Of a DNA stretch of 64,000 nucleotides, positions 1 to 64,000 are shown in pieces; the stretch's first letter is position 1, and every line of letters starts with the position of its first letter. The translations under genes were made by a program, and so were the position numbers. The DNA lies in contig OX424570.1 in assembly GCA_949152475.1 (NCBI GenBank), positions 8,916,181-8,980,180 on the forward strand. Direction: 5' to 3'. This DNA is from Terebella lapidaria (taxonomy: Eukaryota > Annelida > Polychaeta > Terebellida > Terebellidae). Below the pieces are notes generated by a model, which saw nothing but the letters and a program-made list of their open reading frames with translations, did no database searches and was not told the DNA's origin.

Positions 1-3000
1 GAGGATCGAGTGTTCCAGTGGTGGGTTGTTCTGTACGGTATGTGCTTGTGGGTGGCTTGTCGTTTTGTGTACTTTCTGGCAAGGTGCTAGTTTCTTGAAA
101 TTCTGATATGTAGAAAATGCAGAATAAGGGTGGTGAAGGCACATGCATGTTTAGTGCTATGTTGCGTGTGTGTCATTTACCTTTCATGCACAGAAAATGT
201 CGCCTGCTCCGACCACAGTCTTCAGCTCTCCAGTTGTTCTGTTCACCAGAGTTCTCCAGAGATACACACTGAGTGGGATCATCTCTTCTTGGTGTGGTTC
301 GCCAGAAGAAGAACCGCATCTTTTCTGATTCCTTGGAATCTAATTGGACAGATTTGCTAACTATTTCTGTTTGTACTGGTGGATATTCAGTTATTGCGTC
401 AAGGGGTTTTTGACCTACATCTCAGGTACAGGGCAAGAAATTACCCATCATAGCAGACTCACGCACATATTGTCAATTATTAAAGTTTCTGGACATGTCT
501 TATGTCTGCAAAATAGTATTTCTTCCATGCTTAGTCATACATGTTCACGTAACTGAATAAGGTACTGAAATTCTAAGTATTCTAACACAGTTGAATGAGT
601 ATGTTGATTCACGTCATCAACTGGTATCGTAATAAGTCAAACCAAACTAATACAATAGAGCCGCGGTATTTAAGTGGTTGATTATATTCTGAATAAGTAC
701 ATAGTTGTGGCATCAGAAAATATTCTCACCAATGACCCACTCCCAGGGATGACGGCCTATCCCGAGCCACATTCTCTGGTGAGCGAAAATCCGCATTTTC
801 ATGTTTATGGCTTCCCGCAAAGTGTCATTCAAGACATGTAGATAAGGCGTGTCTCCACCATACACCAGGTAGCAGTAGGTCTGCTGATCGTACCAGTTTC
901 CAGTAATGTCATGGATCACATAGCACATATCGTCAAACCACACTGACGTTTCTCCAGATAAACAAACTGCCAAATGACGAACCAATAATGCACTGATTTC
1001 AAAGTGTGGAGGATTGTTGTATGGGTTTGCTAATGATTATTACAAATGTACTATCATAATGGATGCCTGAAAGTGAACGGCGATAGTAAAGGGGAATGTA
1101 TGAATGAAAGTTCATAGCCTCATTCCCGTGCATCTGGGTTTTTTTTATGGAAATATCAGTTTCACTGCTAGAAAGAGCAAACACACCTGCATCATGTGAT
1201 TGGTACTGACACACTCTGCGGGCGTTGCTATCAATTTCATCACAGTTGTCGGACTGTAGAACGTCGGATTGTAGTTCGAGGAAGAGGCAGCTGACATAAG
1301 ATGGACCTCCCTCTGGGTCCAGAGGTGATGGAACTGTTTGTGGGTCATACATGTATGATTACCCTCGCCCCGACAGGGGGAGAGGGTATTGCATTTGGGT
1401 ATGTCCGTATGTTTGTTTGTTGCTTGCCGGAATCTATCGATTTCGGCAAGTATGTTGATTGGTTCGGTATGTCTGTCTGTCTGTTTGTTCGTTAGCGCTC
1501 TGTAGGCCACAGTTTTGGAAGGTTTGTCACTAACTTTTCACATTTGCTTCAGGATGACAGAGGACAGAACGCCAAGTGTTTTGACGATCACATGTCTTAC
1601 ACGTTCTGAGTAATAAGTGATAACATTATTTACTACATTTAACTCAATGTTAACATGAATCAGGGCAATATTGATCCTCGGGCAAAAGTAACGTTAATTT
1701 CGACCCTGTGGGCTAATTTGCTATCATAATAGTGCAAATTTGCACTTTGACCTAATTTTGACCGAAAATTGAACTTTGGCCTACTTTTTCAAAAATGACG
1801 GCAGGGACCTGAGATGTGTAGATGTGAACTCAGAATTGAAATCCGACCACTGGTTCCTTAATTATGGCACTAATTAGTTCATTAAAATAGGAAAGATGCC
1901 TGTATCTCGCTGAATATTGATCCTAGTTAAAAAAAAAAACGTTAATTTCGACCCTGTGGGCTAATTTGCTATCATAATAGTGCAAATTTGCACTTTGACC
2001 TAATTTTGACCGAAAATTGAACTTTGGCCTACTTTTTCAAAAATGACGACAGGGACCTGAGATGTGTAGATGTGAAGTCAGAATTGCAATCCGACCACTG
2101 GTTCCTTAATTATGGCACTAATATGGTCATTAAAATTGGAGAAATGCCTGTATCTCGCTAAATATTGATCCTAGTTGAAAAATAATGTTGATTTCGACTC
2201 TCTGGGCTGATTAACTATCAAAATAGTGCAAATTTTCACTTTGACCTAATTTGATCAAAAAATTAACTTTGGCCAACATTTTCAAAATTGACGGCAGGGA
2301 CCAGAGATGTGTAGATGTGAAGTCAGAATTGCAATCCGACCACTGGTTCCTTAATTATGACACTAATTACGTCAGTAAAATGGGAAAAATGCCTGTATTA
2401 GACGTGGAATCAATACCCAGTATCAAGTATTCCGAGCAAACAAAACAGGGTCCGTTATCCAATCTCATAGTCCGGGGACAGAAAGTCATATCAGGCATAC
2501 GAAGTGAGAGAAAACAAAAATGACAGGGAAACTCATGAACCCCCGTAAATGGCCATCAGGAGGTGAAATCAGGTGTTCCGGAAAGAGTGAGCATTTCCTG
2601 CCCCACTAGTGGCACCCGTCATGAATTCCCCAAAATTAACATGAAAATAGATCTAGTTGCATGGCAGACATGGATTTGCTGTATTTATCAACCAGATCAT
2701 GATGACGTCCATAGAATTTCTTAAACGCAGCGATAAGTCTTGGTAAAACATATCCTTGTCGTAGCAGTTTAGAGACTAGCTGGGCACTTCGATAGACAAA
2801 GTCCTCATATTTGCAACTAGCTCTGGAATAGCGTATAAGTTGAGAAACAAACACACCATATGCCGGTGACATAGGAATGTTGCTGCTTAGAAAAGGGAAA
2901 TTGACTATGGAAAAATTGAAATCATCACGTTTGTCATATAATCTAGTTGACAGGTTAGAATCATTATCAATCTCGCTAGATATTGATCCTAAGGCAAAAA

Positions 3001-4671
3001 TAACGTTTGAACCCTCTGGGCCAATTCAATATCATAACTGTGCAAATTTGCACTTTGACCTAATTTTGACTGAAAATTGAACTTTGTTGTTCCTTGTAAT
3101 AATATTTCTTGAAACTGTCACACGCATGACCTTGATATACATCAGCCTTGGATTTGAGGATTCCGGCAAGCCCGTGGCCTATGGCCTCTCGTTTGTTTGT
3201 TTGTCTGTTTTTCTGTCTGTCTGTCTGCGTGCATAACTAAAAAACGAATGGTATGATCGACATCAAACTTGAGGGGATGAAGCGGTATGTCAGTGTCTCG
3301 GTTCTCCCCATATTATGTCGGAATCGGATAAAACGGTTGCCATGGCAACGGAAAACGTGAAAATCACATGAATGGCTATAACTCCAGTTCTACTTGATAT
3401 TAAGTTCTCCAACTATTTTCGTATTTTGCTTTGGCCGATTCCTGATCATAATGGTGTACGGCTAGTTTTCAATCGTTCTAACCCATTTTCGTTCAGGAGA
3501 TGTGCCTGAATGACAGAAACAATACTGTGAAATTTTTGCAGCTCAATATTGAACAAGGTCAAGGGCAGAGAAAAGATCAAAATCGAAAGTTTCTATAACT
3601 CTGCTTATATCAATGATTAATTTCCCTTATTAATTTTGTAATTTTATGTGCTCAATTCCAACCATTTTCTGTATGACCGATGTTCCTATGATCAGAATCC
3701 CCCATTATCGCCCAAGGTAGAAAGAGTATGGGGTCATCAGCTGAAATGACTGATTCGTAGTATTTCAAGTAAGAGTAATTTCCAAACCACTGACGATATT
3801 CAATAGAATGCTGAATTAAAGTATGCAGTATAAATTTGTGAGATCTGGCGAAGTTTGGGTTGTCAGTATCAATAATTCAGGTCGTGGTCGACAGGTCGGG
3901 AATATGTTCAAGATATGAACATTGTTTATGGCCAATTTCCGACCATTTGATATATAACCAATGATAGTACGACCAAAATCCCCGATTATCACCCAGCTCG
4001 AAAATGTAAGGGTCATCAACTCTACTTTTAGTCACTAAATCTGAAAGGGTGAGGGTCTGCAATCTGTCTCATTTGTATATGCAATTCAGATTGGTTACAG
4101 TTAGTCTGAGTCGTTTGTGCAATGAAGAACTCAGGGCTGTAAACGTCATTACACGTCTACGTAAGGATATATCTGTATAGTGTATATTGATATTGACACA
4201 AATGTATACCCACATTGAGTGCCGTCCCTATTGCGCCATACACTGTCATTACTCCTCCGTCCTGCCACCCAGATAACCGCAGACATTTTTAAGCTGTTGA
4301 TGATCTCCCGGGTCATGTTTTGTGTCTCTGTGTTACGGATGGTCGCCAAACTTGTCCCCTTGGATTCACATGCGGCCTTGGCACCAGTCCAGCTCAGGAG
4401 GGAATCCTTGGTAGTCTTCCAGAGAAACAGACATGAGGTGGTGCTACAGTTAGTAGCAATCAGCTGGTGTTCAGCTGTCGTTAGGACAATTACACCTAGA
4501 TGAATATTTTAGGGAATACCATCGATCATTATTCGATCAGAATGTGTAATGAACAAAACATAAAACACAAAAATAAACTAAGATCGATGTTCATTCTAAT
4601 TAGATCTTGTGAATACAGCAGTGAAACATACCTAACATCCAGAAGACTGCCCAGTATATAGTTTTCAGCAT
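1..4671 (-). CDS. Gene A: dual C-type lectin-like receptor, 3' end outside window
   Basis: Six exons read on the minus strand: signal peptide 4632..4671 (starts M-L-K-T-I-Y-W), CTLD-1a 4214..4495, CTLD-1b 1187..1333, CTLD-2a 730..966, CTLD-2b 181..339, stalk from 102 past base 1. All have AG/GT borders in phase 1, with lengths that are multiples of three. CTLD-1 carries NCSTTSC near its start, VWVAGRR-type core residues and the C-terminal pattern S-D-N-C-D-E...R-V-C-Q-Y. CTLD-2 carries W-Y-D-Q-Q-T-Y-C-Y and M-W-L-G, then F-F-F-W-R...N-N-W-R-A-E-D-C...F-L-C-M. The stalk is Thr/Pro-rich. Family knowledge: this is a CTLD fold; canonical EPN/QPD and WND sugar-binding motifs are not visible. The transmembrane and tail exons lie outside. 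CTLD-2a resembles genes C and E most, so a type-2 tail is inferred. The 2.9-kb intron between 1a and 1b holds satellite and retroelement DNA. Ligand is unknown. Confidence 0.8.
1660..3085. repeat. 245-bp tandem satellite, about 3.5 copies, interrupted by a retroelement fragment
   Basis: The string ATATTGATCCT recurs near 1668, 1913, 2163 and 2979. The first three are about 245 bases apart, and the fourth is displaced by the insertion at 2399-2974. Copies share blocks such as TTTGCACTTTGACCTAATTT and GGTTCCTTAATTATG with a few percent divergence. The array lies in the CTLD-1 intron of gene A. No coding sense was found. Confidence 0.85.
2399..2974 (-). mobile_element. 5'-truncated copy of the Penelope-like element at 44027-44602
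   Basis: Bases 2399-2974 match 44027-44602 with no difference I could find by eye (offset 41628). They encode the last residues of the reverse transcriptase (from MSPAYGVF to the stop at 2636) plus the 3' untranslated end. The right edge falls at the satellite string CTCGCTAGATATTGATCC and the left edge at GCCTGTAT, exactly where neighbouring satellite copies read GCCTGTATCTCGCT, so the target site is clear. Loss of the 5' part is typical of target-primed retrotransposition. Near-identity means recent movement or recent gene conversion. Confidence 0.9.
3086..4213. other. Non-coding remainder of gene A intron
   Basis: AT-rich sequence with a GTTTGTTTGTCTGTTT-type low-complexity stretch near 3190-3230. 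A similar stretch occurs near 1405-1495. Both look like dispersed-repeat ends. No gene is supported here. Confidence 0.5.
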
Positions 4672-4795
4672 CTTGAATTCCTAATCAATCCAACTCTCGT
4701 TCCAAAAGCCCCAGTCAAAAACAGCCTGTACATGGCATACTGCTAATTGAAATGAGGAGTAGTGGAGTTACAAATTGAATCCACTGTTAGGTAAC

Positions 4796-4837
4796 CAGGA
4801 AGTTCAAATAGTTGAAAACTCATGCGAGGTTATATAT
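4796..4837 (-). promoter_or_regulatory. Gene A promoter block: TATA-like box and ETS-like motif
   Basis: CAGGAAGT lies at 4796-4803 on the + strand (ACTTCCTG in gene orientation), 125 bases upstream of the start codon. A TATATAAC-like string lies about 30 bases further upstream. The motif recurs at the same place in five paralogues. Function is inferred: an ETS-type GGAA core, or a conserved leader around the transcription start. Confidence 0.45.
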
Positions 4838-5004
4838 GGGTTCGTAGTGCTAGGATAAATATAGATTCCCAAAGCATTTGGAAATGTTCTACGTCTTTCA
4901 ATAACATACCGGTAATTATCAATTTGTGAATTTGCTGACAAAGAAGTGACAAATTCACAATCCTGTTGCATGTATATGCATGTATATGTGCGAAATAACG
5001 TGAA

Positions 5005-5112
5005 TATTATTCACAAAATAATATTGGCATGAATATTATTAAAAATTGAGCATTGGCATGAATATTATTACAAATTGAGCATTGGCATGATTATTATTTA
5101 CAAATTAAATGG
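5005..5112. repeat. Short tandem repeat with GGCATGAATATTATT units
   Basis: Three to four imperfect copies of an about 31-base unit containing TTGGCATGAATATTATT and AAATTGAGCA. Simple local repeat in intergenic DNA upstream of gene A. Confidence 0.7.
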
Positions 5113-8100
5113 TCTTTACTCAATTTGCATATGTTTATCGTCTCTTTATACTATGTATTGATAAATAGGGTTCTTATTTACTCTTGGTGGCTGAAAACAA
5201 CAGCACACAGAAGGGCTCAGACGATGAAAATTAAAGTAGCACAATCTGTTTCTGAAACTCAATATAAATCAATCAGCTGGAATATATTTGATGATATAAC
5301 ACCGTTACAACGTTCAAAATACGTCTGCACGATCCTGCAGTGAAGTTCGAACATACAAAAAAAAAACGATGTGAACGATTTGTTTACATCTGCGCTAATA
5401 TAAAAAGGCATTCAATTTCCATATATTATCGTTAATCGCAACGAAAGAGAATCAAACTAAATATTTAAAGTTGGAACTGATTTCAAAATCAGGTAATTTT
5501 AGCATTGGTGTTCGTCACGTGAACTTGAAAGTACAAATCGAGAATGGCAGAAATATAAAGCATATACATGTGTACACAATTCGATGACAGATACAAAAAA
5601 ATCACACTTAATCGTGCATGAAAACAATATATAGAGAATGATTGGCTTGCCGACATTGCCGGTTGATTTTAAGCACACGATGTATAGTTTAACCAACTCG
5701 TTGCGTGAATCGTCATCTTATGCAGAATGAACAGTTTGATCAACTTCTAAAGTGGTTCTAGCTTTAAACACCTGTAATTTCCAATGCGGAGTTTCGACAC
5801 ATAGTCAAATATTTATTCATGACTCCGATATTTTCATTCCAATCCTTACATAATTATTGCCTGTACATATGTCAAACTAAATCTGGAAACTGAATCTGGA
5901 ATTCAGCGCCTTAGAATTCGTTAAACGAAATTAAGCGCTATAAAATTTTGACATATTATTATTATTTATTATGTCATGGCATCATATGCATATTATGGTC
6001 ACATCACAGCAGAAATACATAGACGAATTTGGTTAAGCACCATCCGCGTGGTTACGTGATGATATGACCATGAAATACTTTCATCCTCCGTGATCTATCA
6101 GTGAAAACATACACGTTTGCGATCAAATATAGGCTGGGGTGAATTAGGCTACCGAACTTTAGTAAGAAATCCATCATACGAAACACCGCACCATTGGAAC
6201 AGCACGAAATAACATGGTATGAGGGTGAGGCCGTACACGACCATATGAATATCCAGTATGCATACATGTACTCTCTCAAAGTTACCACTCAGCCTGGTTT
6301 AAGTGAGTTAGGGTTGTCGTATATGACATTGCTTGCCTTGTACATGTATAATCATCATGACTTGTTGGGGCAATAGGGTACACTAAATAGTTTCCAATAC
6401 CATTATCAACGCATGAATTTATTCGGTGAGTAATCTTTTTGGTCCCATTGCCCAAGTATAGAATAGACGACGAACAGCCGTAGGGTGTGACGAATACACG
6501 AGTCAATCCTCGAGTGGTAACGAGTCACCAGTTGTTAAATCAAACCACAAGTACATATATTTATCATCGGATTGCTGCAAATGCACGATTCTGATTGGTC
6601 AACTCTCCGACAATACCACGTCGTATTTGGAGAGCTGTGACGCGAACCCCACGATATTTTCTGTATCGTGGGCTTCAGGCGGGTAATACGAAATGACGTT
6701 TTGGAGGGTTCCATATAATCCAATGATAAAATCGTTACCATGGACTTCAGACCCCAATACGGCAGGATATCTGCCTTCAGTCAGCATATCCCACTCGGCC
6801 TGCGGCCTCGTGGTATATGGTGACTTCAGGCAGATATCACACCGTATTGGGGTCTGAAGCCCATGGTAACTTATAGTATTTAGGAGTCGCCGTAGTGATT
6901 TTACCAGCAATTCTGCAAATACGCGTATGCAGGATCCTGTCACACGAAATTTTGCACCATATACATCGATAACTGTTTGCAACTGTATCCAGCGAATAAG
7001 CGTTTATGTGTTGCACGAACCTGATTGTCACGGAGCTTTCCGTGGCAAAGTAAGCGCCCCTCTGGCAGCATTTGAGTTATTGATGGAGAAAACAACTCAA
7101 AGGCACAATGCGAGTCCACATTGTCATGCGTCATTATCCCATACATAGTTGAGACCGGTCGAGGCTTATTTCGAGAACACAGCGATTTCACTTACATGCC
7201 CTATGCGGTGTCGGTAGAAACTTGACATGTAATCCACAGTAAGGAAAGTTATTTATGTTGGCCAGCGGAAATGTTCAACAATAATAAATTTTGGGTGATT
7301 TTTGTTAGATCAAGCAAGACGCATACACGGTTCGCTGTTGAGAAATCAACAATACGGAATAACCAAGCCACTTTGCTACCATCTCTTCCAATGATGGAAT
7401 GCAAATAACCAAACCAAGTGAGACCCCCAGGGGTCTGTATTTGGCTATCCTTGAAAGACCAGCATTGTGCGTTGTTCAATGAAGCGATAGTCAAGACATT
7501 TCAACGCACAACCAGATTTAAAATTACATCCGGCATTCACTTACATTACGTTCTCTATTCGCGTCACACATGCTGGTGGTGATAGGCCGAGGAAGGTACA
7601 GTGGCGAATAGTTAGCTATTCACCAAAAAATCGTGACTGATCGCCCGAAATAATGAGTCGTGACTGCGAATGTACTTTCTTCTCAGTGATTGGAATTTTA
7701 TGTTTTGAAAGACGCCCTGGGTGTTCTATCATGCTTGGACATGTAATGTGATAAACATTTATCATTATGACGAAAACAGTATCAAAATACCACCAGCAAC
7801 GAGTACTCAAAACTAGATCATGCTTTATGATTATATATTCAGACTGCTCCACAGTATATATGGACTGCTCCACAACTGGACATTGAAATGTCCTACTACA
7901 TAACAAGATGCACTTGATTTATATCTATGCGTAAAGTCATAACACTTTCAAGAACATAAACTCCTGAGATCCAAAATTTGTAACCATCGGGAAATACCCT
8001 TCAATCTTCATAATATACTTTTTAAATTGGTGAATAATTACATTTCACAAACGTGTTCAATTATAATAAGTTGGTCTAGTTAGATTAAGCTTTCTGAAGT

Positions 8101-8662
8101 TGTCCTAAATCTAGTTCAAAATCAAGACAATTATTATTTCGAACTGAATAATTTTGTACTGGATATATATATACCGGCTCCTGTATTGAACAATCATTTA
8201 TATTGTATAGAAATACACATCCAAAGGGCAAGTTAATCTTATTCCCATCCCAAAGAACACACCAAAATATATCTATTATAAAACATGTTTTACATTATCA
8301 TGTACAGATAACATTACACACAGATGTCTTGGATCACCAAATATATTGACTCGTGTAATTCATTATAATATCATGCAAAAAAAAACATTACCTGAAGGTA
8401 AACGGTCAAGCATGAACCAGGAAGCTTGCAGATAATTTTCACAAAATGAATCTTTACCAATTTATGTACATTGACATAAAATTAATCAATACAAATAGAC
8501 TATACCTAAGCCATAAAATATTATTGCAATAGTAGAGAAATGTTATGAATAAACATGTAGCATATAAAGATATCGAAAATATACAAGTGCCACTGTATGA
8601 AATGTCAGAATGAGTTCGTCAAATGTCGCAGTCAATTGAATGAGCAAGAGAATGTTTTGAAC
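5113..8662. other. Intergenic block between genes A and B, homologous to 18.6-26.1 kb and 48.3-50.2 kb
   Basis: No intact gene. About 5960-6240 is a decayed relative of the orphan signal-peptide exon region at 18.9 and 21.4 kb; its donor reads GAAAGTATTT where the others have GTAAGTATTT. About 7425-8600 aligns with 25230-26090 and 49200-50200 and carries the unoccupied TGTATTTGGC site of the element at 24488. This is a recurring part of the array's duplication unit. Confidence 0.6.
6736..6873. repeat. Imperfect inverted repeat, about 50-base arms
   Basis: TTACCATGGACTTCAGACCC at the left is matched by GGGTCTGAAGCCCATGGTAA at the right. Inner arms carry CAGGATATCTGCC and GGCAGATATCACA around a loop rich in GGCC. 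Probably the core of a small inverted-repeat transposon; no target duplication was defined. Confidence 0.6.
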
Positions 8663-11600
8663 CTACAAAACGTCTTTCATGTTGGCGTTGGCCTGTTTCG
8701 TTGGCACAACAAGAGCATAGACGTCCCAAGATGGCACGACTGTGTGGGTTGCCATGGCAGCTGGAGCCCTACCAGTTGCCATACCAACAGACCCCTCCCC
8801 CTCTGGTGAGGCCTCATCACCCTTACGTTCCGGCATGGCGTACACCGTCCCGCTATTTGCCACTTCATGTCGCGTGGCAACCCCGCTTCCTGACCCAGGA
8901 CTGCCTGTTGCCATGGCAACCATTGGGACTTGCAAGGCGCCATAGAGAGAGTTATCCACGCAAACGTCATCCTGATCGCTAGGATCAATATGGGAACTAC
9001 CTGGGTCCGTCATTGAGTATGGAGAGTCGGGTGATCTTTGTTCTGTTCTTGACTTTTTGTTCTTGCGTTTTCTGTGGATTTAGGAAATGGATCATATTTG
9101 TCAAATTTGAGTAATTTCACTGCTATAGGGCCTACATCGTTTTCTTTCAGTACTACGAACAGATACAGATAATTAGCAAGGCTAGCAATATCCCGAGGAT
9201 TTACCTGATTACCAAGACGACAACAATAATCACGACGATGACCACAACACCGACAGGGACCACAACAGCTACAACTGGAAGTAAGAAGACATGTAAATTT
9301 GATGCTCACTAATCTGGACATCCTGTCATGGACATATTTTCACGGACTACATGGGAACGATCTACTGAATATGCTCGTTCAGTTACAAATACAAAACACG
9401 CTGTACCGAATGAACAGGTATCAGATGAACTCACCGATGTTGTTGAAGCCTGATCCAGGTTGGGTCTGTGAGAGATCAGCTATTGTGATTGGATCGAGTG
9501 GTGTTTCAGTGATGAGCTGGTCTGTACTGCGAGTAATTCTTGGTTGTTGGTCGTTTTGCGTATTGTCTGGTGAAGTGCTAGTTTCTGGATATTCTGGTGC
9601 TCAACAAATACACAATAACGGTCGTGAAGGCACCTGTATGTTTTTGTTTTACGTCAATGTCTAATACATGTACATGTGTATGTGCCACCTACCCTTCATA
9701 CACAGAAAGTGTCGTCTCCACCGACCACAGTCCTCAGCTATCCAGTTGTTCTGATCACCAGAGTTCTCAAGAGATACACACTGAGTGGGATCATCTCTTG
9801 TTGGTGCGCCTCGCCAGAAGAAGAACCGCATTCTTTCTGCTGAATTCTCAGAATCTAAAAAGAAATTGTTCCCTCACATATAGAGTTCAAATAGCCCTAA
9901 CTAAAATACTAGTATACCTGCATGAAAATATTTCCATCATACACCACAGTGGATATCTAAACAATATATTCCATGATATATAAATAATGTATGTTGAATG
10001 TAATTTGACATTTCACATGGCACGTGAAAGGAAAGATGTGCACCAAGGAATCGATTAAATGTAATCTCACCGAGCACCCACTCCCAGGGATGACGATCTA
10101 TTCCGAGCCACATTCTCATGCGTATAAAGTCTTCCATTTCATAATTTATTTTCCCCTGCAGTGTGTCATTCCTGACATGTAGATACGGTACGTCTCCATG
10201 GTAATTCAGGTAGCAGTACGTCTGGTGGTCGTACCAGTTTGCCGTCTTATTTTTCATTGAATAACACAAGCCCTCGAACTGCACTGTTCTCTCCTCAGAT
10301 GCGCAGGTTTCTGAAAAAGGATGTGGTGTCGTTTGTTTCGATGCATCAACCCTGGTTTCTACAAATGTCGGAGAATTGGGTTCTTGTCAATACCCATCAC
10401 TTCACTATTGAGCTCAATCACTGATATATTGGGAGATGAATACAGCTTCAAGGCTAATTACCGGACTTGACTGATGAAATAGGTAATGTTATTTTTGTAA
10501 TCGACAGAATGAAAACTGCGGATAAATGTATAATTGATAAATATTAAAAGGAATTACCTTTCCCTCACATTCGGCAATTCATACTTGTGTTACTGGGTTC
10601 GGCAGATCCACTTACCCGACAGTGGTTTCGAACCCAGGACCATACGAACTATAGTCCAACACTCAACCAAGTGAGCTAAAGGTCCTGGGTTCGAATCCCC
10701 TCTCGGGCAAGTGGATTTTTCCAAACCCTGCATCATTGGCGTCCAATGGGGAACTTGCCCACATCTCAGGGATGAGATTTCCGAAGAGGGGGGAGTATGT
10801 GCCAGGGCCCTTTCGCCAATTGGGGTTGGCCCAATTTGGTAGTCAGCATTCCCACTAGCTCGGCTAGTGGGACATCCCTTTAACTCACTTGGTAGAGTGT
10901 TGGACTACCGTTCTTGGGGTCCTGGGTTCGAATCCGCCTCGGGCAAGTTGATTTTTCCAGACTCTGCAACACTTACCTGAATGTTGAGGCTCGTACTGAC
11001 ATACTCGAGGGACGTCATTCCTTGTTTCATCACAATTGTCAGATTGATATGTTGGATCACTGAAGATCACAAACATACAGCTGGCGTAGGGTTCACCATC
11101 GCCAGGAGGATCTGGCATTGGAACTGTATTCAAAATGGAGTATTGCAATATTTACTTACAAGCTACACTGATAGTTCCATGAATACAGAAAAATAAGTTC
11201 ACAGAAGAATCATTGTTGCCAATTATCCTCCCTTAATCATCCTACGTGTACCAATCTAACACCTCCAATTCAACGGTATTTGATAATAACGAAAGACTAC
11301 CTTTTTGAATGAAAACATAGTTCGACCAAACATATAAGGGGCTGATGGTATTCAAAATAGTTTCTATACTGACCAAAAAAAAAACGCAAATTGGAAATTG
11401 GGCTATTTTTCTTTTTTGCATTATTGTAAAGGATATCTTTCGAAATATGCGAGACTTGTGACCGCCCATATAGTGCAAAGGAAATGTCGCGACACATTTA
11501 CTCGCTCCTTTGGAGACAAATTACGACGTGAAGTCTTATGAAGCCGATTACACCATCGTGACCACTTCAGATCAGCCACAAGGACGCCAGCCGGGAATTA

Positions 11601-13671
11601 GGACTGGAATTAATCAGGATTAGGACAGGATTAGCGAAAAGACAGGTTGTAACAGTCTGCAAGAGGGTGACTTTCACACACATAACCCCCACTGAGTTGT
11701 GGTGCCAACAGGGCCAAGGAAAATGGCTTTCCGTCATTGAATGGGAACCTGATATGGTGGAAAATATCGAACTGGTCAAACATGCATATTTACGAACAGA
11801 TCCAGACTTGCTATGCACACCGCCGTACAGGTGACCGGTATCATGGGTATGCTCACGCATGCGTACTGGCCTGACGTTATTGGATGGGGCTAGAAAGAAG
11901 TGTTTCTTGCAGGACATGACCTCAGTTCGCCGAGGACAGCCACAACTGAACGAAATTTGTCGTCCTGGGATCCATGGCCACACCAGATAGTAGCAATGAC
12001 TGACCATGTCATTCTCACTTTTGCCAGATATGGCTTTGTGTACTCCGTAAAGCTTAACGGGTGTGATGATTCCTCAATATTGCGAGTCATTGTTTGGATG
12101 CTTTAGATAGATACTTTATTGATCCTCAGTGGAAACTTGTTTTACAACTAAAAAGCACGGATATTTTAAAAACAAAGTAAAAGATACACACAGCACATGC
12201 ATACACACAACCAGCTATTACCACGGGAATGCATGCATGCTGCATTCACTGGTCATGTGTTACAAAATACAGGACATTACTCTTTATTTTAATGAAATTA
12301 TACAATAATATTGAAAAGTTGCGTTTCTTTTTTTGATCAGTATACTATCATCGTCAATCTTCACATGTTTGATTGTCCCTATCTGCTTATATTGCTTTGA
12401 TTGTCCCTATCTGCTTATATTGCGTCATGTTATTTTGCAATATTTCTTCATTCTGGAGACACAATTTTCCCGCCATCTTTGGCAATTTTTTTTTTTGGAA
12501 ATTCATCGGAATTTGAAAGGACAATCATTGATATAATAATTCCCAGCGCTATTAAATCGAAAGCATTCTTGCATGAATCTTTTTTGCCGATCATTACTTG
12601 ACCTCAGAAAAGTGGCAATGCTTTTAAGCTGAGCCAATCGCATACTTTCTCTTTGTGTACTGAGGAAACACATGTTTGGTCCTTTATTAAGGGAAACCTC
12701 ACGCACATAATTGTCTTATAATCGAATATAAACCCTCAGAAACACACTCTCCAAAACGATTCAACAGGGAGCATTCCTTTCTTGGAAAACAATACACGTG
12801 TTTAGTGTAAATGTTGCAAGTACATAATTCGGAGTATATTTTATTAGAATTGTGAATATATCCGAATATTTTTTTTCGTGTGTGGATATGCCTAATATAA
12901 ATCAGCCAAAGTGATCACGTCGCAATGCTTGTTCCCATAAATAAAATACGTCATATAATGTTTATTCAGTGCCCTAATTTATACTTTCCCTAATCTATGT
13001 GAGCCAGTGTCTTTGGATAAACTGTTTGGTTGGGCTTTGTATTTATTGTAAAATTTTGTTATTGGCATCATCAAAATCTGACTCTATTGGTGGTAATTGA
13101 TTGGTGGTAATAGATTGAATAGATTATTCAAATCCGTCCATGGATTCGGTCTTGGATTATGAATTTGTCTGTGTGTCGGTATCTATTTCTAGTTTTATAG
13201 CTTGATTGGAGATTTGTACTCACACGTAATCCCATCCCTGTATCTCCACTCATTGACCGCACTCCTCCGTCCTGCCACCCAGACTCTGTCAGAGTCCCCA
13301 GACGTATCCAGATTGTTTATGAGCTCTCTGGTTCTATTTTGTGTGTCTACATCCTTGATGGTCGCCAGAGTTGTTCCGTTTGATTCACACGCCGTCTTGG
13401 CATCGGTCCAGTTCAGGCCGGTATCCAATGAAGTCTCCCATAGATACAGACACGGGGTGGTGCTACAGTTATTACCAATCAGCTGGTGCTCGGTCGTTAC
13501 CATGATAACTACACCTGGTTAAATAAGTCAAGAGAATGAAATTGATCCTAACCTGTGATAACCAGAACGTGTTAGGATTGATCTAATTGGGTGGATTAAT
13601 CAGATTTTGAGTATGCAGTGGTAAAACATACCCAATACCCAGAAGACGGCCCAGTATATTCTCTCCAGCAT
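8663..13671 (-). CDS. Gene B: dual-CTLD type I membrane receptor, tail type 1 (complete)
   Basis: Eight coding exons: 13632..13671 signal peptide (M-L-E-R-I-Y-W-A-V-F-W), 13224..13514 CTLD-1a, 10977..11123 CTLD-1b, 10071..10310 CTLD-2a, 9693..9854 CTLD-2b, 9435..9593 stalk, 9205..9274 transmembrane, 8663..9071 tail and stop. They sum to 1518 bases, or 505 residues, with no internal stop. CTLD-1 has C-L-Y-L-W...VWVAGRRS and then Q-S-D-N-C-D-E; CTLD-2 has W-Y-D-H-Q-T-Y-C-Y, M-W-L-G-I-D-R-H-P-W-E-W and N-N-W-I-A-E-D-C. The stalk is Thr/Ser/Pro-rich. The membrane exon reads V-V-A-V-V-V-P-V-G-V-V-V-I-V-V-I-I and is followed by basic R-K-R-K. The tail has tyrosines in S-P-Y-S-M, S-L-Y-G-A, V-Y-A-M-P and V-Y-A-L-V. 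The protein is inferred to sit at the cell surface with tail inside; ligand and signalling partner are unknown. Confidence 0.85.
10596..10968. repeat. tRNA-like SINE fragments in opposite orientation
   Basis: Polymerase III-like box B strings GGTTCGAA occur at about 10687 and 10925 (+) and, reversed, at about 10626. A box A-like TTGGTAGAGTGTTGG occurs at about 10888, and its reverse-strand relative near 10665. Both halves share GGTCCTGGGTTCGAA and GGGCAAGT. They read as tRNA-derived repeats, not tRNA genes, because no cloverleaf closes. The right fragment ends within about 15 bases of the CTLD-1b splice donor of gene B. Confidence 0.6.
11369..12340 (+). mobile_element. Degenerate Tc1/mariner-like DNA transposon
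   Basis: Left end CTGACCAAAAAAAAAACGCA and right end TTGCGTTTCTTTTTTTGATC plus AG form inverted termini, flanked on both sides by TA (11367-11368, 12341-12342). The matching intron of gene F (52315-52345) reads straight through as an empty site. TA duplication and termini fit Tc1/mariner. A + strand frame with broken coding sense (L-W-C-Q-Q-G...K-W-L-S-V) faintly resembles the Tc1 transposase core, but stops interrupt it. It sits in the CTLD-1 intron of gene B. Confidence 0.7.
13005..13130 (+). repeat. Degenerate fragment of the 364-bp repeat family
   Basis: Contains AGTGTCTTTGGAT, GGCTTTGTATTTATTG and ATTGGCATCATCAAAATCTG in the same order as the 364-bp unit at 58738-60642, with substitutions and a short deletion. 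Lies in the CTLD-1 intron of gene B. Confidence 0.75.
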
Positions 13672-13794
13672 CTTGAATTCCTAATTGATCCAACTCTCGT
13701 TCTAAAATCCCAGTCAAAAACAGTCTGTACACGGCATACTGCTAGTTGAAATGAGGAGAAGTGAAGTTACATATTGAATCCCCTGTTAGACAAC

Positions 13795-13837
13795 CAGGAA
13801 GTTTGGATAGTTTGATACTTAATCCATGTTATATGGG
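13795..13837 (-). promoter_or_regulatory. Gene B promoter block: ETS-like motif and TATA-like box
   Basis: CAGGAAGT lies at 13795-13802 (+), 124 bases upstream of the start codon, with a CATATAAC string about 30 bases further upstream. The arrangement matches gene A and the other paralogues; the role is inferred. Confidence 0.45.
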
Positions 13838-14553
13838 TAGTGCCAGGCCATATAGATTCTGAATACATTTGGAAGTGTTCCACGTCTTTATACAAAAATT
13901 ATCGATTGTTAAATTTAATGACAGACATGTGACGAATACATCATTCTGTTGCCTACGGCTGGAAATGTCTACAATGTTGAAATAGTACCTGTGTAAACTA
14001 ATATTTCATTGTCTCAAATGAAGTGAATATTATACAAGTTGAATGTCTTTATTTGCATATGTTGATATTCTCATTTGTGTAATATTCCAATATTTTGGTC
14101 AACAGTTCCTACACAATAGGCAGTTAATATGCATTCGGACAAATAATGACAATGAAGGAACCGATACACTCACAGCCAACTGGCAGCGGAAGGAAGTATA
14201 CCCACAATTCAAACATATAAAGCCTTTATCAACTTGGTTTTCCACCAATTTTCAGAAAATCACAATACATGACTGAGAAAGCAAGGTTTGTTGTTGAACA
14301 ATGTTGGTGAATAAGATTGTGATCGTTGTAGACAATTTGTCGTAATAACCAGAGAAAACAAATTCCGAATAGAAGCGCGATGAGCTAAACCGATCACAGA
14401 GTCATTGGATGGACCATTATGATATAAAACATGAAGTTATGAATTCTCTCAGCAACGTTGGATAAAGCATGAGGAATTTTGTAACTTTTATTTTCTTTCA
14501 GATATACAGCAGTTAGGCACTTTCCAATCAAGGAACTGCAAAATATGGTACAG

Positions 14554-17500
14554 TCATTGCAGTTTATCATACAAATTTGGTGTCTCCACAGTGTTCACGT
14601 ACACACTCGGGGCTTCGTACGTATTGGTGCCCTCTTGATGACCTGGGAGTCCCGTGCGGGAAATCCCCACGTCCTCGTACTGTATGACGTCATTGGCTGG
14701 AGACGAGATTGTGAGATTTCCTGTAGATCCTTGGTCGATGACGTCTGTATTTACACGGGTATGATCCTGTTCCATCCCTGTATTTTCATAATCTCTTGGG
14801 CCAGAGAGTTGAACAGTTTGACCAGCCTTACGAGATTTTCTGGACAAGTAATAGAAGTACCGAAAATTTGAAGAAACAAAGAATATTATACGTACATGCA
14901 TTCGTCTTTACATATATAATTCTGTATGTAAAATGTATTTCCGAGATCTCCTAGGCAATGACATAAGTACCGAAAATCCAGACAAACAAAGAACATATAT
15001 TTTTCTCTGCACGCATACTGGATGTAAATTGTATTTCCATGTGTTGCATAACAATATTAATGAACGATATATTTAAAATTTTTCAAACATATTTACCGAA
15101 CAAGGATGATAACGAAAACCACCACAACACCGACCACTATTGTGACCGACACTGCCACAGTCACAGCTGTAAATATTGGTGTATGGACATCATACCTATG
15201 GTTTAATGCTATGTTTATGGTGAAGAAACGCCGAATTATTGTTGATTCCATATCAAGTAACAACTCGCACAATGAATTGAACCCATAATTATAAAAAAAA
15301 TCTACTATCAATATGTATAACCAAAAATCAGAAGGAACCAAAAATTATACGATGAAAACAAAAACATCGAATCCGAATATGACGCCCACAAAATTTCCAA
15401 TTATACCAACACATTTAAGGCCCACTTCAGTACCACAATTGGGATAATCTAATGATTACGGTGCTTCGTGTACAAATACAAAACATACGATGTCAATGTG
15501 GATAACTACAGGTATCAGATGAACTCACTGGTGACAGGGAAGCCTGATCCAGGTTCAGTGTTGGTGTCAGAAGTAGCTGTAATGATGGGATTGGATGGTG
15601 CTCCAGTAGTGGACTGGTCTGTACTGTGGGTACTTCTCGTTAGTTGGTCGCTCTGTGTACTGTCTGGTGAGCTGCTAGCTTCTGGAAATTCAGATGTTCA
15701 ACAAATGCACACTGAATGTGTTGCAGGCACATTTGTATTTATGTTTCACGCAATATCTAATGCATGTGCTTGTGCCACGTACCCTCCATGCATAGAAAGT
15801 GTCGCATCCGCCGGAAACAGTCTTCAGCTACCCAGTTGTTCTGTTCACCAGAGTTCTCAAGAGACACGCATTCTCTGGGATATTCCCATATTGGTGCGCG
15901 TCGCCAGAAGAAGAATGGCATCCTTTCAGAGTTCTCGGAATCTAGTGATCGGTATGTATTTATTTACTGTCAGTTTGTGCCAAGATATTTTAAGTAATAT
16001 CCGCCCTTATAGAAAGGAAAACCATATAAAATAAACTGGTATATCACTTATATATTCAAAATATTCAATGGGAACTCGGAATGATGCAGTTTTTACCATT
16101 GTGTTTATCAGAGACCCATTCCCAGGTGTGACGGTTTATTCCTAGCCACATTCTTTTGTGTCTGGAACTCTGATGGAATGTAAGTATCAATCAATTACCA
16201 CCAATAGTCAGATTTTGATTATGCCAAAAACAAACGTGAAATAGAACATTTCGGAATAGAAACAAAGCCCGACCAAATAGTTTATCCACAGACACACTGG
16301 CGTCATCAGGGGCAGACAGTGTGTTAAATGTAGTTGTTTTTTTACTGTACACCTGATGGAATTAGTATACAACTGCCCAACAACCTATGAAAACAATTTA
16401 GAAATCTGAAACAACCCCCATGGAATAGATATATGACAAGTACATAAGTACCTAATCACAAGCCAGAAGGCTACTGAGTTGATGGTATCCTCGGGGACAG
16501 ATTCAACGTCCGCCAGCAGTGACACCGACTCAGTGGTATGAATGTAAGTATCAATCAATTACCACCAATAGTCAGATTTTGATTATGCCAAAAACAAACG
16601 TAAAATAGAACATAATGGAACTCCATTGTCATGTTGATGGCTTCCCGCAAAGTATCATTCATGACGTGTAGATAAGGTGTGTCACCACCATACTCCAGGT
16701 AGCAGTATGTCTGTTGGTCGTACCAGTTTCCGTTAATGTCGTAGACCACGTAGCACAGATCGTCAAACCACACTGACGTTTCTCCAGATAAACAAGAAAC
16801 TGCCAAATGACGAACAAATAACACACTGATTTCAAAGTGTGGAGGGGTGTTGTATGGGTTTGCTAATGAATATTACAAATGTACTATGGATGCCTGAAAG
16901 TGAACAGCGATAGTAAAGGGAATGTATGAACGAAAGTTCATAGCCTCTTTCCCGTGCATCTGGGGTTTGTTGATTGTAGTATCAGTTTCGCTGCTAGAAT
17001 GAGCAAACACACCTGCATCTTGTGATTGGTACTGACACACCCTGCGGGCGTTGCTATCGATTTCATCACAGTTATCGGACTGTAGAGCGCCATTTTTGAG
17101 TTCGAGGAAAAGGCAGCTGACATATGACTGACGTCCCTCTGGGTCCAGAGGTGATGGAACTATTTGTGGGTCATACAACTATGATAATTATATGCGTTTC
17201 AGATTGGTTACATTCAGTTTGAGTATTTCGTGTAATGAGGAATGTAGGACTGTAAACACCATTACACGTCCATACGGATATGTATATAGAGTTCACATTG
17301 ATACTGAAACAAATATATACCCACATTGAGTGCCGTTCCTATACCGCCAGACACTGTCATCACTCCTCCGTCCTGCCACCCAGACTACCGCAGACATTCC
17401 TAAATTTTTGATAATCTCCCGGGTCCTGTTCTGTGTCTCTATGTCACGGATGGTCGCCAGACTTGTCCCAATTGATTCGCAAGCTTCCTTGGCACCAGTC

Positions 17501-17765
17501 CAGTTTAGGCGGGAATCCCTGGTAGTCCTCCAGAGATACACACACGAGGTTGTGCTACAGTTAGTCGCAACCAGCTGGGGGTCAGCCGATGTCATGACAA
17601 CTACACCTGGGAATGCAATGAAGAGAATGACATCAATCATTATCCGATCCTGGCATGAGATCGAAATAAACTGAGTTTGATATTTATTTTAAATAACTTT
17701 TGAACATGTATTGGTATAAACATACCTAATACCCATGAAGCTGTCCAGTATATTGTTTCCAGCAT
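14554..17765 (-). pseudogene. Gene C: dual-CTLD receptor, tail type 2, exon interrupted by insertion
   Basis: Exons: 17726..17765 signal peptide, 17325..17606 CTLD-1a, 17013..17159 CTLD-1b, CTLD-2a split as 16624..16799 and 16097..16170, 15783..15941 CTLD-2b, 15529..15681 stalk, 15097..15166 transmembrane, 14554..14839 tail. CTLD-2a breaks off after R-E-A-I-N-M-T-M-E at a 445-base insertion flanked by TGGAACTC. Removing it with one flank copy leaves 250 bases, two short of a multiple of three, and the usual donor has become CTGATAAA (a GTAAAA lies 12 bases later). The insert reads to a stop. All other exons are open. The tail has five tyrosines, including I-Q-Y-E-D-V and V-Y-V-N-T. It is probably a null allele or pseudogene; an intact allele could exist elsewhere. 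Confidence 0.7.
16171..16615 (-). mobile_element. 1.2 units of the 364-bp repeat inserted in an exon of gene C
   Basis: Flanked by TGGAACTC on both sides (16163-16170 and 16616-16623), an 8-base target duplication. The insert holds one full unit plus a partial second, joined at GGTATGAATGTAAGTATC just as in the 58.7-60.6 kb array. The orientation is opposite to that array. A non-integer number of units within one target duplication suggests insertion of an already tandem or circular form. Confidence 0.8.
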
Positions 17766-17878
17766 AATTATTAATTGATCCAACTCCCTTTCCAAAAGTG
17801 GAAAACCACCTGACACGGCACACTGCTAGTTGAAATGAGAACCGCTGGAGCTATGTATTGAATCCTCTGTCAGACAAC

Positions 17879-17886
17879 CAGGAAGT
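17879..17886 (-). promoter_or_regulatory. Gene C upstream CAGGAAGT motif
   Basis: CAGGAAGT (+ strand) 114 bases upstream of the start codon, inside ACAACCAGGAAGTTCATAG, which is conserved in the other paralogues. TA-rich sequence follows at 17895-17905. Confidence 0.4.
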
Positions 17887-18946
17887 TCATAGTTATAGCT
17901 ATATATAGATAAAACAGCCAGGAAATGTAGGTAGGACTAGGCCCTATATATTTTGTATACATTTGACAGTGCTTCAAGTCTGTAAACATCGTATTGTTGA
18001 TTAGTAAAATGCTGACATACAAATAAAAAATTACCTGAACCATGACATTTTGTATAATGTCTACTTTGTTCAAGGTTATTTCAATCATAATGCAGTATTT
18101 AAAGTTAGTTATCAGTATTTTTTTAACCCTTGCTGACAGACATTGCTTGGTCGTGTATCATACAGTGTGTGCATGTATTTGATGCCCAATTAAAATACAA
18201 GACGCTTCACTTGATCACCGATTTAACGAAATCTTTTGGAGGAGACATGAGACACTTGCATGAAGATAAAACATAACCACAATAATCCATTACATAGACT
18301 TCATTAGGCATTAAAATATTGATCAACAGTGGTTTAGTGAATGGAATAAAATCAGATGATGCGCAATATTGCTCATAGTCAATTCCACCCCCCCCCCCCC
18401 CTCCCGGCAATGCATAGTGAATCCTTATAACTGTAGTATAGATGCAACCAATAATGTTTAAGTGCGAACGAAATTGATGACTTGATCACTAACATTTTTA
18501 TATCATAATTTATTTACTGTCATGCTTTTCTTGTTTCATTCGCATGTACCTTTCTGTATCACGTTAAGCAATGATCAATAGACGATATAGATGTATACAG
18601 CCCAATGGTTGGAGGTTATTGTTACTTACTGTTATGGATCATAAACAAGAAAGAATTGCACAGCCTCGTTCAAATGATGCTGATATATTTTTCCAGGTTT
18701 GGCCTCTTGAAATATTCAGCTTGGTAAGGGAAATGTTTAATGTGTGATGATGTCGTTGCAACACAATTATGCTACATTTCATTTCAATCCTTACAGTAGT
18801 ATTTTGTACACTGGGAATCATAATGATTGCCCTAATGTATTTCACGACATTATTGTTATGATCACAGCACAGCATAAATACATAGAACAAATTGGTGACG
18901 CTATGATTCTCATGGTGACATGATGACACGACCATGAAATACTTAC
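17887..18946. other. Intergenic DNA upstream of gene C
   Basis: AT-rich, with a C-tract near 18388-18401. No gene is supported. The duplicated block begins near 18772. Confidence 0.5.
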
Positions 18947-19058
18947 CTGATTCACATTTGGGATCGATATCGGCTGGGAGGAATCGGGCTACATTTAGAA
19001 CAAAAATAAATACATCATACGACACACACCGCACCACTGGAACAGCACAATATAACAT
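18947..19058 (-). CDS. Orphan signal-peptide-like first exon, copy 1
   Basis: ATG at 19058, 112 bases open, ending at TCAG/GTAAGTATTTC, a strong donor in phase 1, the same phase as the receptor signal exons. It encodes a hydrophobic stretch (V-F-I-F-V-L-N-V-A-R-F) followed by D-P-K-C-E-S. No partner exon was recognised. It could be an alternative first exon for gene C, whose CTLD-1a acceptor at 17606 is phase-compatible, or the remnant of a lost gene. A near-identical copy lies at 21438-21549. Confidence 0.45.
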
Positions 19059-19672
19059 GATTGGTTATACAAGTTGCCTCTATGGTGTACAACGACGGGC
19101 ATTCTTGGATTTCGGGTTTTCACATATGAAAAGAAGGCGAAAACGCGAAAACTTAAGAGTTTGAAGCGAAAACTCAAAGGACGAGGCAAAAACTCAAAAT
19201 CCGACAAAGGATCAGGTCGAAAAGTAAAAAAAAAAAACACGATTCGGGAAAAAATGAAAACACGAAGCAAAAAAAGTCAAGATTGAATTTCGGTATGATT
19301 TTGCTTCGTAATTTCGTTATACCGCTTCGTGTTTTCGTTATTTCGCCAGAAATCATCGTATAATATGTGCACATGCGCAGTATTACACACCAAATTAACG
19401 TTACAGTAACTCGGACCAATCGGGGAATTTTTGTGGGTGAACGGGCGGGGCGAGGATTGTGTGTGTGTGGCGGGAGGGGGGTTGCATTACAGAGGGACTA
19501 AACTGATTGAATTTCATTTAAGAGTATACATTATTTTATAGGGCACTATACATATTATTGGCCTGACATCAATGATTAGGTGCCCCTCATGGGCAATAAT
19601 AGGTTGAGAACAGAAAATCCCCGTCAAGGGTTATTTCCGGAAAACAGCGATTTGCTATAAGGTGGCATGAAG

Positions 19673-21264
19673 CTACGGTGGCTTAGATTCGCCATCACGT
19701 TTAATTTACACCAAATTCAGTTTCCACCTCGGCGAGAACCCTTTTCACCCCGGTGAAAACCTTCTCACCCCGGTGAGAACCTTATCACCCCGGTGAGAAC
19801 CTTCTCACCCCAGCGAGAACCTTCTCACCCTGGCGAGAACCTTCTCACCCCGGTGAAAACCTTCTCACCCTGGTGAAAACCTTCTCACCCCGGTGAGAAC
19901 CTTCTCACCCCCGTGAGAACCTTATCACCCCGGTGAGAACCTTCTCACCCCGGCGAGAACCTTCTCACCCCGGTGAAAACCTTTTCACCCCGGTGAATAC
20001 CTTCTCACCCCGGTGAATACCTTCTCACCCCGGCGAGAACCTTCTCACCCCGGCGAGAACCTTCTCACCCCGGTGAAAACCTTCTCACCCTGGTGAAAAC
20101 CTTCTCACCCCGGTGAGAACCTTCTCACCCCGGTGAAAACCTTCTCACCCCGGTGAGAACCTTATCACCCCGGTGAAAACCTTCTCACCCCGGAGAACCT
20201 TATCACCCCGGTGAAAACCTTCTCACCCTGGTGAGAACCTTCTCACCCCGGCGAGAACCTTCTCACCCCGGCGAGAACCTTCTCACCCTGGTGAAAACCT
20301 TCTCACCTCGGTGAAAACTTTCTCACCCCGGTGAAAACCTTCTCACCCCGATGAAAACCTTCTCACCCCGGTGAAAACCTTATCACCCCGGTGAGAACCT
20401 TATCACCCTGGTGAGAACCTTCTCACCCCGGCGAGAACCTTCTCACCCCGGAGAAAACCTTTTCACCCCGGTGAATACCTTCTCACCCTGGTGGGAACCT
20501 TTTCACCCCGGTGAATACCTTCTCACCCTGGTGAGAACCTTCTCACCCTGGTGAGAACCTTCTCACCCTGGTGAGAACCTCACCCCGGTGAAAACCTTCT
20601 CACCCCGGTGAAAACCTTCTCACCTCGGTGAAAACCTTCTCACCTCGGTGAAAACCTTCTCACCCCGGTGAGAACCTTCTCACCCCGGTGAGAACCTTCT
20701 CACCCCGTTGAAAACCTTCTCACCCCGTTGAAAACCTTCTCACCCCGGTGAATATCTTCTCACCCCGGTGAATACCTTCTCACCCCGGTGAGAACCTTCT
20801 CACCCCGGTGAGAACCTTCTAACCCCGGTGAGAACCTTCTCACCCCGGTGAGAACCTTCTCACCCCGGTGAGAACCTTTTCACCCCGGTGAGAACTTTCT
20901 CACCCCGGTGAAAACCTTCTCACCCCCGTGAGAATCTTTTCACCCCGGTGAAAACCTTCTCACCCCGGTAAAAACCTTCTCACCCCGGTGAAAACCTTCT
21001 CACCCAGGTGAAAACCTTCTCACCTAGGTGGAATCTCACGTGGCATCGAGAGGTCATGTGACAAGTAGAATCTTTGCTGACATTGATAGTATTGTGAGTA
21101 TTAGATTCACCGTGGTGAGAAGGTTTTCACCGGGGTGAGAAGGTTTTCACCAGCGTGAGAAAGTTTTCACCGAGGTGAGAAGGTTTTCACCAGGGTGAGA
21201 AGGTTCTCGCCGGGGTGAGAAGGTTCTCGCTGGGGTGAGAAGGTTCTCACCGGGGTGATAAGAT
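19673..21264. mobile_element. Truncated copy of the minisatellite foldback element
   Basis: Starts CTACGGTGGCTTAGATTCGC after ATGAAG, as the complete element at 22128-24246 does. The left arm is about 65 units of the 20-base repeat CTTCTCACCCCGGTGAGAAC (19730-21030), followed by a unique spacer and the first eight or so units of the inverted arm. The rest of the right arm is missing at the duplication breakpoint. Confidence 0.8.
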
Positions 21265-21437
21265 ACATTTCATTTCAATCCTTACAGAAGTATTTTGTAC
21301 ACTGGGAATCATAATGATTGCCCTAATGTATTTCACGACATTATTGTTATGATCACAGCACAGCATAAATACATAGAACAAATTGGTGACGCTATGATTC
21401 TCATGGTGACATGATGACACGACCATGAAATACTTAC

Positions 21438-21549
21438 CAGATTCACATTTGGGATCGATATCGGCTGGAAGGAATCGGGCTACATTTAGAACAAAAATAA
21501 ATACATCATACGACACACACCGCACCACTGGAACAGCACAATATAACAT
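21438..21549 (-). CDS. Orphan signal-peptide-like first exon, copy 2
   Basis: Second copy of the 112-base exon at 18947-19058, with the same start, same reading frame and intact GTAAGT donor (exon end TCTG instead of TCAG). It came with the 2.49-kb duplication. Decayed relatives lie near 6.1 kb and 48.4 kb. Confidence 0.45.
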
Positions 21550-22127
21550 GATTGGTTATACAAGTTGCCTCTATGGTGTTCAACGACGGGCATTCTTGGA
21601 TTTCGGGTTTTCACATATGAAAAGAAGGCGAAAACGCGAAAACTTAAGAGTTTGAAGCGAAAACTCAAAGGACGAGGCAAAAACTCAAAATCCGACAAAG
21701 GATGAGGTCGAAAAGTAAAAAAAAAAAACACGATTCGGGAAAAAATGAAAACACGAAGCAAAAAAATTTCGTTATACCGCTTCGTGTTTTCGTTATTTCG
21801 CCAGAAATCATCGTATAATATGTGCACATGCGCAGTATTACACACCAAATTAACGTTACAGTAACTCGGACCAATCGGGGAATTTTTGTGGGTGAACGGG
21901 CGGGGCGAGGATTGTGTGTGTGTGGCGGGAGGGGGGTTGCATTACAGAGGGACTAAACTGATTGAATTTCATTTAAGAGTATACATTATTTTATAGGGCA
22001 CTATACATATTATTGGCCTGACATCAATGATTAGGTGCCCCTCATGGGCAATAATAGGTTGAGAACAGAAAATCCCCGTCAAGGGTTATTTCCGGAAAAC
22101 AGCGATTTGCTATAAGGTGGCATGAAG

Positions 22128-24246
22128 CCACGGTGGCTTAGATTCGCCATCACGTTTAATTTACACCAAATTCAGTTTCCATCTCGGCGAGAACCCTTTT
22201 CACCCCGGTGAAAACCTTCTCACCCCGGTGAGAACCTTATCACCCCGGTGAGAACCTTCTCACCCCAGCGAGAACCTTCTCACCCCGGCGAGAACCTTCT
22301 CACCCTGGTGAAAACCTTCTCACCCTGGTGAAAACCTTCTCACCCCGGTGAAAACCTTCTCACCCCGGTGAGAACCTTATCACCCCGGTGAGAACCTTCT
22401 CACCCCTGCGAGAACCTTCTCACCCTGGTGAAAACCTTCTCACCTCGGTGAAAACTTTCTCACCCCAGTGAAAACCTTCTCACCCCAATGAAAACCTTCT
22501 CACCCCGGTGAAAACCTTATCACCCCGGTGAGAAACTTATCACCCCGGTGAGAACCTTCTCACCCCGGCGAGAACCTTCTCACCCCGGAGAAAACCTTTT
22601 CACCCCGGTGAATACCTTCTCACCCTGGTGGGAACCTTCTCACCCTGGTGAGAACCTTCTCACCCTGGTGAGAACCTTCTCACCCTGGTGAGAACCTCAC
22701 CCCGGTGAAAACCTTCTCACCCCGGTGAAAACCTTCTCACCTCGGTGAAAACCTTCTCACCTCGGTGAAAACCTTCTCACCCCGGTGAGAACCTTCTCAC
22801 CCCGGTGAGAACCTTCTCACCCCAGTGAAAACCTTCTCACCTGGGTGAAAACCTTCTCACCCCGTTGAAAACCTTCTCACCCCGGTGAATATCTTCTCAC
22901 CCCGGTGAATACCTTCTCACCCCGGTGAGAACCTTCTCACCCCGGTGAGAACCTTCTAACCCCGGTGAGAACCTTCTCACCCCGGTGAGAACCTTCTCAC
23001 CCCGGTGAGAACCTTCTCACCCCAGTGAGAACCTTTTCAACCCGGTGAGAACCTTCTCACCCCGGTGAAAACCTTCTCACCCCCGTGAGAATCTTTTCAC
23101 CCCGGTGAAAACCTTCTCACCCCAGTTAAATCCTTCTCACCCCGGTGAAAACCTTCTCACCCAGGTGAAAACCTTCTCACCTAGGTGGAATCTCACGTGG
23201 CATCGAGAGGTCATGTGACAAGTAGAATCTTTGCTGACATTGATAGTATTGTGAGTATTAGATTCACCGTGGTGAGAAGGTTTTCACCGGGGTGAGAAGG
23301 TTTTCACCAGGGTGAGAAAGTTTTCACCGAGGTGAGAAGGTTTTCACCATTGTGAGAAGGTTCTCGCCGGGGTGAGAAGGTTCTCGCCGGGGTGAGAAGG
23401 TTCTCACCAGGGTGATAAGGTTCTCACCGGGGTGAGAAGGTTTTCACCGGATTGACAAGGTTCTCACCGGGGTGAGAAGGTTTTCACCGGGGTGAGAAGG
23501 TTCTCGCCGGGGTGAGAAGGTTCTCACCGAGGTGATAAGGTTCTCACCGGGGTGATAAGGTTCTCACTGGGGTGAGAAGGTTTTCACCGGAGTGAGAAGG
23601 TTCTCACCAGGGTGAGAAGGTTCTCGCCGGGGTGAGAAGGTATTCACCGGGGTGAGAAGGTTCTCGCCGGGGTGAGAAGGTTCTCGCCGGGGTGAGAAGG
23701 TATTCACCAGGGTGAGAAGGTTTTCACCGGGGTGAGAAGGTTTTCACCGGGGTGAGAAGCTTCTCACAGGGGTGAGAAGGTTTTCACCAGGGTGAGAAGG
23801 TTCTCACCGGGGTGAGAAGGTTTTCACCGGGGTGAGAAGGTTCTCACCGGGGTTAGAAAGTTCTCACCGAGGTGAGAAGGTTCTCACCGGGGTGAGAAGG
23901 TTCTCACCGGGGTGAGAAGGTTCTCACTGGGGTGAGAAGGTTCTCACCGAGGTGAGAAGGTATTCACCGGGGTGAGAAGGTTCTCACCGGGGTGAGAAGG
24001 TTTTCACCGGGGTGAGAAGGTTTTCACCGAGGTGAGAAGGTTTTCACTGGGGTGAGAATGTTTTCACCGGGGTGAGAAGTTATTCACCGGGGTGAGAAGG
24101 TTTTCACCGGGGTGAGAAGGTATTCACTGGGGTGAGAAAGTTTTCACCGGGGTGAGAAGGTTCTCACCCCGGTGAGAAGGTTCTCTCCGAGGTGGAAACT
24201 GAATGGGGTGTAAATTAAACGTGATGGCGAATCTAAGCCACCGTAG
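22128..24246. mobile_element. Foldback-type element with 20-bp minisatellite inverted repeats
   Basis: Termini are inverted: CCACGGTGGCTTAGATTCGC (left; CTACGG in copy 1) and GCGAATCTAAGCCACCGTAG (right), continuing inward about 60 bases. Inside, the left arm (about 22190-23185) is near 50 tandem copies of CTTCTCACCCCGGTGAGAAC; the right arm (about 23265-24195) is near 46 copies of its reverse complement; the unique centre is about 80 bases. ATGAAG flanks both ends (22122-22127, 24247-24252). The related block at 48975-49035 reads CGTGAAGCACACGTCAATGC without the element. Foldback (FB, TU) elements are known to have such modular long inverted repeats. No transposase is present. Confidence 0.85.
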
Positions 24247-24487
24247 ATGAAGCACACGTCAATGCGCATCGTCTTTCTATGTAGTAGATAGAGCACGAGC
24301 ACCCGTGGGTATGGCTCTGTCTGACTGGTCTGTCTGACTTGTACCACGGGTTCACTCAAGCGTGTTCCTATATTCCACGGCAGTCAGTGGCAAATGTTGA
24401 ATAGACCACAGTCTGGGCTATTGTTAAAAGGTGTCAACCGTGGTACAAAGTGCAATGAAACCCAGCAAAACCCCAGGGTCTGTATTT

Positions 24488-25229
24488 CACTGTGGTGAGA
24501 CTGGATGCACTAACGATCGTTAGTGCATCCCGCAATGGCGAACCCACTCGCGGTTCGTTTGAATTTTCTTCATTTTCCCGATAATTACGATTGTGATCGA
24601 TACACACATGCATCTGCTGATTCTTATGCGCACGAAACAACCGTTCGTTGCAAATACATGGCGATTTATGTTGGTTTGAGCATGAAAAACTCGTCTGAAA
24701 AAAAAGCCGAAAGATTCCCTAACGATTGTTTTTGTAAAATCGAAGATTCCCTAACGATCTTTTCTTTATTAATTCAAATCTACGTTATTTAAATGTTAAA
24801 CGTGAAATAAAGTACCAATTGACATGTATTGATGTGCATAGATGATCTTCTAATACAGATTTCCTATTTTTGATATGACATTCGCTAATTTATGTCGCAT
24901 AAATCAACGAATTCACAATGGTGTATGATATGGACGTATTTCAATATATATATGTATTAGGCCTATATCGTTAGGGAATCTCACTTTTGTCGTTGGTGAA
25001 TCTTATCGCTAATTCTTTTCCTCAACATATCTAAAAAAAGAAGCGTGATCTGCTTGAAATAACTACGCATGTCTTTGACCGAAACACTAAGCTACCTTCA
25101 GAGTGTCCATTTATCACAAATGGACCTCTCATTTGATAGAATACGGTTAAAAACCAAACTGATCGTGTTTACTGTCGGCCATTGCGGGATGCACTAACGA
25201 TCGTTAGTGCATCCAGTATCACCACAGTG
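24488..25229. mobile_element. 742-bp non-autonomous element with CACTGTG termini and 5-bp target duplication
   Basis: Ends CACTGTGGTGA... and ...TCACCACAGTG form about 52-base inverted repeats with one mismatch. Each contains a perfect 28-base palindrome (24502-24529 and 25188-25215) centred on CGATCG. TATTT flanks both sides (24483-24487, 25230-25234). Two paralogous sites lack it: 7438-7442 and 49214-49218 read CTGTATTTGGC. Transib and RAG-related transposons use CACWRTG termini and 5-base duplications, so assignment there is inferred; Chapaev/CACTA is the alternative. No transposase ORF was found. Confidence 0.75.
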
Positions 25230-28200
25230 TATTTGGCAAGTCTCGACAGACCAACATTGTGCGCTGTTCAATGAAGCGAGAGTCAATATATAATGTCAAC
25301 GCACAAGCAAATTTAAAATTACATGCGGCATTCATTTAGGTTCTTTATTCGCGTCATAAAACTGGACCAGAATACCGCTGCATACTTCACAATGGGACAT
25401 TAAAGCGCCATAATAAGCTGCACTTTATATCTAATTTTGATTTTATATCTGCATAAAATTAAACACCACTTACATGAAAATATACTCCTGACATTTAAAA
25501 TGTGTAGCTATCGGGAAATACCCTCCAATTTTTATTGGTGAATGTCTTGTTAGATTGTAATTTCTAAAGATGTCCTAGATTTAATTCAAAATCAAGACTA
25601 CTATTATCTCCAACTGAATAACTCGTATTGGATGATTATATGCTGGCTCCTGTATTGAACAATCATATTGTATAGAAATACACATCTACACGAAAAGGGC
25701 AAGTACGTTTTATCCTACATCCCAAAAAACACGCTAAGATGTATATACTATAAAACCTGTATTACATTATATCATACAGATACACTTACAGACAGACGTC
25801 TTTGATCGCCAAATACATTGACTCGTGAATTCCATACAATATCTACAAAGAAAAAAAAACATTGCCTTGAGGTTAACGGCCGAGCACAAACCAGGAAGAA
25901 AGGTTATTTCTATTCTATCTAAACAAAACTTTACAAAGATATGTACATGGACATAAAAATGGTCATTGATGCAAATACCAAAAGCCATAGAATACCACAG
26001 TAATGGAATGTAAATATCAAAAATATACACGTAATGGTATAAAGTGTCAGAAAGAGTTAGGAATGTGTTCACGCTACAATAGGAATGTGTTCACGCTACA
26101 ATACGTCTTTCATGTCGGCGCTGGTCTGTTTCGTTGGCACAACAAGAGCATAGACCTCACCAGATGGCGCGACTGTGTGGGTTGCCATGGCAGCTGGGGC
26201 CCTACCTGTTGCCCTACCAACAGGTTCCTCCCCCTCTGAAGAGGCCTTACCACTCTTACGTTCTGGCATGGCGTATACCGCCCCACTGTCTGCCATTTCA
26301 TGTTGCGTGGCAACCCTGCTACCAGTGCCAGGACCGCCTGTTGCCAGGGCGACCATAGGGACTTCCGATGCGCCGTACTGGGAGTTATCCACACAAACAT
26401 CATCCTGGTCTCCAGAGGGTGGGCTGTACTCCCCGTATGGGGCGATAGTGTCACTATGAGAACCGTCTGGGTCCGCCATTGAGTATGGAGGGTCGGGCGA
26501 TCTTTGTTCTGTCCTTGACTTATTGTTTTTGTGTTTTCTGTAAAATTACGAAAAGGAACATTTCCGTCGAAAGGGGAATAGAACAAAAATGATTCGATGT
26601 ATTCTCGGAACTAGCTGCCTTCTACAAAGAACCCAATTCGTTTTGTAGAAAATGTTGAGTAGTATTTTAATTGTCATATATATTTCTGTTTCATTGCTGA
26701 ACACAACTGCAATTATTTAGCAAGACAAGCAATATTCCGAAGACGTGCCTGATTACAAGGATGACAACAATAATCACGACGATTACAACAACACCGGCAG
26801 GGACCACAACAGCTACAACTGGAAATGAGAAAACCTGTATCATGTATATGTATCATGTATGTAATGTCCACACATCTGTATGTCCATCATTGGGGCATTA
26901 TTAATACATGGTAACAATCTACTGCATATATGCTCCTTCAGATACGGATTGAAGACACCGTGACCAGAATAATAACACGGTACCCGACGAACTCACTGAT
27001 GACAGGGAAGCCTGATCCAGATCCAGGTTGAGTCTGTTGGTCAGGAGTCGCTGCCGTATCGAGTGTCCCAGTGGTGGTCTGGTCTGTACCGTGAGTAGTT
27101 ATTGGTGGCTGGTCGTGTTGTGTATTGTCTGGTGAGGTGCTAATTTCTTGAAATTCTGGTATTTAGGAAATGCACAATGGGTATCGGGAAGGCATATGCA
27201 TGTTTTCATGTGTTACATACATGTCTGATACGCGTGTCTATGCCACCTACCCGTCATACACAGAAAGTGTCGTCTCTGCCGACCACAGTCCTCAGCTACC
27301 CAGTTGTTCCGATCACCAGAGTTCTCCAGGGATACACACTGAGTGAGGTCATCTCTTGTGGGTGCACCTCGCCAGAAGAAGAGCCGCATCCTTTCTGATT
27401 TCATGGAATCTAATATAACAAATTTTCTTACTATTTCAGTGCTATATTGTGCGATATTCAGTAATTGCGTCAAGTGGTTTTCGATTTTTTTTCTGTGAAC
27501 AATATACGTTGTTTCGTTCATCATAAAGATTCCCACTGCAGCAGACTCGCACACATGTAGCAATTACTGAAGTTTCCGGGCATGTGTGTTATGTGTACAA
27601 TATATAACTCCTCATAATCTCACTCACAAGCGATGACGACTGATTCGCGTTATAAATAAGTATCGTTATAAACCAAAACAAACTAATTCTTTCAAATCAG
27701 TCAAAATGAATATGTTGTTCACGATGAGAATGCTTGAGATTGTAGTGGTAGGAGGAGGGGCAAATAAAGTTGTGATGCCGTTTCCGTCAGGCGTCTGGCT
27801 TTGTGCGCCCTCTAGAAGGTAGTATTCATATATATTGACAAAACTTGACATGCAGGTATGGTAATATGGCGATTGGTATTGACTTTCTCCAGAATGTGAA
27901 AAACAAGATGGACGCCATTGCGTATTTTGTGCGGAATTCGGCCATGTAGCCTGTCCACTTCCTAAAAGGGAGAGTTTTCGAGATATCTTCACAGAACTTT
28001 ACATGCAGATATTATATGGTAATATGACGATTGGTATTATTTTTGCCATAATCCAAGATTAACTGAATGGCTAGGAAAAGTTACCTGATAAATATTTGGT
28101 TTTAAAGCACAACTTTTTCCATAAAAAATGCCGTTTTGTATTTCAGGGTCATTGAAGGTCAAATCAAAGGTCACCATTGAAACTGCAATATATGATTTCC

Positions 28201-28306
28201 CTTTTGACACTGTCAATATTTAGCCTCTGTCTTGAAGTGTTCTAGGAGTTTACAGCCCCCAGCCCCCATCATGGAAGAACAAGTATAAGTCGCGCCCGCG
28301 ACAATT

Positions 28307-29690
28307 GGGCGGGTTGCATCGAGGAGGGCTGTTAGTGGAAGGAATTGGCAGTGCAGGTGAACAGTACCTTTTTTCACGTGCATTCAATGTGTGCTAATTG
28401 CTTAAACATCTCATGTATTGTCAAGTTCAAAGTCCTGCCACGACCTGAAAAATAGGTCAAGGTCACCCATCATCGAACTTGTCCGAGATCTGCTCATGAT
28501 GCACCTCTGGTATGATTTTGGCGGTATTTCGATAAAAACTTTGTAAGTTATCGCGTTCACAAGGAACAAAGTCCTGTTTTCATGTATTGTCAAGTTCGAA
28601 GTCCTGCCACGACCTCAAAATTAGGTCAAGGTCACCCATCATCGAACTTGTCCGAGATCTGCTCATGATGCACCTCTGGTATGATTTTGGCGTTATTTCG
28701 TTAAAAACTTTGTAAGTTATCGCGTTCACAAGGTACAAAGTCCTGTTCTCATGTATTATTAAGTTTGAAGTCCTGCCACGACCTGAAAAATAGGTCAAGG
28801 TCATCCATCATCGAAATTGTCCGAGATCTGCTCATGATGCACCTCTGGTATGATTTTGGCAGTATTTCGTTGAAAACTTTGTAAGTTATCGCGTTCACAA
28901 GGTGCAAAGTCCTGTTTTCATGTATTATCAAATTCGAAGTCCTGCCACGATCTGAAAAATAGGTCAAGGTCACCCATCATCGAACTTGTCCGAGATCTGC
29001 TCATGATGCACCTCTGGTATGATTTTGGCGGTATTTCGATAAAAACTTTGTAAGTTATCGCGTTCACAAGGAACAAAGTCCTGTTTTCATGTATTGTCAA
29101 GTTCGAAGTCCTGCCACGACCTCAAAATTAGGTCAAGGTCACCCATCATCGAACTTGTCCGAGATCTGCTCATGATGCACCTCTGGTATGATTTTGGCGT
29201 TATTTCGTTAAAAACTTTGTAAGTTATCGCGTTCACAAGGTACAAAGTCCTGTTCTCATGTATTATTAAGTTTGAAGTCCTGCCACGACCTGAAAAATAG
29301 GTCAAGGTCATCCATCATCGAAATTGTCCGAGATCTGCTCATGATGCACCTCTGGTATGATTTTGGCAGTATTTCGTTGAAAACTTTGTAAGTTATCGCG
29401 TTCACAAGGTGCAAAGTCCTGTTTTCATGTATTGTCAAGTTCGAAGTCCTGCCACGACCTGAAAAATAGGTCAAGGTCATCCATCATCGAACTTGTCCGA
29501 GATCTGCTCATGATGCACCTCTGGTATGATTTTGGCGGTATTTCGATAAAAGCTTTGTAAGTTATCGCGTTCACAAGAAATTGTTGATGGACGGACAGCC
29601 GGCTAGACGGACGGACGGACGGCTAGACGGACGGACAGACAGACGGACACGCCAATCTAATAGGCGGGTTGGTTGCACGCAACCCGCCCA
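28307..29690. mobile_element. Element with GGGCGGGTTGC termini enclosing a satellite array
   Basis: TGGGCGGGTTGC at 28306-28317 and its reverse complement GCAACCCGCCCA at 29679-29690 bound the array of 169-base repeats and a GACGGACG-type microsatellite (29588-29650). A second small palindrome (GGCGGGTTGGTTGCACGCAA) lies at the right end. No target duplication is evident, so the transposon reading is tentative. Confidence 0.5.
28405..29578. repeat. 169-bp satellite, seven copies with a three-unit higher-order pattern
   Basis: TCATGTATT[G/A]T recurs every 169 bases from about 28411 (28580, 28749, 28918, 29087, 29256, 29425). Copies 1 and 4, 2 and 5, and 3 and 6 share private variants (GATAAAAAC/GAACAAAG; GTTAAAAAC/GTACAAAG; GTTGAAAAC/GTGCAAAG), so the larger period is 507 bases. 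Short open frames within the units simply repeat and are not taken as genes. Confidence 0.9.
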
Positions 29691-31120
29691 AAAATGAGGC
29701 CAAAGGTTAAATCAAGTCGATAATAAACAAATTATGAGACATTTTGTACTCTGCTCTTGAAAATGATGTCAAAAAGGTCAAATTCAAGGTCATCATAATA
29801 TTCGACATACATCATTTCTTATATGTCCGCAGAATATTTGCAAGCTGTAAAATTGATAATAAGCGAGATATCGGCCATTCTGTGCTCCGATCTTAAACAT
29901 TCAAGGTCACGAAAAATTCAGCATATATCATTTCCTTTATGTGCACAATTGATCCCTGATCCATAATCTCAATATTAAGTGAGATATTAGGGAAAATGTG
30001 TCTCATTAAAAAGCATAGGAAAATTTAAAATAGAGAAGTCCCATTTAAGACCCGTCGACAAAATCAATGGCTGCCACACGCAGAAGTGCGATTTAAAGGC
30101 AATGAAACTTATATACGTTAAAAAAAATATTTTGAAACAAAAATCTTGAATCTGATCAGACAGTTTTCAAACATGGCCATCAAAAAATTGCCGCCATTTT
30201 GAAAAAAAAATGCGAAAATAAAAAAACCTTTACAAAAATACTTCACTCTTGAAATAGTTTTGAAAAATTTTGTGCGAAATCTCACAAAGGTTCACTCATA
30301 AACTTTAAAGATAGAAATGTATACGGATGACAACGAAATATGGACAACAGATGCAACGCCATAGCAATAGGTTATTGGGCCAAAGGTCTGGTAACCTAAA
30401 AACAAGATGGCCGTCAATACGAATGTTAGGCCGTAGTCAGCCATATAGTTTTACACCCTCTAATGAGGAATTTTCTGTAGATATCTTCATCAAACTTTAT
30501 ATGTAATTATAATATGGCAATATAACGTTTAAAATCGAGTTCTGTCGAAATGCGAAAACCAAAATGGCGGTCATAATGCCATAAATTCCCACAAATTGAA
30601 TTACATGAGCTTGCAGTGATTTACTCAAGAAATCATGTCAGCTAAATCATGCATTCTTCAAACGACTCCTGACGAAGTTTAGTTGTTGTTAATTATAATT
30701 TGTGAGCGCAATGTTCCTGATGCTGTTGTGTTTACAAAGACGTGTGACTAAAGCACAGCCTTTGACAGCGGTCTGTGATCCGATGAAGTATGACTGATTG
30801 CAATTTAGACGTCGCAGTTTCGAATTATTGGGGTAACGCCGGTTTGGACAATACGATATGGCCGGTTGGGTCACAGGAATAGGGCCGGTTTTCAGAATGG
30901 ATAGCATCCGGTATATCGAGAGTTGCTTACTGTAGAAACAAAGGGGAAGAAATCGGGACCTAACAGGAACGCCGGTATGGACAAAATTCCGGTATATACA
31001 AGAGCCGGTTTCGGCAGAGTACACTGTATCAGCAATCACGGATGTTGGCGGTTTGGGTGACACTGGTTGTAGTCGTGGGCGACCGACTCTGTCTAGTGAA
31101 ATTTCGCTGGATAGGAACAA
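29691..31120. other. Gene D intron remainder, no gene seen
   Basis: Mixed low-complexity and AT-rich sequence with GGTCAAGGTCA-type strings. An open frame near 30689-31120 (-) has biased composition and no recognisable motif, so it is not called. Confidence 0.5.
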
Positions 31121-32051
31121 TTCACTTATAGTACAATGGAGCCTCGGTAGTTAGTGGTGGGTTGAACAATACATTGAGGCACCCGAGAACATTCTCACCA
31201 AAAACCCACTCCCAAGGATGGCGGTCTATTCCAAGCCACATTCTCTGGTGAGTGAAGGTCTGCATTTTCATGTTTATGGCTTCCCGCAAGGTTTCATTCA
31301 AGACGTGTAGATAAGGTGTGTCTCCACCGTAAGTCAGGTAGCAGTAGGTCTGTTGATCGTACCAGTTTCCAGTAGCGTCGTAGATCACGTAGCACATATC
31401 GTCAAACCATACTGAATTTTGTCCAGATCCACAAGAACCTGCAAAATGACGAAAAATGACCTTTTCCTGTCATTTATACATATATATTTCGAGCTGGTTG
31501 TCGGTTGTTAATGATAAATGATACGAATACTCGAAAGTGAACGACAACACTCATGAGGAATGTATCAACGAACGAGCCAATAAATGGAAACCGCGATTAG
31601 TACCCCGTTTACGAAAAATAACCAGATTCCACAGCTCCACATCCCCCATCGAGTGACAATTTAGAATGTGGAAAGCACAATCGAGCTACAAATGTCTGTT
31701 ATCTGGCATTGGTAATTGAAGTAATTTTTATTCATCGCCAGGGGTCGGTAGCATTGGGTATCACTGCTAAAATAATTAATACACACCTTCAATTTGTGGA
31801 TGGTACTGACACACTCTGTGTGCGTTGCTATTGGTCTCATCATAGTTGTCTGATCGTGCTGTCGAATCGTCGTTGTCGAGCACGAGAAACAGGCAGCTGA
31901 CATATGATCCTCCGTCCTTTGGTGGCACATCTTTCTCTGGCTCCAGAGGTTTTGGAACTGTCGTGAATTATGGACATATGGATCACTTTGCATTCTGCAG
32001 AGGTTTTGGTTTCGAAAGCTAGCCTCATTCAAGCGAAAGAATGGCCATGGT

Positions 32052-32176
32052 GGCCCAAGTATCATACACTGCGCCTCCTTCTATATTCAATAAGGATTAA
32101 AAAGGTGACAGACGGATTAAATGGCATGCTTTTAGTGGACGAGTAGTATTAAGGCGCAGTGTATGATACTTGGGCC
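32052..32176. mobile_element. 125-bp MITE with GGCCCAAGTATCATACACTG termini, copy 1
   Basis: Inverted ends GGCCCAAGTATCATACACTG and CAGTGTATGATACTTGGGCC around ATATTCAATAAGGATTAAAA. Related copies lie at 49048-49172 and 58163-58287. Lies in the CTLD-1 intron of gene D. Confidence 0.85.
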
Positions 32177-32895
32177 CAAAATGGTGGCCGTATCGGCCAT
32201 TCAAGTCACATGCTTGATTTATCCATTTGATCAATCATAACTTGTTCTGTAACCGATGTTTCTGAGGCCACAGACATATTTATAGTTGGTTTGGAACAAG
32301 TGGTTTTTCTGCCAATATCATTTCAATATATGCAAATGAATACGCGTGGAAACTGCTACATATACCCACATATAGTGCCGTCCCTGTAGCGCCAGAGAGC
32401 GTCGTCACTCCTCCGTCCTGCCAACCAGACTCTGTCGGACATACTTAGGTTTGTTATGATCATCCGGGCTCTATCTTGTGTTTCTATATCGCTGATGGTA
32501 GCCGGGGTTGTCCCAGTTGATTCACACGCGAGCTTGGCGTCGGTCCAGTTCAGGCGGGAATCCGTTGAAGTCTCCCAGAGATACAGACATGACGTTGCGT
32601 TACAGTTAGTCGCAATCAGCCAGTGTTATGCCGATGTCATGACAACTACACCTGGATAAATAAATTAAGAGAATTGATTTATTCGATCTCGACGTGTGCT
32701 AAACAAAGTTTATTAGATCCTTGATCAGATATTAAACATGCAGTGGTAAAAACATACCTGAGACCCAGAAAACTGTCCAACATATTGTTTCCAGCATCAT
32801 GCATTATTATTCGTACTAACTAACTACTAACACAACATACTACTAGTTGGAATGAGGACCGGTGGAGTTACATATTGAATCTTCTGTCAGACAAC

Positions 32896-32937
32896 CAGGA
32901 AGTTTACATAGTTGAACACTCAAGTCAGGTTATATAG
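32896..32937 (-). promoter_or_regulatory. Gene D promoter block
   Basis: CAGGAAGT at 32896-32903 (+), 99 bases upstream of the start codon, and a TATATAACC box (minus strand) at about 32929-32937. The block is retained although the coding region is broken. Confidence 0.4.
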
Positions 32938-32940
32938 GTA

Positions 32941-34495
32941 GTGCTGGTCCGTATAAAATCTGAATACATTTGGAAGTGTTCTACGTATTTATATAACATT
33001 TATTGACTAGTAAATTTACTGACAGACAAGAGACGAATGCAAAACGGTTGGAAATATCTACTATGTTGAAGTACATACATACATACATGTGCAAAAATTA
33101 TCATTTCATGTGGCGACATTATATTTCCAAATTTGCATATATGTTGATATCGCTATGAATACTATATTTCAGTTTTTGATCAAAATTTCTTACACAATGA
33201 ACAGATTATATGTATTCAGACTAATACAATTGAGATGAAGGAACCGTTACACTCACAGGCGACTGGCCGGGAAATGATATACCTATATCTAAATCAAGGT
33301 CTTTACGTTTGGTTTAAATATGATCAGCAATATATATACAAACATGCAGTACCAGAAAAGATATCAACTGGGTTTCCACTATTTTTTTTAGAAAATCAAA
33401 ATACAGGAAAAGCGTGTGAAAGCAAAAGTAGTAGTCGAAGAAGGGTGGTGAATGAAAAGTGTGATCGGTATTGAAATTTTTTTTGAGCCTTGACCTTTCA
33501 CCAGAGGTACATCGTGTACCATTATGATAAAAAAAAGTACTCCTAAAGAAACATGTTTCAGGGCCTCCATGAGCCTCGCAGCCTGAGCCGGGCCTTAGCG
33601 ATCCTGAACTGACTTGGTGGATGTGAGCTAGACATTGTGTTTAATACGCAATTCAGCTGAAGACACCATGCCTGGTAATATAAAACTGCTTGTTTCATAC
33701 AATTCCATGTGTGATACACTGACTCCCATGAATCCAGCAACCAACACCCCCCCCCCCCCCTCCCATCCCCCTCACCCTCGCACTTGTCCCAGGATCAGTT
33801 TGATATTTATATACACCAGCAACTGTTGTTGAAATACTGGTGAAGCAATCCCCTAAAACATGAATCCTGGTCACCCCAAGGAACCCAGCGCCAAAGAAAT
33901 CCCCAATTGTTTTGAAGTTCATTCTGGAGATATTCTCATTATTTATTTCCATTGAAATATCGAAACACTATATAGCTGTTAGACTGAAATCACTTTAGTC
34001 ATAGACTTAGCTGTTGGTAGTAATTTAAGGCTATATTAATTATCGTGAACGAAGGCAAATTCGCTTACAGCATCATGCGAAAAGTTTTTTTCTTTTGTAG
34101 TGAAGGGGCTTTCTAAAAATTCTCTGACATATAATTTGCAGGGATATACAAATGAAAACATATGATAATTCAAGTGATATGTTTTTTTTATTGATTTGAA
34201 TTTTATCAGAATGTTTACAGAAATATCTAATGAATACAAATCTACAAAAACTTCAATGAAACCGTTGCATATAAGCAGTATGATCACAGTCACTTGTTAC
34301 ATGGAATGTGTGGTGCCTGATATGAAAGAAAATAAGAAGTTATGAAACTACACGATTACACGTTTAAATTACCCAACGTTGGATAAAGCATAGGGAATTA
34401 AAGCATACAATGTAGTGACTGCATGGAGTTTCGTAACCTTCATTTTCCTTCAGCAATTAGACACTTTCTACAAAAGGGACTGAGAATAGTGACGG
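32941..34495. other. Intergenic DNA between genes D and E
   Basis: Homologous to the F-G interval, and carries the unoccupied site (GAAGTACATACATACATACA near 33069-33090) of the element at 54393-55482. A C-tract lies near 33748-33762. No gene is supported. Confidence 0.55.
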
Positions 34496-37039
34496 TCATT
34501 GCAGTTTATCGTAGACATTTGGTGTCTCAATAGTGTTCACGTACACACTCGGGGCTTCGTACGTATTGGTGCCCTCTGGGTGACTGGGGAGTCCCGTGTG
34601 GGAAATCCCCACGTCCTCGTACTGTATGACGTCATTAGCTGGAGACGAGATGATGGGATTCCCTGTAGAACCCTGGTTGATGACGTCTGTATTTACACGG
34701 TTTTGATCCAGTTCCACTACTGTATTTTCAAATTGCCTTGGATTAGAGAGCTGTTCAGTTTGACCACCCTTACGAGATCTCCTGGACAAGTGATAGAAGT
34801 ACCAAAAGTTCAAACAAACAAAGAATGCACGTACATGTATTTGTCGCTACATGTAAACTGTATGTACATTGTACCTCCATGAGTTCCACGGCAGTAATGA
34901 TAAACGATATATATTTGTGAACATATTTACCGGACAAGGATGACGACGATAACCACCACAACACCCACCACTATTGTGACCGACACCGCCACAGCCACAG
35001 CTGTAAATATTGGAGTATGGATATAATGCTATAGTTATGGTAAAAACAACGTCGGGGTATAGTTGATTCAATTTTGATAAACAGTTCCAGCAAAAATTGA
35101 ACCAGTAATTCCCCAAAAGATATTGGTAGTATGAATAATACTGAGTGAATGAACGAAAAATCATCACTATTTCAACAACAAGGACGAATCCAAATATGGC
35201 GACCACATTTTTTCTATTTATATCAACACATAGGCAATCTAGTGATGATGGTGCTTCATATACAAAGTGAAAACATGCGATGTACATATGGACAACCAAA
35301 GGTACTGGATGAACTCACTGATGACAGGGAAGCCTGATCCAGGTTGAGTCTGTGTGTCAGGAGTCTCTGCACGATCGAGTGTGGTGGTCTGGTCTGTACC
35401 GTGAGTAGTTGTTGGTGGCTGGTCGTGTTGTTTATTTTCTGGTGAGGTGCTAATTTCTTGAAATTCTGGTATTTAGGAAGTGCACAATAAGGGTGGTAAA
35501 GGAACATGCAGGTTTTATTTTTTATGTTGAAGTCTAATACATGATGTGTGTTTGTGCCACCTACCCTTCATGCACAGAAAGTATCGTCTCTGCCAACCAC
35601 AGTCCTCAGCTATCCAGTTGTTCTGATCACCAGAGTTCTCAAGAGATACACATTGACCGGGGTCGTCTCTTGTTGGTGCTCTGCGCCAGAAGAAGAACCG
35701 CATCCTACCAGAGTCCTCGGAACCTAAGGATCAGTAAGTATTGATTATTGTCAGTTTGTGCCAATATATTTTAAACTAATATATGCCTCTATAGAAACGA
35801 AAAACATAAAACATACATTGGAATATCACTAGTAAATTCAACTCGGGGGCATGTAATCAATACCAGTGACCCACTCCCAGGGATTGCGGTTTATTCCAAG
35901 CCACATCCTGGGGTGACTGAAGGTCTGCATTTTCCTGTGCATGGCATCCAGCAAAATATCATTCATGACATGTAGATAAGGCGTGTCTCCATTATACTCC
36001 AGGTAGCAGTAGGTCTGGTGATCGTACCAGTTCCCAGTAACGTCATAGGCCACATAGCACGTATCGTCAAACCATAACCAGTTTTCTCCAGATTCACAGA
36101 AACCTGTCGAATGACGAACCGATAACACACTGATTTCAAACTGTGAAGGGTTGTATTTATATGGGGTTGCTAATGGTGATTACTATGGATGCCTGAAAGT
36201 GAACGGCGATAGTAAAGGGGAATGTATGAAGGAAAGTTCATAGCCTCATTCCCGTGCATCTGGGGTTTGTTGATTGTATTATCAGTTTCGCTGCTAGAAT
36301 GAGCAAACACACCTGCAACTTGCGATTGGTACTGACACACCCTGCGGACGTTGCTATCGATTTCATCACAATTATCGGACTGTAGAGCGTTATTTTTGAG
36401 TTCGAGATAGAGGCAGCTGACATAGGACGGACCTCCCACTGGGTCCAGAGGTGATGGAACTATTTGTGGGTCATACAACCATGATATTTATATGCGTTTC
36501 AGATTGGTTACATTTAGTTTGAGTATTTTGTGTAATGAAGAATGTATGTACGGATATGTATACAGTTCACATTGATACTGAAACAAATATATACCCACAT
36601 TGAGTGCCGTTCCTATACCGCCAGACACTGTCATCACTCCTCCGTCCTGCCACCCAGACTACTGCAGACATTCTTAAATTTTTGATAATCTCTCGGGCCC
36701 TGTTTTGTGTCTCTATGTCACGGATGGTCGCCAGAGTTGTACCGTCGGATTCGCATGCGGTCTTGGCATCGGTCCAGCTCAGGAGGGAATCCGTGTTAGT
36801 CCTCCAGAGATACAGACATGAGGTGGTGCTACAGTTAGTCGCAACCAGCTGGTGTTCAGCCGATGTCATGACAACTACACCTGGGAATGCAATGAAGAGA
36901 ATGACATCAATCGTTATCCGATCCTGGCATGAGATCGAAATAAACTGAGTTTGATATTTATTTTAAATAAATTTTGAACATGTATTGGTATAAACATACC
37001 TAATACCCATGAAGCTGTCCAGTATATTGTTTCCAGCAT
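34496..37039 (-). CDS. Gene E: dual-CTLD type I membrane receptor, ITIM-type tail (complete)
   Basis: Exons: 37000..37039 signal peptide (M-L-E-T-I-Y-W), 36599..36880 CTLD-1a, 36313..36459 CTLD-1b, 35864..36103 CTLD-2a, 35565..35723 CTLD-2b, 35319..35465 stalk, 34931..35000 transmembrane, 34496..34781 tail. They total 1371 bases, 456 residues, with no stop or bad splice site. CTLD-1: NCSTTSCLYLW, VWVAGRRSDD, Q-S-D-N-C-D-E. CTLD-2: W-Y-D-H-Q-T-Y-C-Y, M-W-L-G-I, N-N-W-I-A-E-D-C. The membrane segment A-V-A-V-A-V-S-V-T-I-V-V-G ends in R. Tail motifs in order: Q-F-E-N-T (tyrosine replaced here), I-Q-Y-E-D-V (full ITIM consensus), T-Y-E-A-P, V-Y-V-N-T (Grb2-type YxN) and V-Y-D-K-L. An inhibitory or adaptor-recruiting receptor is inferred. 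It is the most compact intact gene, with few insertions. Confidence 0.87.
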
Positions 37040-37152
37040 AATTATTAATTGATCCAACTCCCTTTCCAAAAGTGGAAAACCGCCTGACACGGCACACTGC
37101 TAGTTGAAATGAGAACCGCTGGAGTTATGTATTGAACCCTCTGTCAGACAAC

Positions 37153-37160
37153 CAGGAAGT
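37153..37160 (-). promoter_or_regulatory. Gene E upstream CAGGAAGT motif
   Basis: CAGGAAGT (+ strand) 114 bases upstream of the start codon within ACAACCAGGAAGTTC, the same block and distance as gene C. Confidence 0.4.
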
Positions 37161-38800
37161 TCAAAGTTATAGCCATATCTAGTTGAAACAGCCAAGAAAT
37201 GTAGGTAGTACTAGGCCCTATATATTTTGTATACATTTGACAGTGCTTCAAGACTGTAGAGTAGTCTAGGCACGTTTTCTATAAAGGGCCTTAGAAATGA
37301 CGATAGGGGGGATGGAATGTTACTGCCTGTCACCCATGCTGAGGTCAAAGTAGGGTCCTTACTGGTTAATATTAGCCCGGATGACATTAAAAATTTTATT
37401 TTTTTCATAAAATTCTAACAATTTTATATACGGACGAAGCCGCAGTTATTTTTTTCGTTTTTAAATTCACATAAAAGACTGTTGAATCGTGAATAATGAA
37501 GCTAGAGTTATCATTTTGGTGTCAAAATGTCTGGAATTACACGGTTAATCAAGAAAAATACCATCTAGAGCAGTTCATGGCGTAAGTTTTGTAATATAAC
37601 ATGAAAACACATAATAATATGTCCGCAATTGCCTTCGATTTCAGAATCTGAGACCTGCGAAAATGAGTGTTTCAGCTCACAAATCTATTTTATCTTTACG
37701 AAAACTTCACTAAAATTACCCTAGATTATATACCATACTGCCAAAATAAACCATTCAAAGGTCTTAACCAAGTTTACTGCTAGTAATCAAATGAACCTAA
37801 CAATGCCCCCTAGTGAACTCCGTGATCGCATGATATTCTCAAATTTGACAAAACTAGTTATACTCTCACATATAACTCTGCTAGAATAATTATTTTGAAG
37901 TCAAATGATACGAATCATCGTTTCAAATATATCATGCAATAATCAGGTCGAGATGTAATTTTTTTCCCATCAAAACAAGAAAAAAAATCCCAAAATTGGA
38001 CCATAATGATTTACTGGTTGTATACGAAATGCAGGCATCTTAGAAAGTTCACCATTTGTGGTTTAATAAATGTTTATGTGGTTAAGTGATATACCATTGA
38101 TACTTGGTAGAATCAGTCACCATGTGTACCAGCAGTAGTTTGCCAAAATCACCAGAGTGACCAGTGGTATTCTGTCCGAGTCACACCACAGAGTAACATG
38201 CAAACTGCACAAAGGGGGATTCTATGTTCGGCGATGTTAGGAAACTGTTTTCACACAAGCAGTTGTTACCAAACCATCGAACATACAATATCCTGGACTC
38301 TAAATAATCAGGGCGTATAGTTGGCATCAGTCAACCGTGGTGCTGCACAACGTTGGATAATCATAACCCATGACAGAACAATGATCCTGCAGATTTGCGA
38401 GAAAAATGACAGGCGTTCATATAAGAAATCCACAGAAAGATGTCAGTTGTACAGTCAATCAGAAGGATGAAGGAGATATACACAAAGTGTTGGGCATCAT
38501 TGTAGGCTGGGTCTACCCATTGAGTACTCGGAGATGAACATGGAATCACAGTCAATGACACATATTACATGATCTACCTACTGCAGGAGACAAATGAAGC
38601 AGTTTTATTTACAAACGAAGCTTCATGGTGAATCTTATTTTGTTGAACAAAGTCAACTTGATTGCCACACTGCCAAAATTATCTTTGAAGTCATTCAGCA
38701 TCATCGTGCAAACAAAGACAACAAAGGTGGTTGCAACATACAATTTACAGTAGAAGGTTATACAAGCTGATTGGACTCTATTTGCTAAAATGCTAGTTAT
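37161..38800. other. AT-rich gap without a recognisable gene
   Basis: Read on both strands; only short unconvincing frames. The sequence departs from the array's duplication unit here and returns near 48.3 kb, so 37.3-48.2 kb looks like inserted or unit-specific DNA. Confidence 0.5.
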
Positions 38801-38859
38801 TGCACGGAATTGTAGACTGAACATGAAAGATGCAGTCCCATTATGGTCACTGCTATGAA

Positions 38860-39815
38860 CATTGGCCAACACAGCTGGAGTTCCTGCTTAAACAACCAAG
38901 GTGCCTCTGTTACACATCCTCGAAGACTACCATGAACCAGTTGAAGATGTTCCACAATCGGCAGTTCTCACCGATGGTATGGAAGTACTGCACTTTGTCA
39001 AGAATGCTCTCAAGACACTTGGAGTTCAGGCTCAGTACATCTTTCAACTGGTGCCTACATGCCTACATGCTCACTCACAAAAGAGTCAACTATGTCATGG
39101 ATCCTTAATCCGTTGTATACATCAAAAACTCGGAGCATGCAAAGCGTGCCAAACGGGGAAGCTTTCAAGTCACGATCCAGGGAAAATCAAAATTGTCCAA
39201 CACGGTCGAAGAAATTAATGTGACGTGAGTAACTAGACAAGTCTGTCTCAATTCCGCTTTGAATGGCAGCAGACTGAGTATGTAGTCTTGTACACTTGTT
39301 GTAATTACTAACATATAGTAAAGAGTACTACGTACAACCTGTTGTTGGGCACAGCACCATTCGGACTACTGGTTCGATCAGTTGAGCATCAAACAGGAGG
39401 AAGCTGCCAGTCATGCAGCATCAAAAGCAAATAGCTGCTTCATCCTCAGGTCACCAGCACCTAAGTTGCTGTGTTGGCATGTGCGAGAGTTCTATCCTGC
39501 CCTGAAAACAAACAATGTACAAGGTACATGTACATCGACACCACAGCCATAGGCATCTCACTTGGCATGGTCGTATGCAGTGATTTTGTTGCCAAAGGAA
39601 AGACACGGCCATTTCAGTCGACAATGGCTGATCAAAACATGTGTGATGTCAGGAAAAAGATTGGTAAATCATTCTCCAACAGAGAAGAACTTCTCGATGG
39701 CTCTGAATGTGTTTCATACTTCTCCAAGAAATTTCTCAAAAAAAAAACACGAAGAATATTTCTAAACAGACATAAATTCTGTCAGGTACAAACCATTCTG
39801 CAGCAGGAATGAGCA
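38860..39815 (+). pseudogene. Degenerate coding remnant, family not identified
   Basis: Fragments with protein-like composition in shifting + frames: L-L-H-I-L-E-D-Y-H then A-V-L-T-D-G-M-E-V-L-H-F near 38900-39010, V-Y-I-K-N-S-E-H-A-K-R-A-K-R-G near 39115-39160, and a run with M-A-D-Q-N-M-C-D-V-R-K-K-I-G near 39620-39670. Stops and frame changes separate them. This resembles a decayed transposon-borne gene, but I cannot name the family with confidence. Confidence 0.3.
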
Positions 39816-40987
39816 AACATTTCATCTTAAACCAAAAAAAAGGAAGCTCTCAAACACCACACATTGCATGAGTCAGCTATTAGGCTTGCATCTGGAGAAC
39901 CTCGCTAGAGAAGGCTGTCAAAGCTTCAAGCCCAAATGATCATGGCTCGAGTGTGGTTGCTGAGAGCATCTCGATTCACCATACAGATCAGATGTTAGCA
40001 CCAAAAGCCATGCGATTCAAATGTTAGAAGGACCATTGCACAGGAACATGTTCTCCAAAGAATGCAATGTCTTATACTGAAGGTTATGTCTGTACAGACT
40101 GATCAAACAATCCCGACTTGAGCAACAATAATACGACCTTGGGCACGAACTACTGTTGGGCACGAACTACTGAGAGGAAATGAGAATGATATGGATTACA
40201 TTTCATTGTCAAATTAATCTGCGTTGAGCTTTCCCATGTCTATGTTTATGCTGGCCATACCCCTTGAATATGCACATGTCATGACATGTACAATTAAAGA
40301 GGCTGGAAGGTAAATATTTTGTTGATCCGAAGCTTAGAAGAACATGTTGCTAATATTATTTGCAGAAGGTTGGTTTCTTGTCATAAATTTTAGACTACAT
40401 ACCAGTTCATACATGTATCAACTACGGTTGAAGCAAGGAGCTTTTCCCACGTTCATACATGTATCAACTACGGTTGAAGCAAGGAGCTTTTCCCACGGTA
40501 CAGCCCTCAAACGAAAAGCTGAACAATGTGCTTCTGAGGCCGAGGAAATCGAAGACTGGTATGTACCTGTGATTGTTATGAATATGGTGTATTGTACAAC
40601 TATTTGCACGGGTGTTTGCCTGCTTCGGGTATATCATGATTCATGGTACTGATATTTTGTCACGGTACTGTCATTTGTACTCAATCAGGTCACAGCTATT
40701 CCGAGAATGTCTTCAAGACCACGGAGACATTTGCCGAGTCGAGGAGTCAAGATGTTGTCAAGATGGATCCAGCGCGGGTAAATCTTCAACAAAAATATGT
40801 TCTCACTTCTATTCAGAAAAATATGTTAGTTAATCAACTTTACAATCTAATTATCAGTTTCCAAATCTCTATTATGTGTTCGTGATAATTTAATCCTATT
40901 CAAAGATTGGGGAAAAAATTAACATGTGTTAAGTGTGAACAGTTTGGATGTTTGTTACATGTATTTGTGTATCCACCGACCCTTCAG

Positions 40988-43005
40988 GAGATCAAAGGGC
41001 CTAAACAGGTTATTGAACCACCTCTATCAGTGACTGAGGAAAGCGTTGAAAAATCGAGAGATCCTGTCTTGGTGGGTCCTCCACAGTACGATTGGCACCC
41101 ACTCATGTCATCGAAAGGTGAGTAGACATAGCTGAAATCATGTGTGAATTGGTTCCACTGGTAATAAGATCTTATTTTCCATTACAGCAATGATGGTGGG
41201 ATATTTTCAATTTTCTCCTTAAACGCTCATAATTTTGATGTTGACCAAACTGATGTTTACCTTGAAAAAATATATTATTTTGCATGGCCTAGATATTGAA
41301 ATTTCATCCATCAGGTGTCCAATCTGCCCCACCCGTCCAGAACAACAACAGCGCTTCGAGGAGTTGTCAGGTGAACCATGCCAACCTCCCACCATTGGAG
41401 CTGCTAACAGTGGTGTGTTCTAACGGCGTCTACCGCCTCTGTGGCCGAGTGGATGGGACCGGTGGCTCTTGAAGCAACGAAGCTCAGAGGCGGTAGGTGA
41501 CGCGGGTTCGATCCCCGTCACCGGCACAAAGTAGGTGGAGTTTTCATCCTGGCAACGCAAAGGTTTCTCCATTCGAATGTGCTTTCCAAATTCTAAATTG
41601 TCACCCGACGGGGGATGGGGAAGACAGGCAGAATTGCCTATCATCATGGACCGTCGTTAAATAAATCTGATTATTATTATTATTATTATTATTATAACGG
41701 TGGCGTGTTCATAATACAGCTACTTATGTCCTCGTGTGTTACCTTGAAATTCTTGCTATATACAGTGGTCCCTTTCAGACCCATTGATCTTACCACCTGG
41801 CAACAAAATCAAGGTTTTATCTGAGAAGAAGTTTTTCTACATGAAAATGTTAAACTTTTCCAAATAACGTCTTTGTTGAGAGGACGTCTTCATTGAGGGG
41901 AGTCCTGTATGAGTGAAAACATTGCTATTTGAGGGGGGTTATCTGTTTGTAGGTGGTTTACAACGTAATTTTGTATTACATTTATTCCTGGCCTAATAAT
42001 GTTAAATCGTGTATTATTCCTTGTGTACTCCAGAAGGCAACTGAAGCACCGATGGAGCAGGTGGCAGATAGTGAGTCTAACAAGGAGCCTGACGACATGA
42101 GTGAAGCTGGATTTGACCCTGAGGATGAGTTGTGGGAACCGGCTGAGGACTGTGATGACCACACTGATTCAATCGAAGAAAATTCTGACATTGAAGTCAA
42201 CTACAATTATTCATTGTGAGTATACATTAGTCTGAAGCCAAAATGCCCAATATAGGTGCTCACAGAGTTATCATGTCCTTTGGTACTATGTTATACAGAT
42301 ATTTCATCCAGATAATCATGTAACTTACTTTTGTTCCAGGAAAGTTGGAGAGCGGCCTCCCCAGCATCCGAAAGAATTCTTGATCTTTTGCAACATGTGT
42401 GGAATGCAAGTTCCAAACAGACCTCATCATTGTGAACAAGTTGGAAACATGCATCAAAGTTGAGCAAGTATGTGTATAGCATATTTGATGATGGTATCAT
42501 TTATTCTATTCACTCAAAATGAATCCTCAATTATTTTTCTTTTCCGGGCATGTACATGTTATGAATATATTTTTCCGATAACATGTGAACTAGTGCATGT
42601 ATTAAGATAAGAGCAAAATGTGTAGGTTTAGTGCAATGTTGCACATGTAGAAAATATATTGATAATTTCAGTCTATAAGGATTTCATATGTTTCGTATAA
42701 ACATCGTCATCCCTAATTTTACAGAAGTGCAATTGTGGCTACTTTCGAACATGATTACCAACTCTCTCTATATTACTGTTGTTGATGACAAAATTGGTTT
42801 TGCATATTCCTAGTCTCGCTACCTTGAAGCAACATTTCTGCAACAGTGGCAAGACGAGCAGCAGTCCATGATCACACAACTGAAGGAGCGAGATGAACCA
42901 CTGCACATCGCAGGAGATGGCCGAAACGACTCCCCTGGTTACGTGGTGAAATACGGCTCTCACACTGTGATGGGGTGCAGCTTCAACAATGTACTAGATT
43001 TCTAG
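40988..43005 (+). CDS. Spliced transposon-derived gene fragment with GDGRNDSPG motif
   Basis: Exons with compatible phases: 40988..41117 (donor AAAG/GTGAG), 41315..41412, 42034..42215, 42340 onward, then after an unclear step 42814..43005. Exon three is acidic (D-P-E-D-E-L-W-E-P-A-E-D). Exon four has H-P-K-E-F-L-I-F and a C-x2-C/H-H-C cluster. The last has E-P-L-H-I-A-G-D-G-R-N-D-S-P-G followed by V-K-Y-G-S-H-T-V-M, then stops. From memory, this core recurs in large uncharacterised transposon-like proteins of fish and invertebrates, where the Asp of GDGR may be catalytic; that is not verified here. An upstream exon at 40689-40777 is possible. The product ends early, so it is probably a truncated copy. 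A tRNA-type SINE lies in its second intron. It is the only spliced + strand gene candidate in the window. Confidence 0.45.
41434..41700 (+). mobile_element. tRNA-derived SINE with ATT-repeat tail
   Basis: Box A TGGCCGAGTGG at about 41442 and box B GGGTTCGATCCCC at about 41505 give a Ser/Leu-like tRNA head. It is followed by an about 110-base body and a tail AAATAAATCTGATTATTATT running into ATT repeats (to about 41695). It has no terminator and an enlarged, mismatched cloverleaf, so it is not a functional tRNA. Confidence 0.85.
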
Positions 43006-43329
43006 CTTGTTTAGGTGTAATATCTTACAGTAGTATATTTCTGGTGCAATAATACATACACTGTCTTATTAAGGCATTTCAACAGAAATGCTATGTTTTT
43101 GTCAAATTATTAGTTTTTTTTCCACATTTTAGTTTCCGCTCGATAACTTCAGTTTGCCTCGATGTATCTTCGCCGAATTTTCACCGCTGATCAGAAATGT
43201 TGTGTAGAAGAGAAGGAGCATATTGTTTTTGAGCCGGGTCCATGGGGATGAAATATATGTTTCTGGTTTCCGCACGATAACTCAAAAAGTTCTATGGCAA
43301 TGACTGGGGAACTTATCACCAGGGAAGAA

Positions 43330-43990
43330 GCCTATTGATTTTGAGTGATCCGTCAAACGACTTTTGACCTAGGGCTTGAAATAGTTTTAGCTGAGTCATC
43401 CTTGAGGCTCTCATACATATCTCGAAACGTACATTATTTTCGGAATCGTCATACATTTACTAGGCAAATATGTCTAAGGGGTTGTCAAAAAGCTTCATCG
43501 ATATCTCGGAAACGGTGCCTCGTAGAGCGAAAAGGACTTTATTTTCATACTAATCGCCCTAGACAAACATGTCTTAAGGGTATTAGGGGTGACCTTTGAC
43601 CTTGGTCTGAAATTTTTTACCCCAGTCGACATTTTTCATTTTCGTCGATATCTCGGAAACGGTGCGTCTTAGAGTGAAACGGATGTTATTTTCGGACTCG
43701 TCGCCCTCGACAAACAATAAGTCAAACATGTCTTAATGGTATTAGAGATGACCTTTGACCTTGACCTGAATTTTTTTCGCTGAGTCGGCATTTTTCGATT
43801 TCATCGATATCACAGAAACTGTGACCTAGAGCAAACCAGACATTAGACAGATAGTTTTGGGGGGTATCAAGTTTGTCCTTCACATAGATGTAATTGCATA
43901 AATGTCTTATAGGTCTCATTGGGAGCTTCGTCATATTTTGTTTTTTTTATGCTTCACCCTGAAATGCCTCCAAGGCCTTTAGGCCTTGAC
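43330..43990. repeat. Tandem repeat of about 150-165 bases, three to four copies
   Basis: Blocks TCGATATCTCGGAAACGGTG, GACAAACATGTCTTA and GGTGACCTTTGACCTTG recur with drift. Each copy holds TGACCTTTGACC, a direct repeat resembling a nuclear-receptor half-site pair; this may be coincidence. It abuts the 3' end of the Penelope-like element. Confidence 0.7.
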
Positions 43991-44026
43991 CTCTAGTTTT
44001 TGCATGAAATTTCTCTGTATTAGACA

Positions 44027-46003
44027 TAGACGTGGAATCAATACCCAGTATCAAGTATTCCGAGCAAACAAAACAGGGTCCGTTATCCAATCTCATAGTC
44101 CGGGGACAGAAAGTCATATCAGGCATACGAAGTGAGAGAAAACAAAAATGACAGGGAAACTCATGAACCCCCGTAAATGGCCATCAGGAGGTGAAATCAG
44201 GTGTTCCGGAAAGAGTGAGCATTTCCTGCCCCACTAGTGGCACCCGTCATGAATTCCCCAAAATTAACATGAAAATAGATCTAGTTGCATGGCAGACATG
44301 GATTTGCTGTATTTATCAACCAGATCATGATGACGTCCATAGAATTTCTTAAACGCAGCGATAAGTCTTGGTAAAACATATCCTTGTCGTAGCAGTTTAG
44401 AGACTAGCTGGGCACTTCGATAGACAAAGTCCTCATATTTGCAACTAGCTCTGGAATAGCGTATAAGTTGAGAAACAAACACACCATATGCCGGTGACAT
44501 AGGAATGTTGCTGCTTAGAAAAGGGAAATTGACTATGGAAAAATTGAAATCATCACGTTTGTCATATAATCTAGTTGACAGGTTAGAATCATTATCAATC
44601 TCCAACCTCAGGTCTAGATAGTTGGAAAAATTAGCGGATTCTGTAGTATCCTTAATTTCAAGTTCCTTAGGATATATGACATCCAAATAATCACCAAACT
44701 TGGGATTATTTAGCGACAATACATCATCTATGTATCGGAAAGTGAAATTAAAATTACATGTTAGTTTCTTAGAACCTCCTCTTTGTAAATGTTGGATAAA
44801 ATCTGATTCATATGAGTATAAAAACAGGTCTGCCAATAATGGTGCACAGTTTGTACCCATGGGAATACCAATAGTTTGTTGAAATATTCGACCACCAAAT
44901 TCCACAAAAATATTATCAATCAGAAAATTAACCATATTTACCACATCTATTTCAGTATATTTGTATGGGGCATCAGAGTCGCCTTTAACAAAATAAGCGG
45001 TATTATATTTAACTACAATATAGTGGTACCGACGTTGTCCCTTTTTAGAGAAAAATGAATTATTGATTATTTTTTTAAGCTGAGATTTCAGTTCAGAATG
45101 AGGTATAGTTGTGTACAAAGTGGAGAAATCAAATGTTTTGATAGACGTTACTTTTGAAAGTGTGTGCGCATGTAGATATTCCAATAAAGATTTGGAATTT
45201 TTTAATAGCCACATTTGGTTTATACCACTTCTAGAATAGATGGTTTCAGAGTACTTTTGGAGACCCTGTTTAATTTTAGACAATATAGTAGTTAATATTT
45301 TAGAAAGGGCTTTGGTAGAACATGATGCTGAACCTGAAATATATCTTTGTTTGTGTGGATTTTTGTGCAACTTTGGGATCCAATATAAGTTCGGTAGATT
45401 AGAATCTTTACATGAGGTAGTAATACCAAACGAATGCAATACAGACAAATGATTTGATAAGATATCCTGTTTGGGCACGGTAATGGCTTGGTATGTACTA
45501 TTGGGATTAGTATTGTTGGCAATACCCAGTTCGTCAAACAGGCACTGTATATAGTATGCTTTACAAACAAAAACAACATTATTAGAAGCTTTATCTGCAG
45601 GGACAATGACGAACCTTTCTTGAAGTTTCAACAAACTATTAGTAACCACGGGATCATTGAAGACAGAGCTATATTTAGTACTAACTGACTTTGACAAAAC
45701 ATTGATGCGTTTGTTTACCAATGACCTAATCTGTTTGACCCATTCTGACAGAGAATCAGTTTCTGCCTTTTCTCGCTTTGTCCATTTTCTGGCATGCTCC
45801 TCAACTGCATCCATGATTAACTTAAAATTGTATCTCCATGAAAACGACGTGGGCTCTCTATATTTGGGACCTTTGGACAAAATGTCTTTCAATGATTCAT
45901 TCTCCACTATATTGAGGTCGCCTGAAATAACATGCCCAACTGGATCGTGTATGAACGGAGAGTTAATGCAAGTGCAGGAGGGTGGTATATTTCACCCTCC
46001 TGT
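44027..46003 (-). mobile_element. Penelope-like retroelement, reverse transcriptase ORF and 3' end
   Basis: The ORF runs from the frame opening near 46003 to the stop at 44264; the first Met is at 45907, but conserved-looking sequence continues upstream (H-D-P-V-G-H-V-I-S-G-D-L-N-I-V), so the true start is further 5' and lost or spliced. Reverse transcriptase motifs: F-D-F-S-T-L-Y-T-T-I-P (A), G-I-P-M-G-T-N-C-A-P-L (B), F-R-Y-I-D-D-V-L (C), plus the K-G-P-K-Y-R-E-P and V-P-A-D-K blocks seen in animal Penelope-like proteins. No GIY-YIG endonuclease follows; the ORF ends in L-D-L-F-S-C. The 5' edge lies in short CACCCTCCTGTATATTT duplications (45990-46030). At least 549 codons are open with no frameshift, so activity was recent. 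The 3' end is repeated at 2399-2974. Confidence 0.85.
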
Positions 46004-46030
46004 ATATTTCACCCTCCTGTATATACCCTG

Positions 46031-48330
46031 TATATTTCACTGTATTTAACCAGTGACCTGGCTAACATCTAGAATATTAAACATTGTCCGGTAACCTATC
46101 TTTGGCCCTTGGCCTAATTTTTTTACCTGGGGAGTTACACTGTAACCAGGCTTTTTTAAAAACAGGGGTTATGCAAGACACATTTAAATTTTCGGAATGT
46201 AACCAATTTTGTTATAAATTGCTGTGCTGTCCAATCTTGTCTAATGTATATGGATTCTGAGATGGAATTTAAGAATCAATATATATATATATATATGTTA
46301 TGTGCCTGATGTTTATTATACCAACACAGTACAATAGCACAGCATTTATTTGTTATGATGTGTGTCTGTTTTTACGTAATTTTAGCTCATATTAAATGTT
46401 GAATATATTCTTACTATTACAGGCTGCTACTCTTGTTTCATATCTTACGCCTTTTTTTACCGGGGGGGGGGGGGGTGGGGGTGGAGTGAATGTGGAGTTA
46501 TATAACCAAATGTTCCTAATGTTACTTGTTTCATTATAAATTGCTGTGCTTGTCCAATCTTGTATATAGACTTCTAGTCAGAATTGAAGTGTAAATGAAT
46601 ACATGAATATGTTGTGCCTTGGGGTGTCTGGACAGTGATTACTAATTTACTAGTACATTGTGGTAGTAACCAGGCAACAGGGTCTTGTTACAGTGTTTGT
46701 GAAAATATTAATAAACATCATGATGCACTAAAGTTGTTTGTCATTATTGTCACTAAAAAACAAATCAATTTTGAACCATCAAGAATGTTTGGAAATTGAA
46801 TTCTTGAGAATTATCATTAACGACATAATTTTTGGAATATGTATTCAAACTTGCGATAAAGTAGAATTTAGTAGGCAGGGTGTTGGCCATTTATTACTAT
46901 TTCGAGTAAACGTCGCTGTCATTTTACCCGAAATTTATTCGGATAGCAATCCAGATACATAAACATATATACAAAGGAATCAAAGAACATGCTACCCTAG
47001 GTGGCACATAGCCGCATGGCTGTCTTCCTGTGTCGCCTATTATAATCTGAAAGACCTTTTGATTTGGGAATTCAGTTCGCTCGATCACATGGATGAACTG
47101 GGGATAAGTACAGTATTATGAGTATATCATTTGGAGTTTGGCATGCACAAAGTCAAAGCCAAGGAATTTTGATCAGATCACCAAACGCGCTAAACATTGT
47201 GATACTGGATTCCTCGGCACCAAACTCACGTTGAATATACCGGTAGATGTTGTTTTTGCAATGAATGGGTTGATTGATGTCTGGGAAATGGAACGTGTAG
47301 GCCCTATCTGCAACACGAGCAAATGTCTCGGCATGGGCAGGGATCTGACTGCTATAATCTCAACTTGCAGAATATACGTGCGCGCGCGTTTTACAAAGGA
47401 AAATCAATTGATTTAGCCCCTTCTTGAGATTTTCCAATGATTTCATAACTCTGGCTAATTGCATGTGTCTAATTTGTCAGCTGTCAAAACATAATTACGA
47501 CTGCTTGGAATTCGGGGTCAATTCGTGCATGGCACGTCTCCTCACTTCCTGTTTTGTTTGCACGAGTTCGCGTCATCAAGATGGCGGTGCCCATGGTACA
47601 TGTGCTCGCATTGGACAACGATATAAAATGTTCGATTTATTGATTATTCGTGGTCACAATCAGTCGAGACTTGGTAGATGTTGATATCAGGTTATATACT
47701 GCATATTTATTGCAAAAAACCGCAGGGTAAACCCTACCTTTAATGAGATGGTGAAAACTGCTAAGCTTTTTGGAAATAACTGTGGTGCTTCATCGAATAA
47801 TGAAATTAGTGGATAATAACTAGTGAGATTGTTTATTGTAACGGCTCAGGGGTAACGCTCTTGTTTATGAACCCTGAAGATGAAAACTCAATAATCACTT
47901 TATCAAATCATTTAAAATCAATTGAATGGATCATTTAACCGATACAGTAGAAAGTCTGATATAATTTCCTGCTTATATTCTCCTTAAATATTGATATTAT
48001 TTCCCAGGTTCTGGTGTATGTCATTTAGCTAAATTATTTTATCATGGTAAACATTGTGGTAACTAGGGTTTTACAACAATGATATTCCACAACGGTGATA
48101 TCTATACAAAAATTGTAACACTGTCGAACCGTGTTGCCATATGAAGTATTTTGCTTGACCGACTTCATATTTAAATTATGTTGTGGACAAAACATATGGT
48201 TCAGGAGACATAATCAGGGTTCCAATATATGAACAGAGCCCATCACAGAGCACCTAGTAACCGCCAGCTTCTGGGGCCCTGGGCGGGCCTCAGACCCCAG
48301 GCCAATTATATCCTGTCGCAATCATTTTGG
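46031..48330. other. Intergenic DNA, no gene seen
   Basis: AT-rich, with TATATATA near 46280, a G-tract near 46461-46483 and no convincing ORF on either strand. Confidence 0.5.
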
Positions 48331-48349
48331 TCCTTTGTGCTTCCAGTTT

Positions 48350-49035
48350 TTCAAATCCTGGGGGCGCGCCTGCAATTCAGAACAAAAATAAATTCATCAT
48401 ACGACACGCACCGCACCACTCGACCAACACAATACAGCATGGTATGCGAATGAAGCCCTATGCGACTATATGAATATTACCATTGATTATATGTACATAC
48501 CCTCTCAAAATCGCCATTCTATGGTGTACGACGACGGCCATTTTCGGATTTCGGGTTTTCACCTATGAAGAGCAGGTGAGAACGCGAAAACTCAAGAATT
48601 CGAAGCAAAAAAGTCCAACAAAGGACGTTTTCGAAAAGGAAAAAAACATGAAGCGAAAACTCGAGTCCAGATTGAATTTCTGTATTTTGCTTCGTAATTT
48701 CGTTTGTAAACATGTTTTCGCCAGAAATTACCGTATAAAATGTGCACATGCGCATTATTACGCTGAATAGGGGCTGGTCGAGGAGTGTCTGTGTGGTAGG
48801 AGTCGGTGGGGGGGGGGGGTGTACAGTTGCGGAGGTAGTAAACTGATTGAATTTCATTTATTTATAGTATACAATAGTTTATAGAGCGCTATACATTTTA
48901 ATGGCCTGACATCAATGATTAGGTGCCCCTCATGGGCAATAATAGGTTGAGAACAGAAAATCCCCGTCAAGGTTTATTTCAAGAAAACAGCGATTTGCTA
49001 TAATGTGTCGTGAAGCACACGTCAATGCGCATCGT
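48350..49035. repeat. Third copy of the orphan-exon block, lacking the foldback element
   Basis: 48375-48440 matches the 5' part of the orphan exon (AGAACAAAAATAAATTCATC). 48890-49035 matches the sequence flanking the foldback element, from GGCCTGACATCAATGATTAG through GAAGCACACGTCAATGCGCA, uninterrupted. The orphan exon itself is degraded here. Confidence 0.75.
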
Positions 49036-49047
49036 CTTTCTATAGTG

Positions 49048-49172
49048 GGCCCAAGTATCATATCCTGCGCCTTCCTCTATATTCAATAAGGATTAAAAAG
49101 GTGCGAGACGGATTAAATGGTATGTTTTAAGTGGACGAGTAGTATTAATGAGCAGTGTACGGTACTTGGGCC
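49048..49172. mobile_element. 125-bp MITE, copy 2
   Basis: Ends GGCCCAAGTATCATATCCTG and GTACTTGGGCC, with the shared core ATATTCAATAAGGATTAAAA. More diverged than the copy at 32052-32176. Confidence 0.8.
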
Positions 49173-50202
49173 GTACAGTGCAATGAAACCACTTAAGACC
49201 CCCCAGGGTTCTGTATTTGGCAAGTCTCGAAAGCCCAGCATTGTGCGCTGTTCAATGAAGCGAGAGTCAATATATAATGTCAACGCACAAGCAAGATTGA
49301 ATTTAAATGCGGCATTCATTTACGTTCTTTATTCGCGTCATAAAACTGGACCAGAATACCGCTGCATACTTCACAATGGGACATTACGTTTAAGGTGCGC
49401 TATGAGCACATTAGTGAGCTATGGTATATTTGAGTTGGTGCTAGGGGCCTATCTAGCCAATGAGGGGGGTTAGATCACCATGGTGAAAGTCGAATACCGC
49501 ACCTTACTGACATTAGAGCGACATAATATGCTGCACTTTATATCTAACTTTGATTTTAAATCTGCATAAATTTAAACACCACTTACATGAATATATACTC
49601 CTGACATTTAAAATGTGTAGCTATCGGGAAATACCCTTCAATTTTTATTGGTGAATGTCCTAGATTTAATTCAAAATCAAGACTACTATTATCTCCGACT
49701 GAATAACTCGTACTGGATGATATGCCAGCTCCTGTATTGAACAATCTTTTGGATTATACTGAAATAAACATCCGAAAGGCAAGTTCCTTCTCATCTTCCA
49801 TCCCAAACAACGCACCAAGATGTATATATTATGAAACATGTATTATATGTATTACATTCTGTCATACAGATATAATTACGGACGGACGTCTTTGATCGCC
49901 AAATACATTGACTCGTGAATTCCATACAATATCTACAAAGAAAAAAAAACATTGCCTTGAGGTGAAAGGCCGAGCACGAACCAGGAAGTTGCTATAGTTA
50001 GTTTTACACCACATAGAGTATTTTTATTCTATCTAAACAAAACTTTACAAAGATAGGTACATAGACATAAAAATGGTCAGTGCAAATACCAAAAGCCATA
50101 GAATACCACAGTAATGGAATTTCAATACCAAAATATACAAGTAACGGTATATAGTGTCAGAAATATCGCAATCAAATAACTGAGCATAGGAATGTGTTGA
50201 CG

Positions 50203-53200
50203 CTACAATACGTCTTTCATGTCGGCGCTGGTCTGTTTCGTTGGCACAACAAGAGCATAGACGTCTCCAGATGGCGCGACTGTGTGGGTTGTCTTGTCAG
50301 CTGGGGCCCTACCAACAGACACCTCCCCCGCAGATGAGGCCTTACCACTCTTACGTTCTGGCATGGCATATACCGCCCCACTATCTGCCACTTCATGTCG
50401 CGCGGCAACTGTGCCACTAGGGTCAGGACCGCCTATTGCCATGGCGACCATAGGGACTTCCGAGGCGCCGTAGAGGGAGTTATCTACGCAAACGTCTTCC
50501 TGGTCGACAGGGGGTGGGCTGTACTCTCCGTATGGGGTAATAGTGTCTCCATGGGAACCATCTGGCTCTGCCATTGAGTATGGCGAGTCGGACAATCTTT
50601 GCTCCATCCTTGACTTATTGTTGCGTTTTCTGTGGAATTAGCGAAGGGATCATATTTGTCAAATTTGAGTCATTTCACTGGTATAGGGCCTACATCTTTT
50701 TCGGTCATTACTACGCACATATGCAGTTAATTGGCAAGGCTAGCAATATCCCGAGGATTTACCTGATTACCAAGACGACAACAATAATCACGACGATGAC
50801 CACAACACCGACAGGGACCACAACAGCTACAACTGGAAGTAAGAAGACATGTAAATTTGATGCTCACTAATCTGGATATCCTGCCACGGACATATTATCA
50901 CGCACTTCATGGGAATGATCTACTAAACATGCTCGTTCAGATACTAATACAAAACACCCTGTACTGGATGAAGAGGTACTTGATGAACTCACTGCTGACA
51001 GGGAAGCCTGATCCAGGTTGGGTCTGTGAGACATCAGTTGTTGTGATGGGATCAAGTGTTGTTCCAGTGGGCTGGTCTGTAACGGTAGTAATTTTTGGTG
51101 GCTGGTCGTTTTGCGTATTGTCTGGTGAGGTGCTAGTTTCTGGCATTTCTGGTGTTCAACAAACGCACAATTCGAGTGGGAAGGCACATGCATGTTTAAT
51201 ATGTGATACGTCGATGTCTAATAACATGATTGTGTGTACCACCTATGCACAGGAAGTGTCGTCTCTGTCGACGACAGTCCTCAGCTATCCAGTTTTTCTG
51301 ATCACCAGAGTTCTCCAGAGATACACATTGATTGAGGTCATCTCTTGTTGGTGCGCTTTTCCAGAAGAAGAACCGCATCCTTTCCGCTGAGCTCTCTGAA
51401 TCTAACAAGAAATTGTTCCCACACATATAGGGTTCAAATAGCCCTAGCTAGAATACTATTATACAGACATGAATACTAAATATTCAACTAATGTATGTGA
51501 AATTTGCTTTTTCATATTTGACATTTCACATATGGAAATCAAAGCTGTGCACCAAAATAGGAATCAAATACATGTAATCTCACCAGACACCCACTCCCAG
51601 GGATGACGATCTATTCCAAGCCACATTCTCATGCGTATAAAATCTTTCATTTCATTGTTTATTTTCCCCAGCAGTGCATCATTCCTAACATTTATATAGG
51701 GCGTGTCTCCACCGTAATTCAGGTAGCAGTACGTCTGTTGGTCATACCAGTTTGCCGTCTTATTGTTCATCGAATAACACAAGCCCTCGAACTGCACTGT
51801 TCTCTCTTCTGATCCACAGGTCTCTGAATTGGGAAACCGCAACGTTTGTTGTATATGTGCAATTGATTTACTATGACATTTTCAAACGAATTAATTTTTC
51901 CTCCATATTCGACAATCGATTTAATATTTACCTGAATGTTGAGGTTCGTACTGACACACTCGAGGAGCTTTATTATCAGTTTCGTCACAATTGTCAGATT
52001 GATACGTTGGGTCATTGAAGATCACAAACATACAACTGGCATACACTCCACCACCGTCAGGACGTTCTGGCTGTGGAACTGTTTGAAATGGAGTAATGCA
52101 ATATTAACTTACAAGTTACACTAATAGTTTCATGAATACAGAAAAATAAGTTCACAGAAGAATCTTTGTTGCCACTTATCCTCCCCTGATCATCCTACGT
52201 GTGCCAATCTAACACCTCCAGTTCAACAGTAACAAAAGAATACATTTTGAAATGGAAAATAGTCCGACCAAAAATATATTTAAATTAACACCGACGCCAT
52301 CAGGAGCTAATGGTGTGTAAAATAGATTTCACTATCACCAATCTTCACATGTTTGATTGCCCCTACCTACTTGTATTTTGAACAAAAGATTACCACGGGA
52401 ATGCATGCAGCCTGAGCGACGCGGAGCGTCTGAGATGGCTGTCATTCAACCTCGGGACGGAAATCGTTTGGACATCTTTTCAACTAATAAATCAAAATTT
52501 CCCACAATTGTACCTTCTAGGCCCCATCTATATACCGAGAGGACATAGGGGATACATATTTGACAAACAATTAATGACTTTATCACTGAAATATCCCAAC
52601 TTGAAAACGCGAACCAGATTTCGACAAGTTCTTGGCCGGGCCATGGGTTTATCCATTTTCCCAATAGTATGACATCGAATTCGCTTGGTGGCGCCACAAC
52701 TCGATCTCAGATAATGAGAAGTGGCGCCACCAAGTGAATTGCGAGGTCAATACAGCCGGAAAAATGGATGCGCCCATGAGATGTGTCAAGTTGTCACAAT
52801 CTGGTTCGCGTTTTCAAGTTGGGATATTTCAGTGATAAAGTCATTGATTGTTTGTCAAATATGTATCCCCTATGTCCTCTCGGTATATAGATGGGGCCTA
52901 GAAGGTACATTTGTGGAAAATTTTGATTTATTAGTTGAAAAGATGTCCAAACGATTTCCGTCCCGAGGGTGAATGACAGCCATCTCAGACGCTCCGCGTC
53001 GCTCAGGCTGTATATGCTGCATCATGAAGGGCATCGAAACGTGATTTGAAACATCACGTTATATTGCGTCATTCTGGGAATTTTTCCGTCATTTTTTTTT
53101 TTTTGGGGGGGGGGGGGGGGAGGGGGGGGAATTCGTTGGAAATTGATAGAACAATCATTGATATATTCCCAGCGATAAGAATCGAAAGCATTTTTCCATT

Positions 53201-54086
53201 AATCTTGTTTGCCGTTCGGACGATTTTGATAGCCTGTGTTTCTTGGTATTGGGATCATCACCTTGACCTCAGAAAAGTGACAATGTTTTTAAGCTGATTC
53301 AAAAACATACTTTCTCTTTGTGTACTGAGGAAACACATGTTCGGTCCTATATCAAGGCTAACACCACAGACATATTTGTTTTATAATCGAATATAAACCC
53401 TCAAAAACACACTCTCAAACACGTTTCAACAGGTGGCATTCCTTTCTTGGAAAAAAATAAAGTTTAACGTGTTAATTGTAAATGTTGTTAGTACAGAATT
53501 TGGAGTATTTTTCATTACATATGAGAAAGAATTGTGAATATAGTCTAAATCGTGGCCATGATTGTTCCCGGAAATATAAAAATTCACCATAAAAACGTTC
53601 ATGCATTGCCCTAATTTATAGCTTGATTGGAGATTTGTACTCACACGTAGTCCCGTTCCTGTATCTCCACTCATTGACCGCACTCCTCCGTCCTGCCACC
53701 CACACTCTGTTATTGTCGTTGGACGTACTTAGGTTTTTGATTATCTCCCAGATTCTCTCCTGTGTCTCTATGTTACGGATGGCTGCCAGTGTTGTTCCGC
53801 TGGATTCACATGCGAGCTTGGCATCCATCCAGTTCAGGCGGGAATTCATTGAAGTCTCCCAGAGATACAGACATGAGGTACTGGTACAGTCAGTCGCAAT
53901 CACCTGGGGGTCAGCCATCGTTATGACAACTACACCTGGATGAATAAATTAAGAGAATCGATTTATTCGATCCTAACGTGTGATAAACAAAGCGTATTAG
54001 AATAGATTTTTGATCAGATTTTGAAAATGCAGTGGTAAAAACATACCTGAGACCCAGAAAACTGTCCAGCTTATTGTTGCCAGCAT
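50203..54086 (-). CDS. Gene F: dual-CTLD type I membrane receptor, tail type 1 (complete)
   Basis: Exons: 54047..54086 signal peptide (M-L-A-T-I-S-W; in-frame ATG also at 54089), 53645..53935 CTLD-1a, 51932..52078 CTLD-1b, 51584..51823 CTLD-2a, 51243..51401 CTLD-2b, 50993..51148 stalk, 50763..50832 transmembrane, 50203..50629 tail. The total of 1530 bases gives 509 residues without a stop. CTLD-1: C-L-Y-L-W, VWVAGRRSAVNEW and Y-Q-S-D-N-C-D-E. CTLD-2: W-Y-D-Q-Q-T-Y-C-Y, M-W-L-G-I-D-R-H-P-W-E-W, K-N-W-I-A-E-D-C. CTLD-2b ends one codon early at ATAG/GTGGTA, a shifted donor. The membrane exon is nearly identical to gene B's. Tail tyrosines lie in S-P-Y-S-M, T-P-Y-G-E-Y, S-L-Y-G-A, V-Y-A-M-P and V-Y-A-L-V, and the tail ends M-K-D-V-L. 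Closest paralogue is gene B. The CTLD-1 intron holds a hairpin element. Confidence 0.86.
52408..53010. mobile_element. 603-bp near-palindromic element with about 290-base arms
   Basis: CAGCCTGAGCGACGCGGAGC at the left mirrors GCTCCGCGTCGCTCAGGCTG at the right. Arms continue inward to TGGTGGCGCCAC and GTGGCGCCACCA around an about 22-base centre. Both arms keep the same 83-codon frame reading outward, with a few differences near the centre. The matching intron of gene B (12220-12262) reads ACCACGGGAATGCATGCATG without the element. The target duplication is uncertain (flanks GCATG and TGTATATGC). Confidence 0.8.
53092..53131. repeat. T-tract followed by G-tract
   Basis: A run of Ts then about 16 Gs, an A and more Gs. 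Homopolymer block just outside the hairpin element; sequencing or assembly length error is likely. Confidence 0.7.
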
Positions 54087-54209
54087 CATGTAATATTAAT
54101 CGTACTAACTCGCGTCCAAAAAGCCCAGTCGAAGCCGGCCTGTACACAACATACAGCTAGTTGAAATGAGGACCGGTAAAGTTACATTTTGAATCTTGTG
54201 TCAAACAAC

Positions 54210-54217
54210 CAGGAAGT
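54210..54217 (-). promoter_or_regulatory. Gene F upstream CAGGAAGT motif
   Basis: CAGGAAGT (+ strand) 124 bases upstream of the start codon, within CAACCAGGAAGTTTACATAG, which is identical to gene D. No clear TATA box remains here. Confidence 0.4.
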
Positions 54218-54392
54218 TTACATAGTTGAACACTCAAGCCAGGCTAGGTAGGTAGTGCTAGGTCGTATGGATTCTGAATACATTTGGAAATGTTCTACGT
54301 CTTTATATAACATTCATTGATCGGTAAATTTACCGACAGACAAGAGACGAATGCAAAAGGGTAGGTATATCTACCATGTTGAAGTACATATA

Positions 54393-55482
54393 TGAGAGTT
54401 TCTATATTTTTAGCACCTTTCTGTGTTCGGTCTGAATATCAAGTTGTCCTTTATTTTTATTTTCATATTGAGTTGAAAATATTAACATATATATCTAACC
54501 CTACACATATTAATGTATTTCACTTTTACAAATATATATGTATGTTTATGTCAGAGGCAAGTGTAACAGCCTGAAACGACTAACACGTCACTCTGTGATG
54601 CGTCATGACAAGAGCATGGTTCTAAATAATCATGTTCTTGAAGGACTGTATAAGATTAGTATCACAACAAACAATCAAAGCTTGCCTTGGGAAGCTGGGC
54701 GTGTTAACGATAATGACGACCTCAAACTATTGCCATCATAACGAAATCCGACGTTCATTTGGAGCTGCATGGGGTCATATAGGTGCGTGATGATGCATTA
54801 CGTTCATTCTTCATTGCGTACTGGGTGAATGAAAAGCTGGTAACCTCTCCTTAATGTATACAAATTCACATGTGTGAACTTGTTTTAATTATGTGTCACT
54901 CTGTGACGGTTGATATGAAAGCATTCAATTCCAAGCAGAGTTTGGTTATCATCACCAAATTTACTGTCAGATTCAACGCGAAATAAACTTGCATTAAGTA
55001 TGGGTGAAATACAATAAACAGACCACACAGGAGCAATACATGTATAAATTCTTAGCTCCATGACGGGTCACTCCATAACTCAATAGCCTGTTATGGAGTG
55101 ACATACTGTTACTAATTACAGAAAACAATTTTTTTTCTGCCATAATGTGTTTTGTTACGTTTATTATATGGTGTATATTCTGGTTTGATATCACTATGAG
55201 CTCATGAATACCATTCTGTTTACCCCGTGACGTGTAAAATGTCACTCCATAACACTGTCAACTCCGTGACGCGAAATGATGTTGTGAATCACTTCGTTAA
55301 CATTATGAAAAGTAACATTTTCTTATATTACCAAGAAAATTAATAAATCAGCTCTGTTGAATATTGTTAGTCACTATTTGGTTTGTTTTCAAAACATTGG
55401 CATAATTAATTTTACAATCCAAACAGTTTTTTTATTTGGGTATATTTTTGAACAAATAGGCCTACAAAAATAGAAACTCTCA
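54393..55482. mobile_element. 1.09-kb DNA-transposon-like insertion with TGAGAGTTTCTAT termini
   Basis: TGAGAGTTTCTAT at the left and ATAGAAACTCTCA at the right are inverted. The D-E interval (33069-33095) reads GAAGTACATACATACATACA without it, giving a paralogous empty site. Target duplication is unclear (ACATA/CATAC). Inside lie repeated GTCACTC[T/C] motifs and a 13-base stem (55067-55079 with 55090-55102). No transposase was recognised. Confidence 0.65.
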
Positions 55483-56791
55483 CATACCTGTGCAAAAATT
55501 ATCATTTCATAGTCTCAAATGGTGACATTATATTTCCAAATTTGCATATTATGTTGATATTCTTATCAATAATATATTTCAGTATTTGACCAAAACGTTC
55601 CTACACAATGAACAGATAGTATGAATTCAGACAAATATAATTGAGATGAAGGAACGGTTCCACTCACAGGCGACTGGGCGGGAAATGATACACCCATATC
55701 TAAATCAAGGTCTTTACGCTTGGTTCAAATATAATACACATGCTGTACCAGAAATGATATCAACTGGACTCTCCACCATTTCAACAACAAAAAATAGTAG
55801 TTGAAAAAGGGTCGTGAATAAAAGGTGTGATCGGTATTAAAAATGTGCTGAGCCATGACCTTTCAGCAAGGGTGCCTCGTGATGAAAAAGTAATGTCCAA
55901 GAAACGTGTTTCAGGGCGTCCATGAGCCTCGCACCCTGAGCCGGGTTGTGTGTGGTCCTGAGCTGACTTGGTGGACCTTAGCTAGACATTGTATTTGATA
56001 CACAATTCAGTTGAAGACGCAATTCCTTATAATATAAAACTGCCTGTTTTATACAGTTTCATGTGTGATACATTGACTCCCATGATCCCTCCCCTATCTC
56101 ATTTGCCCCAAATTGAGTTTGATATCTATATTCGCGCGACTGTTATTGAATTATTGGTGGAGCAATCCCTTGGAACATGAGTCCTGGGCCACCACAAGGA
56201 CCCCAGCGCCAAAAACTCCCCAATTGTTTTACGGTTCATTCTGGAGATATTTCCCTTTTTTATCTCCAATGAAATATTGTAACACTATGTAGATGTTAGA
56301 CTGAAATCACTTCAGTCATAGGCGTAGTTGTTATAAAGAATTTAAGGCTATATTTGTTATCGTGGACGAAAGCAATTCGTACACAGCATCATGCGAGAAG
56401 TTTTTTTTTGTAGTGATGGGGCTTTCTAAAAATTCAACATATAATTTGTAGGGATATACAAATGAAAATATATGTTGTTTCGAATTAGACTATATGTTTT
56501 TTTTTTATTAAATTGAATCTGATAAGAAGTTTTACAGAAATATCTAATGAATACAAATCTACAAAAACTTCAATGAAAGCGGTACATATATTAAGCAGTA
56601 TGACCACAGTCACTTGATACACAGAATATTTGCGCCTGATATGAAAGAAAATAAGAAATTATGAAACTACGCGATTGCACGTTTAAATCAACCAGCGTTG
56701 GATAAAGCATAGGGAGTCAAAGCGTACAATGTAGTTTCGTAACTTTCAATGTCCTTCAGCACTTTCTAAACATGGGACTGAGAATAGTGAG

Positions 56792-59700
56792 TCATTGCAG
56801 TTTATCGTAGACATTTGGTGTCTCCACAGTGTTCACGTACACACTGGGGGCTTCGTATGTATTGGTGCCCTCTGGGTGACTGGGTGGTCCCGTGTGGGAA
56901 ATCCCCACGTCCTCGTACTGTATGACGTCATTAGCTACAGACGAGATGGTGGGATTCCCTGTAGAACCCTGGTTGATGACGTCTGTATTTACACGGTTTT
57001 GATCCAGTTCCACTCCTGTATTTTCATATTGCCTTGGATCAGAGAGCTGTTCAGTTTGACCACCCTTACGAGATCTCCTGGGCAGTGATAAAAGTACCAA
57101 AAACTCAAACAAACAAAGAATGCACGTACATGTAATTGTCTCGGCATGCATACTGTATGTAAATTGTATTTTCATGTGTTTCATGGCAGTAATTATAAAC
57201 GATATATTGAAACTTTTGTGAACATATTTACCGGACAAGAACGGCGATGATAACCACCACAACACCAACCAATACGATAACAGACACTGCCACAGCCACA
57301 GCTGTAAATATTGGAGTATGGATATTATACCTACATGTATGTTTCTATGCTATATTAGACAACGTCGAGGTATAGTTTATTCCATTTTGATAAACAGTTC
57401 CCACAAGAAAAACTTGAACCAGTAATTATCAAAAAGAAATTGGTAGTTTGTATAATACTGACTAAATGAACGAAAAATTATCACTATGAGGATGACCACT
57501 TCTATTTATATCAAGACATGGACACACTTAAGGGGGGATCTGATGAATATGGTGCTTCATATACAAAGTGAAAACATAATGACATACATCTGGACCACAG
57601 GTACTTAATGAACTCACTAATGAAAGGGAAGCCTGATCCAGGTTGAGTCTGAGTACCAGGATTCGCTGCAGGTGTCCTAGTGGTGGGCTGGTCTGTACCA
57701 TGAGTACTTTTGCTAATTTCTTGAAATTCTGGTATGTAAGGAATGCACAATAAGGGTGATGAAGGCACATGTATTTTTATGTTTGACTTTGAGGTCTGAT
57801 GTGTATATAGGAAATGCACAAGAAGGGTTGTGAAGGTATTTGCATGTTTTGTTTGAATATTTTACATCGAGGTTTATTACATGTGCGTGTGTTTATTCAA
57901 CCTACCCTTCATACACAGAAAGTGTCTTCTCCGCCGACCACAGTCCTCAGGTATCCAGTTGTTCTGATCACCAGAGTTCCCCAGAGATATACACTGACCG
58001 GGATCGTCTCTCGTTGGTGCATTTCGCCAGAAAAAGAACCGCATCCTTTCCTCCTCGTTCAAGTCTAATCATGTATATTGGATAAAATATATGCTCAAAA
58101 AGTAGCAACCCACATCTGATCAGTCCCATAACACACTCAAAAACAAAATTATAGAGTCAATGGGCCCAAGTATCATACACTGCGCCTTAATACTACTAGT
58201 CCACTAAATTAATGCCATTTAATCCGTCTGTCACATTTTAAATCATCATTGAATATAGAGGAAGGCGCAGGATATGATATTTGTGCCCTTAAATTCACAA
58301 TACATGTCACCAGTTCCCCCTTGGGGTTTTATGAACATAAGTCAATTTTGAAATGTACTCTTTTCAAAATCGAGTGGTGTAAAATTTCTACAATACAATT
58401 GCAGATTGCAGAGTTTCACCTTGTAGCTTGATTTGTAAATAATAAAATATGTAGACACCCGCACTGTATGCATGCCTTTCTCAGATGAAACAGGTACAAT
58501 GTTGCTGTAACTCACGCGGTAATGTATATTGATACGTTTGAAATTTTAGAGAATACTGCAACTCTTCCAAAGCTCGTATAAAGTTGAGCTTGGAAATATA
58601 AATAACACAAATTATATTTTCAATGGGACGTTTTGACGACAGTTCTAAAGATCTGATTTCCACCATGAACGGGACACTACTGTATTAGTGGAATTCGCTC
58701 GGACCAATCTCTCGCCAGTAGTATGCAGACAAACATTTTCTATTGCAAAATGTTGTATTTTACGTTTGTTATTGGCATCATCAAAATCTGATTGTATTGG
58801 TGGTAATAGATTGATACTTACATTCATACCACTGAGTCGGTGTCACTGCTGGCGGACGTTAAATCTGTCCCCGAGGATACCATCAACTCAGTAGCCTTCT
58901 GGCTTGTGATTGGGTACTTTTGTACTTGTCATGTATCTATTCCATGGGGTTAGTTTCGGATTTCTAAATTATTTCGATAGGTTGTTGGGTAGTTGTATAC
59001 TAATTCCATCAGGTGTACAGTAGAAACAACTACATTTAATACACTGTCTGCCCCTGACGACGCCAGTGTGTCTTTGGATGAACTATTTGGTCGGGCTTTG
59101 TTTCTATTGCAAAATGTTGTATTTTACGTTTGTTATTGGCATCATCAAAATCTGATTGTATTGGTGGTAATAGATTGATACTTACATTCATACCACTGAG
59201 TCGGTGTCACTGCTGGCGGACGTTAAATCTGTCCCCGAGGATACCATCAACTCAGTAGCCTTCTGGCTTGTGATTGGGTACTTTTGTACTTGTCATGTAT
59301 CTATTCCATGGGGTTAGTTTCGGATTTCTAAATTATTTCGATAGGTTGTTGGGTAGTTGTATACTAATTCCATCAGGTGTACAGTAGAAACAACTACATT
59401 TAATACACTGTCTGCCCCTGACGACGCCAGTGTGTCTTTGGATGAACTATTTGGTCGGGCTTTGTTTCTATTGCAAAATGTTGTATTTTACGTTTGTTAT
59501 TGGCATCATCAAAATCTGATTGTATTGGTGGTAATAGATTGATACTTACATTCATACCACTGAGTCGGTGTCACTGCTGGCGGACGTTAAATCTGTCCCC
59601 GAGGATACCATCAACTCAGTAGCCTTCTGGCTTGTGATTGGGTACTTTTGTACTTGTCATGTATCTATTGCATGGGGTTAGTTTCGGATTTCTAAATTAT

Positions 59701-62671
59701 TTCGATAGGTTGTTGGGTAGTTGTATACTAATTCCATCAGGTGTACAGTAGAAACAACTACATTTAATACACTGTCTGCCCCTGACGACGCCAGTGTGTC
59801 TTTGGATGAACTATTTGGTCGGGCTTTGTTTCTATTGCAAAATGTTGTATTTTACGTTTGTTATTGGCATCATCAAAATCTGATTGTATTGGTGGTAATA
59901 GATTGATACTTACATTCATACCACTGAGTCGGTGTCACTGCTGGCGGACGTTAAATCTGTCCCCGAGGATACCATCAACTCAGTAGCCTTCTGGCTTGTG
60001 ATTGGGTACTTTTGTACTTGTCATGTATCTATTCCATGGGGTTAGTTTCGGATTTCTAAATTATTTCGATAGGTTGTTGGGTAGTTGTATACTAATTCCA
60101 TCAGGTGTACAGTAGAAACAACTACATTTAATACACTGTCTGCCCCTGACGACGCCAGTGTGTCTTTGGATGAACTATTTGGTCGGGCTTTGTTTCTATT
60201 GCAAAATGTTGTATTTTACGTTTGTTATTGGCATCATCAAAATCTGATTGTATTGGTGGTAATAGATTGATACTTACATTCATACCACTGAGTCGGTGTC
60301 ACTGCTGGCGGACGTTAAATCTGTCCCCGAGGATACCATCAACTCAGTAGCCTTCTGGCTTGTGATTGGGTACTTTTGTACTTGTCATGTATCTATTCCA
60401 TGGGGTTAGTTTCGGATTTCTAAATTATTTCGATAGGTTGTTGGGTAGTTGTATACTAATTCCATCAGGTGTACAGTAGAAACAACTACATTTAATACAC
60501 TGTCTGCCCCTGACGACGCCAGTGTGTCTTTGGATGAACTATTTGGTCGGGCTTTGTTTCTATTGCAAAATGTTGTATTTTACGTTTGTTATTGGCATCA
60601 TCAAAATCTGATTGTATTGGTGGTAATAGATTGATACTTACAATCATATGCAGGAGCAGCGATAATCGAGTGCAATGTCCTCGGTGCTCTTCACTATAAA
60701 ATTGGCTATTCACAGGATAACAGTCTTACCAGAGATCCACTCCCACGGGTGGCGATCTACTCCTAGCCACATCCTCTTTGTATTATGATGATATGCCATT
60801 TTCTCCCCTATGTTGTTCAACAATGTAGTGTTCCTGATATGTAGATAAGGTGTGTTGCCACCATACTCCAGGTAGCAGAAGGTTTGTTGATCGTACCAAT
60901 CCCCAGTAGCGTTGCTTACATCATAACAGAAACCCTCAAACAACACCGATCCCACATCACAGGATCCAAAGACACCTGCTGATTTACACACAAACGATGA
61001 CGATAAATTGCAGTTAGGCGTGTGAAAGAAGTACGTGTATATCTACTAAACCTCTCTGCCACCAAGATCCCAAAAGCGTTTTTTTTTAAATAGCTAACTT
61101 ACTAAATAATTTCTACAAATTAAAATTGTACATATACATGATAATCTGATAATAGTTCTGACAATGTGAGAATTAATCATCATAATCATTCTAAACTATG
61201 CTCTGATTTTTCTAACTTGTTTACACTGTTTTTGGCTGATATTGCTGTGATGCTAAAAGGTATCGTTCTATAACTTGACATACTTCACCTAGGAATCAAA
61301 TGGCAATTTTTCAGACTTCTATCGCGAAAATTGAAAAAGTTGGCAATCTTCCCGAACGTTAAATTCAGCACTGTCATTTCATTTCTGAGTCCCGCATACA
61401 ATTTTGTGCCAATACAGATGGTGCAATCTTTCGAAATCAACTTTTTTATATATAGAAAACGACCCAATGGATCTTCTGGTCCAAAATTATAAGAATACTT
61501 TCGATCCTAATGGATTCAAACAGCAATAAATCTTCGAAAGTGATCAGATCCCGTTTTGACCTGAAACTTAACATATGGGTCGATTGCGAACTTCTTCAAT
61601 TTTTGTTATAGAAGTCTGAATCCCAGTTGAAGTATGCTAAGCTATAGAACGATAACATTCAGCATCACGAAAATATCAACATAAAACTGGTGTAAACATG
61701 TTAGAAAAATCAGAGTATACACTCCCAAAAAATATGCCTCATATCATACATATATGTGATTTGTATACATAAGTGTGAAATTGATGCCCACAGACACCAC
61801 CCCCCCCCCCCCTGCCCCCAGTGTGTGTGTGTGTGTGTGGGGGGGGGGGGGGGTAACAAATGTTTAATATAATATTGTTATTCCCGAACACACCCATTCA
61901 TTGCCATTGCACTATTGGAATTTCGGTCGTATCGCCCCATTGTTATTCCCCTAACATGACCTTGCTCAAAGTGCCATTGATATCACTTTCTACTCATCTC
62001 AGCAACTCATTAAACTTAAACATTGACTTACCAAACGTATAGCTCACACTCGGAACATCTTGGTTATATAACTAAGTCTTCTGTCTTCAACGAGGCTTAG
62101 AATGGAGAACTAAAACCCAACTAAGAGTATCGTTAGAGCTACATATCCTATCTGAGACGTCTGGACAATCAGCAACTTGAGCAATGTCAGAGCCAAGTTA
62201 GGAGATCAACAATGGAGCGATAATACCGAATTTACAATAGTGCAACGGGTGCTATCTCTACGGAGCCCTAAGGGGACACATCTGTGGCTGATGTGGTATG
62301 TTTTTGGAATAGAACGACGGTCAATCAAATGTCTAAATCCGATGTCATCAGCGTATATCAGTGCATGTGTTGAGATTAACATACATTGACTTAAACAGAA
62401 TATATATCTGAAAATATTGACGCATAATGCCGAATCAATGAGTTTCTAACCCCATCACGGGAACAAGATGGATTGATAAAGAAAATGAATCGGATAAGCT
62501 GTTGTGTGAGTGTTCAGATACCTGAGACACCAGGCAGGTATTGGCACACTCGCTGAGCGGCGTTCTGTGTCTCATCGCAGTTGTCAGATTCGGTGCTCTG
62601 CTGGTGATCAAGGTCCATCAAGACACAACTCTCGTATGTTTCTCCGTCTATGTTGTCTTCAGGTGTTCTAA
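56792..62671 (-). CDS. Gene G: dual-CTLD receptor, ITIM-type tail, 5' end outside window
   Basis: Exons: 62522..62671 CTLD-1b, 60730..60975 CTLD-2a, 57906..58064 CTLD-2b, 57618..57728 stalk, 57232..57301 transmembrane, 56792..57077 tail. The signal and CTLD-1a exons must lie beyond base 64000. All junctions keep frame. CTLD-1b ends E-S-D-N-C-D-E...R-V-C-Q-Y. CTLD-2a reads F-E-G-F-C-Y-D, W-Y-D-Q-Q-T-F-C-Y and M-W-L-G-V-D-R-H-P-W-E-W, and is the most diverged of the set. CTLD-2b: N-N-W-I-P-E-D-C. The stalk is the shortest (37 residues). The tail has Q-Y-E-N-T, I-Q-Y-E-D-V, T-Y-E-A-P, V-Y-V-N-T and V-Y-D-K-L, six tyrosines in all. Its CTLD-2 intron holds a 364-bp tandem array, and another copy of that repeat touches the CTLD-1b acceptor. 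Confidence 0.82.
58163..58287. mobile_element. 125-bp MITE, copy 3 (opposite orientation)
   Basis: GGCCCAAGTATCATACACTG at the left; the right end is worn (GATATGATATTTGTGCC). The core reads as the reverse complement of the copy at 32052-32176. Lies in an intron of gene G. Confidence 0.8.
58738..60642 (+). repeat. 364-bp tandem array, about 5.2 nearly identical units
   Basis: TCATACCACTGAGTCGGTGT recurs every 364 bases (58824, 59188, 59552, 59916, 60280). Units differ at single bases only (for example ATTGCATGG at 59669 for ATTCCATGG). Each unit holds a 61-codon frame with a hydrophobic end and, on the other strand, a stop-terminated Ser/Thr-rich frame followed by GTAAGT. These are probably by-products of repetition. 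The array lies in gene G's CTLD-2 intron. Confidence 0.92.
60976..62521. other. Gene G intron between CTLD-2a and CTLD-1b, no gene seen
   Basis: AT-rich sequence. 61265-61500 and 61510-61720 contain related strings in opposite orientation (ATAGAACGATA, TAGAAAAATCAG), so a worn inverted repeat is possible. C and G tracts lie at 61800-61853. Confidence 0.5.
61800..61853. repeat. C-tract, GT repeat and G-tract in mirror arrangement
   Basis: About 13 Cs (61800-61812), TGCCCCCA, nine GT units (61821-61838) and about 15 Gs (61839-61853). The C and G tracts could pair as a hairpin or form a quadruplex. Lengths in assemblies are unreliable. Confidence 0.75.
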
Positions 62672-62675
62672 CTGC

Positions 62676-63042
62676 ATGAACGTAAGTATCAATCTGTTAC
62701 CACCAATACAGTCAGATTCTGATGATGCCAATAACAAACGTAAAATACAACATTTTGCAATAGAAACAAAGCCCGACCAAACAGTTCATCCAAAGACACA
62801 CTGGCGTCATCAGGGGCAGACAGTGTGTTAAATGTAGTTGTTTCTACTGTACACCTGATGGAATTAGTATACAACTGCCCAACAACCTATGGAAATAATT
62901 TTGAAATCCGAAACAAACCCCATGAAACAGATGTATGACAAGTACATAAGTACCTAATCACGAGCCCGAAGGCTACTGAGTTGATGGTATCCTTGGGGAC
63001 AGATCAACGTCTGCCAACAGTGACACCGACTCAGTGGTATGA
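62676..63042 (-). repeat. Single dispersed copy of the 364-bp repeat
   Basis: Begins ATGAACGTAAGTATCAATCT and ends CACCGACTCAGTGGTATGA, one full unit in inverted orientation to the array at 58738. The left edge touches the CTLD-1b acceptor region of gene G, so part of that exon's splice acceptor tract is repeat-derived. Confidence 0.88.
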
Positions 63043-63176
63043 TTTGGAGAGAATAAAAAATGCACTGGCACAAGATAATTGTAAGAGTAACACATAACAT
63101 AAAACAGCAATAAAAATTCAATGAGCGACATTGAACAAATTTTGTTGGATTATTTAAGTCTGCTTCTGACTAAAAG

Positions 63177-64000
63177 TTATTTAAGGTTTTGATGCTTCTT
63201 GTAAGCTGTTGCTATTTTAATATCACCATCAGTATTTTTGTTGAATTGTTTCATATGCTTTTTAACAATTTGGGCCGAAAGAGCACCTGTTTTTGAGAAG
63301 GGTACTATATACACCAGGTCGAATTTATTTTTACTTTTGTTCAGAGGGTCATACTTTGTAAATTTTTGAATGTTGAGGCCATGAGGTTCGAAAGTGCCTA
63401 AAGTATCAATCCAACAATATTCCCTTTCAAGTCACCATTGTTTGTTTAAAAGTTCATCACCAAGATCGGAAACCTGTTCAATTGGTAAAAGAGAAAAACA
63501 ATCGATGGAAAATTCAGTTTTGCTGTGAAATTTAGATAGATGACTGTATAATGCATTTTCCTCATTGCAGCTAGTTATTGCAGCACGGTGACGATTGTTT
63601 CTGAATTTGAGTGATTTACCGGTTTCACCTACATATTGTTTTTCGCAAAGCTTACAAGTGTATAGATAAATTATATTTTCTGAGTTGCAATCCAAAGCTG
63701 AGTTGATTGAGTAGGTTTGTTCAAAAACTGATCCTGAGAAATTTTGACAATTTGGAACTAAATGACATGTTTGACATAGTCTAGAATTACAAGGTTTTGA
63801 GCCAGATGAGCTGGAAGTGGGCAATTGATAATCAGCACCTAGCCTTTCCTCACTGTTTAGAATTCTCAATGTTTCATTCTTTATTTTGCGAAGCCAACGT
63901 TTTGAATAGTTACGTTTCGAAAGTGCCTTGAATAATGTTTGGCAAGCTAATTCAACATCATCTGGATAGGAGCAAATTTGGAAAAATCGAAAAACTTGGG
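63177..64000 (-). pseudogene. Penelope-like element, linker and GIY-YIG endonuclease part, one in-frame stop
   Basis: One frame is open from the window edge to 63435, then TGA at 63432-63434, then open again to TAA at 63177-63179. The upstream part reads F-R-F-F-Q-I-C-S-Y-P-D-D-V-E. Next comes a Cys cluster (C-N-S-R-L-C-Q-T-C-H), then I-I-Y-L-Y-T-C-K-L-C-E-K-Q-Y-V-G-E-T-G, which is the GIY-YIG core of Penelope-like endonucleases. After the stop the frame continues with E-R-E-Y-C-W-I-D-T-L-G-T and G-L-N-I-Q, the conserved-looking end of the domain, so the TGA interrupts a longer protein. The reverse transcriptase half should lie beyond base 64000. It belongs to a different subfamily from the element at 44027, which has no such domain. 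Confidence 0.82.

Follow-up and report, generated by a model that had tools for sequence, protein, structure and literature searches.

The window, by which we mean the whole 64,000-nucleotide stretch of Terebella lapidaria DNA that was analysed (C17:8916181-8980180; the assembly searched comprises 761.6 Mb), harbors seven units on the minus strand, genes A to G, which were located by tblastn with exon seeds and share an identical exon order. As judged from the splice sites, a unit consists of eight exons that encode a signal sequence, a first CTLD divided between exons 1a and 1b, a second CTLD divided between exons 2a and 2b, a stalk, a membrane stretch and a tail. In the readable units the intron between the membrane and the tail exon is in phase 2, while every other intron is in phase 1. 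This bears out a sequence-only reading that had described seven minus-strand genes on one eight-exon plan, the exon order being kept in seven of seven and the phases being the same wherever they can be read. Exon 1 contributes 13 residues that form a single hydrophobic stretch with the start of 1a, and the two together are read as a predicted signal peptide; this exon was found in each of A to F, the six units for which the window covers the 5' end. The tails fall into two classes, termed t1 (A, B, D and F) and t2 (C, E and G). Within the window the features are placed as follows:

1-4671, minus strand: gene A, partial, with a t1 tail located outside the window; signal 4671-4632, 1a 4495-4214, 1b 1333-1187, 2a 966-730, 2b 339-181, stalk starting from about 100.
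8663-13671, minus strand: gene B, complete, t1 tail, 505 aa, Pfam Lectin_C E 1.6e-13 over two stretches; signal 13671-13632, 1a 13514-13224, 1b 11123-10977, 2a 10310-10071, 2b 9854-9693, stalk 9593-9435, membrane 9274-9205, tail 9071-8663.
14554-17765, minus strand: gene C, t2 tail, exon 2a interrupted; signal 17765-17726, 1a 17606-17325, 1b 17159-17013, 2a about 16799-16097 including the insertion, 2b 15941-15783, stalk 15681-15529, membrane 15166-15097, tail 14839-14554.
16176-16613, no strand assigned: 438-bp insertion of a dispersed repeat in exon 2a of gene C, with TTCCAT on both sides, shared with unit C' about 94 kb away.
26096-32797, minus strand: gene D, t1 tail, damaged; signal 32797-32758, 1a 32651-32370, 1b 31957-31787, 2a 31438-31199, 2b 27409-27251, stalk 27155-26997, membrane 26818-26749, tail 26537-26096.
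34496-37039, minus strand: gene E, complete, t2 tail, 456 aa, Pfam Lectin_C E 1.1e-15 over two stretches; signal 37039-37000, 1a 36880-36599, 1b 36459-36313, 2a 36103-35864, 2b 35723-35565, stalk 35465-35319, membrane 35000-34931, tail 34781-34496.
50203-54086, minus strand: gene F, complete, t1 tail, 509 aa, Pfam Lectin_C E 3.2e-14 over two stretches; signal 54086-54047, 1a 53935-53645, 1b 52078-51932, 2a 51823-51584, 2b 51401-51243, stalk 51148-50993, membrane 50832-50763, tail 50629-50203.
56792-62671, minus strand: gene G, partial, t2 tail, signal and 1a exons absent from the window; 1b 62671-62522, 2a 60975-60730, 2b 58064-57906, stalk 57728-57618, membrane 57301-57232, tail 57077-56792.

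As to completeness, the earlier description stands for B, E and F, the only genes that are whole and open within the window, but has to be qualified for the others, since the window edges truncate A and G, exon 2a of C is split and D has an early stop. Gene A is truncated at window base 1, and its stalk, membrane and t1 tail exons lie at C17:8915273-8916280. For gene G, candidate signal and 1a exons were found at C17:8988206-8988647, approximately 8 kb past the window end, the candidate 1a requiring small in-frame shifts to fit its splice sites. The damage to gene D comprises the early stop in 1a (TAA at 32628-32626) and a Cys-to-Tyr exchange in 1b; this gene also has a GC donor after the membrane exon. 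In gene C, a GT and an AG near the ends of the insert would by eye permit an in-frame splice, so that the gene may not be dead. Nine units of the family were checked for splice sites, which are exactly placed and canonical in A, B, B', E and F, while in G, K, L and M some sites fit only with in-frame shifts of up to 12 nt, which is a looser test.

Pfam Lectin_C is matched above the curated cut-off in B, E and F, with two stretches per protein; the partial protein of gene G gave no Lectin_C match in Pfam (E 1). The best solved relatives by sequence of the extracellular part of E include snaclecs, NKG2-D, OLR1 and CD69, at modest E-values from 5.7e-6. Classical sugar-binding C-type lectins carry EPN or QPD, and WND motifs. 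The extracellular parts of B, E and F contain none of these three motifs and thus lack the classical sugar-binding signature. In B, D, E, F and G, the membrane stretch is free of charged residues up to its cytoplasmic end, and Rfam at its gathering thresholds returned no match. Elsewhere in the assembly, a small contig whose COX1 match contains 11 TGA codons reads, with table 5 (an invertebrate-type code), as ND3, ND2, COX1, COX2, ATP8 and COX3 in a single strand orientation, a gene order known from annelids, the names other than COX1 being assigned by eye; ARAGORN, with the bacterial code, detected no tRNA there.

Several repeats and other elements lie in the same stretch. A repeat with a 364-bp unit occurs in exon 2a of gene C (16176-16613), in an intron of gene G (58737-60647), where it forms an almost perfect tandem array, and beside exon 1b of gene G (62676-63042); a genome search gave at least 185 matches on many contigs, with the best 40 of 2057 candidates scored. 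An open frame of 575 aa at 44264-45991 resembles by eye, and may be, a Penelope-type reverse transcriptase; 576 bases of its 3' part recur with 100% identity at 2399-2974, and the last kilobase of the window (63043-64000) reads like what may be a related GIY-YIG part. Two adjacent copies that are 87% alike, including a long array of 20-bp tandem units, occupy 18773-23719. An intron of gene D contains a 169-bp tandem repeat in seven copies (28411-29724), and between exons of gene F some 610 bases (52405-53013) form an inverted, self-complementary stretch that is 89% alike.

The genes of the window belong to a first cluster of 274 kb (C17:8896181-9170180) with 22 units, of which 21 have a tail (12 t1 and nine t2), and which includes B' and C', close copies of B and C at a distance of about 94 kb, and a unit, K, with a partial stalk match. 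Searching the genome with t1 returned 15 rows, counted as 14 copies, all at C17:8.915-9.217 Mb, while t2 gave nine close copies in the first cluster and 13 weak matches (E 0.005-0.43) at C17:9.63-9.90 Mb. At C17:9216050-9216900 (L070), two tandem t1-type tail frames lie downstream of a single CTLD2a exon (L065) and perhaps represent alternative tail exons or a local duplication. Taken in order, the 21 tails of the first cluster form 11 runs, compared with a mean of 11.28 in 20,000 shuffles, and the tail of gene A, just outside the window, is t1 like that of its neighbor B. The alternation of tails from B to G that had been noted earlier is therefore local to the window and not a property of the locus, and strict alternation as a rule was rejected.

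Comparison of the t1 and t2 profiles revealed no similarity (E 0.37 and 0.74), in agreement with the claim of two unrelated tail types and speaking against t1 and t2 as versions of one tail. It is likewise unlikely that the tails are unrelated neighboring genes, which would have spoken against the earlier description, because, behind each extracellular part (head), the membrane and tail exons continue in phase, and the sites in A, B, B', E and F are canonical.

Whether a head belongs to one tail class or the other can be read from separate trees of the exons, which were built without the near copies B' and C' and without exons that were not whole as a single match (15 rows for 1a, 16 for 1b, 18 for 2a, 15 for 2b, 17 for the stalk and 19 for the membrane exon). 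Tail type required five changes on the tree of 1a, four on 1b, four on 2a, six on 2b and four on the stalk (shuffled means 4.8-6.0), and as few were reached in 384-392, 135-148, 89-113, 447-455 and 44-51 of 500 shuffles, respectively. None of these extracellular exon trees departs from shuffled labels, the stalk coming nearest to a link with tail type. By contrast, tail type is a single change on the membrane exon tree (0 of 500 shuffles as low; SH-aLRT 100), indicating that the heads do not follow the tail type and that the membrane exon of the first cluster tracks the tail perfectly. The proposal that the extracellular halves are alike and the intracellular halves differ is reflected in the identities: exon 1a of F (t1) and M (t2) is 97% identical, with 80% in 1b, and the stalk of D (t1) is 94% and 95% identical to those of E and L (both t2), whereas membrane exons in the named cross-tail pairs reach 53-58%, and 50% for A and C. 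In six cross-tail pairs the similarity is lost over the initial 30-60 nt of the stalk-membrane intron, with mostly 77-100% in the stalk (F-L and B-O are lower in places) and mostly 25-70% more than 30 nt into the intron. Four same-tail pairs, namely B-F and D-J (100% in both), E-L (73-97%) and C-O (about 87-93%), regain or retain similarity towards the membrane exon.

In a rival account, it was the tails that moved: membrane-plus-tail cassettes would repeatedly have been transferred as one block to heads already in place, instead of the heads being homogenised by gene conversion, with an identical functional outcome. Membrane and tail exons do travel as a unit, and in the dog CEACAMs membrane and cytoplasmic exons are reported to have been exchanged together, with gene conversion being proposed (PMC2110893). 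However, the heads are mosaic themselves, as F and M fall from 97% in 1a to 80% in 1b, B and L share 94% in 2b and 77% in 1a, and K and F, both t1, share 95% in the tail and 57% in 2a, which suggests patchy exchange inside the heads and leaves a movement of the tails rather than the heads a somewhat unlikely account.

Both tail classes are long and contain several tyrosines each. In most t1 copies the tyrosines are found in PYS, LYGA, VYAMPE and [ED]VYAL, together with an MKDVL end, and the counterparts in a second cluster (see below) include IYAQPNK, GDIYAV and MKNVL. An ITAM is defined by the pattern YxxL/I-x(6-12)-YxxL/I in the tail. A full ITAM is found in none of the nine first-cluster t2 tails and in none of the 11 whole t1 tails; YxxI/L-x6-YxxL, which conforms to the ITAM consensus, occurs in ten of the 13 t2-type tails of the second cluster, the remaining three having YVNF. 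IQYEDV, an ITIM match, is present in nine of nine first-cluster t2 tails, and an ITIM-type match in two of the 11 whole t1 tails, each such count amounting to nearly a single observation because the copies are related. When t2 tails were shuffled (with seven of the 13 second-cluster tails used), about 0.4% matched the ITAM and about 18-20% the ITIM, and because of the latter figure the ITIM was rejected as proof of an inhibitory arm. SH2 genes are present in the genome (49 matches), some of them as close pairs on one strand.

The second cluster is located at C17:9.61-9.91 Mb, 0.7 Mb from the first, and is also marked by the CTLD2 search. Reading of its 13 weak t2 matches confirmed the same kind of tail, and the L030 gene comprises 1a, 1b, 2a and a t2 tail that has diverged, along with a candidate 2b. 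Each of the four minus-strand CTLD2 genes that lack t2 is followed just downstream by a t1-like tail of two exons, which overturned the suggestion from the t1 genome search that t1 is confined to the first cluster. Indeed, the t1 profiles of the first and second cluster match (E 6.9e-5, probability 63%, the second-cluster profile having been joined by eye). The design, with both tail classes, is thus repeated in part elsewhere in the genome. A third site, some 15 Mb away from the second cluster (L063 and L069, C17:25162780-25165540), carries the end of a t1-like tail along with a related CTLD2a exon.

A CTLD2a tree of both clusters contains 39 rows, of which 35 are labelled by tail (Q, L051, L057 and L064 are unlabelled). 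Tail type requires 11 changes on this tree (shuffled mean 11.9-12.0; 186-191 of 500 as low), where the second-cluster labels denote the nearest downstream tail and are less sure for L061 and L062, whose tails are about 14-16 kb off. Cluster membership requires two changes, at a point where the program warns of long branches meeting. The two tail classes therefore seem to be older than the separation of the clusters, or else to have been exchanged between them, while the heads seem, as far as these sequences indicate, to be homogenised within each cluster. Across tail classes, L058 (t1) is identical to L055 and L056 (t2) in 64 of 65 CTLD2 residues, both t2 copies having an in-frame TGA in that exon, and the next-best pairs are F-L (70 of 79 residues) and L054-L061 (67 of 76).

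Eight units of the first cluster have all eight exons whole and stop-free (A, B, E, F, G, B', L and M), four per tail class, and at least 13 of the 22 (C, D, H, C', I, J, N, O, P, Q, R, S and T) have a stop, a split or an undetected exon, a count in which short signal exons can escape detection and T is truncated where the analysed sequence stops. This degree of damage, together with the repeats inserted among and inside the genes, is what a decaying tandem array would display, in which ordinary CTLD receptors were duplicated and recombined by accident, with tails exchanged under no pairing logic and with most copies becoming pseudogenes. We regard this account as improbable, since both tail classes persist in two clusters with their tyrosine motifs kept, five of the eight whole units have exact splice sites, and pooled dN/dS, calculated with damaged copies included except for B', C' and H, is 0.28-0.59 across all exon classes, with 0.37 for t1 tails and 0.43 for t2 tails. 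That haplotype copies set in tandem by the assembly produced apparent clusters and mixed heads and tails, as the near copies B' and C' might suggest, is very hard to credit, given that C' differs from C (1a protein 95% identical; a stop in 2b), that most other copies diverge far more and that the design recurs in the second cluster.

On balance, we favor the reading that these genes encode an annelid family of two-CTLD type I receptors in which one recombining pool of heads is set on two membrane-plus-tail cassettes, convergent on the paired receptors of vertebrates. Clustered duplicates would exchange extracellular exons wherever homology permits, and gene conversion or unequal crossover would keep the heads alike across the tail classes, with the exchange halting near the stalk-membrane intron, where the t1 and t2 cassettes share no homology. 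The same kind of ligand might then trigger two outputs via tyrosine phosphorylation, such that the t2 tail, with IQYEDV and, in most second-cluster copies, YxxI/L-x6-YxxL, would signal through tandem-SH2 proteins of the Syk or SHP type, and the t1 tail, with its conserved VYAMPE, [ED]VYAL and MKDVL end, through other adaptors. Which of the two would be activating and which inhibitory is a guess, and the double-CTLD receptors may have an immune-type role. The paired-receptor reading put forward earlier is partly supported: the heads that do not follow tail type, the loss of similarity past the stalk and the presence of both tails in the second cluster speak for it, but the alternation and a scheme with a short charged partner do not hold, so that, as judged from the gene sequences, it now rests on exon linkage and not on alternation.

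Vertebrate C-type lectin paired receptors are mostly type II proteins with one CTLD, whereas the worm receptors are type I with two CTLDs. Vertebrate paired receptors, both immunoglobulin-like and C-type-lectin-like, are described as having related extracellular parts, two kinds of intracellular part and clustered genes (PMC3533184). The worm units correspond to this definition in their similar extracellular domains and different intracellular parts, and in their clustering, with 22 units in 274 kb and a second cluster (PMC3533184). In the textbook pair, a short tail combined with a positively charged membrane residue marks the activating member and an ITIM the inhibitory one; the worm family differs in that both tails are long and the membrane stretch holds no charged residue in B, D, E, F or G (PMC3533184). 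The closest likeness is offered by dog CEACAM1 and CEACAM28, for which a nearly identical ligand-binding exon is reported on different tails, one with an ITIM and the other with an ITAM in its own tail, that is, similar heads wired to two signalling tails as proposed for t1 and t2 (PMC2110893). The dog proteins are, however, vertebrate receptors made of immunoglobulin domains with known cDNAs and expression, while the worm family consists of CTLDs and is predicted from genomic sequence (PMC2110893).

Among invertebrates, the fester co-receptors of Botryllus and the allorecognition genes of Hydractinia are stated to contain ITIM, ITAM or hemITAM motifs, which in Botryllus are swapped through alternative splicing (PMC12065747). 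The Botryllus co-receptors are built of immunoglobulin and sushi domains, by contrast with the CTLDs of the worm family, in which tails would be exchanged between genes (PMC12065747). Bivalves, which belong to a phylum related to the annelids, show a comparable, large lineage-specific expansion of C-type-lectin-like proteins, the abstract part of that report making no mention of two interchangeable tails (PMC10140915). A literature search over titles and the beginnings of abstracts, with most subscription papers outside its scope, returned no protostome paired receptor, and none among the annelid, ITAM and C-type lectin matches listed.

A wider proposal, which we put forward tentatively and consider rather doubtful as it stands, is that of a protostome paired-receptor complex, in which two ancient cassettes, one with an ITAM-type motif within the receptor, would share one continually homogenised pool of double-CTLD heads over two large clusters, as an invertebrate counterpart of the natural killer gene complex for defence or self-recognition. 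Receptors with shared heads and exchanged tails are best known in vertebrates, and ITIM and ITAM examples are described from one cnidarian and one tunicate (PMC12065747). If an annelid has a version built of two CTLDs, this would suggest that the wiring of one pool to two outputs, homogenised by recombination, arises repeatedly, and the family would offer a protostome setting for testing ideas about paired receptors.
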